A stretch of 64,000 nucleotides of DNA. It comes from Pyropia yezoensis (Eukaryota > Rhodophyta > Bangiophyceae > Bangiales > Bangiaceae). The notes below the pieces were generated by a model. It did no database searches and was not told where the DNA came from. It was given only the letters and a program-made list of their open reading frames with translations. Within the stretch, counting starts at the first letter, position 1; every line of letters starts with the position of its first letter. The DNA lies in NCBI GenBank assembly GCA_009829735.1, contig CM020618.1:32340894-32404893 (forward strand). The letters are read 5' to 3'. A program made the position numbers and the translations under genes. This document shows positions 1-64,000 of the stretch, piece by piece.

Positions 1-413
1 ACATCACAATGCGGCAAGGAGACAAATGAACGATTGCGACCTGGTCCTTCTGAGGGGCGTTGTCAATGAGCTTTGCTCGTCAATGGCTTTGCTCCATCTG
101 AACGACGCACGCACGATTCCTGCATACATATGAGTGCTGCAGCGAAAAAAAATCGACCTCGGCCAGGAGCTGTCGGTCTGCAATAGAGGGAGCACGCACC
201 AAGCAGGCTTTTCATAGTAATGTACGAGGTACTTGTACAGGGTGGCCACGCTCCACCCCCCCCCACACCACCAAGCAGTGTTGAACGCGCACGAGCACGA
301 GCACGAGCACTAGGAAACAGTCACACGCACCACTTCGGCCGCGGTTGGCGAGCAAGTGGCGCCGAGACAGCACCACACCGCCTTCTCCCTGGCCGTACCC
401 ATGGTCTCAATCG
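1..413. other. Non-coding edge of window
   Basis: I see no convincing gene here. The stretch lies downstream of the minus-strand DUF2993 gene and would hold its 3' UTR. A short hexanucleotide run (GAGCAC, about four copies) lies near 288-312. Open frames in this stretch are short and lack the G/C-ending codon pattern of the neighbouring genes. Confidence 0.5.
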
Positions 414-2495
414 TCACATCCGCGACGCGCGGGCACGGTCAAACAGGCGGATAGCTGAGCCGAGGCGGCCCTGCTCCCCCCGCCCCCCTGCCCGCCCTCC
501 CCCTCCTTGCTCCCCCCCGCCGCCTTGCTCCCCCCCGCCACTCCCAAACCCATCCTCCAGGGGCGGGATGACGAGGACGCCCTCAGCTGTGAGCTCACCG
601 TCCCCAATCTCCAGCTTGGTCACCACCGCCTCGGGACCCAGCTCCACCCCAATCATCGCCACCGTCAACAAGGGGATGGGGAGGCCACGGATAAGCAGTT
701 CGGGCTGGCGGAGGGTGAGAACGCGGCCCGCTTGCTCCACCCGCACCCCCGTACGTACGGTGAAAGAAAATGAACGGCCAGACGAGAGGGAAGCGGTCGC
801 ATGTAGGACAAAAACGCCGCGGGAGCGGTCGGGGGGGGCGGCGGGGGAGGGTGCAGAGGTACCCGGCGTGGATGGGGGGGAGTCGTCACCCGCTGTCGCT
901 CTAGAGGATGGCCTGGCCGCTGGCCGGTCGCCCGTCGAGCCGGTTCGGGGAGGCGCGTCGCTGGCGGCCGCCGCGGCCGCCTCATCATCGCTACCGCTGG
1001 TGCCCCTACCGTTGCCGGCCCGAGTTGGAACGCCACCGTCGCGTCCGCCGCCCCCCACCCCAGTGCGGGCGGCAAAGGCTGCCCACCAGTCTGGCTCAGC
1101 CCCCCACCTGCCCACCCCCGCTCCGTCCACGACCGCCTCCGCTGCCTGCGCGTACTCGCCTTCGTCGGCGGGGCCAGCGACACCGCCCCAAGCGGCGCCG
1201 CCCAGACCCCCCCCCCCGCCACCACCACCACCACCGCCGGCACCCGGCCAGCTGCCTAAACCACCGCCGTCCGCGTCCGCGTCCGCGTCTGTGTCGGTGG
1301 CCCAGCCCCGCCGCCGCCGCTTCCGCGCCGCCTCCACCGCCGGGGAAGCCGATACGGACGACCACAACTCGACGCCCACCAGCTCCACGTCCACCCCACC
1401 AATGGCGCGCGGGAGTAGGCGGCCGACGGCACCACTGAGGCCGACGCGGAGCACCTCCTCCAGCACCGCCGCGCACGTGTCACGGAGGGCGGGCGAGTCG
1501 TTGACGTCGGCCTGCGTGAGAGTGACCAGCCCCGACAGGGCAAAAGGCTTGGCAAGGCGTGGCAGGACGGGGAAGCCCAGCCGCCGTCGCAGCCGCTGCT
1601 GTCGCCGCTCGCGCTCCGCCTCCTCCTGTCGGCGACGCTGCTCAGGGGAGGGTGGGGGCTCCCGGCCGGGTGCCGACGCGCCCGGCTTCCACCCGACGGT
1701 CGGCTCGGGGTCGTCCCAGCCACCGCCTGCCGGGCCGCCACCCAGGTCAAACGGCTCGGCAGCGTCCCCTCCAGCGGGGCGGCTCCAGTCCAGCTCGATA
1801 GCATCCGTGAAGAGGGCCACCGATCCCGACACACGGACGCCCCGGTAGACAAGCCGGTCAGCCGCAACCGACACGCCCCGCACGCGACCCGACAGGAGCG
1901 CCAAGCTGCTGTCCGCATCTACATCCACGATCAAGCCCGTCACCGAGTCACACACGGAGCGGAGGAGGGCGCTTAGGGCGCGGCCTGCCAGGCGAGACGC
2001 CAGCGGCCGCCGGCCATTGGACGACCACGACCCACCCCCGGCGCCGCCACCACCCACGTCGTCAGCAGCCGAAGAGGGCGTGCCACCCCTGGTACCGCCG
2101 CCGCCAACGCCCGCTGTCCCCCCTCCACTGCCAGCCGTGGCTACGGGCGGCTGTCGGCTGGTGGCGGCCGCCGCCGCCGTGCGTGGCACCGCAGATGCAG
2201 CCCCCCGCCGCCGCCGCCAAGGCGACGGCAGGAGAGGCAGGCAGCGGGTACCCACCAGCCGGCGAGACGAGCGCGGCTGCCCACACCTCGTGGTGGCCCC
2301 CACGAAGCTGCCGCCGATACAAGGCAAGGGAGCCGCGGGGGGAAGAAACGCCACCGCCAGTGTCGCCAACAGCGGCGCGGCCCCGTGCCATCCGACGTCA
2401 CAGCGGCCGCCACCGCGACCGCCGCCGCACCCACAAGGGCACCCGCCGCCACCTCTGTCTGAGGAGGCGGCCATCGTGGCGCCCCGCGGCGGCAT
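414..2495 (-). CDS. DUF2993 / LmeA-like phospholipid-binding domain protein
   Basis: Single-exon gene of 693 codons from the first in-frame ATG (2495); the frame is open further upstream but has no ATG there. Residues about 165-235 carry the typical DUF2993 start, with a conserved G-x-I-V-D-V-D-A-D stretch followed by alternating strands around G-R-V-R-G-V and a D-W. Residues about 555-655 carry the second half, including G-L-P-I-P and a closing acidic strand near I-P-P-L-E. Between them lie long Gly/Pro/Ala-rich linkers and a short Asp-Ala run. The family is common in cyanobacteria and plastid-bearing eukaryotes and is thought to bind lipid at membranes. The basic, Ala/Gly-rich N-terminus of roughly 130 residues could be a plastid-targeting region; that is inference. 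The large low-complexity linkers make this protein longer than bacterial members of about 250 residues. No operon context applies. Confidence 0.7.
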   Translation of the reverse strand: MPPRGATMAASSDRGGGGCPCGCGGGRGGGRCDVGWHGAAPLLATLAVAFLPPAAPLPCIGGSFVGATTRCGQPRSSRRLVGTRCLPLLPSPWRRRRGAASAVPRTAAAAATSRQPPVATAGSGGGTAGVGGGGTRGGTPSSAADDVGGGGAGGGSWSSNGRRPLASRLAGRALSALLRSVCDSVTGLIVDVDADSSLALLSGRVRGVSVAADRLVYRGVRVSGSVALFTDAIELDWSRPAGGDAAEPFDLGGGPAGGGWDDPEPTVGWKPGASAPGREPPPSPEQRRRQEEAERERRQQRLRRRLGFPVLPRLAKPFALSGLVTLTQADVNDSPALRDTCAAVLEEVLRVGLSGAVGRLLPRAIGGVDVELVGVELWSSVSASPAVEAARKRRRRGWATDTDADADADGGGLGSWPGAGGGGGGGGGGGLGGAAWGGVAGPADEGEYAQAAEAVVDGAGVGRWGAEPDWWAAFAARTGVGGGGRDGGVPTRAGNGRGTSGSDDEAAAAAASDAPPRTGSTGDRPAARPSSRATAGDDSPPSTPGTSAPSPAAPPDRSRGVFVLHATASLSSGRSFSFTVRTGVRVEQAGRVLTLRQPELLIRGLPIPLLTVAMIGVELGPEAVVTKLEIGDGELTAEGVLVIPPLEDGFGSGGGEQGGGGEQGGGGRAGGRGEQGRLGSAIRLFDRARASRM

Positions 2496-3073
2496 CGCGG
2501 CGGCACGTGGACCTGAAATGGCCGATCGCAGCACCGACGCCGACGGCGCCCACGTCAGGGAGCGGTAGGCGGCCAAGCCTGGTCCCTGCACAGAAGGCAC
2601 ACCACTAGGAGCGGGAAGCGGCGGCGCAAAGGGGACAGGAGAGCAGATGTGGGGAGCGGCAAAGAGCGACACAGCAGCCCGCGCTGGTTGGCCGCCGGCG
2701 CGCAAAGGGCGGCGCAACGACGGCGGCCAAACGCACACCGACGGGCGGAGCGGCAACGGGCTGACCGCCGGGGCAGGGGATGACCTGGTCGCAGGCAGCC
2801 GCCGCCCGCACCGCGAAACCCGCGACGTGGGCGGCGGGGTGATAAGAGAAGCTTCTGAAGAGGGACGGGAACATCAGGAGCAGGCAACGCGAGTCGAGGT
2901 GATAAGATATAGCATGCACTGGACAGGCTGCCAGCTTTGTGGCTCTCGGGCGGTGGATCCGCAGGGCCTCACACGCAAGAACACAGCGAGTGAATCCACA
3001 ATGGCTAACTCCGGTAAATTTTCACGTTTTCATATCGCGAGAGTGAACATGAAAAATATCGTCAAAACGTAAA
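2496..3073. other. Upstream region of DUF2993 gene and 3' flank of tRNA-Asp
   Basis: This intergenic stretch must hold the promoter and 5' UTR of the minus-strand DUF2993 gene. It also begins the sequence downstream of the truncated tRNA-Asp. Next to the tRNA the base composition drops to A/T-rich (about 3000-3070). A T4 run in the tRNA sense lies near 3064-3067 and could be the old Pol III terminator. No further gene is visible. Confidence 0.5.
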
Positions 3074-3150
3074 CTCTCCCACCGGGACTTTCTCAATGCA
3101 TTGAACCCGGGTCTCCCGCGTGACAGGCGGGCATACTTACCACTATACTA
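3074..3150 (-). pseudogene. tRNA-Asp(GUC), 5'-truncated at array 3' end, T-loop insert
   Basis: Read on the minus strand, this covers T8 to G73 of a tRNA-Asp: D-arm, anticodon loop CTGTCAC (anticodon GUC), variable loop, T-stem CCGGG/CCCGG and 3' acceptor strand TGGGAGA. The first seven acceptor bases are missing and replaced by the retrotransposon 3' end (AATTAAAC), so no acceptor stem can form. A 12-nt insert (GCATTGAGAAAG) splits the T-loop after TTCAAT. Removing it leaves the normal loop TTCAATT. The D-loop reads GGTAAGT, as in the other outer copy at 30873-30959 but unlike the inner copies. Confidence 0.85.
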
Positions 3151-3195
3151 GTTTAATTGGCGGTCCGAGGATCAACTCCCCCTGACACCCAATGA

Positions 3196-6100
3196 CTACT
3201 CCCCAATTCTCTCACCCACCCTCACAAAGTGATCACGCGGGCCAAGTGGCCCCCCCACGTCCCCCGCCGGGACCTCCCCCCCAGTCCCAAAGCACCGGCT
3301 GTACCCAAGAGACACAGCGCGGGAGTGGGACCGCCACAAAGCAACAGACACCCGGGTCAGCAGGGTGGACCGCACCCCCGCAAGGGCCGGTCCCCGCATG
3401 GCCCCTCCCAGCCACTTGGCGGTGGCGGGGCCGATGCGCCCAAACGCCTCCCACACCAACGGTGTGAAGGTGTGGGAGGCGGCCGGCCCGGGGAGGGAGG
3501 TGGCATACTTTGCCACCTTGTCCCTCTCCCGCGTCTCGGCCGCAACAGCCCGCAGGGGGCTGGCGGCAGTCGGGGCGGTGGTGCGGGGGCCAAATGGCGC
3601 CGTCACCGACGCGTCCGCCCACACCACCGCCCCCGACGAGGCGTGCGTGGCGCGCAGGTCGGGGCGAAGCGCGCCCCGACCGCGGTCCACCACAGCCTCC
3701 ACCTCCACCCCCCCCCACGAGGGCGTGCGGCGCAGCGCCTCGGCCACCAGGTGCACCAGGTGGTGGTGGAGGCGCGCGTGCCCGGAGGACTGCTCCGGGC
3801 ACGCCGACAGGAAGTGCCGCCCGTCCGCGTCCGCGTCGCGGCCGCAGCGACAGCGGGGCGCCGGCGGTACGGACCGCGGCGGCGCGCCCAGCCACAGCCG
3901 AGCCGCCGCCCGCATGCCGGCGCCGTGCATTGTGGTCCCGGTGGTCCCCAGCGTCGGCAGCGCCGACAGCCAGCGAGCCGCCCCACCCCCCTGGCATGCC
4001 GCCATGCCCGCGCGCCGCCAGAGCGATAGCTCGGCGTAGATGCGCGCGCGGGCGGCGGCATGGGCGGGGCGGGACAAGTCCCGCTGCGCTGCCGGTGCCT
4101 CCCCCCCCAGGAGAGACTGCCACGTGGGTGGCGAGTACAGCGCCGGGCTGTGTGGCCTGTCGGCCGAGGTGCTGTCGGTCGCACCGGCGCTGTACTCGGG
4201 GTAGTGGGGGGGGGGCGGCAGGGGAGGGGCCAGAGGGTCGGCGGCCTCATCGACCGCCGCGTTCGGCCCCCCCCTCGCCAGCGACCACAACAGGCCGCTG
4301 GCAGGGGCCGCGCAGTGCGCCTCGTGGGCCGCCAGCAGGCCCAGGAGGGCCTGCCGGAGAGCGCCGGCAGCAGGCGCGCTGGGGTCGGGGTCGGGGAGCG
4401 GTGGTGGCCGCGCACCCGCCGGCGAGTCACCCGCGGGCCCCCCACCGCCTGCCCCCGTCGGCCCCCCGGCCGCCGGCCCACTCCTGGCCGTCGCAGCAGC
4501 GGCGGCGGGCGGCAGCGGCCCACCGTCGGCCGCAACACGCGGCACCGCCAGGAGGCCGTCCGCCGTGGCGCGCAGCGTGGGGGAGTACGCCGCCCCCGCC
4601 CGCAGCGCGTCCACCCACGACGCCAGCAGGGCGGCGGGCACCACCCGCGTGCGGCTGCCGACGCCCAGACCGCCCATGGCGGGGGGGAGTGCCGCACGCT
4701 CCAGCACCGCCTCACGGGTGGCGGTGCTGTCGCGTGCGTCGCACAGCATCCCCCCCAGGGCAGCCTTGGCGTCGGCGTCGACCGCCGCAGCCAGCCGCGC
4801 GCCGGCCTCCAGCGGGAGGCAGCGCAGCCAGTAGTTGGCGCGCGGCCCCGCGCACAGGCGCAGCAGGAGGAGCTGCGACTGCAGCTCCTCCGCTGGCAGG
4901 GCCGCAATGGCCGCCACCAGGCGGCGCTGGTCGGCCACGAGGCCGTCAACGCCTGCCGACACAAAGGCGGCGCCGCCGAGGGGAACGGAGAACTGCACCA
5001 CCCCCTCGGCGGCCCACTTCCCCCCCCACCCCGGCGGTGCCGCCGCACCAGCCGGCGACCAGCCGGTGCACTTGGCGGGGGCCAGCTCCGCGTCCACGCT
5101 GGCCCCCACCGTGGCCGCGTCAGCCATGACGGCCGCCAGGTCCTCCGGCGTGCCCGCCGCGACCACGTCATCGTGGAAAGCGCGGACGAGCACGCCGGGG
5201 TGGCCGTCCCGCAGACGCCGCAGGACCAGCCACAGGGCGGCCGCGTGCAGCAGCGGGCCGAGCGGGTCGCCCTGCTGCGCGCCCCGCTCGGCCCGCAGCG
5301 CAAAACGGGTGGGCGGTGGTGGGGGGAGCGGTACAGGCAGAGGGGGGGGACCGTCTGCCACCGGGGCCGCACCGTCGCCGCCGTCGCCGTCGCCATTGTC
5401 CCCGCCGTCGCCGCCGCCAGCATCCCCGCCGTTGCCGCCGCCATCGTCGCCGCCGTCGCCGCCGCCATCGTCGCCGCCGTCGTCAGCCCCACCGCTCTCG
5501 CCCGCTCCCTCCGCCGCGGCCGCCCAGCCGTACACCGTCGGCGCCTCCTCCCCCCCATACACCCATTCCAGGTATGGGGCGAGGGGGGGGAGGGCGCGGC
5601 GCAGTACGGCTGCGGCGGCCGCCCGCGACACCAGGTTGAAGGCGTTGCGGTAGTCCAGCTGGACTACCGCATGCTGGGGGTGGTGGGCGAGGTGTGCCTC
5701 CAGCTCGTGCACGAGCCGCTCACACGCGCTCGGCACCCCCACCCCCAGCTGCGCCGGCGCCATCAGCTCTGCCGCGGCCCCGCGCACCGTCGCCGCCAGT
5801 GCCGACGCCGCCAGCTTGCGGAGGGTCTCGGGCATGCCGATGGGCCGAAGCCCGGGCAGCCCGTCCGGTCCGACCCCCCCCGGCTTGGCCAGGAGCAGGA
5901 GGTCCGCGCCAGCGAGGGCGTGCGCCGCCGCGGCGGGCACGCGTGTGACCGCCGCCTCCGACACCAGCAGCTCCAACACCCCCACCAGCGCGTCCTGCCC
6001 CCCCCCCTCCAGCGCCCACAGGTGCTCGACCCGCAGGCCAGACGGGCCCGGCGCTGCGCCCCGGGGGGCTCTGCGGATGGCATCTGTCACCGCCTCCCGC

Positions 6101-7452
6101 GTCACCCCCCGCGGCACCGTGGCGGCGTCGCCAAAATCCGCCGCGTCGGCGAGAAGGTCGCCAAACTCGGCCTCCACCGACGCGGCGGAGGTAGGTGCAG
6201 ACGCGGCGGGAGGGAAGAGGAGGAGCGCCTTCCGCCACACGGCGGCGCTGTGCGGCGCCGGCTCGTCGGCCACCAGGGCTCGGGCGGCGGCACTCAGCCG
6301 GCCGGCCCGCACCAGGCGCAGCGCCCGCCGCTGGGATGGCGCCAGCCCAGTCGCCGCCTGGTCCCCCCCGCGCACCACCCTCCGCCGGCCGTCCAAGCGC
6401 CGCCGCCACGACGGCCGCCACACCCCCGCATTGCGGTCGGCCAGGGCGGTGCTGAACTCGCCGTTCAGCACCGCCTCGGCACGCACGTGGTGGGTGAGCG
6501 GCGGCAGTGGCGCGTCGGGCGCGGTTGCAGGCGCCACAGCAGGGACGTGGAGGAGGAGGGAGGGCAGCAGCAGCAGCCACAGCCAGGCGTGCTGTTGCTC
6601 CGGCTCGCGGCGGACCCAGTCCAGGGCGTCCGCCGCAAGCACCCTCCAGGCGCCCAGCAGTGCCGCCGGCACGTGCGCCACCGTGCGGGCGCCAGACGCC
6701 ACGAGAGGCGACCAATCGGCCGCTGTCGGCGCCGCGCGGCGCAGGAAGTCGGCCCGCGCCGCCACCCAGGCGGGGGGGTCGGCCGCAAACAGCGTGTGCC
6801 CTTCCCCCGCCGCAGCAGCCCCCTGTGCCGCACCTGCGCCGCGCGCGTCCCCCCCGTCCCCAGCTGCGGCAGCAGGCGCCGCTGCAGCCACCACACGGGC
6901 GCGTTGGCGACGGGGGTTGAGGCGGCAGAGAGCCTCATGGGCGGACAGAGAGCTCCGCCCACGAGGCCCCCGCTGCGCGCGGTACGGCCGCCCGCACCAG
7001 CGGCACCCGCCCAGCCCCAGCTCCGTGGCCGTAGCCGCGGGCACCTCGCCGATCACGTGGGCCTGACTGAGATGAGCCAGGCCCGCGCGATCGGCGACGG
7101 CCCCGCGGAGCACCACGCGGCAGCCCACCACCGGGCAGACGCCGGGGGGCACCGTGCCGCCCGCCGCCACCCCCGCTGCCGCCATCGGTGCCCCCGCCGC
7201 CGCTCCCGTCGCCTCCTCCGCCGTGGCCATCGCCGCAGCGCTTGCCGCCGCCGCCTGGGCCGTTGCGGCCTCCGCCGCCAAAGAGCCGCCCAGGGGGCCG
7301 GCGGCCACGGCCACACCAGCGCCCGCCCCCCCCCCCCGCTCGCCGACGTCGCCGCGTCGACCGCCGCCCCCCCCCCTGCCGGGAGCCGGCACGGTGCGTG
7401 ATGGCACCGTGTCGGCACCCGGGCCCCCGCCCGCGCCCAGAGGGTCACTCAT
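3196..7452 (-). CDS. Retrotransposon ORF2: zinc finger - reverse transcriptase - RLE endonuclease (copy 1)
   Basis: 1418 codons from ATG 7452, which overlaps the ORF1 stop by 8 nt (ATGAGTGA). Residues about 105-135 hold a CCHH finger (C-P-V-V-G-C ... H-L-S-Q-A-H). A second Cys/His cluster (C-R-W-C ... H-E-A-L-C) follows. RT motifs: A is Q-L-D-Y-R-N-A-F-N with D600; B is G-A-Q-Q-G-D-P-L-G near 724-735; C is F-H-D-D with D761/D762. A Gly/Asp-rich insert of about 45 residues lies between A and B (near 645-695). Near residue 1200 comes a C-R-C-G ... H-F-L-S-A-C knuckle, followed by the nuclease signature P-D-x14-D (P1264, D1265, D1280) and a downstream Lys-rich region. The catalytic residues are present, so this copy may encode an active enzyme. 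The frame stays open upstream of this ATG only as a shadow of ORF1. Confidence 0.9.
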   Translation of the reverse strand: MSDPLGAGGGPGADTVPSRTVPAPGRGGGGGRRGDVGERGGGAGAGVAVAAGPLGGSLAAEAATAQAAAASAAAMATAEEATGAAAGAPMAAAGVAAGGTVPPGVCPVVGCRVVLRGAVADRAGLAHLSQAHVIGEVPAATATELGLGGCRWCGRPYRAQRGPRGRSSLSAHEALCRLNPRRQRARVVAAAAPAAAAGDGGDARGAGAAQGAAAAGEGHTLFAADPPAWVAARADFLRRAAPTAADWSPLVASGARTVAHVPAALLGAWRVLAADALDWVRREPEQQHAWLWLLLLPSLLLHVPAVAPATAPDAPLPPLTHHVRAEAVLNGEFSTALADRNAGVWRPSWRRRLDGRRRVVRGGDQAATGLAPSQRRALRLVRAGRLSAAARALVADEPAPHSAAVWRKALLLFPPAASAPTSAASVEAEFGDLLADAADFGDAATVPRGVTREAVTDAIRRAPRGAAPGPSGLRVEHLWALEGGGQDALVGVLELLVSEAAVTRVPAAAAHALAGADLLLLAKPGGVGPDGLPGLRPIGMPETLRKLAASALAATVRGAAAELMAPAQLGVGVPSACERLVHELEAHLAHHPQHAVVQLDYRNAFNLVSRAAAAAVLRRALPPLAPYLEWVYGGEEAPTVYGWAAAAEGAGESGGADDGGDDGGGDGGDDGGGNGGDAGGGDGGDNGDGDGGDGAAPVADGPPPLPVPLPPPPPTRFALRAERGAQQGDPLGPLLHAAALWLVLRRLRDGHPGVLVRAFHDDVVAAGTPEDLAAVMADAATVGASVDAELAPAKCTGWSPAGAAAPPGWGGKWAAEGVVQFSVPLGGAAFVSAGVDGLVADQRRLVAAIAALPAEELQSQLLLLRLCAGPRANYWLRCLPLEAGARLAAAVDADAKAALGGMLCDARDSTATREAVLERAALPPAMGGLGVGSRTRVVPAALLASWVDALRAGAAYSPTLRATADGLLAVPRVAADGGPLPPAAAAATARSGPAAGGPTGAGGGGPAGDSPAGARPPPLPDPDPSAPAAGALRQALLGLLAAHEAHCAAPASGLLWSLARGGPNAAVDEAADPLAPPLPPPPHYPEYSAGATDSTSADRPHSPALYSPPTWQSLLGGEAPAAQRDLSRPAHAAARARIYAELSLWRRAGMAACQGGGAARWLSALPTLGTTGTTMHGAGMRAAARLWLGAPPRSVPPAPRCRCGRDADADGRHFLSACPEQSSGHARLHHHLVHLVAEALRRTPSWGGVEVEAVVDRGRGALRPDLRATHASSGAVVWADASVTAPFGPRTTAPTAASPLRAVAAETRERDKVAKYATSLPGPAASHTFTPLVWEAFGRIGPATAKWLGGAMRGPALAGVRSTLLTRVSVALWRSHSRAVSLGYSRCFGTGGEVPAGDVGGPLGPRDHFVRVGERIGE

Positions 7453-10348
7453 TGTGACCCTCGTCGCTGACGCGGGCCGCAGCCCCTGGCCGGTATGGCC
7501 CAGGGGTGGCGGGGAGGGAGGGCGGAAGAATCGCCGTCGTCGCAGCCCGACCCCCCCCCTCTGGCGGGGGGGATGCCGGAGCGGCGTTCTTACGGGCAGC
7601 GAGCTCCACAGCGCTCGCCGCGCGCGTGCGGCGGCACGTCTTGCGAATGGGCGACGCAAGTGCGTCGCCCAATCGCAACACAGCGAGCGCAGGACGCTGT
7701 CGCCGCGCCGGCCCAGGCGCATGGCCTGCAGGGGACCGCCGGCGGTCGGTGGCAGCGCGCCTGCGGGCGGCCACGCCGAGGGGAAGGGCCACAGACGCAG
7801 CAAACGCGGCCGAGCGTGCGGCACCAGGGGGCGGCCTGGTGGGTGGCGGGGGAAGCGGCGGGAGCCCAGCCGCAGCCCTCGGGACGGCGGCACGTTTTGG
7901 CCCACCTCCGAGGTGGAGTCGGGGCCGAGGGGCCGCCGAGGCAGCCACGGATTTTTGGGTCGGCGTGGCCGCAGGCGGGGCGGCGCCGCCCGCCGGCGTG
8001 ACGCCATCCATGCCGTCGCCCAGGTTTGCCGGCACCCCCTTGGCGGGGGGGCCCGGCCCCGGCGCAGGCGGCGAGGGGGGGGGACAGGCCGTCGTGGCGG
8101 CAAGGTCGGGGGCGGGGGTCGCAAGGCCGTCAGCCGAGGCGGCGGGCTCATCCACGATCTCCATGCCCGCCGCCTCGGCGGCACCCCGCAGCCCCAACGA
8201 CGCTGGCCCCGCCACACCCGAGCACGGGGGGGCCTCGGCGGGTGGCCCCCTAGCCGCCACATCGGCCGATCCTGCGGGGGCCACGGCAGGTGGCTCCTTA
8301 GCCGCCGCCCCAGTCTTTGGGGGCCGCCGGCGGTCCCCCTCTCCGCCGATAGACGCGACGGCGTCCGCTCCCCTTTGTGCGTGCGACGAAAGCATGCCCT
8401 CAATGTGGGCATGCAACGCCGCACGCAGGTGGGGGGGCATGGCCACACGGGCGGGGAGCTGGGCCAGCTTGGCCTCGAGGCGGCGGCGACAAAAATCGGC
8501 CGCCGCCTCGGCCGCGGCCGCAGCATCCAGGCCGCGCCGACGCGCGGCACCCAGGAGGGCCGGGGACCACGGGTCGGCGCCGGGCAGGAGGCGCAGCACA
8601 GTGGCCGCACGCCCCTTCCCCACCGCCAGCCGGAACGTGTCCGCCGCTGCAGCCACCACCGTCACGGCGGTGGTGGCGCCGAACCGGTCGACGTCCACAA
8701 AATTGTGGGCGTCGACCCCCGTGACGTCCGCCAGCAACGCGCGCATGCGGTGCTGACGGACGTCACGAGACACCCCCGAGACATACACTGTCTCGAGGGT
8801 GGGGGCGTCGATGGTGCGGCGGCGGACCCGGCACAGCTCCGCCGCGGCTGTGGCGGCGCGGGCGTCGGCGTCGGCGTCGGCAGCAACCCGCCCCCCACCC
8901 TGTCCGGCGCCCGCAGCCCCCCCGCCAGCAGACTGCCCAGCACCCCTCCCAGCAGCTCCACCAGCACGGCCACCAGGAGCGCCACAGTCCCCGCCCGCCG
9001 AGGCGGCACGACCGGCCGCAGCCGCAGGACCCACCCCAGCAGCACCCCCACCACCGCCAGAGGCGCGGGCGTCCCGCCCGCCTGTTCTTGTCAGCCCGCC
9101 TTGGCCGCCCGCGAGGGTGGGTGACATGGACGCGTGGGCGTGGTGGCTCAAACCGCGCTGCACCGCCGCCAACCAGCCGCCCGTTGCCCCCCCGGCGGCG
9201 GCAGCCCCGCCTGCAGGCGGAGCCGCCAGCGAGGGGTCACGCGGGGCGGCAAGAGGGGCGGCAACAGCGCGGCCACCGGCCGCACCTCGCCCACGCGCCC
9301 CCACACCCGCCCCCTCACCCTCGCCACTTTTTCCCCCCCCCCCCCGTGTCCTTGTCCTCGAGGTAGAGCGTGAAGACCTTGAGGAAGTACCGGTAGAACG
9401 GGTAGATCAGGTAGACCTTGACCCGCTCCACCCCGTCCACCTTGCCGACCGCCACCGAGACCCGCTGCCGCCTCCCCCCCAGCCGCCCCACACACAGCAC
9501 AAACACCGGCCGGCGCCGCGCAACCCAGGCCGCTGCCGCACCCACCGCCGAGCGAGGTCCCTCCCCCGCCAGCAGCGCGACCCGCACCGCCACACAGCCC
9601 GGCAGCACCCCGCGCACACGCAGCACCACAAACACCGGCGGCAGCAGCGCCGCGGGCGACACCCACGCGGCCGACCCCGGCCGACGCCGCCGCGCCGCGC
9701 CCAGCCGCCCCAGCCGCCCCGCCACACGCGCCAGCACCGCACACACGACCAGAGGGCACGCCAGCAGGTAGACCGCCCGACGCCGGGGCGCCCGCCGCCC
9801 GGGAAGCCGCACCCACCGCGCCACCACCCGGAAGGGGAGCAGAGGCACCCCCCCCGCCAGCCAAAGCCGCCCCCCCCCCGCCACACGACGCCGCCCGGCC
9901 AGGCCGCGCGGCACACCCCCGCAAAGAGGGAGACAGGGCGGAGCCAGCCCAGCCGCCCCCCGGGGTAGAGCTCCCCGGGGGCGACCCAGGGAAGCCGACA
10001 AAGTCCGCCGCCCCCCCCCCAGGCGGTCCGACCCCGCCGTCACCCCGGGGGAGGCGCAGAAGCCCTGGTTGCCAGTGCGGCTGCCACCGCGATGGGCTCA
10101 TCCCCCATCCCCTCATTGGCCCGTTCGGCCGCCGAAATCGCGCCCTCATTGGCCCGTACGCCCGCCGAAATCGCGCCCTCACTGGCCCGTACGCCCGCCG
10201 CAATCAGGCCCTCATTGGCCCGAATCGCGGCGGCGACAGCTGTAAGCACTCGCAACCGCTCCGCCGTCGTCGTCGCCCCGCCCAACGCGTCGACCACCCC
10301 CACAACCGCCCTCACCAAACACACAAAGCGCGCCCGATCCCCCTCCAT
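7445..10348 (-). pseudogene. Retrotransposon ORF1, frameshifted (copy 1)
   Basis: This corresponds to the 965-967-codon ORF1 of copies 2 and 4 but is broken. One extra C in the run near 10043 ends the N-terminal part after about 102 codons. A second length change lies next to the C13 tract (about 9331-9345). The N-terminus has an 11-residue repeat built on A-N-E-G-x-I-x-A-G. The C-terminal half carries the RRM-like segment starting V-Y-V-S-G-V. Both lesions sit in or near homopolymers, so sequencing error cannot be excluded. The middle part (about 9340-10000) reads with coding-like codons in another frame; see findings. Confidence 0.75.
10110..10222 (-). repeat. 33-bp tandem repeat in ORF1 (copy 1)
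   Basis: Just over three copies of a 33-bp unit encode 11-residue repeats of the form R-A-N-E-G-x-I-A-A-G-V. Equivalent blocks are at about 17462-17572 and 30556-30664. The 11-residue period with Ala/Val/Ile spacing is compatible with a coiled coil. Confidence 0.8.
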
Positions 10349-10428
10349 ACCGCCCTCCCGCGGCCCAGAAAAGCGATGGGGGGGTGACCCGCACCCCCCC
10401 CCACCGTCCTACCGCGAAAAAACGAGCA

Positions 10429-10508
10429 CTCTCCCACCGGGATCGCCAGAGGAACCGATTGAACCCGGGTCTCCCGCGTGACAGGCGGGCATACTGACCA
10501 CTATACTA
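10429..10508 (-). pseudogene. tRNA-Asp fragment at junction of copies 1 and 2
   Basis: T8 to G73 of tRNA-Asp(GUC) with the first seven bases missing, joined to the 3' end of copy 2. The T-loop insert is 15 nt (CGGTTCCTCTGGCGA). The D-loop reads GGTCAGT, differing from both outer copies. A T6 run follows the 3' end on the element side and resembles a Pol III terminator. Confidence 0.85.
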
Positions 10509-10553
10509 GTTTAATTGGCGGTCCAGGGATCAACTCCCCCTGACACCCAATCA

Positions 10554-13500
10554 CTACTCCCCAATTCTCTCACCCACCCTCACAAAGTGATCACGCGGGC
10601 CAAGTGGCCCCCCCACGTCCCCCGCCGGGACCTCCCCCCCAGTCCCAAAGCACCGGCTGTACCCAAGAGACACAGCGCGGGAGTGGGACCGCCACAAAGC
10701 AACAGACACCCGGGTCAGCAGGGTGGACCGCACCCCCGCAAGGGCCGGTCCCCGCATGGCCCCCCGCAGCCACTTGGCGGTGGCGGGGCCGATGCGCCCA
10801 AACGCCTCCCACACCAACGGTGTGAAGGTGTGGGAGGCGGCCGGCCCGGGGAGGGAGGTGGCATACTTTGCCACCTTGTCCCTCTCCCGCGTCTCGGCCG
10901 CAACAGCCCGCAGGGGGCTGGCGGCAGTCGGGGCGGTGGTGCGGGGGCCAAATGGCGCCGTCACCGACGCGTCCGCCCACACCACCGCCCCCGACGAGGC
11001 GTGCGTGGCGCGCAGGTCGGGGCGAAGCGCGCCCCGACCGCGGTCCACCACAGCCTCCACCTCCACCCCCCCCCACGAGGGCGTGCGGCGCAGCGCCTCG
11101 GCCACCAGGTGCACCAGGTGGTGGTGGAGGCGCGCGTGCCCGGAGGACTGCTCCGGGCACGCCGACAGGAAGTGCCGCCCGTCCGCGTCCGCGTCGCGGC
11201 CGCAGCGACAGCGGGGCGCCGGCGGTACGGACCGCGGCGGCGCGCCCAGCCACAGCCGAGCCGCCGCCCGCATGCCGACGCCGTGCATTGTGGTCCCGGT
11301 GGTCCCCAGCGTCGGCAGCGCCGACAGCCAGCGAGCCGCCCCACCCCCCTGGCATGCCGCCATGCCCGCGCGCCGCCAGAGCGATAGCTCGGCGTAGATG
11401 CGCGCGCGGGCGGCGGCATGGGCGGGGCGGGACAAGTCCCGCTGCGCTGCCGGTGCCTCCCCCCCCAGGAGAGACTGCCACGTGGGTGGCGAGTACAGCG
11501 CCGGGCTGTGTGGCCTGTCGGCCGAGGTGCTGTCGGTCGCACCGGCGCTGTACTCGGGGTAGTGGGGGGGGGGCGGCAGGGGAGGGGCCAGAGGGTCGGC
11601 GGCCTCATCGGCCGCCGCGTTCGGCCCCCCCCTCGCCAGCGACCACAACAGGCCGCTGGCAGGGGCCATACAGTGCGCCTCGTGGGCCGCCAGCAGGCCC
11701 AGGAGGGCCTGCCGGAGAGTGCCGGCAGCAGGCGCGCTGGGGTCGGGGTCGGGGAGCGGTGGTGGCCGCGCACCCGCCGGCGAGTCACCCGCGGGCCCCC
11801 CACCGCCTGCCCCCGTCGGCCCCCCGGCCGCCGGCCCACTCCTGGCCGTCGCAGCAGCGACGGCGGGCGGCAGCGGCCCACCGTCGGCCGCAACACGCGG
11901 AACCGCCAGGAGGCCGTCCGCCGTGGCGCGCAGCGTGGGGGAGTACGCCGCCCCCGCCCGCAGCGCGTCCACCCACGACGCCAGCAGGGCGGCGGGTACT
12001 ACACGCGTGCGGCCGCCGACGCCCAGACCGCCCATGGCGGGGGGGAGTGCCGCACGCTCCAGCACCGCCTCACGGGTGGCGGTGCTGTCGCGTGCGTCGC
12101 ACAGCATCCCCCCCAGGGCGGTCTTGGCGTCGGCGTCGACCGCCGCAGCCAGCCGCGCGCCGGCCTCCAGCGGGAGGCAGCGCAGCCAGTAGTTGGCGCG
12201 CGGCCCCGCGCACAGGCGCAGCAGGAGGAGCTGCGACTGCAGCTCCTCCGCTGGCAGGGCCGCGATGGCCGCCACCAGGCGGCGCTGGTCGGCCACGAGG
12301 CCGTCAACCCCTGCCGACACAAAGGCGGCGCCGCCGAGGGGAACGGAGAACTGCACCACCCCCTCGGCGGCCCACTTCCCCCCCCACCCCGGCGGTGCCG
12401 CCGCACCAGCCGGCGACCAGCCGGTGCACTTGGCGGGGGCCAGCTCCGCGTCCACGCTGGCCCCCACCGTGGCCGCGTCAGCCATGACAGCCGCCAGGTC
12501 CTCCGGCGTGCCCGCCGCGACCACGTCATCGTGGAAAGCGCGGACGAGCACGCCGGGGTGGCCGTCCCGCAGACGCCGCAGGACCAGCCACAGGGCGGCC
12601 GCGTGCAGCAGCGGGCCGAGCGGGTCGCCCTGCTGCGCGCCCCGCTCGGCCCGCAGCGCCAAACGGGTGGGCGGTGGTGGGGGGAGCGGTACAGGCAGAG
12701 GGGGGGGACCGTCCGCCACCGGGGCCGCACCGTCGCCGCCGTCGCCGTCGCCATTGTCCCCGCCGTCGCCGCCGCCAGCATCCCCGCCGTTGCCGCCGCC
12801 ATCGTCGCCGCCGTCGCCGCCGCCATCGTCGCCGCCGTCGTCAGCCCCACCGCTCTCGCCCGCCCCCTCCGCCGGGGCCGCCCAGCCGTACACCGTCGGC
12901 GCCTCCTCCCCCCCATACACCCATTCCAGGTATGGGGCGAGGGGGGGGAGGGCGCGGCGCAGTACGGCTGCGGCGGCCGCCCGCGACACCAGGTTGAAGG
13001 CGTTGCGGTAGTCCAGCTGGACTACCGCATGCTGGGGGTGGTGGGCGAGGTGTGCCTCCAGCTCGTGCACGAGCCGCTCACACGCGCTCGGCACCCCCAC
13101 CCCCAGCTGCGCCGGCGCCAGCAGCTCTGCCGCGGCCCCGCGCACCGTCGCCGCCAGTGCCGACGCCGCCAGCTTGCGGAGGGTCTCGGGCATGCCGATG
13201 GGCCGAAGCCCGGGCAGCCCGTCCGGTCCGACCCCCCCCGGCTTGGCCAGGAGCAGGAGGTCCGCGCCAGCGAGGGCGTGCGCCGCCGCGGCGGGCACGC
13301 GTGTGACCGCCGCCTCCGACACCAGCAGCTCCAACACCCCCACCAGCGCGTCCTGCCCCCCCCCCTCCAGCGCCCACAGGTGCTCGACCCGCAGGCCAGA
13401 CGGGCCCGGCGCCGCGCCCCGGGGGGCTCGGCGGATGGCATCCGTCATCGCCTCCCGCGTCACCCCCCGCGGCACCGTGGCGGCGTCGCCAAAATCCGCC

Positions 13501-14810
13501 GCGTCGGCGAGAAGGTCGCCAAACTCGGCCTCCACCGACGCGGCGGAGGTAGATGCAGACGCGGCGGGAGGGAAGAGGAGGAGCGCCTTCCGCCACACGG
13601 CGGCGCTGTGCGGCGCCGGCTCGTCGGCCACCAGGGCTCGGGCGGCGGCACTCAGCCGGCCGGCCCGCACCAGGCGCAGCGCCCGCCGCTGGGATGGCGC
13701 CAGCCCAGTCGCCGCCTGGTCCCCCCCGCGCACCACCCTCCGCCGGCCGTCCAAGCGCCGCCGCCACGACGGCCGCCACACCCCCGCATTGCGGTCGGCC
13801 AGGGCGGTGCTGAACTCGCCGTTCAGCACCGCCTCGGCACGCACGTGGTGGGTGAGCGGCGGCAGTGGCGCGTCGGGCGCGGTTGCAGGCGCCACAGCAG
13901 GGACGTGGAGGAGGAGGGAGGGCAGCAGCAGCAGCCACAGCCAGGCGTGCTGCTGCTCCGGCTCGCGGCGGACCCAGTCCAGGGCGTCCGCCGCAAGCAC
14001 CCTCCAGGCGCCCAGCAGTGCCGCCGGCACGTGCGCCACCGTGCGGGCGCCAGACGCCACGAGAGGCGACCAATCGGCCGCTGTCGGCGCCGCGCGGCGC
14101 AGGAAGTCGGCCCGCGCCGCCACCCAGGCGGGGGGGTCGGCCGCAAACAGCATGTGCCCTTCCCCCGCCGCAGCAGCCCCCTGTGCCGCACCTGCGCCGC
14201 GCGCGTCCCCCCCGTCCCCAGCTGCGGCAGCAGGCGCCGCTGCAGCCACCACACGGGCGCGTTGGCGACGGGGGTTGAGGCGGCAGAGAGCCTCATGGGC
14301 GGACAGAGAGCTCCGCCCACGAGGCCCCCGCTGCGCGCGGTACGGCCGCCCGCACCAGCGGCACCCGCCCAGCCCCAGCTCCGTGGCCGTAGCCGCGGGC
14401 ACCTCGCCGATCACGTGTGCCTGACTGAGATGAGCCAGGCCCGCGCGATCGGCGACGGCCCCGCGGAGCACCACGCGGCAGCCCACCACCGGGCAGACGC
14501 CGGGGGGCACCGTGCCGCCAGCCGCCACCCCCGCTGCCGCCATCGGTGCCCCCGCCGCCGCTCCCGTCGCCTCCTCCGCTGTGGCCATCGCCGCAGCCCT
14601 TGCCGCCGCCGCCTCGGCCGTTGAGGCCTCCGCAGCCAAAGAGCCGCCCAGGGGGCCGGCGGCCACGGCCACACCAGCGCCCGCCCCCCCCCCCCGCTCG
14701 CCGACGTCGCCGCGTCGACCGCCGCCCCCCCCCCTGCCGGGAGCCGGCACGGTGCGTGATGGCACCGTGTCGGCACCCGGGCCCCCGCCCGCGCCCAGAG
14801 GGTCACTCAT
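10554..14810 (-). CDS. Retrotransposon ORF2 (copy 2), intact
   Basis: 1418 codons with the same architecture as copy 1: N-terminal CCHH and CCHC fingers, RT with D-Y-R-N-A-F-N, G-A-Q-Q-G-D-P-L-G and F-H-D-D, a Gly/Asp-rich insert between motifs A and B, a Cys-rich knuckle, and a C-terminal P-D-x14-D endonuclease. Its product would nick the tRNA-Asp target and prime reverse transcription from it, as established for RLE elements such as R2. The cleavage point between tRNA positions 7 and 8 is inferred from the junctions. Differences from copy 1 are scattered substitutions, none in the catalytic motifs. Confidence 0.9.
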   Translation of the reverse strand: MSDPLGAGGGPGADTVPSRTVPAPGRGGGGGRRGDVGERGGGAGAGVAVAAGPLGGSLAAEASTAEAAAARAAAMATAEEATGAAAGAPMAAAGVAAGGTVPPGVCPVVGCRVVLRGAVADRAGLAHLSQAHVIGEVPAATATELGLGGCRWCGRPYRAQRGPRGRSSLSAHEALCRLNPRRQRARVVAAAAPAAAAGDGGDARGAGAAQGAAAAGEGHMLFAADPPAWVAARADFLRRAAPTAADWSPLVASGARTVAHVPAALLGAWRVLAADALDWVRREPEQQHAWLWLLLLPSLLLHVPAVAPATAPDAPLPPLTHHVRAEAVLNGEFSTALADRNAGVWRPSWRRRLDGRRRVVRGGDQAATGLAPSQRRALRLVRAGRLSAAARALVADEPAPHSAAVWRKALLLFPPAASASTSAASVEAEFGDLLADAADFGDAATVPRGVTREAMTDAIRRAPRGAAPGPSGLRVEHLWALEGGGQDALVGVLELLVSEAAVTRVPAAAAHALAGADLLLLAKPGGVGPDGLPGLRPIGMPETLRKLAASALAATVRGAAAELLAPAQLGVGVPSACERLVHELEAHLAHHPQHAVVQLDYRNAFNLVSRAAAAAVLRRALPPLAPYLEWVYGGEEAPTVYGWAAPAEGAGESGGADDGGDDGGGDGGDDGGGNGGDAGGGDGGDNGDGDGGDGAAPVADGPPPLPVPLPPPPPTRLALRAERGAQQGDPLGPLLHAAALWLVLRRLRDGHPGVLVRAFHDDVVAAGTPEDLAAVMADAATVGASVDAELAPAKCTGWSPAGAAAPPGWGGKWAAEGVVQFSVPLGGAAFVSAGVDGLVADQRRLVAAIAALPAEELQSQLLLLRLCAGPRANYWLRCLPLEAGARLAAAVDADAKTALGGMLCDARDSTATREAVLERAALPPAMGGLGVGGRTRVVPAALLASWVDALRAGAAYSPTLRATADGLLAVPRVAADGGPLPPAVAAATARSGPAAGGPTGAGGGGPAGDSPAGARPPPLPDPDPSAPAAGTLRQALLGLLAAHEAHCMAPASGLLWSLARGGPNAAADEAADPLAPPLPPPPHYPEYSAGATDSTSADRPHSPALYSPPTWQSLLGGEAPAAQRDLSRPAHAAARARIYAELSLWRRAGMAACQGGGAARWLSALPTLGTTGTTMHGVGMRAAARLWLGAPPRSVPPAPRCRCGRDADADGRHFLSACPEQSSGHARLHHHLVHLVAEALRRTPSWGGVEVEAVVDRGRGALRPDLRATHASSGAVVWADASVTAPFGPRTTAPTAASPLRAVAAETRERDKVAKYATSLPGPAASHTFTPLVWEAFGRIGPATAKWLRGAMRGPALAGVRSTLLTRVSVALWRSHSRAVSLGYSRCFGTGGEVPAGDVGGPLGPRDHFVRVGERIGE

Positions 14811-17700
14811 TGTGACCCTCGTCGCTGACGCGGGCCGCAGCCCCTGGCCGGTATGGCCCAGGGGTGGCGGGGAGGGAGGGCGGAAGAATCGCCGTCGTCG
14901 CAGCCCGACCCCCCCCCTCTGGCGGGGGGGATGCCGGAGCGGCGTTCTTACGGGCAGCGAGCTCCACAGCGCTCGCCGCGCGCGTGCGGCGGCACGTCTT
15001 GCGAATGGGCGACGCAAGTGCGTCGCCCAATCGCAGCACAGCGAGCGCAGGACGCTGTCGCCGCGCCGGCCCAGGCGCATGGCCTGCAGGGGACCGCCGG
15101 CGGTCGGTGGCAGCGCGCCTGCGGGCGGCCACGCCGAGGGGAAGGGCCACAGACGCAGCAAACGCGGCCGAGCGTGCGGCGCCAGGGGGCGGCCTGGTGG
15201 GTGGCGGGGGAAGCGGCGGGAGCCCAGCCGCAGCCCTCGGGACGGCGGCACGTTTTGGCCCACCTCCGAGGTGGAGTCGGGGCCGAGGGGCCGCCGAGGC
15301 AGCCACAGATTTTTGGGTCGGCGTGGCCGCAGGCGGGGCGGCGCCGCCCGCCGGCGTGACGCCATCCATGCCGTCGCCCAGGTTTGCCGGCACCCCCTTG
15401 GCGGGGGGGCCCGGCCCCGGCGCAGGCGGCGAGGGGGGGGGACAGGCCGTCGTGGCGGCAAGGTCGGGGGCGGGGGTCGCAAGGCCGTCAGCCGAGGCGG
15501 CGGGCTCATCCACGATCTCCATGCCCGCCGCCTCGGCGGCACCCCGCAGCCCCAACGACGCTGGCTTCGCCACATTCGAGCACGGCGGGGCCTCGGCAGG
15601 TGGCCCCCTAGCCGCCACATCGGCCGATCCTGCGGGAGCCACGGCAGGTGGCTCCTTAGCCGCCGCCCCAGTCTTTGGGGGCCGCCGGCGGTCCCCCTCT
15701 CCGCCGATAGACGCGACGGCGTCAGCTCCCCTTTCTGCGTGCGACGAAAGCATGCCCTCAATGTGGGCATGCAACGCCGCACGCAGGTGGGGGGGCATGG
15801 CCACACGGGCGGGGAGCTGGGCCAGCTTGGCCTCGAGGCGGCGGCGACAAAAATCGGCCGCCGCCTCGGCCGCGGCCGCAGCACCCAGGCCGCGCCGACG
15901 CGCGGCACCCAGGAGGGCCGGGGACCACGGGTCGGCGCCGGGCAGGAGGCGCAGAACAGTGGCCGCACGCCCCTTCCCCACCGCCAGCCGAAATGCGTCC
16001 GCCGCCGCAGCCACGACCGTCACGGCGGTGGTGGTGCCGAACCGGTCGACGTCCACAAAATTGTGGGCGTCAACCCCCGTGACGTCCGCCAGCAACGCGC
16101 GCATGCGGTGCTGGCGAACGTCACGAGACACCCCCGAGACGTACACTGTCTCGAGGGTGGGGGCGTTGGCGGGGCGGCGACGGACACGGCCAAGCTCCGC
16201 CGCAGCTGCGGCGGCACGGGCGTCGGCGTCGACGGCAGCGCCTCCCGCACCCCGGCCAGCACCCACAGCACCACCCGCGCCAGCACCCCCGGCACCCCCC
16301 TCGGCAGCCCCCCCCGCACGGCCACCAGCGGCACCACACTCCCCGGCTACCGCAGGGGCACCCCCAGCCGCCGCCGCACGACGCGCACCAGCAGCAGCAC
16401 CGCCACCGCCAGCGGCGCGGGCGGCCTGCCCGTCTGTCGTCGTCGCCCGGCCGGGGCCGTCCGGAAGGGTGGGTGACACGGGAGGGTGGGCGTGGTTGCC
16501 AAGACCGCGCTGCACCGCCGCCAACCAGCCGCCCGTTGCCCCCCCGGCGGCGGCAGCCCCGCCTGCAGGCGGAGCCGCCAGCGAGGGGTCACGCGGGGCG
16601 GCAAGAGGGGCGGCAACAGCGCGACCACCGGCCGCACCTCGCCCACGCGCCCCCACACCCGCCCCCTCACCCTCGCACACTCGTTCCCCCCCCCCCCCGT
16701 GTCCTTGTCCTAGAGGTAGAGCGTGTAGACCTTGAGGTAGTACCGGTTGAGCAGGTAGTCCAGGTAGACCTTGACCCGCTCCGCCCGGTCCACCTTGCCG
16801 ACCGCCACCGAGACCCGCTGCCGCCTCCCCCCCAGCCGCCCCACACACAGCACAAACACCGGCCGGCGCCGCGCAGCCCAGGCCGCTGCCGCACCAACCG
16901 CCAAGCGAGGTCCCACCCCCGCCAGCAGCACGACCCGCACCGCCACACAACCCGGTAGCACCCCACGCACACGCAGCACCACAAGCACCCGCGGCAGCAG
17001 CGCCGCGGGCGACACCCACGCGGCCGACCCCGGCCGACGCCGCCGCGCCGCGCCCAGCCGCCCCCGCCGCCCCGCCACACGCGCCAGCACCGCACACACG
17101 ACCAGAGGGCACGCCAGCAGGGAGACCGCCCGACGCCGGGGCGCCCGCCGCCCGGGAAGCCGCACCCACCGCGCCACGACCCGGAAGGGGAGCAGAGGCA
17201 CCCCCCCCGCCAGCCAAAGCCGCCCCCCCCCCGCCACCCGACGCCGCCCGGCCAGGCCGCGCGGCACACCCCCGCAAAGAGGGAGACAGGGCGGAGCCAG
17301 CCCAGCCGCCCCCCGGGGTAGAGCTCCCCGGGGGCGACCCAGGGAAGCCGACAAAGTCCGCCGCCCCCCCCCCAGGCGGTCCGACCCCGCCGTCACCCGG
17401 GGGAGGCGCAGAAGCCCTGGTTGCCAGTGCGGCTGACACCGCGATGGGCTCATCCCCCATCCCCTCATTGGCCCGTTCGGCCGCCGAAATCGCGCCCTCA
17501 TTGGCCCGTACGCCCGCCGAAATCGCGCCCTCACTGGCCCGTACGCCCGCCGCAATCAGGCCCTCATTGGCCCGAATCGCGGCGGCGACAGCTGTAAGCA
17601 CTCGCAACCGCTCCGCCGTCGTCGTCGCCCCGCCCAACGCGTCGACCACCCCCACAACCGCCCTCACCAAACACACAAAGCGCGCCCGATCCCCCTCCAT
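14803..17700 (-). CDS. Retrotransposon ORF1 with RRM-like domain (copy 2), intact
   Basis: 965 codons from ATG 17700. The N-terminus (1-110) is predicted helical and contains three 11-residue repeats. The middle (about 120-500) is Gly/Ala/Pro-rich with many Cys. Residues about 512-575 form a segment typical of ORF1 RNA-binding modules (V-Y-V-S-G-V-x-R-D ... V-D-V-D-R-F-G ... V-T-V-V). A conserved helical stretch rich in Arg/Leu follows. The product is presumably an RNA chaperone or RNP protein for the element. The middle segment has A/T-ending codons in this frame but strongly G/C-ending codons in the +1 frame, bordered by G-homopolymers, so the annotated frame may not be the whole story. The stop codon overlaps the ORF2 start by 8 nt. 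Confidence 0.75.
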   Translation of the reverse strand: MEGDRARFVCLVRAVVGVVDALGGATTTAERLRVLTAVAAAIRANEGLIAAGVRASEGAISAGVRANEGAISAAERANEGMGDEPIAVSAALATRASAPPPGDGGVGPPGGGAADFVGFPGSPPGSSTPGGGWAGSALSPSLRGCAARPGRAASGGGGGAALAGGGGASAPLPGRGAVGAASRAAGAPASGGLPAGVPSGRVCGAGACGGAAGAAGRGAAASAGVGRVGVARGAAAAGACGAACAWGATGLCGGAGRAAGGGGTSLGGWCGSGLGCAAPAGVCAVCGAAGGEAAAGLGGGRQGGPGGAGQGLPGLPAQPVLPQGLHALPLGQGHGGGGERVCEGEGAGVGARGRGAAGGRAVAAPLAAPRDPSLAAPPAGGAAAAGGATGGWLAAVQRGLGNHAHPPVSPTLPDGPGRATTTDGQAARAAGGGGAAAGARRAAAAGGAPAVAGECGAAGGRAGGAAEGGAGGAGAGGAVGAGRGAGGAAVDADARAAAAAAELGRVRRRPANAPTLETVYVSGVSRDVRQHRMRALLADVTGVDAHNFVDVDRFGTTTAVTVVAAAADAFRLAVGKGRAATVLRLLPGADPWSPALLGAARRRGLGAAAAAEAAADFCRRRLEAKLAQLPARVAMPPHLRAALHAHIEGMLSSHAERGADAVASIGGEGDRRRPPKTGAAAKEPPAVAPAGSADVAARGPPAEAPPCSNVAKPASLGLRGAAEAAGMEIVDEPAASADGLATPAPDLAATTACPPPSPPAPGPGPPAKGVPANLGDGMDGVTPAGGAAPPAATPTQKSVAASAAPRPRLHLGGGPKRAAVPRAAAGLPPLPPPPTRPPPGAARSAAFAASVALPLGVAARRRAATDRRRSPAGHAPGPARRQRPALAVLRLGDALASPIRKTCRRTRAASAVELAARKNAAPASPPPEGGGRAATTAILPPSLPATPGPYRPGAAARVSDEGHNE

Positions 17701-17780
17701 ACCGCCCTCCCGCGGCCCAGAAAAGCGATGGGGGGGTGACCCGCACCCCCCCCCACCGTCCTACCGCGAAAAAACGAGCA

Positions 17781-17860
17781 CTCTCCCACCGGGAACGACA
17801 GAGGAACCAATTGAACCCGGGTCTCCCGCGTGACAGGCGGGCATACTGACCACTATACTA
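17781..17860 (-). pseudogene. tRNA-Asp fragment at junction of copies 2 and 3
   Basis: Same structure as 10429-10508: T8 to G73, first seven bases replaced by the 3' end of copy 3. The 15-nt T-loop insert is TGGTTCCTCTGTCGT and the D-loop is GGTCAGT. Removing the insert restores a normal seven-base T-loop. Confidence 0.85.
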
Positions 17861-17905
17861 GTTTAATTGGCGGTCCAGGGATCAACTCCCCCTGACACCC
17901 AATCA

Positions 17906-20900
17906 CTACTCCCCAATTCTCTCACCCACCCTCACAAAGTGATCACGCGGGCCAAGTGGCCCCCCCACGTCCCCCGCCGGGACCTCCCCCCCAGTCCCAA
18001 AGCACCGGCTGTACCCAAGAGACACAGCGCGGGAGTGGGACCGCCACAAAGCAACAGACACCCGGGTCAGCAGGGTGGACCGCACCCCCGCAAGGGCCGG
18101 TCCCCGCATGGCCCCTCGCAGCCACTTGGCGGTGGCGGGGCCGATGCGCCCAAACGCCTCCCACACCAACGGTGTGAAGGTGTGGGAGGCGGCCGGCCCG
18201 GGGAGGGAGGTGGCATACTTTGCCACCTTGTCCCTCTCCCGCGTCTCGGCCGCAACAGCCCGCAGGGGGCTGGCGGCAGTCGGGGCGGTGGTGCGGGGGC
18301 CAAATGGCGCCGTCACCGACGCGTCCGCCCACACCACCGCCCCCGACGAGGCGTGCGTGGCGCGCAGGTCGGGGCGAAGCGCGCCCCGACCGCGGTCCAC
18401 CACAGCCTCCACCTCCACCCCCCCCCACGAGGGCGTGCGGCGCAGCGCCTCGGCCACCAGGTGCACCAGGTGGTGGTGGAGGCGCGCGTGCCCGGAGGAC
18501 TGCTCCGGGCACGCCGACAGGAAGTGCCGCCCGTCCGCGTCCGCGTCGCGGCCGCAGCGACAGCGGGGCGCCGGCGGTACGGACCGCGGCGGCGCGCCCA
18601 GCCACAGCCGAGCCGCCGCCCGCATGCCGGCGCCGTGCATTGTGGTCCCGGTGGTCCCCAGCGTCGGCAGCGCCGACAGCCAGCGAGCCGCCCCACCCCC
18701 CTGGCATGCCGCCATGCCCGCGCGCCGCCAGAGCGATAGCTCGGCGTAGATGCGCGCGCGGGCGGCGGCATGGGCGGGGCGGGACAAGTCCCGCTGCGCT
18801 GCCGGTGCCTCCCCCCCCAGGAGAGACTGCCACGTGGGTGGCGAGTACAGCGCCGGGCTGTGTGGCCTGTCGGCCGAGGTGCTGTCGGTCGCACCGGCGC
18901 TGTACTCGGGGTAGTGGGGGGGGGGCGGCAGGGGAGGGGCCAGAGGGTCGGCGGCCTCATCGGCCGCCGCGTTCGGCCCCCCCCTCGCCAGCGACCACAA
19001 CAGGCCGCTGGCAGGGGCCGCGCAGTGCGCCTCGTGGGCCGCCAGCAGGCCCAGGAGGGCCTGCCGGAGAGCGCCGGCAGCAGGCGCGCTGGGGTCGGGG
19101 TCGGGGAGCGGTGGTGGCCGCGCACCCGCCGGCGAGTCACCCGCGGGCCCCCCACCGCCTGCCCCCGTCGGCCCCCCGGCCGCCGGCCCACTCCTGGCCG
19201 TCGCAGCAGCGGCGGCGGGCGGCAGCGGCCCACCGTCGGCCGCAACACGCGGCACCGCCAGGAGGCCGTCCGCCGTGGCGCGCAGCGTGGGGGAGTACGC
19301 CGCCCCCGCCCGCAGCGCGTCCACCCACGACGCCAGCAGGGCGGCGGGCACCACCCGCGTGCGGCCGCCGACGCCCAGACCGCCCATGGCGGGGGGGAGT
19401 GCCGCACGCTCCAGCACCGCCTCACGGGTGGCGGTGCTGTCGCGTGCGTCGCACAGCATCCCCCCCAGGGCAGTCTTGGCGTCGGCGTCGACCGCCGCAG
19501 CCAGCCGCGCGCCGGCCTCCAGCGGGAGGCAGCGCAGCCAGTAGTTGGCGCGCGGCCCCGCGCACAGGCGCAGCAGGAGGAGCTGCGACTGCAGCTCCTC
19601 CGCTGGCAGGGCCGCGATGGCCGCCACCAGGCGGCGCTGGTCGGCCACGAGGCCGTCAACGCCTGCCGACACAAAGGCGGCGCCGCCGAGGGGAACGGAG
19701 AACTGCACCACCCCCTCGGCGGCCCACTTCCCCCCCCACCCCGGCGGTGCCGCCGCACCAGCCGGCGACCAGCCGGTGCACTTGGCGGGGGCCAGCTCCG
19801 CGTCCACGCTGGCCCCCACCGTGGCCGCGTCAGCCATGACGGCCGCCAGGTCCTCCGGCGTGCCCGCCGCGACCACGTCATCGTGGAAAGCGCGGACGAG
19901 CACGCCGGGGTGGCCGTCCCGCAGACGCCGCAGGACCAGCCACAGGGCGGCCGCGTGCAGCAGCGGGCCGAGCGGGTCGCCCTGCTGCGCGCCCCGCTCG
20001 GCCCGCAGCGCCAAACGGGTGGGCGGTGGTGGGGGGAGCGGTACAGGCAGAGGGGGGGGACCGTCTGCCACCGGGGCCGCACCGTCGCCGCCGTCGCCGT
20101 CGCCATTGTCCCCGCCGTCGCCGCCGCCAGCATCCCCGCCGTTGCCGCCGCCATCGTCGCCGCCGTCGCCGCCGCCATCGTCGCCGCCGTCGTCAGCCCC
20201 ACCGCTCTCGCCCGCTCCCTCCGCCGCGGCCGCCCAGCCGTACACCGTCGGCGCCTCCTCCCCCCCATACACCCATTCCAGGTATGGGGCGAGGGGGGGG
20301 AGGGCGCGGCGCAGTACGGCTGCGGCGGCCGCCCGCGACACCAGGTTGAAGGCGTTGCGGTAGTCCAGCTGGACTACCGCATGCTGGGGGTGGTGGGCGA
20401 GGTGTGCCTCCAGCTCGTGCACGAGCCGCTCACACGCGCTCGGCACCCCCACCCCCAGCTGCGCCGGCGCCAGCAGCTCTGCCGCGGCCCCGCGCACCGT
20501 CGCCGCCAGTGCCGACGCCGCCAGCTTGCGGAGGGTCTCGGGCATGCCGATGGGCCGAAGCCCGGGCAGCCCGTCCGGTCCGACCCCCCCCGGCTTGGCC
20601 AGGAGCAGGAGGTCCGCGCCAGCGAGGGCGTGCGCCGCCGCGGCGGGCACGCGTGTGACCGCCGCCTCCGACACCAGCAGCTCCAACACCCCCACCAGCG
20701 CGTCCTGCCCCCCCCCCTCCAGCGCCCACAGGTGCTCGACCCGCAGGCCAGACGGGCCCGGCGCTGCGCCCCGGGGGGCTCGGCGGATGGCATCTGTCAC
20801 CGCCTCCCGCGTCACCCCCCGCGGCACCGTGGCGGCGTCGCCAAAATCCGCCGCGTCGGCGAGAAGGTCGCCAAACTCGGCCTCCACCGACGCGGCGGAG

Positions 20901-22162
20901 GTAGGTGCAGACGCGGCGGGAGGGAAGAGGAGGAGCGCCTTCCGCCACACGGCGGCGCTGTGCGGCGCCGGCTCGTCGGCCACCAGGGCTCGGGCGGCGG
21001 CACTCAGCCGGCCGGCCCGCACCAGGCGCAGCGCCCGCCGCTGGGATGGCGCCAGCCCAGTCGCCGCCTGGTCCCCCCCGCGCACCACCCTCCGCCGGCC
21101 GTCCAAGCGCCGCCGCCACGACGGCCGCCACACCCCCGCATTGCGGTCGGCCAGGGCGGTGCTGAACTCGCCGTTCAGCACCGCCTCGGCACGCACGTGG
21201 TGGGTGAGCGGCGGCAGTGGCGCGTCGGGCGCGGTTGCAGGCGCCACAGCAGGGACGTGGAGGAGGAGGGAGGGCAGCAGCAGCAGCCACAGCCAGGCGT
21301 GCTGTTGCTCCGGCTCGCGGCGGACCCAGTCCAGGGCGTCCGCCGCAAGCACCCTCCAGGCGCCCAGCAGTGCCGCCGGCACGTGCGCCACCGTGCGGGC
21401 GCCAGACGCCACGAGAGGCGACCAATCGGCCGCTGTCGGCGCCGCGCGGCGCAGGAAGTCGGCCCGCGCCGCCACCCAGGCGGGGGGGTCGGCCGCAAAC
21501 AGCGTGTGCCCTTCCCCCGCCGCAGCAGCCCCCTGTGCCGCACCTGCGCCGCGCGCGTCCCCCCCGTCCCCAGCTGCGGCAGCAGGCGCCGCTGCAGCCA
21601 CCACACGGGCGCGTTGGCGACGGGGGTTGAGGCGGCAGAGAGCCTCATGGGCGGACAGAGAGCTCCGCCCACGAGGCCCCCGCTGCGCGCGGTACGGCCG
21701 CCCGCACCAGCGGCACCCGCCCAGCCCCAGCTCCGTGGCCGTAGCCGCGGGCACCTCGCCGATCACGTGTGCCTGACTGAGATGAGCCAGGCCCGCGCGA
21801 TCGGCGACGGCCCCGCGGAGCACCACGCGGCAGCCCACCACCGGGCAGACGCCGGGGGGCACCGTGCCGCCCGCCGCCACCCCCGCTGCCGCCATCGGTG
21901 CCCCCGCCGCCGCTCCCGTCGCCTCCTCCGCCGTGGCCATCGCCGCAGCGCTTGCCGCCGCCGCCTGGGCCGTTGCGGCCTCCGCCGCCAAAGAGCCGCC
22001 CAGGGGGCCGGCGGCCACGGCCACACCAGCGCCCGCCCCCCCCCCCCGCTCGCCGACGTCGCCGCGTCGACCGCCGCCCCCCCCCCTGCCGGGAGCCGGC
22101 ACGGTGCGTGATGGCACCGTGTCGGCACCCGGGCCCCCGCCCGCGCCCAGAGGGTCACTCAT
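17906..22162 (-). CDS. Retrotransposon ORF2 (copy 3), intact
   Basis: 1418 codons, same domain order and catalytic residues as copies 1 and 2: zinc fingers, RT with D-Y-R-N-A-F-N and F-H-D-D, Gly/Asp insert, and P-D-x14-D nuclease. It starts within the ORF1 stop (ATGAGTGA). The sequence mixes variants of copies 1 and 2, as expected of copies that exchange sequence by gene conversion or unequal crossing-over. Confidence 0.88.
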   Translation of the reverse strand: MSDPLGAGGGPGADTVPSRTVPAPGRGGGGGRRGDVGERGGGAGAGVAVAAGPLGGSLAAEAATAQAAAASAAAMATAEEATGAAAGAPMAAAGVAAGGTVPPGVCPVVGCRVVLRGAVADRAGLAHLSQAHVIGEVPAATATELGLGGCRWCGRPYRAQRGPRGRSSLSAHEALCRLNPRRQRARVVAAAAPAAAAGDGGDARGAGAAQGAAAAGEGHTLFAADPPAWVAARADFLRRAAPTAADWSPLVASGARTVAHVPAALLGAWRVLAADALDWVRREPEQQHAWLWLLLLPSLLLHVPAVAPATAPDAPLPPLTHHVRAEAVLNGEFSTALADRNAGVWRPSWRRRLDGRRRVVRGGDQAATGLAPSQRRALRLVRAGRLSAAARALVADEPAPHSAAVWRKALLLFPPAASAPTSAASVEAEFGDLLADAADFGDAATVPRGVTREAVTDAIRRAPRGAAPGPSGLRVEHLWALEGGGQDALVGVLELLVSEAAVTRVPAAAAHALAGADLLLLAKPGGVGPDGLPGLRPIGMPETLRKLAASALAATVRGAAAELLAPAQLGVGVPSACERLVHELEAHLAHHPQHAVVQLDYRNAFNLVSRAAAAAVLRRALPPLAPYLEWVYGGEEAPTVYGWAAAAEGAGESGGADDGGDDGGGDGGDDGGGNGGDAGGGDGGDNGDGDGGDGAAPVADGPPPLPVPLPPPPPTRLALRAERGAQQGDPLGPLLHAAALWLVLRRLRDGHPGVLVRAFHDDVVAAGTPEDLAAVMADAATVGASVDAELAPAKCTGWSPAGAAAPPGWGGKWAAEGVVQFSVPLGGAAFVSAGVDGLVADQRRLVAAIAALPAEELQSQLLLLRLCAGPRANYWLRCLPLEAGARLAAAVDADAKTALGGMLCDARDSTATREAVLERAALPPAMGGLGVGGRTRVVPAALLASWVDALRAGAAYSPTLRATADGLLAVPRVAADGGPLPPAAAAATARSGPAAGGPTGAGGGGPAGDSPAGARPPPLPDPDPSAPAAGALRQALLGLLAAHEAHCAAPASGLLWSLARGGPNAAADEAADPLAPPLPPPPHYPEYSAGATDSTSADRPHSPALYSPPTWQSLLGGEAPAAQRDLSRPAHAAARARIYAELSLWRRAGMAACQGGGAARWLSALPTLGTTGTTMHGAGMRAAARLWLGAPPRSVPPAPRCRCGRDADADGRHFLSACPEQSSGHARLHHHLVHLVAEALRRTPSWGGVEVEAVVDRGRGALRPDLRATHASSGAVVWADASVTAPFGPRTTAPTAASPLRAVAAETRERDKVAKYATSLPGPAASHTFTPLVWEAFGRIGPATAKWLRGAMRGPALAGVRSTLLTRVSVALWRSHSRAVSLGYSRCFGTGGEVPAGDVGGPLGPRDHFVRVGERIGE

Positions 22163-23452
22163 TGTGACCCTCGTCGCTGACGCGGGCCGCAGCCCCTGGC
22201 CGGTATGGCCCAGGGGTGGCGGGGAGGGAGGGCGGAAGAATCGCCGTCGTCGCAGCCCGACCCCCCCCCTCTGGCGGGGGGGATGCCGGAGCGACCTTCT
22301 TACGGGCGGCGAGCTCCACAGCGCTCGCCGCGCGCGTGCGGCGGCACGTCTTGCGAATGGGCGACGCAAGTGCGTCGCCCAATCGCAGCACAGCGAGCGC
22401 AGGACGCTGTCGCCGCGCCGGCCCAGGCGCATGGCCTGCAGGGGACCGCCGGCGGTCGGTGGCAGCGCGCCTGCGGGCGGCCACGCCGAGGGGAAGGGCC
22501 ACAGACGCAGCAAACGCGGCCGAGCGTGCGGCGCCAGGGAGCGGCCTGGTGGGTGGCGGGGGAAGCGGCGGGAGCCCAGCCGCAGCCCTCGGGACGGCGG
22601 CACGTTTTGGCCCACCTCCGAGGTGGAGTCGGGGCCGAGGGGCCGCCGAGGCAGCCACAGATTTTTGGGTCGGCGTGGCCGCAGGCGGGGCGGCGCCGCC
22701 CGCCGGCGTGACGCCATCCATGCCGTCGCCCAGGTCTGCCGGCACCCCCTTGGCGGGGGGGCCCGGCCCCGGCGCAGGCGGCGAGGGGGGGGGACAGGCC
22801 GTCGTGGCGGCAAGGTCGGGGGCGGGGGTCGCAAGGCCGTCAGCCGAGGCGGCGGGCTCATCCACGATCTCCATGCCCGCCGCCTCGGCGGCACCCCGCA
22901 GCCCCAACGACGCTGGCCCCGCCACACCCGAGCACGGCGGGGGCCTCGGCAGGTGGCCCCCTAGCCGCCACATCGGCCGATCCTGCGGGAGCCACGGCAG
23001 GTGGCTCCTTAGCCGCCGCCCCAGTCTTTGGGGGCCGCCGGCGGTCCCCCTCTCCGCCGATAGACGCGACGGCGTCAGCTCCCCTTTCTGCGTGCGACGA
23101 AAGCATGCCCTCAATGGGCATGCAACGCCGCACGCAGGTGGGGGGCATGGCCACACGGGCGGGGAGCTGGGCCAGCTTGGCCTCGAGGCGGCGGCGACAA
23201 AAATCGGCCGCCGCCTCGGCCGCGGCCGCAGCACCCAGGCCGCGCCGACGCGCGGCACCCAGGAGGGCCGGGGACCACGGGTCGGCGCCGGGCAGGAGGC
23301 GCAGAACAGTGGCCGCACGCCCCTTCCCCACCGCCAGCCGAAATGCGTCCGCCGCCGCAGCCACGACCGTCACGGCGGTGGTGGTGCCGAACCGGTCGAC
23401 GTCCACAAAATTGTGGGCGTCAACCCCCGTGACGTCCGCCAGCAACGCGCGC
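22155..23452 (-). pseudogene. Retrotransposon ORF1, C-terminal part only (copy 3)
   Basis: This covers the C-terminal end of ORF1 and part of the RRM-like segment, truncated by the gap at 23453. Three small indels (near 22938, 23117 and 23143) interrupt the frame relative to copies 2 and 4. I treat it as partial, with doubtful bases, rather than as a proven pseudogene. Confidence 0.6.
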
Positions 23453-23952
23453 NNNNNNNNNNNNNNNNNNNNNNNNNNNNNNNNNNNNNNNNNNNNNNNN
23501 NNNNNNNNNNNNNNNNNNNNNNNNNNNNNNNNNNNNNNNNNNNNNNNNNNNNNNNNNNNNNNNNNNNNNNNNNNNNNNNNNNNNNNNNNNNNNNNNNNNN
23601 NNNNNNNNNNNNNNNNNNNNNNNNNNNNNNNNNNNNNNNNNNNNNNNNNNNNNNNNNNNNNNNNNNNNNNNNNNNNNNNNNNNNNNNNNNNNNNNNNNNN
23701 NNNNNNNNNNNNNNNNNNNNNNNNNNNNNNNNNNNNNNNNNNNNNNNNNNNNNNNNNNNNNNNNNNNNNNNNNNNNNNNNNNNNNNNNNNNNNNNNNNNN
23801 NNNNNNNNNNNNNNNNNNNNNNNNNNNNNNNNNNNNNNNNNNNNNNNNNNNNNNNNNNNNNNNNNNNNNNNNNNNNNNNNNNNNNNNNNNNNNNNNNNNN
23901 NNNNNNNNNNNNNNNNNNNNNNNNNNNNNNNNNNNNNNNNNNNNNNNNNNNN
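23453..23952. other. Assembly gap (500 N)
   Basis: Exactly 500 N. By alignment with copies 1 and 2, the missing DNA should hold the rest of copy 3, a tRNA-Asp fragment and the first ~355 bp of copy 4, at least ~2.1 kb. It could hide further whole copies. The round number indicates an arbitrary gap size. Confidence 0.95.
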
Positions 23953-26900
23953 ACTTTGCCACCTTGTCCCTCTCCCGCGTCTCGGCCGCAACAGCCCGCA
24001 GGGGGCTGGCGGCAGTCGGGGCGGTGGTGCGGGGGCCAAATGGCGCCGTCACCGACGCGTCCGCCCACACCACCGCCCCCGACGAGGCGTGCGTGGCGCG
24101 CAGGTCGGGGCGAAGCGCGCCCCGACCGCGGTCCACCACAGCCTCCACCTCCACCCCCCCCACGAGGGCGTGCGGCGCAGCGCCTCGGCCACCAGGTGCA
24201 CCAGGTGGTGGTGGAGGCGCGCGTGCCCGGAGGACTGCTCCGGGCACGCCGACAGGAAGTGCCGCCCGTCCGCGTCCGCGTCGCGGCCGCAGCGACAGCG
24301 GGGCGCCGGCGGTACGGACCGCGGCGGCGCGCCCAGCCACAGCCGAGCCGCCGCCCGCATGCCGGCGCCGTGCATTGTGGTCCCGGTGGTCCCCAGCGTC
24401 GGCAGCGCCGACAGCCAGCGAGCCGCCCCACCCCCCTGGCATGCCGCCATGCCCGCGCGCCGCCAGAGCGATAGCTCGGCGTAGATGCGCGCGCGGGCGG
24501 CGGCATGGGCGGGGCGGGACAAGTCCCGCTGCGCTGCCGGTGCCTCCCCCCCCAGGAGAGACTGCCACGTGGGTGGCGAGTACAGCGCCGGGCTGTGTGG
24601 CCTGTCGGCCGAGGTGCTGTCGGTCGCACCGGCGCTGTACTCGGGGTAGTGGGGGGGGGGCGGCAGGGGAGGGGCCAGAGGGTCGGCGGCCTCATCGACC
24701 GCCGCGTTCGGCCCCCCCTCGCCAGCGACCACAACAGGCCGCTGGCAGGGGCCGCGCAGTGCGCCTCGTGGGCCGCCAGCAGGCCCAGGAGGGCCTGCCG
24801 GAGAGCGCCGGCAGCAGGCGCGCTGGGGTCGGGGTCGGGGAGCGGTGGTGGCCGCGCACCCGCCGGCGAGTCACCCGCGGGCCCCCCACCGCCTGCCCCC
24901 GTCGGCCCCCCGGCCGCCGGCCCACTCCTGGCCGTCGCAGCAGCGGCGGCGGGCGGCAGCGGCCCACCGTCGGCCGCAACACGCGGCACCGCCAGGAGGC
25001 CGTCCGCCGTGGCGCGCAGCGTGGGGGAGTACGCCGCCCCCGCCCGCAGCGCGTCCACCCACGACGCCAGCAGGGCGGCGGGCACCACCCGCGTGCGGCT
25101 GCCGACGCCCAGACCGCCCATGGCGGGGGGGAGTGCCGCACGCTCCAGCACCGCCTCACGGGTGGCGGTGCTGTCGCGTGCGTCGCACAGCATCCCCCCC
25201 AGGGCAGCCTTGGCGTCGGCGTCGACCGCCGCAGCCAGCCGCGCGCCGGCCTCCAGCGGGAGGCAGCGCAGCCAGTAGTTGGCGCGCGGCCCCGCGCACA
25301 GGCGCAGCAGGAGGAGCTGCGACTGCAGCTCCTCCGCTGGCAGGGCCGCAATGGCCGCCACCAGGCGGCGCTGGTCGGCCACGAGGCCGTCAACGCCTGC
25401 CGACACAAAGGCGGCGCCGCCGAGGGGAACGGAGAACTGCACCACCCCCTCGGCGGCCCACTTCCCCCCCCACCCCGGCGGTGCCGCCGCACCAGCCGGC
25501 GACCAGCCGGTGCACTTGGCGGGGGCCAGCTCCGCGTCCACGCTGGCCCCCACCGTGGCCGCGTCAGCCATGACGGCCGCCAGGTCCTCCGGCGTGCCCG
25601 CCGCGACCACGTCATCGTGGAAAGCGCGGACGAGCACGCCGGGGTGGCCGTCCCGCAGACGCCGCAGGACCAGCCACAGGGCGGCCGCGTGCAGCAGCGG
25701 GCCGAGCGGGTCGCCCTGCTGCGCGCCCCGCTCGGCCCGCAGCGCAAAACGGGTGGGCGGTGGTGGGGGGAGCGGTACAGGCAGAGGGGGGGGACCGTCT
25801 GCCACCGGGGCCGCACCGTCGCCGCCGTCGCCGTCGCCATTGTCCCCGCCGTCGCCGCCGCCAGCATCCCCGCCGTTGCCGCCGCCATCGTCGCCGCCGT
25901 CGCCGCCGCCATCGTCGCCGCCGTCGTCAGCCCCACCGCTCTCGCCCGCTCCCTCCGCCGCGGCCGCCCAGCCGTACACCGTCGGCGCCTCCTCCCCCCC
26001 ATACACCCATTCCAGGTATGGGGCGAGGGGGGGGAGGGCGCGGCGCAGTACGGCTGCGGCGGCCGCCCGCGACACCAGGTTGAAGGCGTTGCGGTAGTCC
26101 AGCTGGACTACCGCATGCTGGGGGTGGTGGGCGAGGTGTGCCTCCAGCTCGTGCACGAGCCGCTCACACGCGCTCGGCACCCCCACCCCCAGCTGCGCCG
26201 GCGCCATCAGCTCTGCCGCGGCCCCGCGCACCGTCGCCGCCAGTGCCGACGCCGCCAGCTTGCGGAGGGTCTCGGGCATGCCGATGGGCCGAAGCCCGGG
26301 CAGCCCGTCCGGTCCGACCCCCCCCGGCTTGGCCAGGAGCAGGAGGTCCGCGCCAGCGAGGGCGTGCGCCGCCGCGGCGGGCACGCGTGTGACCGCCGCC
26401 TCCGACACCAGCAGCTCCAACACCCCCACCAGCGCGTCCTGCCCCCCCCCCTCCAGCGCCCACAGGTGCTCGACCCGCAGGCCAGACGGGCCCGGCGCTG
26501 CGCCCCGGGGGGCTCTGCGGATGGCATCTGTCACCGCCTCCCGCGTCACCCCCCGCGGCACCGTGGCGGCGTCGCCAAAATCCGCCGCGTCGGCGAGAAG
26601 GTCGCCAAACTCGGCCTCCACCGACGCGGCGGAGGTAGGTGCAGACGCGGCGGGAGGGAAGAGGAGGAGCGCCTTCCGCCACACGGCGGCGCTGTGCGGC
26701 GCCGGCTCGTCGGCCACCAGGGCTCGGGCGGCGGCACTCAGCCGGCCGGCCCGCACCAGGCGCAGCGCCCGCCGCTGGGATGGCGCCAGCCCAGTCGCCG
26801 CCTGGTCCCCCCCGCGCACCACCCTCCGCCGGCCGTCCAAGCGCCGCCGCCACGACGGCCGCCACACCCCCGCATTGCGGTCGGCCAGGGCGGTGCTGAA

Positions 26901-27896
26901 CTCGCCGTTCAGCACCGCCTCGGCACGCACGTGGTGGGTGAGCGGCGGCAGTGGCGCGTCGGGCGCGGTTGCAGGCGCCACAGCAGGGACGTGGAGGAGG
27001 AGGGAGGGCAGCAGCAGCAGCCACAGCCAGGCGTGCTGTTGCTCCGGCTCGCGGCGGACCCAGTCCAGGGCGTCCGCCGCAAGCACCCTCCAGGCGCCCA
27101 GCAGTGCCGCCGGCACGTGCGCCACCGTGCGGGCGCCAGACGCCACGAGAGGCGACCAATCGGCCGCTGTCGGCGCCGCGCGGCGCAGGAAGTCGGCCCG
27201 CGCCGCCACCCAGGCGGGGGGGTCGGCCGCAAACAGCGTGTGCCCTTCCCCCGCCGCAGCAGCCCCCTGTGCCGCACCTGCGCCGCGCGCGTCCCCCCCG
27301 TCCCCAGCTGCGGCAGCAGGCGCCGCTGCAGCCACCACACGGGCGCGTTGGCGACGGGGGTTGAGGCGGCAGAGAGCCTCATGGGCGGACAGAGAGCTCC
27401 GCCCACGAGGCCCCCGCTGCGCGCGGTACGGCCGCCCGCACCAGCGGCACCCGCCCAGCCCCAGCTCCGTGGCCGTAGCCGCGGGCACCTCGCCGATCAC
27501 GTGGGCCTGACTGAGATGAGCCAGGCCCGCGCGATCGGCGACGGCCCCGCGGAGCACCACGCGGCAGCCCACCACCGGGCAGACGCCGGGGGGCACCGTG
27601 CCGCCCGCCGCCACCCCCGCTGCCGCCATCGGTGCCCCCGCCGCCGCTCCCGTCGCCTCCTCCGCCGTGGCCATCGCCGCAGCGCTTGCCGCCGCCGCCT
27701 GGGCCGTTGCGGCCTCCGCCGCCAAAGAGCCGCCCAGGGGGCCGGCGGCCACGGCCACACCAGCGCCCGCCCCCCCCCCCCGCTCGCCGACGTCGCCGCG
27801 TCGACCGCCGCCCCCCCCCCTGCCGGGAGCCGGCACGGTGCGTGATGGCACCGTGTCGGCACCCGGGCCCCCGCCCGCGCCCAGAGGGTCACTCAT
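23953..27896 (-). pseudogene. Retrotransposon ORF2 (copy 4), 3'-incomplete, two frameshifts near gap
   Basis: ORF2 reads normally from ATG 27896 through the zinc fingers and RT. Two losses of single C residues in poly-C runs (near 24718 and 24162) then shift the frame ahead of and inside the endonuclease. Both lie within 800 bp of the contig end, so consensus error in homopolymers is likely. The stop codon falls in the gap. Catalytic RT residues match copy 1. Confidence 0.7.
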
Positions 27897-30792
27897 TGTG
27901 ACCCTCGTCGCTGACGCGGGCCGCAGCCCCTGGCCGGTATGGCCCAGGGGTGGCGGGGAGGGAGGGCGGAAGAATCGCCGTCGTCGCAGCCCGACCCCCC
28001 CCCTCTGGCGGGGGGGATGCCGGAGCGGCGTTCTTACGGGCAGCGAGCTCCACAGCGCTCGCCGCGCGCGTGCGGCGGCACGTCTTGCGAATGGGCGACG
28101 CAAGTGCGTCGCCCAATCGCAACACAGCGAGCGCAGGACGCTGTCGCCGCGCCGGCCCAGGCGCATGGCCTGCAGGGGACCGCCGGCGGTCGGTGGCAGC
28201 GCGCCTGCGGGCGGCCACGCCGAGGGGAAGGGCCACAGACGCAGCAAACGCGGCCGAGCGTGCGGCACCAGGGGGCGGCCTGGTGGGTGGCGGGGGAAGC
28301 GGCGGGAGCCCAGCCGCAGCCCTCGGGACGGCGGCACGTTTTGGCCCACCTCCGAGGTGGAGTCGGGGCCGAGGGGCCGCCGAGGCAGCCACGGATTTTT
28401 GGGTCGGCGTGGCCGCAGGCGGGGCGGCGCCGCCCGCCGGCGTGACGCCATCCATGCCGTCGCCCAGGTTTGCCGGCACCCCCTTGGCGGGGGGGCCCGG
28501 CCCCGGCGCAGGCGGCGAGGGGGGGGGACAGGCCGTCGTGGCGGCAAGGTCGGGGGCGGGGGTCGCAAGGCCGTCAGCCGAGGCGGCGGGCTCATCCACG
28601 ATCTCCATGCCCGCCGCCTCGGCGGCACCCCGCAGCCCCAACGACGCTGGCCCCGCCACACCCGAGCACGGGGGGGCCTCGGCGGGTGGCCCCCTAGCCG
28701 CCACATCGGCCGATCCTGCGGGGGCCACGGCAGGTGGCTCCTTAGCCGCCGCCCCAGTCTTTGGGGGCCGCCGGCGGTCCCCCTCTCCGCCGATAGACGC
28801 GACGGCGTCCGCTCCCCTTTGTGCGTGCGACGAAAGCATGCCCTCAATGTGGGCATGCAACGCCGCACGCAGGTGGGGGGGCATGGCCACACGGGCGGGG
28901 AGCTGGGCCAGCTTGGCCTCGAGGCGGCGGCGACAAAAATCGGCCGCCGCCTCGGCCGCGGCCGCAGCATCCAGGCCGCGCCGACGCGCGGCACCCAGGA
29001 GGGCCGGGGACCACGGGTCGGCGCCGGGCAGGAGGCGCAGCACAGTGGCCGCACGCCCCTTCCCCACCGCCAGCCGGAACGTGTCCGCCGCTGCAGCCAC
29101 CACCGTCACGGCGGTGGTGGCGCCGAACCGGTCGACGTCCACAAAATTGTGGGCGTCGACCCCCGTGACGTCCGCCAGCAACGCGCGCATGCGGTGCTGA
29201 CGGACGTCACGAGACACCCCCGAGACATACACTGTCTCGAGGGTGGGGGCGTCGATGGTGCGGCGGCGGACCCGGCACAGCTCCGCCGCGGCTGTGGCGG
29301 CGCGGGCGTCGGCGTCGGCGTCGGCAGCAACCCGCCCCCCACCCTGTCCGGCGCCCGCAGCCCCCCCGCCAGCAGACTGCCCAGCACCCCTCCCAGCAGC
29401 TCCACCAGCACGGCCACCAGGAGCGCCACAGTCCCCGCCCGCCGAGGCGGCACGACCAGCCGCAGCCGCAGGACCCACCCCAGCAGCACCCCCACCACCG
29501 CCAGAGGCGCGGGCGTCCCGCCCGCCTGTTCTTGTCAGCCCGCCTTGGCCGCCCGCGAGGGTGGGTGACATGGACGCGTGGGCGTGGTGGCTCAAACCGC
29601 GCTGCACCGCCGCCAACCAGCCGCCCGTTGCCCCCCCGGCGGCGGCAGCCCCGCCTGCAGGCGGAGCCGCCAGCGAGGGGTCACGCGGGGCGGCAAGAGG
29701 GGCGGCAACAGCGCGGCCACCGGCCGCACCTCGCCCACGCGCCCCCACACCCGCCCCCTCACCCTCGCCCACTTGTTCCCCCCCCCCCCCGTGTCCTTGT
29801 CCTCGAGGTAGAGCGTGAAGACCTTGAGGAAGTACCGGTAGAACGGGTAGATCAGGTAGACCTTGACCCGCTCCACCCCGTCCACCTTGCCGACCGCCAC
29901 CGAGACCCGCTGCCGCCTCCCCCCCAGCCGCCCCACACACAGCACAAACACCGGCCGGCGCCGCGCAACCCAGGCCGCTGCCGCACCCACCGCCGAGCGA
30001 GGTCCCTCCCCCGCCAGCAGCGCGGCCCGCACCGCCACACAGCCCGGCAGCACCCCGCGCACACGCAGCACCACAAACACCGGCGGCAGCAGCGCCGCGG
30101 GCGACACCCACGCGGCCGACCCCGGCCGACGCCGCCGCGCCGCGCCCAGCCGCCCCAGCCGCCCCGCCACACGCGCCAGCACCGCACACACGACCAGAGG
30201 GCACGCCAGCAGGTAGACCGCCCGACGCCGGGGCGCCCGCCGCCCGGGAAGCCGCACCCACCGCGCCACCACCCGGAAGGGGAGCAGAGGCACCCCCCCC
30301 GCCAGCCAAAGCCGCCCCCCCCCCGCCACACGACGCCGCCCGGCCAGGCCGCGCGGCACACCCCCGCAAAGAGGGAGACAGGGCGGAGCCAGCCCAGCCG
30401 CCCCCCGGGGTAGAGCTCCCCGGGGGCGACCCAGGGAAGCCGACAAAGTCCGCCGCCCCCCCCCCAGGCGGAGCGATCCCGCTGTCACACGGGGGAGGCG
30501 CAGAAGCCCTGGTTGCCAGTGCGGCTGACACCGCGATGGGCTCATCCCCCATCCCCTCATTGGCCCGTTCGGCCGCCGTAATCGCGCCCTCATTGGCCCG
30601 TACGCCCGCCGAAATCGCGTCCTCACTGGCCCGTACGCCCGCCGCAATCGGGCCCTCATTGGCCCGAATCGCGGCGGCGACAGCTGTAAGCACTCGCAAC
30701 CGCTCCGCCGTCGTCGTCGCCCCGCCCAACGCGTCGACCACCCCCACAACCGCCCTCACCAAACACACAAAGCGCGCCCGATCCCCCTCCAT
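27889..30792 (-). CDS. Retrotransposon ORF1 with RRM-like domain (copy 4), intact
   Basis: 967 codons from ATG 30792, stop overlapping ORF2 by 8 nt. Layout as in copy 2: N-terminal 11-residue repeats, Gly/Ala/Cys-rich middle, RRM-like V-Y-V-S-G-V segment, basic C-terminus. In this copy the alternative +1 frame of the middle part is open for 385 codons (29592-30749). It includes a stretch rich in Tyr, Phe, Leu and Lys with almost only G/C-ending codons (about 29815-29900). Confidence 0.75.
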   Translation of the reverse strand: MEGDRARFVCLVRAVVGVVDALGGATTTAERLRVLTAVAAAIRANEGPIAAGVRASEDAISAGVRANEGAITAAERANEGMGDEPIAVSAALATRASAPPPCDSGIAPPGGGAADFVGFPGSPPGSSTPGGGWAGSALSPSLRGCAARPGRAASCGGGGAALAGGGGASAPLPGGGAVGAASRAAGAPASGGLPAGVPSGRVCGAGACGGAAGAAGRGAAASAGVGRVGVARGAAAAGVCGAACARGAAGLCGGAGRAAGGGGTSLGGGCGSGLGCAAPAGVCAVCGAAGGEAAAGLGGGRQGGRGGAGQGLPDLPVLPVLPQGLHALPRGQGHGGGGEQVGEGEGAGVGARGRGAAGGRAVAAPLAAPRDPSLAAPPAGGAAAAGGATGGWLAAVQRGLSHHAHASMSPTLAGGQGGLTRTGGRDARASGGGGGAAGVGPAAAAGRAASAGGDCGAPGGRAGGAAGRGAGQSAGGGAAGAGQGGGRVAADADADARAATAAAELCRVRRRTIDAPTLETVYVSGVSRDVRQHRMRALLADVTGVDAHNFVDVDRFGATTAVTVVAAAADTFRLAVGKGRAATVLRLLPGADPWSPALLGAARRRGLDAAAAAEAAADFCRRRLEAKLAQLPARVAMPPHLRAALHAHIEGMLSSHAQRGADAVASIGGEGDRRRPPKTGAAAKEPPAVAPAGSADVAARGPPAEAPPCSGVAGPASLGLRGAAEAAGMEIVDEPAASADGLATPAPDLAATTACPPPSPPAPGPGPPAKGVPANLGDGMDGVTPAGGAAPPAATPTQKSVAASAAPRPRLHLGGGPKRAAVPRAAAGLPPLPPPPTRPPPGAARSAAFAASVALPLGVAARRRAATDRRRSPAGHAPGPARRQRPALAVLRLGDALASPIRKTCRRTRAASAVELAARKNAAPASPPPEGGGRAATTAILPPSLPATPGPYRPGAAARVSDEGHNE

Positions 30793-30860
30793 ACCGCCCT
30801 CCCGCGGCCCAGAAAAGCGATGGGGGGGTGACCCGCACCCCCCCCCACCGTCCTACCGCG

Positions 30861-30866
30861 AAAAAA
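30861..30866 (-). terminator. T6 run after tRNA-Asp, candidate Pol III terminator
   Basis: Six T residues in the tRNA sense lie seven bases after G73. The same run follows the tRNA pieces in front of copies 1 and 2. It would end a Pol III transcript of the tRNA before the retrotransposon leader. Confidence 0.5.
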
Positions 30867-30872
30867 CGAGCA

Positions 30873-30959
30873 CTCTCCCACCGGGAACGTCAGAGGAACC
30901 AATTGAACCCGGGTCTCCCGCGTGACAGGCGGGCATACTTACCACTATACTATGGAAGA
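30873..30959 (-). tRNA. tRNA-Asp(GUC), complete, 15-nt T-loop insert
   Basis: All elements of a 72-nt tRNA-Asp are present once a 15-nt insert is set aside. The acceptor strand TCTTCCA pairs with TGGGAGA with one G-T wobble. T8-A9, D-arm, anticodon stem and loop with GTC, T-stem CCGGG/CCCGG and discriminator G73 are all there. The insert (TGGTTCCTCTGACGT) lies in the T-loop after TTCAAT, and its removal gives TTCAATT. Ectopic tRNA introns at such positions are known from red algae. I could not confirm a bulge-helix-bulge splice motif by eye. The 5' part is host DNA, while the 3' part with the insert matches the element-borne type, so insertion appears to have rebuilt a whole tRNA gene at the upstream edge of the array. 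Confidence 0.8.
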
Positions 30960-32294
30960 TGTTCTTTTGCTTGTACAGCGAAGAACCAGTCGTATATTTA
31001 TTCGCTTAATCACCGACTTTCTCTGTTGTCAGCTTCGCGCATATGTTCATAAAACCCACGATGCCAAACAGAGAGAGAGCCACCACATTGGATGACAGGC
31101 CATCAAATCTGCCATGTCTGCTCCGGATCAGACAGCAGGCTTGAACAAACAAATAGCTCGCGCACGAGAGTAGATACGACAACATGGAGTGTGTCCTCGG
31201 CTCGACGTGAACAAAAGCAGCTCTGATGGCGCCGATCGAGGAACGTCTGGAGGGTGAGGTGATGGATCAGTAACGGTACCACTCCATATAGCACGCGAAG
31301 ATATTGCGCGCTATTGCTCGATCGCTGAGGCCCGTCACTGAGAGTCACTGCAGCGGTGCCGCATCTGCGTTCTATCGTGACATAGTACTTTTTCAAGGAA
31401 GCACCTCCGCCCAGCTGTTGGATCTAAGCTTCTGTTTGCGTCGAGTCGCACCTCCAACATCGGGATGGGCCAGCAAGGCGACGTAAATAGGCCCGCTTAA
31501 GGTGCAGCGACTTTGAGATAGGCCTGCGTTTGCGTTGCAAACCCCCCCCCCGGAGCGGCTGCAGCCGCGGGGGAGGCGGCTGCAGACTGTTGTGGCCGAC
31601 GGGGGGGGTACGGCTCCAGCTGGGGGGGGCATGGCTGCGGTCGGCTGACTCTGGGGAGGGCGATTGACGGCGGCGGGGGTGGGCGGCCGTTGCCGGGGGG
31701 GAGGGACCGCTGTAGAAGTGGGGCAGGAAGCTCGGGGGCAGCCGCCGAAGCCTGGCAGGACGTCGGTGTCCGTCGGGGGGTGGGGGAGTACGTGGGGGGG
31801 CGGTCTTCTACTGGAGGAGTCGTCGGGCGTGGGCTGTTGCCTTCGCGCTCCTGGGGGAGTGTGCGACCGGTGCCATCAGAGGGGTTGCTTCGCAGCGGCG
31901 CTTCGCGCACCCGCGGGTCTTGGGCTCGGATGCAGCTTCGGCCCGAGTCCGAGCCCGCCCCCCCTTCCCCGCCTGCATCTTCGCAGGGTCGGGGGCCGTC
32001 TTGGGGAGACCGCACCCCCCCAAGTCGCTCGTCGAAGCCTGCGGCACCCCCCCCTCCGGTGGCCGCTGAAACCCAGGCTGCACTGGAAACGGCGTCGTTT
32101 TACGTTTTAAATGTTTTAAATGTTTTAAATGGGTGTGCCCCACGGCTGCCGCCGCCAGCCTCCCGCCGCCGCCATTCTCTTGGAAATTCACAACACTCAT
32201 GTGAAATACGCTTCCCCTCCGCAGAGCCGAAAAAAGCGCTTGGAAAATTGTTGGGTGAGCTGTCAGAAGGTATACTTGGGTGTAGCTCATGGAC
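30960..32294. other. Host flank upstream of tRNA-Asp; no firm gene
   Basis: 30960-31495 is the A/T-richer flank 5' of the tRNA and shows no coding signal. 31497-32015 on the minus strand is an open Pro/Ser/Ala-rich frame of about 172 codons with partly coding-like codons but no ATG; it could be an exon or a gene remnant, and I cannot name it. At 32100-32130 a 9-bp unit (TGTTTTAAA) repeats three times. Confidence 0.35.
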
Positions 32295-32765
32295 ACGGGT
32301 TGGCCAACACGCCCTGGGCGTGTCGAATGTCCCGCCTCAGGCGTGCCTTACACGTGTTTTAGAGCGTGTCACGCCTCACGCCCAAGATGGCCGGGCGTGC
32401 TTTCAGTGTTTCACATGAACAAGGACGCTCCCGTGGGAAAAGCGCGCGCGAGCGACGGAACGACGCCATCGGAAGGCCCGTAACAAGTGACTTTTGTCAG
32501 TTGTCTATACTTCACTGTACGCACGACTGGCAATCGCGTCTGAACCTGCTGTCCAGTCCAGCTTCAAGACGCCGTGGACCCCCCCAGACCAGCGGCAGAG
32601 CCCCAGTTATTGCACTTCACCTGGTTCTTTTATTGGAAAAGGGGGGCTATAAATAAAATTAGTGAAGGCGTGTTTAGCGTGTTTTCAGTGCTTTACGTGT
32701 TTTAACGCGTGTATTACGAGGTCACGCCTCACGCCCTCCAAAACTGGGCGTGTTTGCCAACCCTA
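32295..32765. mobile_element. Non-autonomous hAT-type element, 471 bp
   Basis: It is flanked by an exact 8-bp direct repeat TCATGGAC (32287-32294 and 32766-32773), the duplication length of hAT transposons. Its ends are inverted repeats: left ACGGGTTGGCCAACACGCCC, right (reverse complement) TAGGGTTGGCAAACACGCCC. Subterminal regions are rich in GGCGTG/CACGCC, as expected for transposase-binding repeats. No transposase is encoded. It shares the end pattern with the element at 32832-34578. Confidence 0.8.
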
Positions 32766-32831
32766 TCATGGACCAATACGATACGCGTTCCCAAATGTGC
32801 TACGCTTGACAGCTCCTGAGGATAGCGACTG

Positions 32832-34578
32832 TAGGGTTGTGCAGCCCGCCCTGGGCGTGCTCTAAGGAGCACGCCGGGCGTTCTTTAAGGCGTGTTTTAG
32901 GGCGTGTCACGCCCGCACGCCCAGGCTTTTGGCGCGGGTTTTAGGGCGTGATTTCATTTACGAAAGACTTTCATGCACAGTGAGACTTAGCAGTATGTAA
33001 ATACCCCCGACCACGACACTCCAGTAATATGCCAATCCATTGAGATGGTTCGTCTACACGGGGTCGCCCCGTCATCACCCCGCCTTGTTCTCCACCAAGC
33101 AGGGTTGATATATTTCTTAAATCTTGCCCAAGGGTGTATATTATACATATAATTATAGAAACAATCAAACCATAATTATTGTCTCTCATTTTTAATATTT
33201 TGTGCCACGGGTCCGTTACGTGGTAGATGTGTACTATATTCGACCCCGTGACTCCCCCCAGCGACTGCCAAGCAAGCATCACATGCAGAGAGTACATTCT
33301 TGTCGGCCGACTCTATCGCGTAGCAGCACGCTTCTATGCCAATGATTGGGCCCTCTCTCGACTCCCCTCCCGTGATGGTGGACTCTCAACGATGCATGAA
33401 CACCCATCTTCGAGAAGGTCGTTCTCCTGTCTCCGACACCCACTCATCCCGGCTGCGGCCTGGCATGGTCGACGCTGTTCGTGCTCACCTGGTCGCGTGG
33501 TTACTGCTGACATGCCATCAATTTTGAGCCGTGAAAGAGCAGTGATTTTTACCAAACATGTGAAAACTGTTCAATATACTTGGCTCCCAGCAAACATTCG
33601 GGGCATAATAATTGATACGGCTCTGGCCGTTGTGATGATTCATTGATAATTTCATGGTTTATCTTTAAGGTTAAATTATCGACCTCTCATCCCTGCCACC
33701 AAGCCAGGGAGGGCTCTGGGCTGTTTCACGGGGCACGTCGGCTTTAGCCCCCGCGTGAGACTCCCCACCCCCGTCTCTGTGGCAGCCTGATAGGGCCGAT
33801 TTCTGAAGAATGATGAGATTCATAAGGGGGTTCACAGCAGGTCATAGCAGCATTCCACCGAAGTACCGATGTTTCCCCGCTTCCCATTGGCTGCCGCCAA
33901 ATCCGGCAGCAGGTATCGCATACGTCTCATCCGATTCGGCGCTCCTCGTCTGACCCCTTTCCGATCGACTTTCCAGGGCTGTGCTCGAGTGACGGATCCC
34001 CCCCAACAGCGGGAAATTAACTGGCACAGTACTCTGTGGTGGCCTCCTGTGAGCACGTCACAACCGCCCGTACCTGCTGCGAACCCGTCTGTGCCACTGC
34101 AGGCTACTTTGTACTGGCCAACCAATTTCGCGGCACCTGGCCTCGGACCGATGCTGTGAGCCCCTGACAGCAGTCCTCTGCAAGACTGGGCCGGCCTGTG
34201 CAGACGGGAGATTTTTCGGCCGGTCTCACATCAAGGCATCACACGGATGCGACACGCATTTGCGGTTTTGGATGTGGTTCGGCCAAGGCCGCGGGCACCG
34301 CCGGAGAATTCTTGTGGCCCAGAATGCGTGCGCACTTGGCGACTGTTCTGGGAGATCCTGGCGACCCCACCTCGATGGAGTTTCGCTTTCAGTTGCGCTC
34401 CGCGATGAGTCGTGATCAGCAGAGCTTAAATACATTATCTCACATAGACGACAGAAGTTGCTATAATAAGTTCTGGGGCGTGCTGGGCGTGATCGGGCGT
34501 TTTCGGGCGTGCTTAAGGCGTGCTTAGGGCGCGTCACGAGCGCACGCCGCGCGAAAAGGGGCGTGCTGCACAACCCTA
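32832..34578. mobile_element. Non-autonomous hAT-type element, 1747 bp
   Basis: It is flanked by an exact 8-bp repeat AGCGACTG (32824-32831 and 34579-34586). The inverted ends are TAGGGTTGTGCAGC then CGCCC or ACGCCC, 19 of 20 positions matching. Clusters of GGGCGTG/GGCGTG lie inside both ends (about 32850-32950 and 34470-34560). The interior is A/T-richer than the surroundings and carries only short open frames with no DDE transposase signature, so it would depend on an enzyme encoded elsewhere. Confidence 0.85.
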
Positions 34579-34610
34579 AGCGACTGTACATATCTAAGCA
34601 TGTACAAGAA

Positions 34611-34671
34611 TACAGTACATGTTTCCATACACCGGTATGGAAACATACTGTATGTACTGAACCGTGCATAC
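34611..34671. repeat. Imperfect inverted repeat (hairpin)
   Basis: ATGTTTCCATAC and GTATGGAAACAT face each other across four bases, with outer ACAGTA/TACTGT sequence extending the stem after small offsets. It lies between the hAT element and the aminotransferase gene, about 150-210 bp before its ATG. Its function is unknown; it could be a small foldback element or a regulatory palindrome. Confidence 0.6.
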
Positions 34672-34824
34672 AGTGCCTTGAGCTCCCACGCGGCTTGAGC
34701 AATGCCTCCGGCGCTCCTCAGCAGCTCTCCCCGCTGGCCCCGGTCCCCACACAGCGAGCCGTAGCGCTCCGGCGGCCTTCACCCCATTTTCGTCCACGGA
34801 CGCCGGCCCGTTCCCTCTTGGCGA

Positions 34825-36612
34825 ATGCTGCTGCCAGCTCCTCCCCGTGCGCCCGCCGTTGGTCGCGCCGCCGCCGCCACCGCCGCCACCGCGGCGCTCG
34901 CGCGTCGCGGCCCGCGGCTGGGTAGCCGCAGCCTCCCGTCGGGCGCCCCGGCGACGGGCGCCGCCGCTGCCGCCGCGGTTCCTGTTGGTCTCTTGGCGGG
35001 TGGGGGACGTGGTGGACTGGACAGGGGAGCCGCCGCCGCCCCCGCCGCCGCCGCCACTAGCCCACGGGCTTCAGCGACGCCACCGCCTACTTCTGGGGGG
35101 GACGCCCCGCCTGCCGACGAGGTGGCACTGGCGTTGGTCACTGCGACGGCGGCCATGGCCCCCACCCCCACCCCCGCAGGCGATGTCAAGGACCCCAGTG
35201 GCAGTGGCGGTGATGGCCCTGGCGGTCCCCCTGCTGGGACGGCTACCCTCTCTGCCCGCGGCCGTGCCCTCCTCTCCCCATTCCCCGAGTACCTGCGGCT
35301 GGCGTTCGCCGCGGCCGACGACCCTTACGACGCCACCACCAACCCGGATGGCTACATTTCCCTCTCCGTTGCGGAGAACCGCCTGTCGGCCGACCTCGTC
35401 GCGGCCCACCTGTCGCGGCGACCACCGCTGCCGGCGTCTGCCTTGGCATACGGGCCGATGTGCGGGACGCCCGCGTTGCGGACGGCGCTCGCCAACCTCT
35501 TTACCACCTCCCTGGCGGCGGGCAAGCGCGTCATCCCCCCCGAGGCGGTGCACCTGTCATCGGGGGCGGGGGCAGTCATTGATCTGCTCGCGTCGGTGGT
35601 GGCCGACGCGGGCGACGGCGTGCTGGTGCCGACGCCCCTCTACTATGGGTTTGTGAGGGACTTCGCGTCGCGGGCGGGCGTGGCGACGGTCGCGGCGCCA
35701 ATGGATCCTGACTCTGGCTTTGCCATTACCGTGGAGGGCCTCGAGGCGGCGTGGCGGGCCAACGCCGCCCGAGTGACGCCCGTCAATCTGCGGGCGGTGG
35801 TGGTGTGCAATCCAGGAAACCCGACGGGCGCCATCATGCCAGCATCTGAGGTCACCGCCGTCGTCCGCTGGGGCCGCGCCAAGGGCATCCACGTCATCTT
35901 CGACGAAATCTACGTGCACTCGACGTTTGACCCGCCGCCGCTGGGCTCCAAGCACCAGTTCGTGTCGGTCGCCGAGGTACTGGCGGACGCGGGGGAGGAA
36001 GACCTCGGCGAGGATGTCCACATTGTGTGGTCCTTCTCCAAGGACTTTTGCGGCAACGCCCTCCGCGCGGGCGTGCTGATCACAGACAACCAGGCGGTGC
36101 GGGAGGTTTTTGCCACCGTCACCTACTTTTCGTCTGTTGCGGTAGACACGCAGGACGCCCTGACGGCGCTCCTCACCGACGCTCCCGCCCTGGACGCGTA
36201 CCTGACCGAGAACCGCCGCCGCCTGTCGTCGGCGTCTGCCGCCGCCGCAGACGCCATGGCCGCCGCTCGCCCCGCGGGAGCAACCATCACCGCCGTACCG
36301 CCCGCGGCGGGCTTCTTTTTGTGGACCGACCTACGGCCCCTGCTCAGTGCCGTGTCGGCGGCCGAGGTGGAAGCTGCCGCCGCTGCCCGGGGGGTGCCCC
36401 TGACGGGCGGGCCCGCCGACGCGTTTGCCCGTGAATACGCGGTCTTTCGGCGGCTCGTCCGCGCCAAGGTGCTCGTCACGCCTGGGGACCAGTGCTACTG
36501 CGAGCAGGCGGGGTGGTTCCGCTTTTGCTTTGCGAGCGCCTCCGAGGAAGAAGTGCGGGTTGCGTGGGCGCGCATTGTCGATGCCTTCCTGCCAGAGCCG
36601 GTGTATCCGTAG
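34825..36612 (+). CDS. ACC-synthase-like class I/II aminotransferase
   Basis: 595 codons, single exon, ATG at 34825. After about 140 residues of Ala/Pro/Gly-rich presequence comes a fold-type-I PLP enzyme. Visible signatures: the A-E-N-R-L-S box near the domain start (A-E-N-x-L-S in ACC synthases), Y-G-P-M-x-G-T-P-A-L-R, N-P-G-N-P-T-G-A, the D-E-I-Y pair, S-F-S-K-D-F with PLP lysine K406, and a C-terminal G-W-F-R-F-C-F-A holding the carboxylate-binding Arg. These fit 1-aminocyclopropane-1-carboxylate synthase-like proteins better than aspartate or alanine aminotransferases. Whether it makes ACC or acts as a transaminase cannot be told from sequence. The presequence may target an organelle. 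It is convergent with the poly(A)-binding protein gene, 717 bp away. Confidence 0.8.
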   Translation: MLLPAPPRAPAVGRAAAATAATAALARRGPRLGSRSLPSGAPATGAAAAAAVPVGLLAGGGRGGLDRGAAAAPAAAATSPRASATPPPTSGGDAPPADEVALALVTATAAMAPTPTPAGDVKDPSGSGGDGPGGPPAGTATLSARGRALLSPFPEYLRLAFAAADDPYDATTNPDGYISLSVAENRLSADLVAAHLSRRPPLPASALAYGPMCGTPALRTALANLFTTSLAAGKRVIPPEAVHLSSGAGAVIDLLASVVADAGDGVLVPTPLYYGFVRDFASRAGVATVAAPMDPDSGFAITVEGLEAAWRANAARVTPVNLRAVVVCNPGNPTGAIMPASEVTAVVRWGRAKGIHVIFDEIYVHSTFDPPPLGSKHQFVSVAEVLADAGEEDLGEDVHIVWSFSKDFCGNALRAGVLITDNQAVREVFATVTYFSSVAVDTQDALTALLTDAPALDAYLTENRRRLSSASAAAADAMAAARPAGATITAVPPAAGFFLWTDLRPLLSAVSAAEVEAAAAARGVPLTGGPADAFAREYAVFRRLVRAKVLVTPGDQCYCEQAGWFRFCFASASEEEVRVAWARIVDAFLPEPVYP

Positions 36613-37329
36613 GGGTGACTTGAGCTCGCGCGTATGGGATACGCGGCGGGAGGGGATTGGTGAGCTGTAAGTGTAGAGCGGCCAGCAGGACGGTGTGTTC
36701 ACGTTGTCAATGTAGTAAACGCGTTGGGAGGATAGCGCCATCAGCTTCACGAAATGCATTGCGGTTTGTGAGCGACTGCTCTTGTCTCGTGGTGTCACTG
36801 CATGAGGCTCCGCCATGCGTGTACGTCGGAGACCACGCCATCTCTCCACGTCTGACAGCGACAGCAATCGCCTCGCGCACCTCAGTCGCAGTGGTGACGA
36901 GTGGGGTCACGGCAGGTGTGTCAAGCAAACAATCTATGTTTTTTTGTCAACCAATGCGGGCACCCACGCACACACACTAACAGGGACTCACCAAAAGATC
37001 GCACGCATCCTCACGACAACGCAGCGGCGGCGCCGACGGTGACGGCTGAGCCGGCCGGCCACCCCCGCCTCACCCACAAGACGCACGCCATTGGCGCACG
37101 CACCCAAGGAGGCAGTGAATACACGGCGAACGGCAGAGAGAAAAAAGAAGAGTCAAAGCCACTCGGAAAACCGGGACGTCACCCGATGAGGAGTCAACAG
37201 CGAGCCATCCTTGCGAGCGTGTGCACGCGCATGCAACCATTTTTTTTTGCTTCTGCTCATACACCGCGCCGCAGGTCCAGTGACGCCGCCAATGGGGTTG
37301 GCGGCGGTCGCCAAGTCCTCTAGCGGCGG
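36613..37329. other. Convergent intergenic region
   Basis: This holds the 3' UTRs of the aminotransferase (+) and the poly(A)-binding protein (-). No open frame with coding-like codons is visible, and I see no RNA gene. Confidence 0.5.
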
Positions 37330-39789
37330 CTAACCTTGCAGCTCTGTGGAGGCTACGTGCTGGTGAAGGACGACGAGCGCCTCCGACACCTTCTCCTCGA
37401 GCGCTTGCTCGCTCTCCATCAGGTGCAAGATCTCCGCATTGTCCATTTCAAGCAGCATGCCCGTGACCTTGGCCGCCAGCTGCGGCTGAGACGCGTAGAT
37501 CCGCGGGTACAATTGCTCTCCAAGCATCTGCTTCTGCTGCGCGTCATTAGCTTCAGACAACATCTCCACCGTCAGCTGCACCGAACCCGACGCAGGCGTT
37601 GTGGATGCCTCGGACCTTCCGGCGGCGGCCGCAGACGCCGTCTCCAGAGCCGCCGTGTCGTTGCTGACATTCGCATTCCGTGCGTTCGTCGTGTACTTAA
37701 ACTGCTGGCCTGGGCCACCGCCCGCGTGGGGGCCCGCCCCGCCTGCACCGGGACCACCGCTGGCACCACCACGGCCGCCGCGACCGGGCATCGGGCCGCC
37801 GCGTCCGCCAGGCACATCGCCGCCGCGCTGGCGGTTCTGCCGACCAGGGCGGCCCATCGCGCCGCCGGGGCCCATCCCGGGGCCGCCCGCGCCAGGCAAC
37901 ATGCCGGGGCCGCCCACGCCGGGCATCATCGGACCACCCGGGCCCCCAGGCATTCCTGGCATCATCCCGGGCATGCCGTACTGCGGCATCCCCCCGGGGT
38001 AGCCGCGGGCGCCCACGGGGCCGCCACGGCCCATCGCGGCCAAGTATTGCGGGTGAGCGAACGGCATCTGCCCGCGGCCAACGCCAGGCTGACCGACGGG
38101 GGACTGCTGGTAGAAGAGTGGCGCCGGGCCGGGGTAGCTGGGGGCCAGAGGCATATCGGGCGCCGGAGGCATGCGTAGCACCCCCACCGCGCGCTGCGCC
38201 TCCAGCTGCATGCGCCGGTCCTCCTTGCGCTGTGCAAGTGCCACGTAAATGGGCTTGGAGCCCACAAAGCGGCCATTCAGCTCGGTAACAGCCTTGGTGG
38301 CCTCTTCTGGTTGCGTGAAGCACACAAAGCCAAAGCCGCGCGAGTTGCCGCGCTCGTCGCGCATCAGCTTGCAAGAGGTAATCGTGCCGTACGCAGCAAA
38401 CTCCTGGCGGAGCCGGTCATCGTCAATCTCATCAGACAGGTTCTTGACGTACAGGTTGACACCCTGGTACTTTTGCATCCGCTCCTGGCGGAAGGACTCA
38501 TGCTTCTGCCGAAGCTCCGCATCGCGCTCGGACTTCTTCTGCGCACGCCCAACATAGAGCGCCTTGGTCGCGATCTCCTTGCCATCAAGTGCCTCGGTGG
38601 CGGCGGCAGCCTCATCGGGCTTGGCAAAGTTGATAAATGCGAAGCCCTTGGGAGTAGGCGCTGCGTCGGAGCCGCTCGGCGCGGGCGTCGCCGGCACGTG
38701 GATGGACGTCACCTCACCGTAGGGCTCGAACAGCTCGCGCAGCTTCTCCTCCGTGCAGATAGAATCGTCAATGTTCTTGACGTACACATTCGTAAAGGCG
38801 CGGCTGATCTGACCGCGCTCTTCCCGCTCCCGCTTGGACAGGAAGGGGCCCACGAACACCTTCCGGCCCGCCAGCAGCATCCCATCTACGCGTTTCATGG
38901 CCGTCTCGGCCGACTCTGGGGCCTCAAAGTGAACAAAACCAAACCCACGGGACTGGCCCTGAGCGTCAGTGGCAACCTTGCACGACATGATATTGCCGAA
39001 GGCAGAGAACGTGTCGTACAGCTCCTTGTTGTTGATGCTCTTGTCCAGGTTCTTAATGTAAACGTTGCCCTGCCCAATCTTGCGCACACTGGCGTCACGG
39101 TGCTTCCACATCAGCCGAAGCGGGCGGTCCTTGGTCGCGGGCGACGCGAAAAAGTTCATCGTATCAAGAGCCCGCTCCGCGTCGGCCACGTTGTGGAAGT
39201 TGACATAGCCGTAGCCGAGAGACCGACGGGTGACCACGTCCCGGCACACACGAATCGACGACAGCTGCCCGACGGCGGAAAAAACTTCAAACAGGGACGC
39301 CTCGGTCACCTCGGGATCGAGATCCCCCACGTACAGCGTCGCCGACGCGTGAGGGTTGCTGCTGCCCGTCGCACCCGGAGGGAGAACCGACGGCAGCATC
39401 GGCATGGGCGGCATCCCGACGGGGATCCCGCCAGGGACAGGGAGCATGCCCAGCGCAGCCATTTGCTGCTGCTGCGCCACCACTGCCGCCGCCTGCTGGG
39501 CAGGCAGCGCCGCCGCTGCAAACGCGTCGGCCGGCGGCACGACCGCGGGGGCAGTCGACGCCGCGGCTGCGGCGGCGGCCGCCGCCGACGCGGCAGCAGG
39601 CACGGGCGCCGACGCGGGTGTCGCGGCCGCCGCGGCCGGCGACGACGGCGACGACGACTTACCGTCCGCGGCCGCGACGGGGGCAGCGGCCGCTTCCGTT
39701 GTCGACGTCGAGGCGGCGTCGGCCGTGGCACCGTTGGGCGCTTCCGCGGCCGGAGCAGCCACAGGGGTCTCAGACGAGGTGGTCGCCAT
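37330..39789 (-). CDS. PABP: Poly(A)-binding protein, cytoplasmic type
   Basis: 819 codons from ATG 39789 (M-A-T-T-S-S-E-T); the open frame upstream is not needed. About 145 Ala/Pro-rich residues lead into four RRMs at roughly 150-228, 240-318, 333-425 and 445-520. Each has an RNP2 (L-Y-V-G-D-L, V-Y-I-K-N-L, V-Y-V-K-N-I, L-Y-V-K-N-L) and an RNP1 (G-Y-G-Y-V-N-F, R-G-F-G-F-V-H-F, K-G-F-A-F-I-N-F, R-G-F-G-F-V-C-F). A Gly/Met/Pro-rich linker follows. The C-terminal MLLE/PABC domain (about 735-805) contains K-Q-M-L-G-E-x-L-Y and G-M-L-L-E-M-D-N. The order is that of PABPC proteins, which bind mRNA tails and eIF4G and recruit PAM2 partners. The N-terminal extension before RRM1 is unusually long. 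It is divergent from the glutamyl-tRNA synthetase gene. Confidence 0.95.
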   Translation of the reverse strand: MATTSSETPVAAPAAEAPNGATADAASTSTTEAAAAPVAAADGKSSSPSSPAAAAATPASAPVPAAASAAAAAAAAASTAPAVVPPADAFAAAALPAQQAAAVVAQQQQMAALGMLPVPGGIPVGMPPMPMLPSVLPPGATGSSNPHASATLYVGDLDPEVTEASLFEVFSAVGQLSSIRVCRDVVTRRSLGYGYVNFHNVADAERALDTMNFFASPATKDRPLRLMWKHRDASVRKIGQGNVYIKNLDKSINNKELYDTFSAFGNIMSCKVATDAQGQSRGFGFVHFEAPESAETAMKRVDGMLLAGRKVFVGPFLSKREREERGQISRAFTNVYVKNIDDSICTEEKLRELFEPYGEVTSIHVPATPAPSGSDAAPTPKGFAFINFAKPDEAAAATEALDGKEIATKALYVGRAQKKSERDAELRQKHESFRQERMQKYQGVNLYVKNLSDEIDDDRLRQEFAAYGTITSCKLMRDERGNSRGFGFVCFTQPEEATKAVTELNGRFVGSKPIYVALAQRKEDRRMQLEAQRAVGVLRMPPAPDMPLAPSYPGPAPLFYQQSPVGQPGVGRGQMPFAHPQYLAAMGRGGPVGARGYPGGMPQYGMPGMMPGMPGGPGGPMMPGVGGPGMLPGAGGPGMGPGGAMGRPGRQNRQRGGDVPGGRGGPMPGRGGRGGASGGPGAGGAGPHAGGGPGQQFKYTTNARNANVSNDTAALETASAAAAGRSEASTTPASGSVQLTVEMLSEANDAQQKQMLGEQLYPRIYASQPQLAAKVTGMLLEMDNAEILHLMESEQALEEKVSEALVVLHQHVASTELQG

Positions 39790-41255
39790 TGTTATGGGTT
39801 GGAATGCGGTCGACGGAAAAAAGAGTCCGTGTGCAGAAGAGAGGGCGGGCGCGCTGCTGAGCAGCGGTCGTGATCTGCGCAAGAGCGGGAAGGAAGACAC
39901 AGACAGCTCACCATGCCGAAGCCAACAGACAACAGGCACACAGCGACAACACACTAGAGGTCAGTGACATTGCCATTGAGAAACGGTAGGGACCGTAGCA
40001 CTCACAGCAGATCTCAGAACAGTTGCTCCAGACCTGCACAGGCGCCAGCGGTCCGGCGCAGGCACCTCACGCGACTGAGAAACCAACAGGTACATACCTC
40101 CCACCAACGCTCGCCACCCCGCCACCACAGGATATCGCTCACAGCACACACACAGCACAGCAACCTCCCACCCCCAACTACATGTCCTCTTCCACTCGTT
40201 TCCGGCCTGCCACACGGCAAGAGGGGGCCAGCCCCCCAAGGGCCCAGAGACGGCAACGCAAAACGCACCTCGACAGCCACCACCGGGCTGCTCTCGCTGA
40301 CAAACGTCGCACCAGAGGCAACCCCCGTCACCCTACACGGGAGCCCCCACGCACCACGTCGCGTCCTACAGCCCGTAGGCAGTAGCAAGCGGCGTGGGGC
40401 AGAGGGGCAAAAAGAGGACTCGGCGGCGGACGGCCGAGGCAATTTCGAGCGCCGCTGGGACCCTGCCACGGCCCGGGCAGCAGCGGTGGGTTGTAAAGGT
40501 GTGGGCACACCCACCAGCAGCACAGCCGATAAGGTGCGGGGCGGGACAGGGCGGGTCGGGACGGGTCGGGGGCGGCGCGGGGAGAGGGGCGGAGCAAGGC
40601 GAGCGTCGGCGGGTACTGGCGGTGGACACACGACGCCGACGGACGCCGCTGCGAATGGCGCACAGCAGAGCCGGTGCGGGGCGCCCAACAGGGCCACAGG
40701 GACAGGTGGGCGACGGGCGCGCAATTGGTTAGTGGTTGCTGTCGCCGGTGCGCCGGCGTTGTGGGGGGGGGGGGGCGCCGCGGGGCAGCCGACCGACCGC
40801 CGGCGCCGGGGAGGCCGGCGGCGGCCCCCCCCCCCAAGCACCACAAACCGCGGTGGGCGCCGACGGCGGCCGCCGGGGCGCCCCCTCATTGGGCCCACAG
40901 TCTTACAGCAAAGCGAATGTCGTGAGGGTTTTTACGTGACAGCCGAGGGAGCATCCACGAAGTATGGTAACGAATCATGGAAGTGGCCCCCAGAAAGATC
41001 TGTCTCAGAAGAAATTGTGTCTGACTTGCGGATCGAGTCGTTCCATCTTCCCTCAGATGAGCGCAAGTTGGTGGCAAGTACACCAATCTCCGCAGTACCG
41101 ATCACCACGTTTGCCCTCGCCCACGCTGAACATGTTCGCTCGCGACGTCACCCGCCCCGCGCCCCTACCCTTCCGGGCTCGGACACCCCGCCTGTCCCCT
41201 TCCACGTGCAGCTTTCCTTCCCTCCTCCGCCACTCCTTGACCTTTCTGTTTCTCT
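39790..41255. other. Divergent promoter region PABP / GluRS
   Basis: A 1.47-kb region between two divergent start codons must contain both promoters. It is GC-rich with poly-G and poly-C runs (for example near 40769 and 40827). Long open frames cross it on both strands but lack domain signatures. No defined promoter element can be named. Confidence 0.45.
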
Positions 41256-43058
41256 ATGGCGGGCGTCCGCGTGCCCTCCATGGCGTTTGTTCCCGCCGTC
41301 GCGGCGGGCGCCGCGCTGCGCCGGTGCGCCTTCACCGCGGCGGGCGTGTCCAGCCGCCCGTGCCTGTCGTCTGCTGCCCCCCGCAGGGGACTATTGCGGC
41401 CGTCGCACCCGGCCACCCGCCCCCCAGCGGGCGGCCTGTCCATGACTGCCGCCGACGCGGCGGCGGCTGTGGCGGGTGTGGCCAGTGGCGGGGACGCGCA
41501 CAGCGGCACGCGCGTACGGTTCGCGCCCTCGCCGACGGGCTCCCTCCACGTGGGCGGCGCCCGCACGGCCCTCTTCAACTACCTCCTTGCCCAAAAGGAC
41601 GGCGGCGCATTTATTGTGCGCGTCGAGGACACGGACGTGGCGCGGTCGACGCGCGAGTCCGAGGCTGAGGTGCTGGCGGACCTCCGCTGGCTGGGCCTCG
41701 AGTGGGATGAGGGCCCTGAAGCGGGCGGGGACGTTGGCCCCTACCGCCAGTCGGAGCGTGGGGAGCTGTACAAGAAGCTGGCGGCGCGGCTTGTGGAGGA
41801 GGGCAAGGCGTACCCGTGCTTTTGCACCGAGGAGGAGCTCGATGCCAAGCGCCTGGCCGCCGAGGCAGACGGCCGCCCCCCACAGTACGATGGCACATGG
41901 CGCGACGCAGACGCAGAGGTGGTGGCAGCCAAGGTGGCTGCAGGGGAGCCCTACACGACGCGCTTCCGTGTGCCCGACGGCAGCCGCGTGGTCATTGACG
42001 ACGCGGTCCGTGGGGAGGTGGCGTGGGACGCCAACGCCACCGTTGGCGACTTTATCCTCACCCGCAGCTCCGGGGTGCCCGTCTACAACTTTTGTGTGGC
42101 CGTCGACGACGCGACGATGGGCGTGTCGACGGTCGTGCGCGCCGAGGAGCACCTGACCAACACCCTCCGGCAGGTGCTTATCCTGGAAGCGCTGGGCTTT
42201 TCGCCGCCCGCCTACGCGCACGTGAGTCTCATCCTGGGAGAGGACCGTTCCAAGCTGTCCAAGCGCCACGGCGCCACGTCCGTATCGCAGTTCCGCGAGG
42301 AGGGTTACCTCCCCGAGGCCATGACCAACTATCTTGCGCTCCTGGGGTGGAATGACGGGTCGGAGCGGGAGCTGTACACCCTCCCCGAGCTGATCGATGC
42401 ATTTGACCTGTCGCGGGTGACCAAGTCGCCAGCCGTCTTTGATGGCGACAAGCTCCGCTGGATGAATGGGCAATACGTGCGCGCGCTGCCCGAAGACCGC
42501 CTCCGCGCCCTCACCGCCGAGGCGTGGGCGGCGGCGGGCACCCTGACGGGCTGCGACGCGGAGAGCGCGGCGGTGGCAGAGGCCACCTCCCTTGTGCGGG
42601 GTTCCCTGGAGCTGGTAGGGGACGCGGTGCCGGAGCTGGACGCCGCCCTCTCCTACCCCCTGGAGGCCGCCATCGCCGCTGCCGCTGACGGCACCGACGG
42701 CGACGGCGAGGCAGGCGTTGCGGCGCTACTGGCGCCCGACGGGGGCTTTGACGAGGTGGCCACGGCGCTCCTTGCGGCGGTTGACGACGGGTCCTTCCCC
42801 GCCGCCGCCGACCCCGCCGTCCACGCGCCGGCGTGGAAGGCTTGGGTCAAGACCACGGGCAAAGCGCTGGGCCGCAAGGGCGCCCGCATCTTCCACCCGC
42901 TGCGCCTGGCCCTTACCGGCAAGATGAGTGGCCCGGACGTGGGGGCGGTGCTGCGGGTGCTCGCGGCGGTGGATGGGTCCGCACCCGGTGCGGTGGGCCT
43001 GGAAGACCGCCTCGCCACGCTGCGCAAGGTAGTGGCGGCGCGCGCCAGGGACGCGTAA
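41256..43058 (+). CDS. Glutamyl-tRNA synthetase, bacterial/organellar type
   Basis: 600 codons, single exon, ATG at 41256. Residues 1-82 form a basic, Ala-rich presequence typical of organelle import. The class I core starts at R-V-R-F-A-P-S-P-T-G-S-L-H-V-G-G, with the HIGH signature as H98-V-G-G. The KMSKS signature appears as K333-L-S-K-R. The R-V-E-D-T-D motif and the L-L-G-W-N segment typical of bacterial GltX are present, followed by the helical anticodon-binding domain. It charges tRNA-Glu in plastid and probably mitochondrion. In algae and plants the plastid Glu-tRNA also feeds chlorophyll and haem synthesis through glutamyl-tRNA reductase. The presequence matches the dual-targeted eukaryotic enzyme, but targeting is inferred. 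The 3' end faces the biotin-protein ligase gene at 240 bp. Confidence 0.95.
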   Translation: MAGVRVPSMAFVPAVAAGAALRRCAFTAAGVSSRPCLSSAAPRRGLLRPSHPATRPPAGGLSMTAADAAAAVAGVASGGDAHSGTRVRFAPSPTGSLHVGGARTALFNYLLAQKDGGAFIVRVEDTDVARSTRESEAEVLADLRWLGLEWDEGPEAGGDVGPYRQSERGELYKKLAARLVEEGKAYPCFCTEEELDAKRLAAEADGRPPQYDGTWRDADAEVVAAKVAAGEPYTTRFRVPDGSRVVIDDAVRGEVAWDANATVGDFILTRSSGVPVYNFCVAVDDATMGVSTVVRAEEHLTNTLRQVLILEALGFSPPAYAHVSLILGEDRSKLSKRHGATSVSQFREEGYLPEAMTNYLALLGWNDGSERELYTLPELIDAFDLSRVTKSPAVFDGDKLRWMNGQYVRALPEDRLRALTAEAWAAAGTLTGCDAESAAVAEATSLVRGSLELVGDAVPELDAALSYPLEAAIAAAADGTDGDGEAGVAALLAPDGGFDEVATALLAAVDDGSFPAAADPAVHAPAWKAWVKTTGKALGRKGARIFHPLRLALTGKMSGPDVGAVLRVLAAVDGSAPGAVGLEDRLATLRKVVAARARDA

Positions 43059-43297
43059 AGCTGTAGGGGGCATGGTAGGGGGGGCACGGGGGCGGAGTGG
43101 AGGAGGAGGATGTCAACGCTGCGCGGGGCTGTTGTGGGGGGTTGGTAGGGGCCGCTGAACGGCCGGATTCATACGGGTAAATGGGGGCGCGGCGTGGGAA
43201 CGTCGGTGCTTGTGTGCGCCGATCGTCCGTGCATGGCGGCAGCAGCCCGTCACCTGCTGCCCGTACGTTCTTGTTCGTGTTCCATTCCCGACCAATC
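43059..43297. other. Convergent spacer between GluRS and biotin-protein ligase
   Basis: A short spacer of about 240 bp carries both 3' UTRs. No gene is visible. Confidence 0.5.
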
Positions 43298-44611
43298 TCA
43301 CCCCCCCCCCCCCCCCCCCCGGGGCCTCGCAACCTTTTCCCGCAGCGCCCCCGCGAGGACATCAAAGCTGGTGGTGGCGGCGTCGAGCTTGGCAACCCCC
43401 CCCCCGTCGACCGCCACACAAATGTTGCCCTCCGCGTCGAGGCCGCGGACAACCCCCCGCCGCCCGCCGCCGCCAACGCCGCGCGGCAGCGCGACGCGCT
43501 GGCCCCGGTGCATCCACGCGGCCTCGTACTGGGCACGCACGCCGCCCGGCGTGTCCCAGCCGCCCGCCGACAGCGCGTCGGTGAGGCGCTCCAGTTCAGT
43601 GAGGGTGGCGCCGAGGAGCGCCTCGCGGCTTAGGGTTGGGGCGTTGCCGCCGCCACCGCCGCCGCCGGTCACGTCCACCCCCGCCGCGGCGGCGGCGGCA
43701 ACTAGGGAGGTCGTTGGCGCCGCGTTGGCCACGTTTACCCCCAGACCCACCACCGCCGCGACCGACCCCCCCCGGACGGTCGCCTCCACGAGGACCCCCC
43801 CCACCTTAACCCCCCCCACAACCGCCCCCCCGCCGTCGCCACCGCCGCCACCGCCACCACCACCACCTCCATTGGCCACGCGAGCCCCGTCGGTCGCCCC
43901 GTCCGAGGGCACCACGTACACGTCATTGGGCCACTTGACGCGGACCCCTGCCGGGGGCCACCCCCACACCCGCCGCAGCGCGGCGACGACCGCCAGCCCC
44001 GCGGCGTACTGCAGGTGCACCAGCGTCGCTGCCGTCGCCGCCGACGCGGCGGGCACCCGCAGCAGCACCGACGCGGCGAGCCCCCCCGCGGGGGACTCCC
44101 ACACCGCCGACCGCCGGCCGCGGCCGCCCGTCTGGGTGTCGGCGACCGCGACGGCGCCCGACGGGAGGGCGGGCCCCAGCGGAGGTGCCCGCAGCAGGTC
44201 TTGCGTGGAGCCCGTGACGGGAGTGTGGAGGAGGATGGCGCCGAGGGAGCGGGTGCGCAGCGCCGCGTGGTAGGTGGGCGGGTGGAAGGGCGCCGTTACG
44301 GGCGGCGCGGCGAGCGCCGTGGAAGGGACAGCGGCTTCCGCAGCCGCCGCCGCTGACGCTGCGGCCGCCGCCACTGCCGACTCGGCGGGCGCGTACACGT
44401 GCACCGCCTGCGACGCGGACGCGCCGAGCAGTGCCGCAGAGGCGGAGGAGAGGAGCGCCGTCGCCGCCGCGTCGGTAGCGCAGTGGATGCCAATAGGGGC
44501 CGGCTGCGGGGGGGGTGGACGAGGGGTTGGGGGGTGATGGGTAGGCATGGCGCCCGCCACGCCGCGCCGGTGGCGGACCACCCCAACGGCCAGGCGGCGG
44601 GCGGGGAGCAT
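43298..44611 (-). CDS. Biotin-protein ligase (holocarboxylase synthetase)
   Basis: 437 codons, ATG at 44611, single exon. The BirA-type catalytic domain begins near residue 120. It shows the biotinyl-AMP loop G-G-R-G-R-R (162-167) followed by W-x-S-P-x-G-G-L, then K-W-P-N-D-V-Y (226-232), then K-V-G-G-V-L-V-E and G-L-G-V-N-V. The C-terminal half keeps the small SH3-like cap (G-Q-R-V-A-L-P ... G-x-V-R-G-L-D). The enzyme activates biotin with ATP and attaches it to carboxylases such as plastid acetyl-CoA carboxylase. Oddities: a run of 12 Gly is inserted between K-W-P-N-D and K-V-G-G-V, and the C-terminus ends in poly-Gly encoded by a 20-C tract (43301-43320), where base-call error could alter the last residues. 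About 115 Ala/Pro-rich N-terminal residues could be a transit peptide. Confidence 0.92.
   Translation of the reverse strand: MLPARRLAVGVVRHRRGVAGAMPTHHPPTPRPPPPQPAPIGIHCATDAAATALLSSASAALLGASASQAVHVYAPAESAVAAAAASAAAAAEAAVPSTALAAPPVTAPFHPPTYHAALRTRSLGAILLHTPVTGSTQDLLRAPPLGPALPSGAVAVADTQTGGRGRRSAVWESPAGGLAASVLLRVPAASAATAATLVHLQYAAGLAVVAALRRVWGWPPAGVRVKWPNDVYVVPSDGATDGARVANGGGGGGGGGGGDGGGAVVGGVKVGGVLVEATVRGGSVAAVVGLGVNVANAAPTTSLVAAAAAAGVDVTGGGGGGGNAPTLSREALLGATLTELERLTDALSAGGWDTPGGVRAQYEAAWMHRGQRVALPRGVGGGGRRGVVRGLDAEGNICVAVDGGGVAKLDAATTSFDVLAGALREKVARPRGGGGGG
43301..43320. repeat. C20 homopolymer at ligase 3' end
   Basis: Twenty consecutive C on the + strand overlap the last codons of the biotin-protein ligase. 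Length errors here would change the reading frame of the C-terminus only. Confidence 0.9.
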
Positions 44612-44719
44612 GCGCAGGCGAGGGCCGCGGGTGGAGGGGAAGAGCGGGGGGACGTCGACCAGGGCAGGGCAAGAGGTTACAATGCGGCGGAGGGGAGCGG
44701 AGGGGGGGAGGGGGGTGAC
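44612..44719 (-). promoter_or_regulatory. Remaining 5' flank of biotin-protein ligase
   Basis: Only 108 bp separate the ligase ATG from the left end of the Harbinger element, so any native promoter beyond this must have been displaced. G-rich runs dominate. No core motif is recognisable. Confidence 0.4.
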
Positions 44720-45193
44720 GGTCTTTCTTAACGCGCACCTGAACGTGAGTGAACGTGATCACGCACGCCCCACAATTCCGTGATTGAGGCACGTTCTGTC
44801 TTAGGGTCTGTCTAGACGACAGTGCTTGAAGCACGGAATCACGAAATGAAGCACCCTGATTGGCTGGAAGGGTTGCTTCGTGACTGGAACACAGCATGGG
44901 AGTTGGCTTGACCTTTCCCGCACACATGCGTTCGTCGAAGCACAGCCCAAGTAAACTGGACTTGTGAAGCACGCCTCGTTGTGTGCGGGTTTTTTCAGAT
45001 CTTCCCGCACACTCCCAATCACGATCGGGCTGGCGAATCGGGCGCAGCCGAGTGGGTTCGGAGCTTCTGATTGGGCTCTTGCTTTGCAGGCGTCGATTCA
45101 TCCGCAATGCAGTAGCTGCTTTCCTCCACACAACGCTGTATCCTGCGACGTGCTCCTCTGCCCTCCACCCTTCGGCGGCCACAGCCCGGTGCC

Positions 45194-46847
45194 ATGTGTG
45201 GAACACCTACGCCAGGAGCAGTGCTCTTCCCCGCGATCGTGCCGTCCCCTGGCCTATCTGCCCAGCTTCCTACACCCCCGCTCCCATCTCCAGCTTCCCC
45301 AACCAAGCATCCTGCTCCCCTTTTCTGCCCCGGTACGATGTCCACTGCTGCGGGAGCCTCGACTACCATGGTGCCAGATGTGGCAGAGAGTACGGACAGA
45401 GTCCCTGACGCTGTCCCCGGCGCTCCGCCGGCGCGGGCAGCCGTCGACGGAGGTCCTGCGCGGGACGAGGGGCCGCCCGAGACGCCTGCGCCGGCGCCCG
45501 ACTGCGACAGTCCTGCCGAGACACAACGGGCCTACCGAGACACCGGTTGCGGCACCGAGTCCGGCCGGGGCGGGGGACGCAGAGCGCGGGGGTGCTGCTG
45601 CGCGCTTCCCTGGGGGCTTTGTGCCGAAGAAAGCGGCACGGTACTTGGCGCACATGTCCACCATCGACCTGCGCCGCGTTTTGATTGAGCTCGGCGTGCA
45701 ACGGAAGATGCAGGCGAAGAACGACCTCAAGCGTTCCGCCGCGTTGGCGGCGATGCAGCGTCAGAACTTGGACGACGAGATCCTGGAGGCAATGGTGGAC
45801 GAGGCGGCGGCGGCTGGCATTGGCGGACGACGTCGAGCCGCGCCCATCAACACCCCACGTGTTCCCGGTAGTACTGGCAACGCATCTTGCCCTCCTCCAA
45901 CCAATGGGGCCGCGACAAGGATTTCGGGCTGAAACGCGGCAACTGGGCCTGGCATGAGGCCCGCCGCCGACGGAGCGGATTTGAGCGGTCAACCATCAAC
46001 TGGCCGGGCGGCTCGTGCGGGCGGTCCGAGCATCCCTGCCCAGGCTCCCACGAGCGGAGCGGGGAAGGAGCCGCCGTTCTCAGCCAATGACGTGGCGAGG
46101 CTTTTCCACGAGGTGTCAGACCCGCGGCACCGGACCGCGCTCGAGCGGGCCAACCGACTACTCTCGCGCGCAGAGCTTGAAAAGGAGCCGACTGGGCTGT
46201 GGACCTCTGCACTTGCCCCCGCCTACAATGCTACCTCCTACTGCCCAACGACGCCAAACCTCATTGACGGCATCATGGACGTGGACCTGCGCGGTATGAA
46301 CCCGAACCGGCACTCTGGGCCGCGAGACCCGTCGAAGCTGGAGGCGCAGTTCCGCACCCTGCGGTCCCTGTACACCGTGGCCCTCTCCAACTACACCAGG
46401 TCGGGCAACAATGAGCCCATTTTTAAGCGCTGCGTCCGCGGGGACCATCGGTTACTGTACATCCACTGCCTGCTGAAGGGCAACGCGGCCACGGACTTTG
46501 TGCTGCGCACGGTCTCCCCTGCTGTCCAGTGCGAGGTGGGCCTCTCTTGCAGCAAGCAGGTTGGCACCCCCTCATCATCAGGGCGCAAGCGCCCTCGAGC
46601 TGCCGAGGTTTCTATCGAGGGCATGAGCGGCTTGACGAGCGCGCTGTCCAGCGTGGTGCACTGCATGGGCGCGGGGAGCGCGCCGCGCACTGCTGCGGCG
46701 GATATATTTGACAACGCCGAGGCCATTGGTGCCGTCCGCAAGCAGCTGAGGGACGCACAGGAGGACCTCGCAGCAAATCCGTTGGACGAGACGACCGCTT
46801 CGGTCATTTGGCACCTGAAGCGGCAACTGGATGCATTGATGAAGTAG
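45194..46847 (+). pseudogene. Harbinger companion protein (element 1), broken
   Basis: I do not recognise this family, but it is clearly related to the protein at 53451-55033. The order is: Ser/Pro-rich N-terminus; a helical module with L-R-x-x-L-x-x-L-G-V-x-x-K-M-Q-A and M-x-R-x-N-L-x-D; a Pro/Ala spacer; a conserved core starting P-P-F-S-A-N-D-V-A-R-L-F-H with D-L-R-G-x-x-P-N-R-H, G-P-R-D-P-S-K-L-E, Y-T-V-A-L-S-N-Y and G-D-H-R-L-L-Y-I-H-C-L-L; a basic K/R patch; and a C-terminal Leu-rich helix. It is damaged by a frame change near 45530 (the N-terminal part reads in another frame) and by an in-frame TGA at 45930-45932. Harbinger elements usually carry a second, DNA-binding (Myb/SANT) protein; by position this may be its equivalent, although no Myb motif is visible. 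Confidence 0.65.
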
Positions 46848-47819
46848 AACGTGTGAGGACACGCTCACAGCGATGAATGTACATTATTGAGAATATAAAA
46901 CATGGTGTATGACTCTACGCACCACACACTGAGAAAGTCGGAGCGCACCGGTTGGAGAGCCGGGTGCTCCTTTGTCGTGAGCAACGTACTTTCGGCCTCG
47001 GCCACTTCCACCTTCATCCCCACCTCCACCCCTCCCTCTGTCCACCCTGGCTCCCGACAGCCTCCACTCCTTTTTTCATACACACACGCTGCCGCCCACG
47101 CTCGGACACACCGCACATCACTCCATGCGCCGTCACACAGCACGGGCGACCCCCCTGTCTCCAGCGTCGTTCCAGTTTTCTCGTCCTCCACGTGCCACCC
47201 AGCAGCAGCCCCCCTGGTTTACCGGACACGATGACCCCCCCCCCCGTTCCCCGCGCTCCTGGGACGGAGTTTAGAGAAGCCCTGCCCGTTTCCAAACGGC
47301 CACGGGGAGGCGTAGTAGCATGTGCGGAACCGCAAAGGCGGGGGACACGGTGACCTTGACTGCGTGCCTCGCCGGGTCGCGCGCGAGGAGCACGGGGCGG
47401 TGAGAGCGTGGCGCGTGTGGGGAAGGGGGCGGAAATGTGCGGCCGGAAATGCTGAGAGCGCACGGGTGGTGCTTGTCAAGGGGTGCTACAGCGGCGAGGT
47501 GATGTGATGGGGTAGCGGGCGTCATAATCATGGGGGCATGCTGCCCCTATCTGATGCGGGCAACCTGGGGCTGCCTGCAGGCACGCCAAAGTTGTGCCCA
47601 CACCACTCGCGGCTTGGCCCTCCGCCTCCAGGCATCCCTCTGTGAACAGGGACCGTGTGTTACACGCTACTCTGCCCTCCCCCCACCGCGGCCCGCCCAT
47701 GGCGCCCCCCAGCGTCATAGGGCCCTCTCTTCCCGCACAGAACGGTTACTCATCTCCGTCCCCTGGCGAAGTCTGCGACCCACTCCCATTGACGCACAGG
47801 CAAAGAAAAGACTGTCCAC
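46848..47819. other. Central spacer of Harbinger element 1
   Basis: About 970 bp lie between the convergent companion and transposase genes. There is no coding signal beyond short frames. It must hold both 3' UTRs. Confidence 0.5.
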
Positions 47820-49277
47820 TTACAGAGGACGACGTAGCTGGCTCAACTTCAACGTCCTCGTCATCTCTACACGCAAAGGACACCTCTCCGCATCTCGGTG
47901 GCGATGGCGGAGCCGGGCATCCGTGTCACAGGAGTCCTGCATGTGTACAGCATTAGACCCACCAAATACATCCCCCTCCAGAAGCATAGGCGGCACAGGG
48001 CAGCTGTGGTCTACCAAAAAATTGTGCAGCTTGGCACACACACGAATCACTAGGGCTGCTGTGGGGAGGGAGAAGCGGAGGGGCTTCCAGAGAACACCCC
48101 ACCGGCCGACCATCTGCCCAAACACCTGCTCCACAAAGATGCGATTGGACGACTGGAAAAAGTTAAACGAGTCCTTCTCCCACGAGAGGTTGCGACCAGG
48201 CCAAGGTGTTAGGACCCGCATGCCCGCGACGTATGCGTCATCAGCTGCTGCCCAAAACCCAGCCGGCAAACCGTCCTCGGACGCCAGCAGCGTCGCCAGT
48301 CCGCAGGCTGCAAAGGCCGTGCTGTCGTGGCACGACCCAGCCGCCACCACAGACAAAAACTGCACCTTGTAGTCAGCACCCACAGCCACCTGCGCGTTGA
48401 GTGCAAAAGAGCCTTTGCGATTGTAGTACGACATCGGGTTGGGCGCATCTGGTACAGACGGCCGCTGGATCTTGACCGCGATGCCGTCAATAGCCGACAG
48501 GCAGCCGCGCAGCGGGTTCCGTCCCCCACGCGAAAACAAATCGCTCTGGTGGGCACAAGCTGGCAAGGATGTGGGGAACACAACGTTTTCTAGAGCAATT
48601 GTTCGGTCTATCACATCCAACACCTGCAAGCGAGCGAAGAAGGGAAATGACTGCAGCGCTAGAATTTGCAACACAAACATGTCAGGGCCAAGACACACAG
48701 TTGCACGGGAGGCATCCGACGCGCGCCCTCGCATCGCTTCAAACACCCCGGACCTCGCTCACCCCCCCCACACTGGCCGGTGCACACACACGAGAGGAAT
48801 CAAACGTACTTGCTTGAACACACTAAAGACCGTGCTCCGTCCCACTCCAAACGCCAGCATGCAGTCGAGGTACGACGCCCCGGCAAGCACGCGCAAGGCC
48901 ATCGCCAGTCGACACTCGGGGGGGATGGGCTGGCCAGATGACAAGATGGCCATCTCCTCGTTCGTCTCCAGGCTTGACCGCACAAGGTCAAAAAGGGCCC
49001 AAAACGTGTCGCGGTCCATCCGAAACAGCAGCCGGAAGTCGGCATCGGCCAAGGCCGCCAGCGTCAATGGCATGTACTGCCGAGAGCGCGTCCCAGACCG
49101 AGAGGTGCGCCTCTGGGGAGCGGCAGCCACCGCGGCAGTACTGACGACCGCAAAAGAGACGAGCATCACGACGAGCAGCGCAAGTCGCGCAGCGGCCTCA
49201 GGTCGCGTCCTGTTCCCTCCGACGGGCGGTCGACGCGGGCCGTTCAGAGAGCGCCTCCCTCTGGGTCGCATTGGCAT
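47820..49277 (-). CDS. PIF/Harbinger DDE transposase (element 1), two exons
   Basis: Exon 1 is 48810-49277 (156 codons) and exon 2 is 47820-48623 (268 codons with stop). The 186-bp intron starts GTACGT and ends TTGCAG. The 423-residue product is of the DDE_Tnp_4 type: first Asp in S-A-I-D-G (D202), second in G-S-C-H-D-S-T (D256), Glu in F-V-E-Q-V-F-G (E321), plus A-A-D-D-A-Y-V between. Exon 1 holds the helical D-x-D-F-R-x-L-F-R-M ... G-R-S-T-V-F DNA-binding-like part. It would excise and reinsert the element at TTA/TAA sites. All catalytic residues are present and the frame is intact. Exon lengths equal those of the relative at 51545-52971. Oddly, residues 32-53 are strongly hydrophobic. Confidence 0.88.
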
Positions 49278-49943
49278 GCTTGCGTTGATGAGAGAAGGAC
49301 CTGTTCAATCTGTGGCGTAGCGCGGGGGTGCTGGTCTGTGGGTCAGGAGAGGTACATATACAAAAGCAACACCGATAATTCACACGAGCGAGAAATAACA
49401 GACGTACGCGACGAGAACATAAAACGAAAAGCAACAGTCAGCTGCCGAGAGCTCGATGCAAGAAAAAACGAGCCCAGCGGCAGAGGATCAAATAGTGCAG
49501 ATTGCGTCGACCGATCCTCTTCGGGGAAGCGCTGCAGCCGCAAGAACGCAAACTCTATAACGTACTCGGAACAGTACACATCCGCGATGGCGGCCGCGTG
49601 CGTGTGCTGGGTGGCAAGGAAACGGGTACGGTGTATGTCCCGTGGCGATGCACGAGACAAGAGGCGGTAGAGCGGTGTGCAGACGAGGGGGGAGGGTCGG
49701 CGGCTGGCCAGCCGGCTGAGCGCGCGGTTCGTTGCGCGCGCGGTTCGTTGCGCGCGGCGGCAACTGCCTCCGCCCGATTGCACGGAAAGTAGCCCAGGTG
49801 ACGGATGTGAACATTGAGGAAAGCCGGTCGCGGAGCATTGGTAGTGATCGGCCGTCAAGACGACCCGACCACGCTCATGTGTATTCACGGAGTTAGATCC
49901 GTGCTTGAGCACGCAAGTGAACGGCCGTCTAGACACCCCCTTA

Positions 49944-51544
49944 ACGCCAATCACGTTCACACCGTTCACGCACGTGATCGCGACCTCCGCACTTCATGTT
50001 GAATGGGGCATTTTTTCAGGAATCGATGGAAACGGAGACAGGAATCGAAAATACTGCGACGGCGGGCCACCCCACCAAATGAACGCGCTGTGTGACTCGC
50101 CGCACCGCGCGAGGCCCTGCCAGCTTCTCGTGGCGGGCCAAGAAGCTGCGCGCTCTCTGTTCCCACACCCCCTCGTTGCCCACAGCGACGAGGTTCCCCA
50201 CGACGACGTGCCTCACGACCTGCACTGCGCCGTGCGCTGCACGCCGGAGCCAACACCGCCATCTGCGCAACGCGACCCGCACCGTGACGTGGACCGCGTG
50301 GTTCCCCGTCACGCACGCCGCGACGCACGCCGCGACGCACGCCGCGACGCACGCCGCGACGCACGCCGTGGCGCACGCCGTGGCGCACGCCGTGGCGCAC
50401 GTCGCGACGCACGTCGTGTCGCACGTCGTGTGGCACGTCGTGTCGCACGTCGTGTCGCACGTCGTGTCGCACGCCGCGGCGCACGCCGCGAGGAGCAGAC
50501 CGAGGCGTCCTGTGACGCGCTTTGTGGCCCGGGTCCCGCAGAGCTTCCCGACCCCCTCCCCGGCCTGCACCCCGCGCTACACTGCACCCGGTGGCTCTAC
50601 CTGTACCCGGACCTTGACCTGGACATCACTGCGACCTATTTTGTGGCGGGCACCGCGCCGCGTGCGTTACTACCTGACTGTTGGCGCACGTACGTCTTGC
50701 GTCTCCCCCTCGTGGCCCTGCTCACTCCTACGGTGCCGCCCATCAAGTACGCTCGATGCTCTGTCTCTCTCTGCTCTGCGCCAATGAGTTTTTTTCCATT
50801 TGTCGCGGGACAATGTCGTCTTGCCTGGCATGATACATGGACACTGACTTTATCGACCTTCATCGACTTTTGATGTGCTTCTCTGTGCTTGTGCTTCCTT
50901 GTGCTGCATTTATTTGTTTCCTACCTCAGGGCGCTACAAGGACGCAGCGATTGATTGATCACAAGCTTGTCGGCACAAGATTACAAGAAGGCTAGTACGT
51001 CAAATTGGCACAAGAAGGTGGGGGGACTGGGCGTGTGGTGACGATTGTGTGGAGAGAGGTGAGTGGATCTGGGGGGTGGGGGGTATCAAAATGGTGGTGT
51101 CTGCTGGGGCTTCGTCCACTGCCGGCAGGAGGATGTGCGGCGCTCCGCCCTTCCTCGGCGGCTACCGTGGCACACCCAACGCACCTTACCATCCCCCTTT
51201 CGAGCATTCTCCCCAAAATTTGTGACATGATTATGTTCGGTTAGCAGGGCGGGCATGGACGCGAGAGCGAGCGGAGGCCCCGTTTGGCGGGTGGAAAGCG
51301 GGGATGGGCTGTGACGCTCGACGATGCACAGCTGCGCTTAGCACCGCGTGATGATGCAGTTTGAGTCTGCGTATCAGTAGCTGACCACGGTGGTGATGCG
51401 ATCATCTCATCGTATATCTGATTCCCTTCCGTGCTGTTGTTTGCTCTGTGGATTTCTGTGTGATGGTGTGCGTTGATGTATTCGCTCTTGGTTGTTTTCT
51501 TGCGCACCCCTCCGTAGGTCGCAAGCAACTCTGGTTTTGCAAGC
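49944..51544. other. Left internal part of Harbinger element 2, no firm gene
   Basis: This runs from the nested insertion to the element 2 transposase start. It contains a 12-bp minisatellite (50312-50491) that makes long but artificial open frames. I see no domain signature. Confidence 0.5.
50312..50491. repeat. 12-bp minisatellite, 15 units
   Basis: Fifteen contiguous 12-bp units of the form CGCACGYCGYGN occur in blocks: four CGCACGCCGCGA, three CGCACGCCGTGG, then CGCACGTCGTGT variants, then a return to the first type. The block structure indicates growth by local duplication. The period is a multiple of three, so open frames across it code four-residue repeats. Confidence 0.95.
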
Positions 51545-52971
51545 ATGAACAGGCTCTCAAGAGCGCGACCTTCTTTGCAGGGAGCGCGCCGTCCTATTCT
51601 ACGAAATCGCCGCAATGCTGCAAGGGCGACGCGGCGGCGCGCCGTGCTCGTGGCCGTCGCAGTTGCTGTAGCAGCAGTAAGCGCAGCCGCCAGTAGTGTG
51701 GTCCCACGCAGCAGAGACTCTCTGCGCGGGAGACGGTCACGCTGGTCGATGCCCTACGTCCTTGAGGACCTACCCGACACCGATTTCCGAATGTTGTATC
51801 GCATGGAGAGGGAGGACTTTCACGCCCTGCTCGAGCTCCTGCGGGACAACACTTCTGCAAACGAGGACATGGCCTCCCTCTCGGCTGGGGAGCCCATTCC
51901 CGCGGAGTGTCGTCTGGCCATGTCCTTGCGCATTCTCGCGGGGGCGTCATATTTGGACTGTGCGCTGGCGTTTGGAGTCGGGCGCAGTACCGTGTTCGGT
52001 ACTTTCGACCAGGTATGTCTTTATACAGCACTCCCTTTGTATGGGTTGTGCCGGGTGCGCGCGGATACTGTGTGGCCACTGGGACAATGCGGGTGTGTGC
52101 ATGGAGGCAATGACTTATTCTGACTCGTCGATGTGTTTACATCAATGCCTGCTTACGCCGTTCCCAGGTCATGAACGCCATCGACTGCTGCCCTGACTTG
52201 CAAAACAGTAAGTTTTCCATAGAGCAGCGAGAGCTGGACAAGCAGAGCGCGCTCTTCACGCGCGATGGTCGTAACCCTCTCCGCGGCTGCGTCTCTGCGA
52301 TTGACGGTATTGCAGTGCGAATCCAGCGCCCGAGTGTTGCTGATGCGCCTAACCCCGTATCATACTACAAACGCAAAGGGTTCTTCGCTCTGAACGTGCA
52401 GGCTGCTGTCGGAGCGGACTTTAAGGTGCAGTTTTTATCCGCTGTGAAAGCTGGATCATGCCACGACAGCACCGCCTTTTCGGCATGCGGTCTGTCTGCC
52501 TACCTCGCCGCAGATGCATCATTGCCCGATGGGTTTTGGGTGGCAGCGGATGACGCGTACGTTGCGGGGAAGAGAGTGCTCACTCCGTGGCCTGGCCGGA
52601 ACTTTCCTTGGGAGAGGTACTCTTTCAAATTTTATCAATCGTCGTGTCGTATCTTTGTTGAGCAGGTGTTTGGTCAGGTTGTCTCGCGGTGGGGTGTATT
52701 GTGGAGGCCTCTGCGGTTTTCTCTCTCGACATCGACGCGCGTTATTTTTGTGTGCGTGAGACTGCACAACTTTTTGATCGAGCGTAAGAGCCCCGAGGCA
52801 GTAGGGCTTTGGGAGGGGGACGCCGCCGGTGGGTCGCGCGACGTGCACTGGCAGAACCATTGCGACTTGGACCCCCGCCAGCGCCACCGCCGACGCGACG
52901 GGGAGAGGTGCCCCGCGCGTGTGGCCATGACGAGGGCGCTGAAGGTCCACCAAATTCGCCGCCCTCGATAA
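51545..52971 (+). CDS. PIF/Harbinger DDE transposase (element 2), two exons
   Basis: Exon 1 is 51545-52012 and exon 2 is 52168-52971. The 155-bp intron starts GTATGT and ends TTCCCAG. Both exon lengths (468 and 804 nt) match element 1, giving a 423-residue protein. Catalytic triad: D202 in S-A-I-D-G, D256 in G-S-C-H-D-S, E321 in F-V-E-Q-V-F-G. The exon junction falls after F-D-Q, at the place where element 1 has F-K-Q. The N-terminus is basic (residues 1-35), then hydrophobic (V-L-V-A-V-A-V-A-V-A-A-V), then helical. The reading frame is intact, so this copy may be functional. It is convergent with the companion gene about 480 bp downstream. Confidence 0.88.
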
Positions 52972-53450
52972 AGACGCGCCTGCGTGCGCTTTATTAACGG
53001 GATACGGTACACTTGCCACATCGTCTCGCGTGGGGTCCCACCCGGGCGGCTCTCATTTAGGAACTCAACGCTTGTTGCCTCCTTCTTCTGCACGCACTCC
53101 AGTCCCCCCCCCCCGCCTGAGGCCCTCAATATGTTTCAAGTCTCGGCTCCTGGAGTCCTCCCGTAACGGGACAAGTGCTTCCCCGAGGTCGCCCCTGCTG
53201 GGGCGTCCATGGTAAGGCCAACAGCCGCCCCAACCCTGTAAAGCTCTCCCGCGTCTGGCGGAGTGCCACCCCCTGCCACGCAGCCCCTGTGGACGAACTC
53301 GGGCCCGCGCGCGCACACCCGGAAAACGGTGGCGGCAGCCTGTGCGGCCGCGAGTACTTGGTCGCGGCAGACAACTGTGTTGGAAAATAATCTACTTCAT
53401 GTCACTTGAGGCAGGGAGAGAAAAACACAACAATGACGGAAATGTACCTC

Positions 53451-55033
53451 TCAGCGGACTAACTTGGAGAGCTGACCCTCAAGATGCTTGACAACAGCTC
53501 TAATGCACTCGTCCGACGGGGAGGCGTCCAGCGCCAGTCGTGCGGCGCCCAGCTGCTTCATAACGGCACCGATGGCCTCCGCGTTGTCGAAATGTCCGCT
53601 GTAGAGCTGCCCGTTGTGCCTGCCCCCGACTCCGCCAGGCCGGACAGTGCGCTGTCCAGCCCATCCAGTCCTTGGATAGACACTTCAGCGGTTTTGGCCC
53701 GCTTACGCTTCCCCCGGCCCGAGGCACCCACGTCCGAGCTGCCCGACAATGCGAGCTCTGACTGAGCTGCCGCGGGGATGGTTCTCAGCACAAAGTCCAG
53801 CGCCCGATTTCCCTGCAGCAGACAGTGAATATACAGCAGGCGATGGTCGCCGTTGATGTAGTCCTTAAACACGGGCTCGTTGTGCCCGGACTGGTTGTAG
53901 TTGGACAGGGCGACGGTGTACGCAGATCGCATCGCCCGATAGTGCGTCTCGAGCTTGGAGGGATCGCGCGGCCCAACGTGCCGGTTGGGGTCCAAGCCCC
54001 GTAGATCCGCTTCCATGAGGCCGCCCAGGAGCTTAGGTTTCGCCGGTCGATAGGCGGAGTCGTTGAACTTGGGACCGAGCGTGGTGACCCACAAGGAAGT
54101 TTGTTCCTTGTCGAGCTCCATCCGGGAAAGAGGCTGATTTGCCCGACGCAAGCCATCGTAGTGGTGCGGGTCCGCGACGACATGAAACAGACGGGCGACG
54201 TCATTGGCTGAAAACGGAGGGTCCCGCCCGGGGGACGGGATCCCTGATGGAGCCGCCGGGAGGGAAGGAGCACCCGCCCCACCTAGCGTCGACGCGGAAC
54301 CTGTGCCAGGAGGCGCGTTCCCGGCGCCAACCAGTGCACTAGCAGGCGACGCTCCACCAGCCTCGCCGGTTGGGCGCGCTGGGGACGTGGCACTAGCGCC
54401 TCCCCCGCCCTCGGAGGATGAAATCAGCTGCCGCGCTCGGCTGATCGCCGTGGCTTCGTCGTCCATCATCGCCTCGAGCGCGTCGTCGCTCAAGTTGTTC
54501 CGCTTCATGACGTCCAAGACGGCCGTGCGCTTGGCGGTGTTGTTTGCTTGCATCTTGCCCTTGACGCCCAGCGCGCGCAGGGCCACCCTCAGGTCCGTTG
54601 AGGACTGCTGGGAAAGAAAAGTCGCCGCCTTTTCAGCCTTAAAGCCATCCTCATGCCGTGGCATCGCTCCAGAACCATCGGGGGATAGGACGGGGGGGGG
54701 GGGGGGGTGTACAAATGGGCGCCAGGACGTCAGGTGAGCCATCCCGAGGTGCGGGGAGGACGTCAGGTGAGCCGTCCCGAGGTGCGGGGAGAGCTGCCAT
54801 GGCGGGCGCGGGGGCGCCGGGGGAGGGACTGGCCGCTTCTCCGGCGTCACCAGCGGACGCCATCGTGCGTACGCAGAGCTGGCATGCAGCGTCGACGTGA
54901 TGGGTGTCGGAGGACCTCGTCGCTGGGAGGGCGAGCCGCTTTTTTCAGTGTGGCCTTGCCTCTGCGGTGGCCTGCCGACTACAGGTTCTGGAAGAGAAGC
55001 GCCACGGGTGTGCGAATCTTCCGAAAAAAACAT
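53451..55033 (-). pseudogene. Harbinger companion protein (element 2), frameshifted near C-terminus
   Basis: The family is unrecognised and homologous to 45194-46847. The frame is open from ATG 55033; a later ATG at 54664 starts just before the conserved part. Conserved parts in order: S-T-D-L-R-x-A-L-R-A-L-G-V-K-G-K-M-Q-A; M-K-R-N-N-L-S-D-D; a spacer; P-P-F-S-A-N-D-V-A-R-L-F-H; D-L-R-G-L-D-P-N-R-H-V-G-P-R-D-P-S-K-L-E; G-D-H-R-L-L-Y-I-H-C-L-L; and a G-K-R-K-R basic patch. Near 53590 a one-base loss shifts the frame and brings a stop at 53558. In the original frame the homology (D-N-A-E-A-I-G-A-V) continues to a stop at 53451. A 33-bp direct repeat at about 54724-54789 lies in the N-terminal extension. 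Confidence 0.65.
54724..54789. repeat. 33-bp direct repeat, two units
   Basis: Two adjacent 33-bp units start AGGACGTCAGGTGAGCC and differ at one position. They encode an 11-residue repeat (H-L-G-x-A-H-L-T-S) in the N-terminal extension of the companion ORF. Confidence 0.85.
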
Positions 55034-55297
55034 CCCAGAGAAGGCTCCCGCGGCGCTGGATGCACGTGCGTGCGTGAGCGGGAAAAAAAAAAGAAAAACC
55101 GCTCACGTCTGACGTGCTCCGGGGAACTCGCTTTACTTGAAATGTGAACGGTCAAGTACACGTGAGCGAGCATGGTCCCATCGGTCGGGGGGCCCCTTTT
55201 TGGGCCGCACGCCAAACACATCGCCGTGCGATGACCAATCAGAGCTCTCCAAACTTGCATTCACTCACGTTCACGTGCGCGTTAAGAAAGGACCTGA

Positions 55298-57384
55298 GGG
55301 GAAAGAGAGCGAACGGGAGCAGCACGTCAAGCTGATGACTGCGAAAGTGACGGTCTCCAGCTGGGGAAGACGGCTGCTGCAGTGCATTGTGGCAAAAACC
55401 ACAAGCACACACGGCACCCAAGTTGGGGCGGTGTGCTAGGGCTGCCTCCCGTGTCGGGGGAACCGGAAGAAGTGCAAGTCGCACACACTCTGTCCCTGCT
55501 GTGGGGCAAACCCCCCACGGACAAACAAGAGGATGGTGTGTGGTCCAACAGTTTCTTGGTCGGGACGGGGACGCAGGGCCAAGCCCCGCTGTCCCTCCCC
55601 TTATCCCCCCAGGGTCCACTCAGAATCTCGCCACTCAGAATCTCCCACCCCAGCACCTGCCCACCGGGCCACACGAAAATTCAAGACGATAAATGCAGAA
55701 AACCCTCAAATCCAAGTTGGATTTACTACTAAGCTAACTATCCCAAACTTAGGGAATATGGACCCAAATGCAGGGGGAGGAACGGATCAGGCTAGTGGCC
55801 TGCCGCCCCTTGCATGGCACGTGTTGCCCCCCTACCTGGGGGTCAATACTGCCACATGCATGACGGCGATTGCGGCGTTCGTCGTGAAAGTACATACTGT
55901 GTCCTGTATGTACACTTGGCGCTCCAGCAACGCTGGCAGTGGATCGGAATCCTCCTGCGCTCAGCGGGTTTTTGTCGATCCGTTTTTCGATGGAGTTTGC
56001 GGTTGGGGGTTTGGTTCCAATACAGTACTCCTCGGGTTGCCCCCGCCCCCGTCATCGTCCCAGTCTTTGTCCTCACCCTCTCGTCCGCGCCCTCGCTCGC
56101 GTCGCCGCCCTCGTCCCCTCCCTCGTCCCCGTACCCTTTGCTGTCCCGGTGCCCGTCCCACTTGAGCGGCCCGCTCTTGTCATCAAAAGCACAACGGTTC
56201 CTCAGCAGGTAGACATGGTCCCGCAGCTTCCTACCGTCCGTGCGCCGTGTCGCCTGCGGGTGCTTGTTGAAGCTATACACGGCAGCAGCGAAGCGCTTGG
56301 TGGCCTCGCCCTACAGAGCGACGAGTGCATCGGCGCCAACAATAGCTTTCACAGCCAGTTAATCGCCCTGCTCCGTCCACCGAGGGCGGGCGTGCTTGTT
56401 TGGACTGCACGTGGCAAGAAGAGTCGCATTGCACAGTCATATTAGGCAACGTTTGACCAAAGTATGGACGAGATACACGAGATTGCCCTGCTTTGTGCTG
56501 CGTGTCTCGCTTGTTCCGCGGGAGAGTCGACAATGCTTCCTCGTTTTCGAGCCGTGCACCTGTCTTCGGGGGGGGGGCTTGCCCCAGGTCAAATAATACC
56601 ATCGAACACGCAATAGGCGACAGCGAACCCTCCCTAATTCTGGTTTGCGGCGGCAGAAAGCCAGTTGCTACCGTAAAGGCCAGCTATCCCGTCTTAAAAT
56701 CATGTGGCCCCTGTGATGCAACAATTCCATTGCATATATCGGCTGTTGCTAAGCTCCTCCACTCAGCAGCGCCCACGTGGCTGCTGCAATTCAAATTGGC
56801 GTGAGATGGTATCGGGAGCGTCGTGACGTTGTTGGAAACACTCTCAGGCCGCAGCGCAGAGGCTGTCAAGATGAGCTGGCAGACGTGGATCAAGGCGGTA
56901 GTGACGGCGACTTGATTTTCGGAACTGTCGAAAGCGCGGTCGCCAAAGTTCGTGATGACCAATCTTTCCACTGAGCGCAGGGAGAGCACGCATCGCTGGA
57001 CGCTTGGCGACCAGCTCAACGTATCTGTCCCCTCCTGTCAACCCGCGCAATACCAGACGCGGCGCCCTTCGCCGGCCTCCTCGCTGTTAGCCCCTCTTTC
57101 CCGCACCGCCACCCCTACCCCGCTACGCCCGTGCGCGCTGTGTCGTTGCTTTTCCTTACTGCTGGCAGGGCCGTCTGCAGGGCGGCCGCGTCTGGCCACG
57201 TGCGCGGGTGCTGCAAGTAGCAGACCGAGACGGACCGGCTGGGCTGCCGCTGGGCGCCACCGCCCAAGGCCTCCCGGCGTACCCCCCGACCCCGTATCGG
57301 CTGCGCACGGCCCTCCCATCCTTGCACCCGGGTTTGTTTGGGGCGGAGGGCACGACCTGCGCGACGGTGGGGGCGGTGACCTGT
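55298..57384. other. Intergenic region right of the Harbinger nest
   Basis: 55298-55840 shows nothing I can support. 55843-56280 (minus) carries a 145-codon frame with coding-like codons (see separate entry). 56300-57384 has no coding signal until the membrane-protein gene and should contain its promoter. Confidence 0.4.
55843..56280 (-). pseudogene. Unidentified coding remnant
   Basis: Open for 145 codons, and coding-like sequence continues upstream past an in-frame stop (V-G-A-D-A-L-V-A-L then stop, then G-E-A-T-K-R-F). The segment has mixed charged sequence (R-K-L-R-D-H-V-Y-L-L-R-N-R-C), an acidic Gly/Asp/Glu stretch and a C-terminal Cys-containing part (C-Q-R-C-W-S-A-K-C). I do not recognise the family. 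A decayed transposase end with a zinc-binding tail is possible but unproven. Confidence 0.3.
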
Positions 57385-58792
57385 ATGGCGTCCCCGACGG
57401 CCTCGCCCGTGGCGGTAAGCCAGGAAGCCTTCGCCCGTTTGGCAGTGGACGTGCAGGAGCAGGCGGCCGCTTTGCAGCAGCAGGCGGCGGCGTCCAGCGC
57501 TGGGATTGCCAAGTGCCAAGCGCAGCTGGCCGCCCTCAGCGCAGATGTGAACCGGAACTTTGCTGGCTACGGCGTTTGGGAGACGACCGCCTTCTTCGTC
57601 GCCATCTTCGTGGCCGTTTACACGCTTGTGCCCGACCCGACCGGGGAACAACACGCCCGCGACGTGTCTGAAGTGCGGGTGTTCCGCCAGTGGCTGACCG
57701 CGATGGCGAGTTTGTTCTTCTACCTGTGCCTCGTCATTGGAGTCTTGGCGCAGCAGTGCGCGGCGGGGTGGCGCGGGAAGGACGTTGGTTGGCTATTTGC
57801 GCTGATGCTGGCCCCCTGGGCGCCCGTCTTGGACCGGGCGGTGCTGACCGTGTGTGCCACGCCGCGCGTGTGGCGGATGATGCGCGATCGGGGGGGGCGC
57901 AACCGCCTGACGGCGATGCTGCGCGAATACCTCCATCTGGGCGAGGTGGCGCTCTCTGCCGCTCGAGTGGCGCACGTGCTTGGCTTCGTCCGCGACAACG
58001 TGCCCCGAATGCCGGACTTAGACGCGTTACCGGTTGAGGACAGTATCAAGGACGATGTGCGGCACGACTTCGGGGAAATGCGGAACACATACGGAGACAC
58101 GCCGGAGTCCCGGGCGCTTCTCCTACTCAATGTCGCCCTGTCTGCCCTGCAGCCGCCGTGGTATAGGCGTTGGACCCCAGTGTCATGGCTCTCACTGTCA
58201 GGGCTCTGGTCTGGGCGCTCCAACGGTGGTGTGGCCGATGGCCCTGCTGGCCGGCTGGTGGTGCCAAGCCCGTTAGACGCGGTGGAGCCGACCCTGACCG
58301 CGTACCAGCAGGCTCGGGTCTTTGACGCGATCGACGGGCAGCTGTCGTGTGGCACTGTCTCTGAGCGGCGGCTGAACCAGCTGCCGCAGCGCCTCTGTGG
58401 CAGGTGCCGCCTCGCCGTCCGTGCTGCTGTGGAGGCCTACCTCGAGTCGAGTGGCCGCCGGCACGTTGTCATCGACGCGCCTGAGTGGTTTCGAACTGTG
58501 CGCTTCTGTTTTAGCACTTTTCATTCACTCACGTCGGTCCTAGGCGTCATGTGGCAGGCGGCCATTTTGGACAATGCGGGCCACCGCATCGAGGCCGTGC
58601 CTGCTTTGTCGGCGGTGCCCGGCGGGTCCGCCGCGGCAGCATGTCCGGTCGACATGCGCACTGGTGGGGAGTCCGGCCCATCCGACCGCCGTTTCTTTTC
58701 CGAAGGCCTCAGCAGTGTGGATGCTACGCGGCACGTTTTTCTGGTGCTGTTTGTGCTTGCCCGCTCGCTGTTGGGCGAGGAAGGGAGCCTAG
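57385..58792 (+). pseudogene. Multi-pass membrane protein, 5' part (interrupted by transposon)
   Basis: The first ATG is at 57385; the frame is open upstream but without ATG. The 5' part encodes about 468 residues. Residues about 10-55 form a Gln/Ala-rich coiled coil. Hydrophobic segments follow (F-F-V-A-I-F-V-A-V; L-F-F-Y-L-C-L-V-I-G-V-L; W-L-F-A-L-M-L-A-P-W), then a long mostly soluble region with C-G-R-C, and a further hydrophobic segment (V-F-L-V-L-F-V-L-A) near the break. I do not recognise a family. At 58789 the frame enters CTAG and then the end of a piggyBac-like element, which adds foreign residues and a stop. The second half lies at 62773 onward, in the same frame if the element and one CTAG are removed. 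Codons are typical of the genome. Confidence 0.7.
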
Positions 58793-59763
58793 TGTCTATT
58801 CTACCTTGCAAAAGCTTCATGTGAATCCGTCCAGAGATTCATTTGAAGCTCTTCTCGGATCGCCCGATGCAGCACCCATTCATATGAAATCGGGTATTCT
58901 TCCACCTACGAGGTCACTCTCTGACGCTTCACGGCGGCCGTGCACCGCGAGCCACTGTTGGCAACAGCTGAACACAAAGCGCGTGACCACGAGACTCTGT
59001 CGCCGCATGCAAAATTTTAGGTGCTCGTCGACAGTTGCCCGCAACACCGCCCTGTCAACGCCCCGTCCCAGCAGTGCCACTTCTTCAACACGCCCCCCCC
59101 ACGATCCCGCCGGCTCATCTGCCTGCCCTCTCTGCCACCACTCGATACCGACGGGATCTACCGTTGTGGCGCCATCACGTGACAGAACCCACCGAACCAG
59201 ACCGGTCTGTAGCCAAAGCACGTCGCTCGTATCCTTCTACCGGCCCCCCCCATGCTGGCAGGGGGCCCTTTTCGAGACACGGTCGCTGACCCACCCTCGC
59301 GGCCCATTCGTCCGTTGCCACTGCCACCCCACCCCCCGTCCCTCCCCCTGCCCCGCAACGCCCCGGTCAGCTGGCCGCTCTCCAAACCGCTGTCCTCACT
59401 CAACGTGGACCCCTGCCTGGCGAAATTACACCACGTGCACCGCGCTGTTGCCCCCTCCAACACGCGGTAGCTTCTCGCTCGATCGCTACATACAGGCCCA
59501 CTATTATACCACAACATGGGAGGCGTGCGAACGACGAGGGAGGTGCCAGTTCCTCCTGCGCGCCCCCCCTTCCACCCGCCTCCATACATCGTCACACTCC
59601 GTCTATGCTGAGAGCGCTCGCCCTCACGAACGTTGGCACTCGCGACGCAGCCACGCGCATCCCATAGGGTCGCCAACATATTTACCCAAGCGCTGACAGC
59701 CCGCCCGACGCGCGACACCTTGGTGCCCGCCCACAGTAGATTCTCTTGACCCTCGCCATCCCG

Positions 59764-62046
59764 TCACACACTCATCGCATGCGCGCTCCGCATGTGGCCT
59801 GCGAAGCAAGATCTGCCGGTGCGCGGGCCACACAGAAACGCCTCCTTGACTCCCGGGGTATCGCGGCAGGTTGAGCAAACAAGAGAAGTCTTGTAGGAGC
59901 ACTCCAGACACTGGCGCTGGGCCAAGTGGTTGGTTGATGGATGCCGCCGCTTGGTTGTGAGTACCAAATGCGTGCCCACCCCGTACGCCAGGTGCGCCAC
60001 ATCCTCCTCGGGATTGGCAGGCACCGCCCGCTGCCGTGTGCCGGTGACGTCAAAGGTGTTGTCGATGAGCTCGGTCGCGAGTTGCTCGTAGAACTGAGTC
60101 TGCAGGAATGTCGCGGCAGGCCCTCTTGCGCCATGGTACAGCATCCACGAGTCGACAAGGCAGATGCCCAGCAACTAGTGGTTGACACGCGTTGACCAGT
60201 CGTGTGTGCCCAGCTTCTTCTCAAGCCGCAGATCGTCCTGCCGACAACGGTTGTGCCGGTCAATCTGAGAGCAACAGCCATAGTAGATCTCTGCCACACG
60301 AGGTTGACGAACGATCAGGGACACCCGTTGAGCTCCACCCTCTTCCGTTTCCCGCCACCGCAAGCGCTCGTACGGGGTGCCCGGTTGGTTGCTGGAAGTG
60401 GAGGCAATAAAGTACCGCCTCTCGCGATCCACCCATACCACGGCCATCAGGTCCGGCCGGCCGGACTCATCTCGATGGACCATGGTCACTTGATCCCCTC
60501 GACCGCAGAGCTCGCGAGCGGAGAGGATCGCCAGAGGAAACAGCCGATATGCTGTCTTCACGACGCCGATGAAGCGTAAGCCAGCCGCCTTCAGAGCCAT
60601 GGCCGCCCCAACACTTGCGAAATAAGAATCGGCGCACACAATCCGGTCCGTCCCCGACCATGGCTCCACCAACCGCATCATGATGACAGTGCCGCGGGCT
60701 CCGGCACGTTCCTCCTCAATAAAGCTCGCATGCTGGTCCGCGGAGGTGGTGACCACGTGCAGCCGCAGCATGATCCCGCTCCGACCGCAGGCGGCGTCTT
60801 GAATCTCACAGCCATTTTCGGGCTTCCGATCGATAGCTACGTAGTTGGGCAAGCCCCGCGATATCCTGTGACCCCCTTGACCGTACCACCGCGATATCGA
60901 CTCATCCACGCAGATGGTGTCACCGGGGGTGACATTGGCTGCACGGTGGGCATTGATCGACCGCACGAAGTCGTTGACCAGCCCCCATCGTCGTTGCTCC
61001 GATCCCGGGTCAGGTGCGTCGGCATCTCCCGAGTTGCTTTGACTGAACGCCAGGCACGACCAGAGGGTGTCAAAACGACGGCGCGGCATTCCCGTGCTGC
61101 ACCCAAACGCTGGTGCAGGCAAGTGCTTAGTCCTCGGAGTGGTGGACCACAGCTCGGCACGTGTCCCAAACTCGAAGCGCGTTGAAAGAAGGAGGATGCC
61201 AAAGAACTTTAAAACCTCCCCCGGTGTGGTAGTCGGATGGCCCTTGACCACCAACCTTGCCGAGGTCAAGACCACCATCCGTGTCAGCTGGTCGGGCGGG
61301 AAGACGGCCAGAAAAGAGTCCAGTGGCGAGCGCGTACGCCCGGTGCCGACAGAGTCCCCCCCCTCCGTGATAATCTCGCCGCCAAGCGTGCGTACGGACC
61401 ACTGGCCGCGTGCGGCAGGGCCACCGATTGGCTGCAACACGTCAGCAGGCTCCCACTTGAAGCCGTGGGCCACGACGGGTGTTGGCTGCGCTGTCGTACC
61501 CGTCGCGGCGGCGGCAGCTGCGGCGGACAGGGGTGAGGAAGAGAGTGCGGGGAGAGCCCGCTGGCTTGGGGGGTCCGCAGGGGACTCGAGGGAGGAGGAC
61601 GCCAGAGGGAGGCCCTCCTGGCTCGGCCGGTCGCACTGAGGCTCGCGAGGAGGGAGTGGGGAACGGGGACCACGTGACAGGAGGGGAGCACCTGGCTCGG
61701 CAGTGGACGCGCCGCCGACTGGCCCATTCACTTGGCTGCCCGCCTTGGCCAAGGTCTCGAGTGGAGAAGGGCTGCCGTCGGCCGAGGGAGCGTATCCGGT
61801 CCGCACGTTCCGCAGCCCAAGGCACTTTTCCACCTCGTACCCGGACATGCGCCAGCGCGCTGTGACTGTCGTCACCAACCGATTGTTTTCGTTCTTGTCT
61901 CTGCAAAACGCCGTCACGCAACGGTCGACCAACTTGGTAGTTGCAGCACTTCCGTACAGCCGCGCACACTCAGAGTAGTGCTTGATGTGCACGGCCTTGG
62001 CGTGGACTGCTGCGCCAATGCTCAATCGGCTGTCCGACTTCCCCAT
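59764..62046 (-). pseudogene. piggyBac-like transposase with in-frame TAG
   Basis: The frame runs from ATG 62046 for 623 codons, meets TAG at 60175-60177 and stays open for another 137 codons. Catalytic-type Asp residues: D381 in C-V-D-E-S-x-x-R-W-Y-G, D473 in C-A-D-S-Y-F-A, D540 in V-W-V-D-R. Typical DDE_Tnp_1_7 context includes P-N-Y-V-A-I-D-R-K-P-E-N-G-C-E and C-G-R-S-G-I-M-L. After the TAG the family homology continues directly (L-G-I-C-L-V-D-S-W), then ends in the Cys-rich tail (C-L-E-C ... C-S-T-C ... C-F-A-G-H) typical of piggyBac enzymes. The stop thus removes the last DDE-fold helix and the Cys-rich DNA-binding domain. A nonsense mutation is most likely; readthrough is possible. The N-terminal 100 residues are helical and a Pro/Ser-rich spacer follows. 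Confidence 0.75.
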
Positions 62047-62768
62047 GGTTAAAAATCCAGCGCGGGAAGGGAAAAGCGTAGGTCAGCGTAGGGGGGGGCC
62101 AAGAGGTCAGAGGCGGGGGGCGGGCAGGGGAAAGTCCAAAGGGGGCGCGGGGCCGGGCGGGAAACCAGAGGGGTGGCGGGGAGGTCCGGAGAAGTTCTCA
62201 GGGGGGCACTGGGCCGGGGGGGAAGCCAGAGGGGTGGACGGGGGCGGAGAGGTAGGGGTGTTCGCGGAGATGGCGGCAGAAAGGCGGGCCCCGTCACCAG
62301 CTGCTGCCTCCTTGCGCCGCGCAGACGGAGCGGCAAACCAGGAGGGGTCGAGCGCGTGACCGTCCCCCATGCCATGCACCCGCGACGGCACGCGACATGT
62401 ACGTGGCGTCATCCCTCATCCAATGCACCCCGGAGCGCATGCGAGCGTGTGCTGGGGGGGGGGGGTGAAAGCAGATGGGTGGCGAGGTCGCGCCCTTTTT
62501 TCCCGCGCTATGCTCTGAGCGCAAGCGCGCGCGTGCTGCCAGGGAGGCTCAGGTGGCGCGCTGGGGCGTCTGGCGCAGAGTCCCGGACGGGACTGCGCGG
62601 CAGCACAGGAGTGACCTTCTGCGAGACTGGCAGGAAAGTCCGCCTTGCCGTGGAACTACTGAGAGTTTAGGGACCATAATTGGCTCCAAGGGTAAACAGA
62701 GAACTGGATTGAAGATGAGCTTCATATGAATCTAAAATATTCAAATGAAGCTCAAAGTAGAATAGACA
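62047..62768. other. 5' flank of piggyBac-like transposase and right transposon end
   Basis: This is the upstream region of the transposase inside the element. Gly-rich open frames (62050-62360) look like G-rich sequence rather than genes. It ends with the subterminal palindrome and the inverted repeat. Confidence 0.5.
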
Positions 62769-63085
62769 CTAGCGGCCGTTGGTGCGCATGTGAAGGGCCA
62801 CCTACGCACGAATGCGAGGTGGGCCATCTTTGCGCGGCACCTGAGTTCTGCCCCACCAGCAGATCAAGTGGAGGTGCGTTTCAACTCCGCCATGCGCGCC
62901 ACCACGGCCGAAGAGATCCGCAACATCCTGGAGCTCTTCTGTGACTCCTCGCGTACAGGTACGGTGATGTCTCCAAATCCTTGCTCGGATTCCGGTTGCT
63001 GTCTGCATGTGACGCCGCATCTCGAATTTTACCGCATGTTGTGCAGGGTACTCCATCAGTCACCAAGCCCTCCTCTTCAGTATAT
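62769..63085 (+). pseudogene. Multi-pass membrane protein, 3' part beyond transposon
   Basis: From CTAG at 62769 the frame continues the 57385 gene: L-A-A-V-G-A-H-V-K-G, then a charged helical stretch with T-A-E-E-I-R-N-I-L-E-L-F-C. A likely intron runs from 62959 (GTACGG) to 63046 (TTGTGCAG), followed by a 39-nt exon in phase, ending at a second candidate donor (GTAAGC at 63086). The downstream exons cannot be followed into the GC-rich tract. Codon use and frame agree with the 5' part. Confidence 0.55.
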
Positions 63086-64000
63086 GTAAGCGCCGCCGCC
63101 GTCATCGCCGTCGCCGCCACCGCCGCCACCGCCGCGGCTTGCCGCCACCGCCACCGCCACCGGCATTCCCGCCGCCAGCGGCCGCCATCACCGGCGGGCG
63201 CCCCCCCGTCCCGCCATCGCGGCGGCCACCGCAGGGCGCGGCCGCCGCCGCGGGGGCGGTCGCCGGCGGGCGCGTGCGCCTCTCTCCCGCTGGCCGCGGT
63301 GACCACTGACACCCCTTCCCCCCCCCCGCCGCGCCTTTGGCCCCCCGGCGGTGGGGCCGGCGCGTCACCGCGGCTGCCGGGACTGGGGGCGCCGCCGGCC
63401 GCCGACGCGGCCGCGGCAGCCGCGGCGGGGGGGGGGGCGGACGGCGTTGGGCGGCGGCAGCCGCCGGGCTCGTCAGAGAACGGGGTGGCGGCGGCGCTAG
63501 CGGGGGTGGCGGCGGCGGCGGAGGCGGCGGCGGGGGCGGCGGCGGTGGCGGCGGTGGCGGCGGTGGGGCTGAGAGTGGCGGCGGCGGCCGGCCAGCCGCG
63601 CGGCGGCCAGCGCCGCGTGTCGCCCTCTGCCGGGCCGGCTTCGGGCGGGGGTGGCGCCTGCCCCGGCCCGTCGTGGGCCCAGGCGGCGGCGGCGGGGGGA
63701 TGGCAGCGGCGGCAGCGGGGGTGGCGGCTGTCGTGGCGTGACGGGCGGCGGCGTCTGCGGCGGCAGCGGGGGTGGCGGCTGCCGTGGCGTGACGGGCGGC
63801 GGCGTCTGCGGCGTCGGCGAGCGGGCGGGCGGGCGGGCGGGCGGGGTCTCCCTCACGGGGTCCAGGGGGGAGTGGGGGGGCGTCGCGGCGGCCGGGCGGG
63901 TTGCCCCGGCGCAAACCCTACTCCTTTGCCACGGCGGGCTGGCCACCGCCAACTGGGTCGGCAGCGTCTGGGTCTTCCCGCGCCCCGCCCCGCCCTCCGC
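63086..64000. other. Extremely GC-rich low-complexity tract
   Basis: Dominated by CCG/GCC/GGC triplets. Open frames exist on both strands (Gly-rich on +, Pro-rich at 63102-63914 on -) and I cannot decide whether any is translated. A ~51-bp unit (GTGACGGGCGGCGGCGTCTG and following) repeats about twice at 63690-63815. The Pro-rich minus frame could be a cell-wall-type protein but lacks any recognisable domain. Confidence 0.4.

Follow-up and report, generated by a model that had tools for sequence, protein, structure and literature searches.

The window, as we call the whole 64,000-nucleotide stretch of Pyropia yezoensis DNA that was analysed (C1:32340894-32404893, C1 being contig CM020618.1), carries between positions 3151 and 30952 an array of retroelement units of about 7.35 kb, two of them complete and two partial, with one gap of N (Table 1). 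Genome-wide searches covered the 107.48-Mb assembly, which has three large contigs of 43.6, 34.3 and 29.4 Mb. An initial annotation had described at least four such units in one orientation; the array and its direction stand, since all units lie on the - strand, and the completeness is amended to two full and two partial units.

Table 1. Features of the array, in positions of the window.
Feature	Position	Strand	Remarks
Native tRNA-Asp nt 8-73, 3' edge of array	3075..3150	-	own 12-nt T-loop insert at 3088-3099 (GCATTGAGAAAG), own trailer
Unit A, 3'-most, complete, 7358 bp	3151..10508	-	3' terminus at 3151; 5' terminus is the carried T8 at 10508
ORF2 of unit A, 1418 aa	3196..7452	-	zinc-finger pattern, PF00078, CCHC, PD-x14-D
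Carried tRNA-Asp nt 8-73 of unit A, with a 15-nt insert	10430..10508	-	TTTTTT follows at 10417-10422
Unit B, complete, 7352 bp	10509..17860	-	ORF2 at 10554-14810, open
tRNA-Asp nt 8-73 carried by unit B	17782..17860	-	
Unit C, partial, 5' part in gap	17861..23452	-	ORF2 at 17906-22162, open
Assembly gap, 500 N, inside array	23453..23952	.	hides 5' end of C and 3' end of D
Unit D, partial, 3' end in gap	23953..30952	-	5' end with carried tRNA part
tRNA-Asp nt 1-73, 5' edge of array	30874..30959	-	nt 1-7 from host flank; element-type downstream part, insert TGGTTCCTCTGACGT and T6 run

All three visible 3' ends of the units read ...CCAATTAAAC and abut T8 of tRNA-Asp, as had been claimed. The three visible 5' ends begin at the same T8 and continue through nt 8-73 of the tRNA, with a 15-nt insert in the T-loop, into a run of six T; the tRNA piece first noted ahead of each 5' end is confirmed, although it is not a 3' half but nt 8-73. 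At the outer 5' edge, nt 1-7 of the tRNA (TCTTCCA, 30953-30959) are host flank, and a reading of this edge as a tRNA fragment at 30952 was rejected, as nt 1-73 are all there. Junctions A/B and B/C are free of gaps, and the units differ pairwise by 0.3-2.6%, so they are not one collapsed sequence. ORF2 is open in three of the four units (A, B and C); ORF1 ends after 102 codons in unit A and, in the stretch examined of unit B, is open for at least 473 codons from an ATG near 17700. The copies of tRNA-Asp also differ in one D-loop base, which is A in the 5'-edge copy and in the native 3' copy and C in both internal copies. Because this A is common to both edges, part of the window's rebuilt tRNA-Asp may be target sequence. 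Unit A is identical over 1500 nt (100.0%) to a copy 5.2 Mb away on C1 and 98.9% identical to its neighbour B, and unit B matches a copy on C2 at 99.7% identity, a pattern that fits separate, serial insertions and to which gene conversion or assembly smoothing could contribute.

A Pfam search of ORF2 returned RVT_1 alone, with no transposase or integrase. This reverse transcriptase (PF00078, E 3.3e-7) was found in all three family members tested, with a best E of 2.1e-10. The protein further contains a C2H2 zinc-finger pattern near its N-terminus (aa 106-132, window 7057-7137; motif only), a CCHC motif at aa 1201-1218 (window 3799-3852) and a PD-x14-D motif at aa 1264-1280 (window 3613-3663), the latter two being invariant across the four families aligned (4/4). 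We take a C-terminal CCHC with PD-x12-14-D to be the endonuclease motifs of RLE-type non-LTR retrotransposons, and the elements are assigned by these motifs to that type; at the motif level, the original assignment on the basis of RT and P-D-x14-D holds. No PDB profile matched the endonuclease region, for which a single-sequence AlphaFold model reached a pLDDT of 40. R2 proteins match the RT profile weakly and collinearly (9nl3, E=0.048; 9dou, E=0.075), and PDB matches to Gly-rich stretches were set aside as low complexity. Crude-count dN/dS values are 0.29 for B vs C, 0.46 for A vs B and 0.82 for A vs C (just 9 changes); pairs with unit D, whose frame is not clean where the gap interrupts it, were dropped. 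The start of ORF1 is homologous among families and lies 81-126 nt past the carried gene part. When the terminal 75 nt of 11 rows were folded, several of the rows, though not all, showed a hairpin close to the 3' end. For an HDV-like ribozyme at the 5' end, Rfam matched neither the Asp window copy (E up to 1) nor the 5' regions tried in other families.

Across the genome, a 100-nt query from the 3' end found 14 copies at loci on three chromosomes. All 14 end at T8 of tRNA-Asp and none elsewhere, the outcome expected by the initial annotation, and chance is excluded because every 3' end found abuts the same nucleotide on three chromosomes. With a query from the 5' end, 16 places matched: 15 lie after a tRNA-Asp body, and the 16th, a weaker match, belongs to a U6 family; both counts are lower bounds. 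In tRNA-Asp genes of the array type, the T-loop contains an insert of 12-15 nt. Both insert and trailer vary from locus to locus at the 3' edges of arrays (window, GCATTGAGAAAG; C1:37.57 Mb, TCCCAATGAATG; C2:23.17 Mb, CTCAGAACGACCA), whereas the 5' edges and array interiors of unlinked loci share one element type, TGGTTCCTCTGACGT or close variants, followed by GTGCTCG and a T run. As they are common between loci, unlike the native 3' edges, all or most of tRNA-Asp nt 8-73 belongs to the element, together with the insert and the T run. The 5' edges of different loci are homologous from exactly tRNA nt 1 inward, with no homology upstream, and at the upstream edge the carried Asp piece completes, judging from its sequence, the host's nt 1-7.

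All four class-A tRNA-Asp 5' ends found in the assembly (L002, L007, L008, L012) are array edges. Four class-B tRNA-Asp genes are empty, namely L017, L018, L020 and L054, the last of which has a D-loop insert as well; the class-B gene L019 is filled, while in its near-copy L018 (99.8% identical over 1551 bp) the site is empty and the gene uncut. A copy at C2:23.17-23.18 Mb is either truncated or interrupted: about 0.9 kb of its 5' end is missing, other repeat DNA stands there and there is no rebuilt gene. The copy at C3:19118, which aligned at about 52% as it matches the Asp family in just its 3'-most part, was not used.

Relatives that are 52-59% identical over the RLE region sit in tRNA-Gly(CCC), tRNA-Ile(AAU) and U6 snRNA genes. 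Used as a query, the protein region of the RLE returned 70 rows, of which 51 fall below 60% identity, and 36 3' flanks were fetched (20 + 16). These comprise 4 tRNA-Gly(CCC), 13 tRNA-Ile and 3 U6 flanks, 1 diverged U6-like stretch, 3 tRNA-Gly(GCC) in antisense, 1 Asp-family fragment, 1 unclassified flank, 9 of a further family (8 of those alike) and 1 U6-family end outside U6 (L075, which, like L067, L110, L109 and L016, was classed by eye, L016 having a mismatch and an element 3' end upstream). The genes are split at 7|8 in tRNA-Asp, at about 43|44 in tRNA-Gly(CCC) (CATGCGA|TGGACC), at about 47|48 in tRNA-Ile(AAU) and at CGCGC|AGAGATGAC in U6 snRNA, and in all four families a run of 4-8 T stands just past the carried gene part.

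In the Gly family, ARAGORN called tRNA-Gly at all five 5' edges found, and at three 3' edges the trailer is a different, native one; five of the six whole tRNA-Gly(CCC) genes found are element 5' edges, two of these five sharing a flank. The part carried by the Ile family was found in 13 copies, 12 internal and one at a 5' edge, where both ARAGORN and Rfam (60.8 bits) recognise tRNA-Ile(AAU). A native Ile end, L110, lies 235 kb downstream of this edge on the same strand, and the two are taken as the edges of one array. Just the trailer differs in this pair, for both the carried Ile part and L110 are free of the T-loop insert that is present in all three native tRNA-Ile genes fetched and in the displaced end L067. 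Because the last 8 nt of the element equal the host's 8 nt ahead of the split, the Ile split can be placed only to within 8 nt. Of the two U6 5' edges, L094 is a U6 gene (RF00026, 60.4 bits), and L096, with about 21 nt of U6 ahead of the split and 25 bits, below threshold, speaks against restoration there. Empty sites exist for tRNA-Gly (L106) and for U6 (L097, L098).

Taken over the four families, 12 5' edges outside arrays were found (Asp 4, Gly 5, Ile 1, U6 2), a count that leaves out the C2 copy without a 5' end. A whole gene stands at 11 of them, or at 9 of 10 when only distinct flanks are counted (L012 repeats the flank of L008, and L099 that of L101). Both outer edges could be paired, by strand and proximity and with the DNA between them read in the window alone, at six loci: Asp at C1:32.34 and C1:37.55 Mb, Gly at C1:12.93, C3:1.59 and C1:38.72 Mb, and Ile at C1:7.56-7.79 Mb. 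At each of the six, a whole gene whose end or trailer is of the element type stands at the 5' edge, and the displaced native end, with a different trailer, lies at the 3' edge.

As tRNA calls, the rebuilt genes behave differently between families. ARAGORN calls all six Gly and Ile 5' edges outside arrays and none of the four rebuilt Asp genes (L002, L007, L008, L012), and it called no tRNA in the window. The window copy ending at 30959 scores 23.9 bits with Rfam, below the 29-bit cut-off, its T-loop being interrupted by the insert, and Rfam found nothing at E up to 0.1 in the rebuilt Asp genes of L007 and L008. Native class-B tRNA-Asp genes reach up to 29.7 bits, and ARAGORN calls two of three (L017 and L018, not L020). 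The reading of the Asp edge as a whole gene is based on its sequence and on the presumed removal of the T-loop insert.

We consider it probable that these RLE elements insert at one point of a Pol III gene while carrying the downstream part of that gene and a T run, with which they would restore it. The anatomy of the arrays, their junctions, the recurrence over four targets and the whole genes at the 5' edges are direct observations. The proposed route follows from the junctions and from what is established for RLE elements. The endonuclease would cut the bottom strand where the gene is split, and this nick would prime reverse transcription from the 3' end of the RNA (target-primed reverse transcription). 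The element RNA would start inside the carried gene part or upstream of it, so that the cDNA would end in sequence matching the target, and its joining would fuse the upstream gene part of the host to the downstream part of the element. The upstream edge would then be a complete gene, and the displaced native end would stay downstream as a fragment. Since gene plus element would still be a valid target, later insertions would stack head to tail. We infer the order of these events, the start of the RNA and the function of the rebuilt genes; the long RNA that bears the ORFs would moreover have to be squared with Pol III termination at the T run that the element carries.

The carried tRNA or U6 piece might instead be a promoter or RNA-processing module, comparable to the head of a SINE, with gene completion as a side effect. 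The carried Asp part does span the A-box and B-box regions, and the tRNA scores of the rebuilt Asp genes are poor. The Gly and Ile families, however, carry the part after nt ~44-48 only and the U6 family the 3' end of U6 only, without an A box, and what all four families have in common is the 3' part of a gene with a T run; we regard the module reading as unlikely.

Another possibility is an ordinary site-specific RLE element with a long target-site duplication of about 80 bp, the 5' tRNA being the duplicated target. A whole upstream gene with a downstream fragment would also be expected from a staggered cut past the end of the gene, duplications of 20 bp are given for Utopia in reptiles in the available text of PMC4640811, and the D-loop A at both window edges is compatible with a duplication of ~13 nt or more. 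Yet the two window edges differ beyond the gene, with TGGTTCCTCTGACGT/GTGCTCG at one and GCATTGAGAAAG/GTTTACG at the other; intron and trailer differ at both Asp loci, and the trailer at three Gly loci and one Ile locus, while the 5' edges of different loci are alike. Because the trailer, and for Asp also the intron, differs between the edges at six loci, a long target-site duplication is rejected as quite improbable. It is very improbable that ectopic recombination, gene conversion or scaffolding errors produced the arrays and the whole 5'-edge genes, for although there are N gaps in arrays, L012 adjoins a gap and shares its flank with L008, the Gly flanks L099 and L101 are the same in inverted orientation and copies at distant loci are 100% identical, the same split-point boundary recurs in four target genes at loci with unrelated flanks and both edges are present at six loci. 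A permuted or trans-split tRNA, the former of which occurs in red algae according to the part of PMC3978253 available, was also rejected, as the order is not permuted and whole genes stand at the 5' edges.

Beyond insertion with gene restoration at single loci, we lean towards a broader proposal, namely that a clade living inside essential Pol III genes carries the replacement downstream part in its RNA, rebuilds the gene with each insertion, changes targets by capturing new 3' parts and so overwrites the gene ends of its host. If true, part of the alga's tRNA supply (class-A Asp and tRNA-Gly(CCC)) is now encoded by element DNA. Loss of the tRNA-Ile intron could follow, because the carried Ile part is without the T-loop intron of the natives. 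At the sole rebuilt Ile locus, the displaced end is without the intron too. Target switching should be traceable, because a piece of the target is present in every full-length copy. Site-specific LINEs are thought to survive through target genes of many copies, where loss is cheap; in the alga, the genes hit are apparently low-copy tRNA and U6 genes, and the cost of the damage is seemingly borne by the element. A possible use would be harmless targeted insertion by target-primed reverse transcription.

The initial annotation had also noted the targeting of the tRNA-Asp interior by such an element in an apparent red alga as not known to be described. The targeting and the red algal host are confirmed; such targeting is not new, since RLE insertion into tRNA interiors is already published, the available text of PMC4640811 placing NeSL-1_TV in tRNA-Pro, LIN15_SM in tRNA-Arg and LIN25_SM in tRNA-Glu. 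A literature search, which took in few subscription journals and did not extend to Repbase, returned no non-LTR element recognised as carrying the downstream part of its target for rebuilding. A restoring variant of RLE retrotransposons did not appear in the literature searched, and it is the carried gene part that seems new, insertion into tRNA interiors being known.

Among known systems, Utopia (in U2 snRNA genes) and NeSL-type elements resemble the algal ones in combining RT with RLE, in their precise 3' boundary within a small RNA gene and in occasional tandems; they differ in targets and host, and the available text on them describes no carried downstream gene part. Intact U2 genes upstream of Utopia in Phytophthora, for which deletion or recombination was considered in the same portion of PMC4640811, would have a testable explanation in gene restoration. 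Dada elements share insertion inside tRNA and U6 genes, with U1 as a further target (available text of PMC8869645 and PMC3706591) and duplications of 6-7 bp (PMC8869645, same text); unlike the algal element, which has an RT, they are DNA transposons. Dictyostelium TRE and yeast Ty elements also use Pol III sites, but beside the gene, according to the accessible part of PMC5911963, whereas the algal elements lie within it. SINEs and other tRNA-headed elements differ in that the Gly, Ile and U6 families have the 3' part of the gene only, without a Pol III head of A and B boxes. R2, which inserts into 28S rRNA genes, shares the weak collinear match to the RT profile and the CCHC/PD..D order; R2 inactivates the 28S gene that it enters, whereas in the alga a whole gene stands upstream of the element. 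A parallel in working lies with prokaryotic integrative elements, in which the 3' end of a tRNA forms part of the attachment site and the gene is rebuilt after insertion. Those use an integrase and a DNA intermediate as against the algal RT, and the algal elements are not members of that group; they would be the retrotransposon counterpart of the rebuilding of tRNA genes by bacterial integrative elements.

The tRNA-Asp part carried by one copy inside an array (L055) has an altered anticodon loop, CCCTC instead of CTGTC; CTGTC is retained in all four tRNA-Asp copies at array edges. Judged from its sequence, the altered loop of the internal copy looks as if it were free of constraint.

Two Gly-family 5' edges (L099 and L101) have one 5' flank in common, in inverted orientation, and two Asp-family 5' edges (L008 and L012) have another in common, adjoining an N gap. 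These repeated flanks are either segmental copies or scaffolding errors. At an Ile-family 3' junction (L067), an Rfam LSU rRNA match of 130 bits spans the entire 701-bp stretch that includes the junction.

Beyond these families, the RLE elements at L111, L112, L113, L116, L117, L118, L121, L123 and L124 are 40-48% identical to the Asp family and constitute an older family, with the same downstream sequence, GAACGGCCGACAATTACCC..., at 8/9 of their 3' ends. Another related RLE family has its 3' end point at nt ~27/28 of tRNA-Gly(GCC), in antisense; one flank is common to L114 and L115.

Positions of the loci and motifs (C1-C3, large contigs)
Feature	Locus	Position
Internal carried tRNA-Asp	L055	C3:19.118 Mb
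Gly-family 5' edge	L099	C3:21.67 Mb
Gly-family 5' edge	L101	C3:21.64 Mb
Asp-family 5' edge	L008	
Asp-family 5' edge	L012	
Ile-family 3' junction	L067	C3:10525450-10526150
Antisense tRNA-Gly(GCC) family	L114	C1:42.21 Mb
Antisense tRNA-Gly(GCC) family	L115	C1:42.16 Mb
Antisense tRNA-Gly(GCC) family	L120	C2:22.94 Mb
Several GGGCGTG/CACGCCC motifs, close to lower-GC stretches		window 32300-34560

Short inserts away from the anticodon were also observed in tRNA genes (L017, L018, L020, L054, L138-L140, L052, L053 and L125), in the T-loop (12-15 nt; tRNA-Asp and tRNA-Ile genes) and in the D-loop (~15-35 nt; tRNA-Asp and a tRNA with anticodon CTT). tRNA introns of such kind are on record in C. merolae (PMC3978253).
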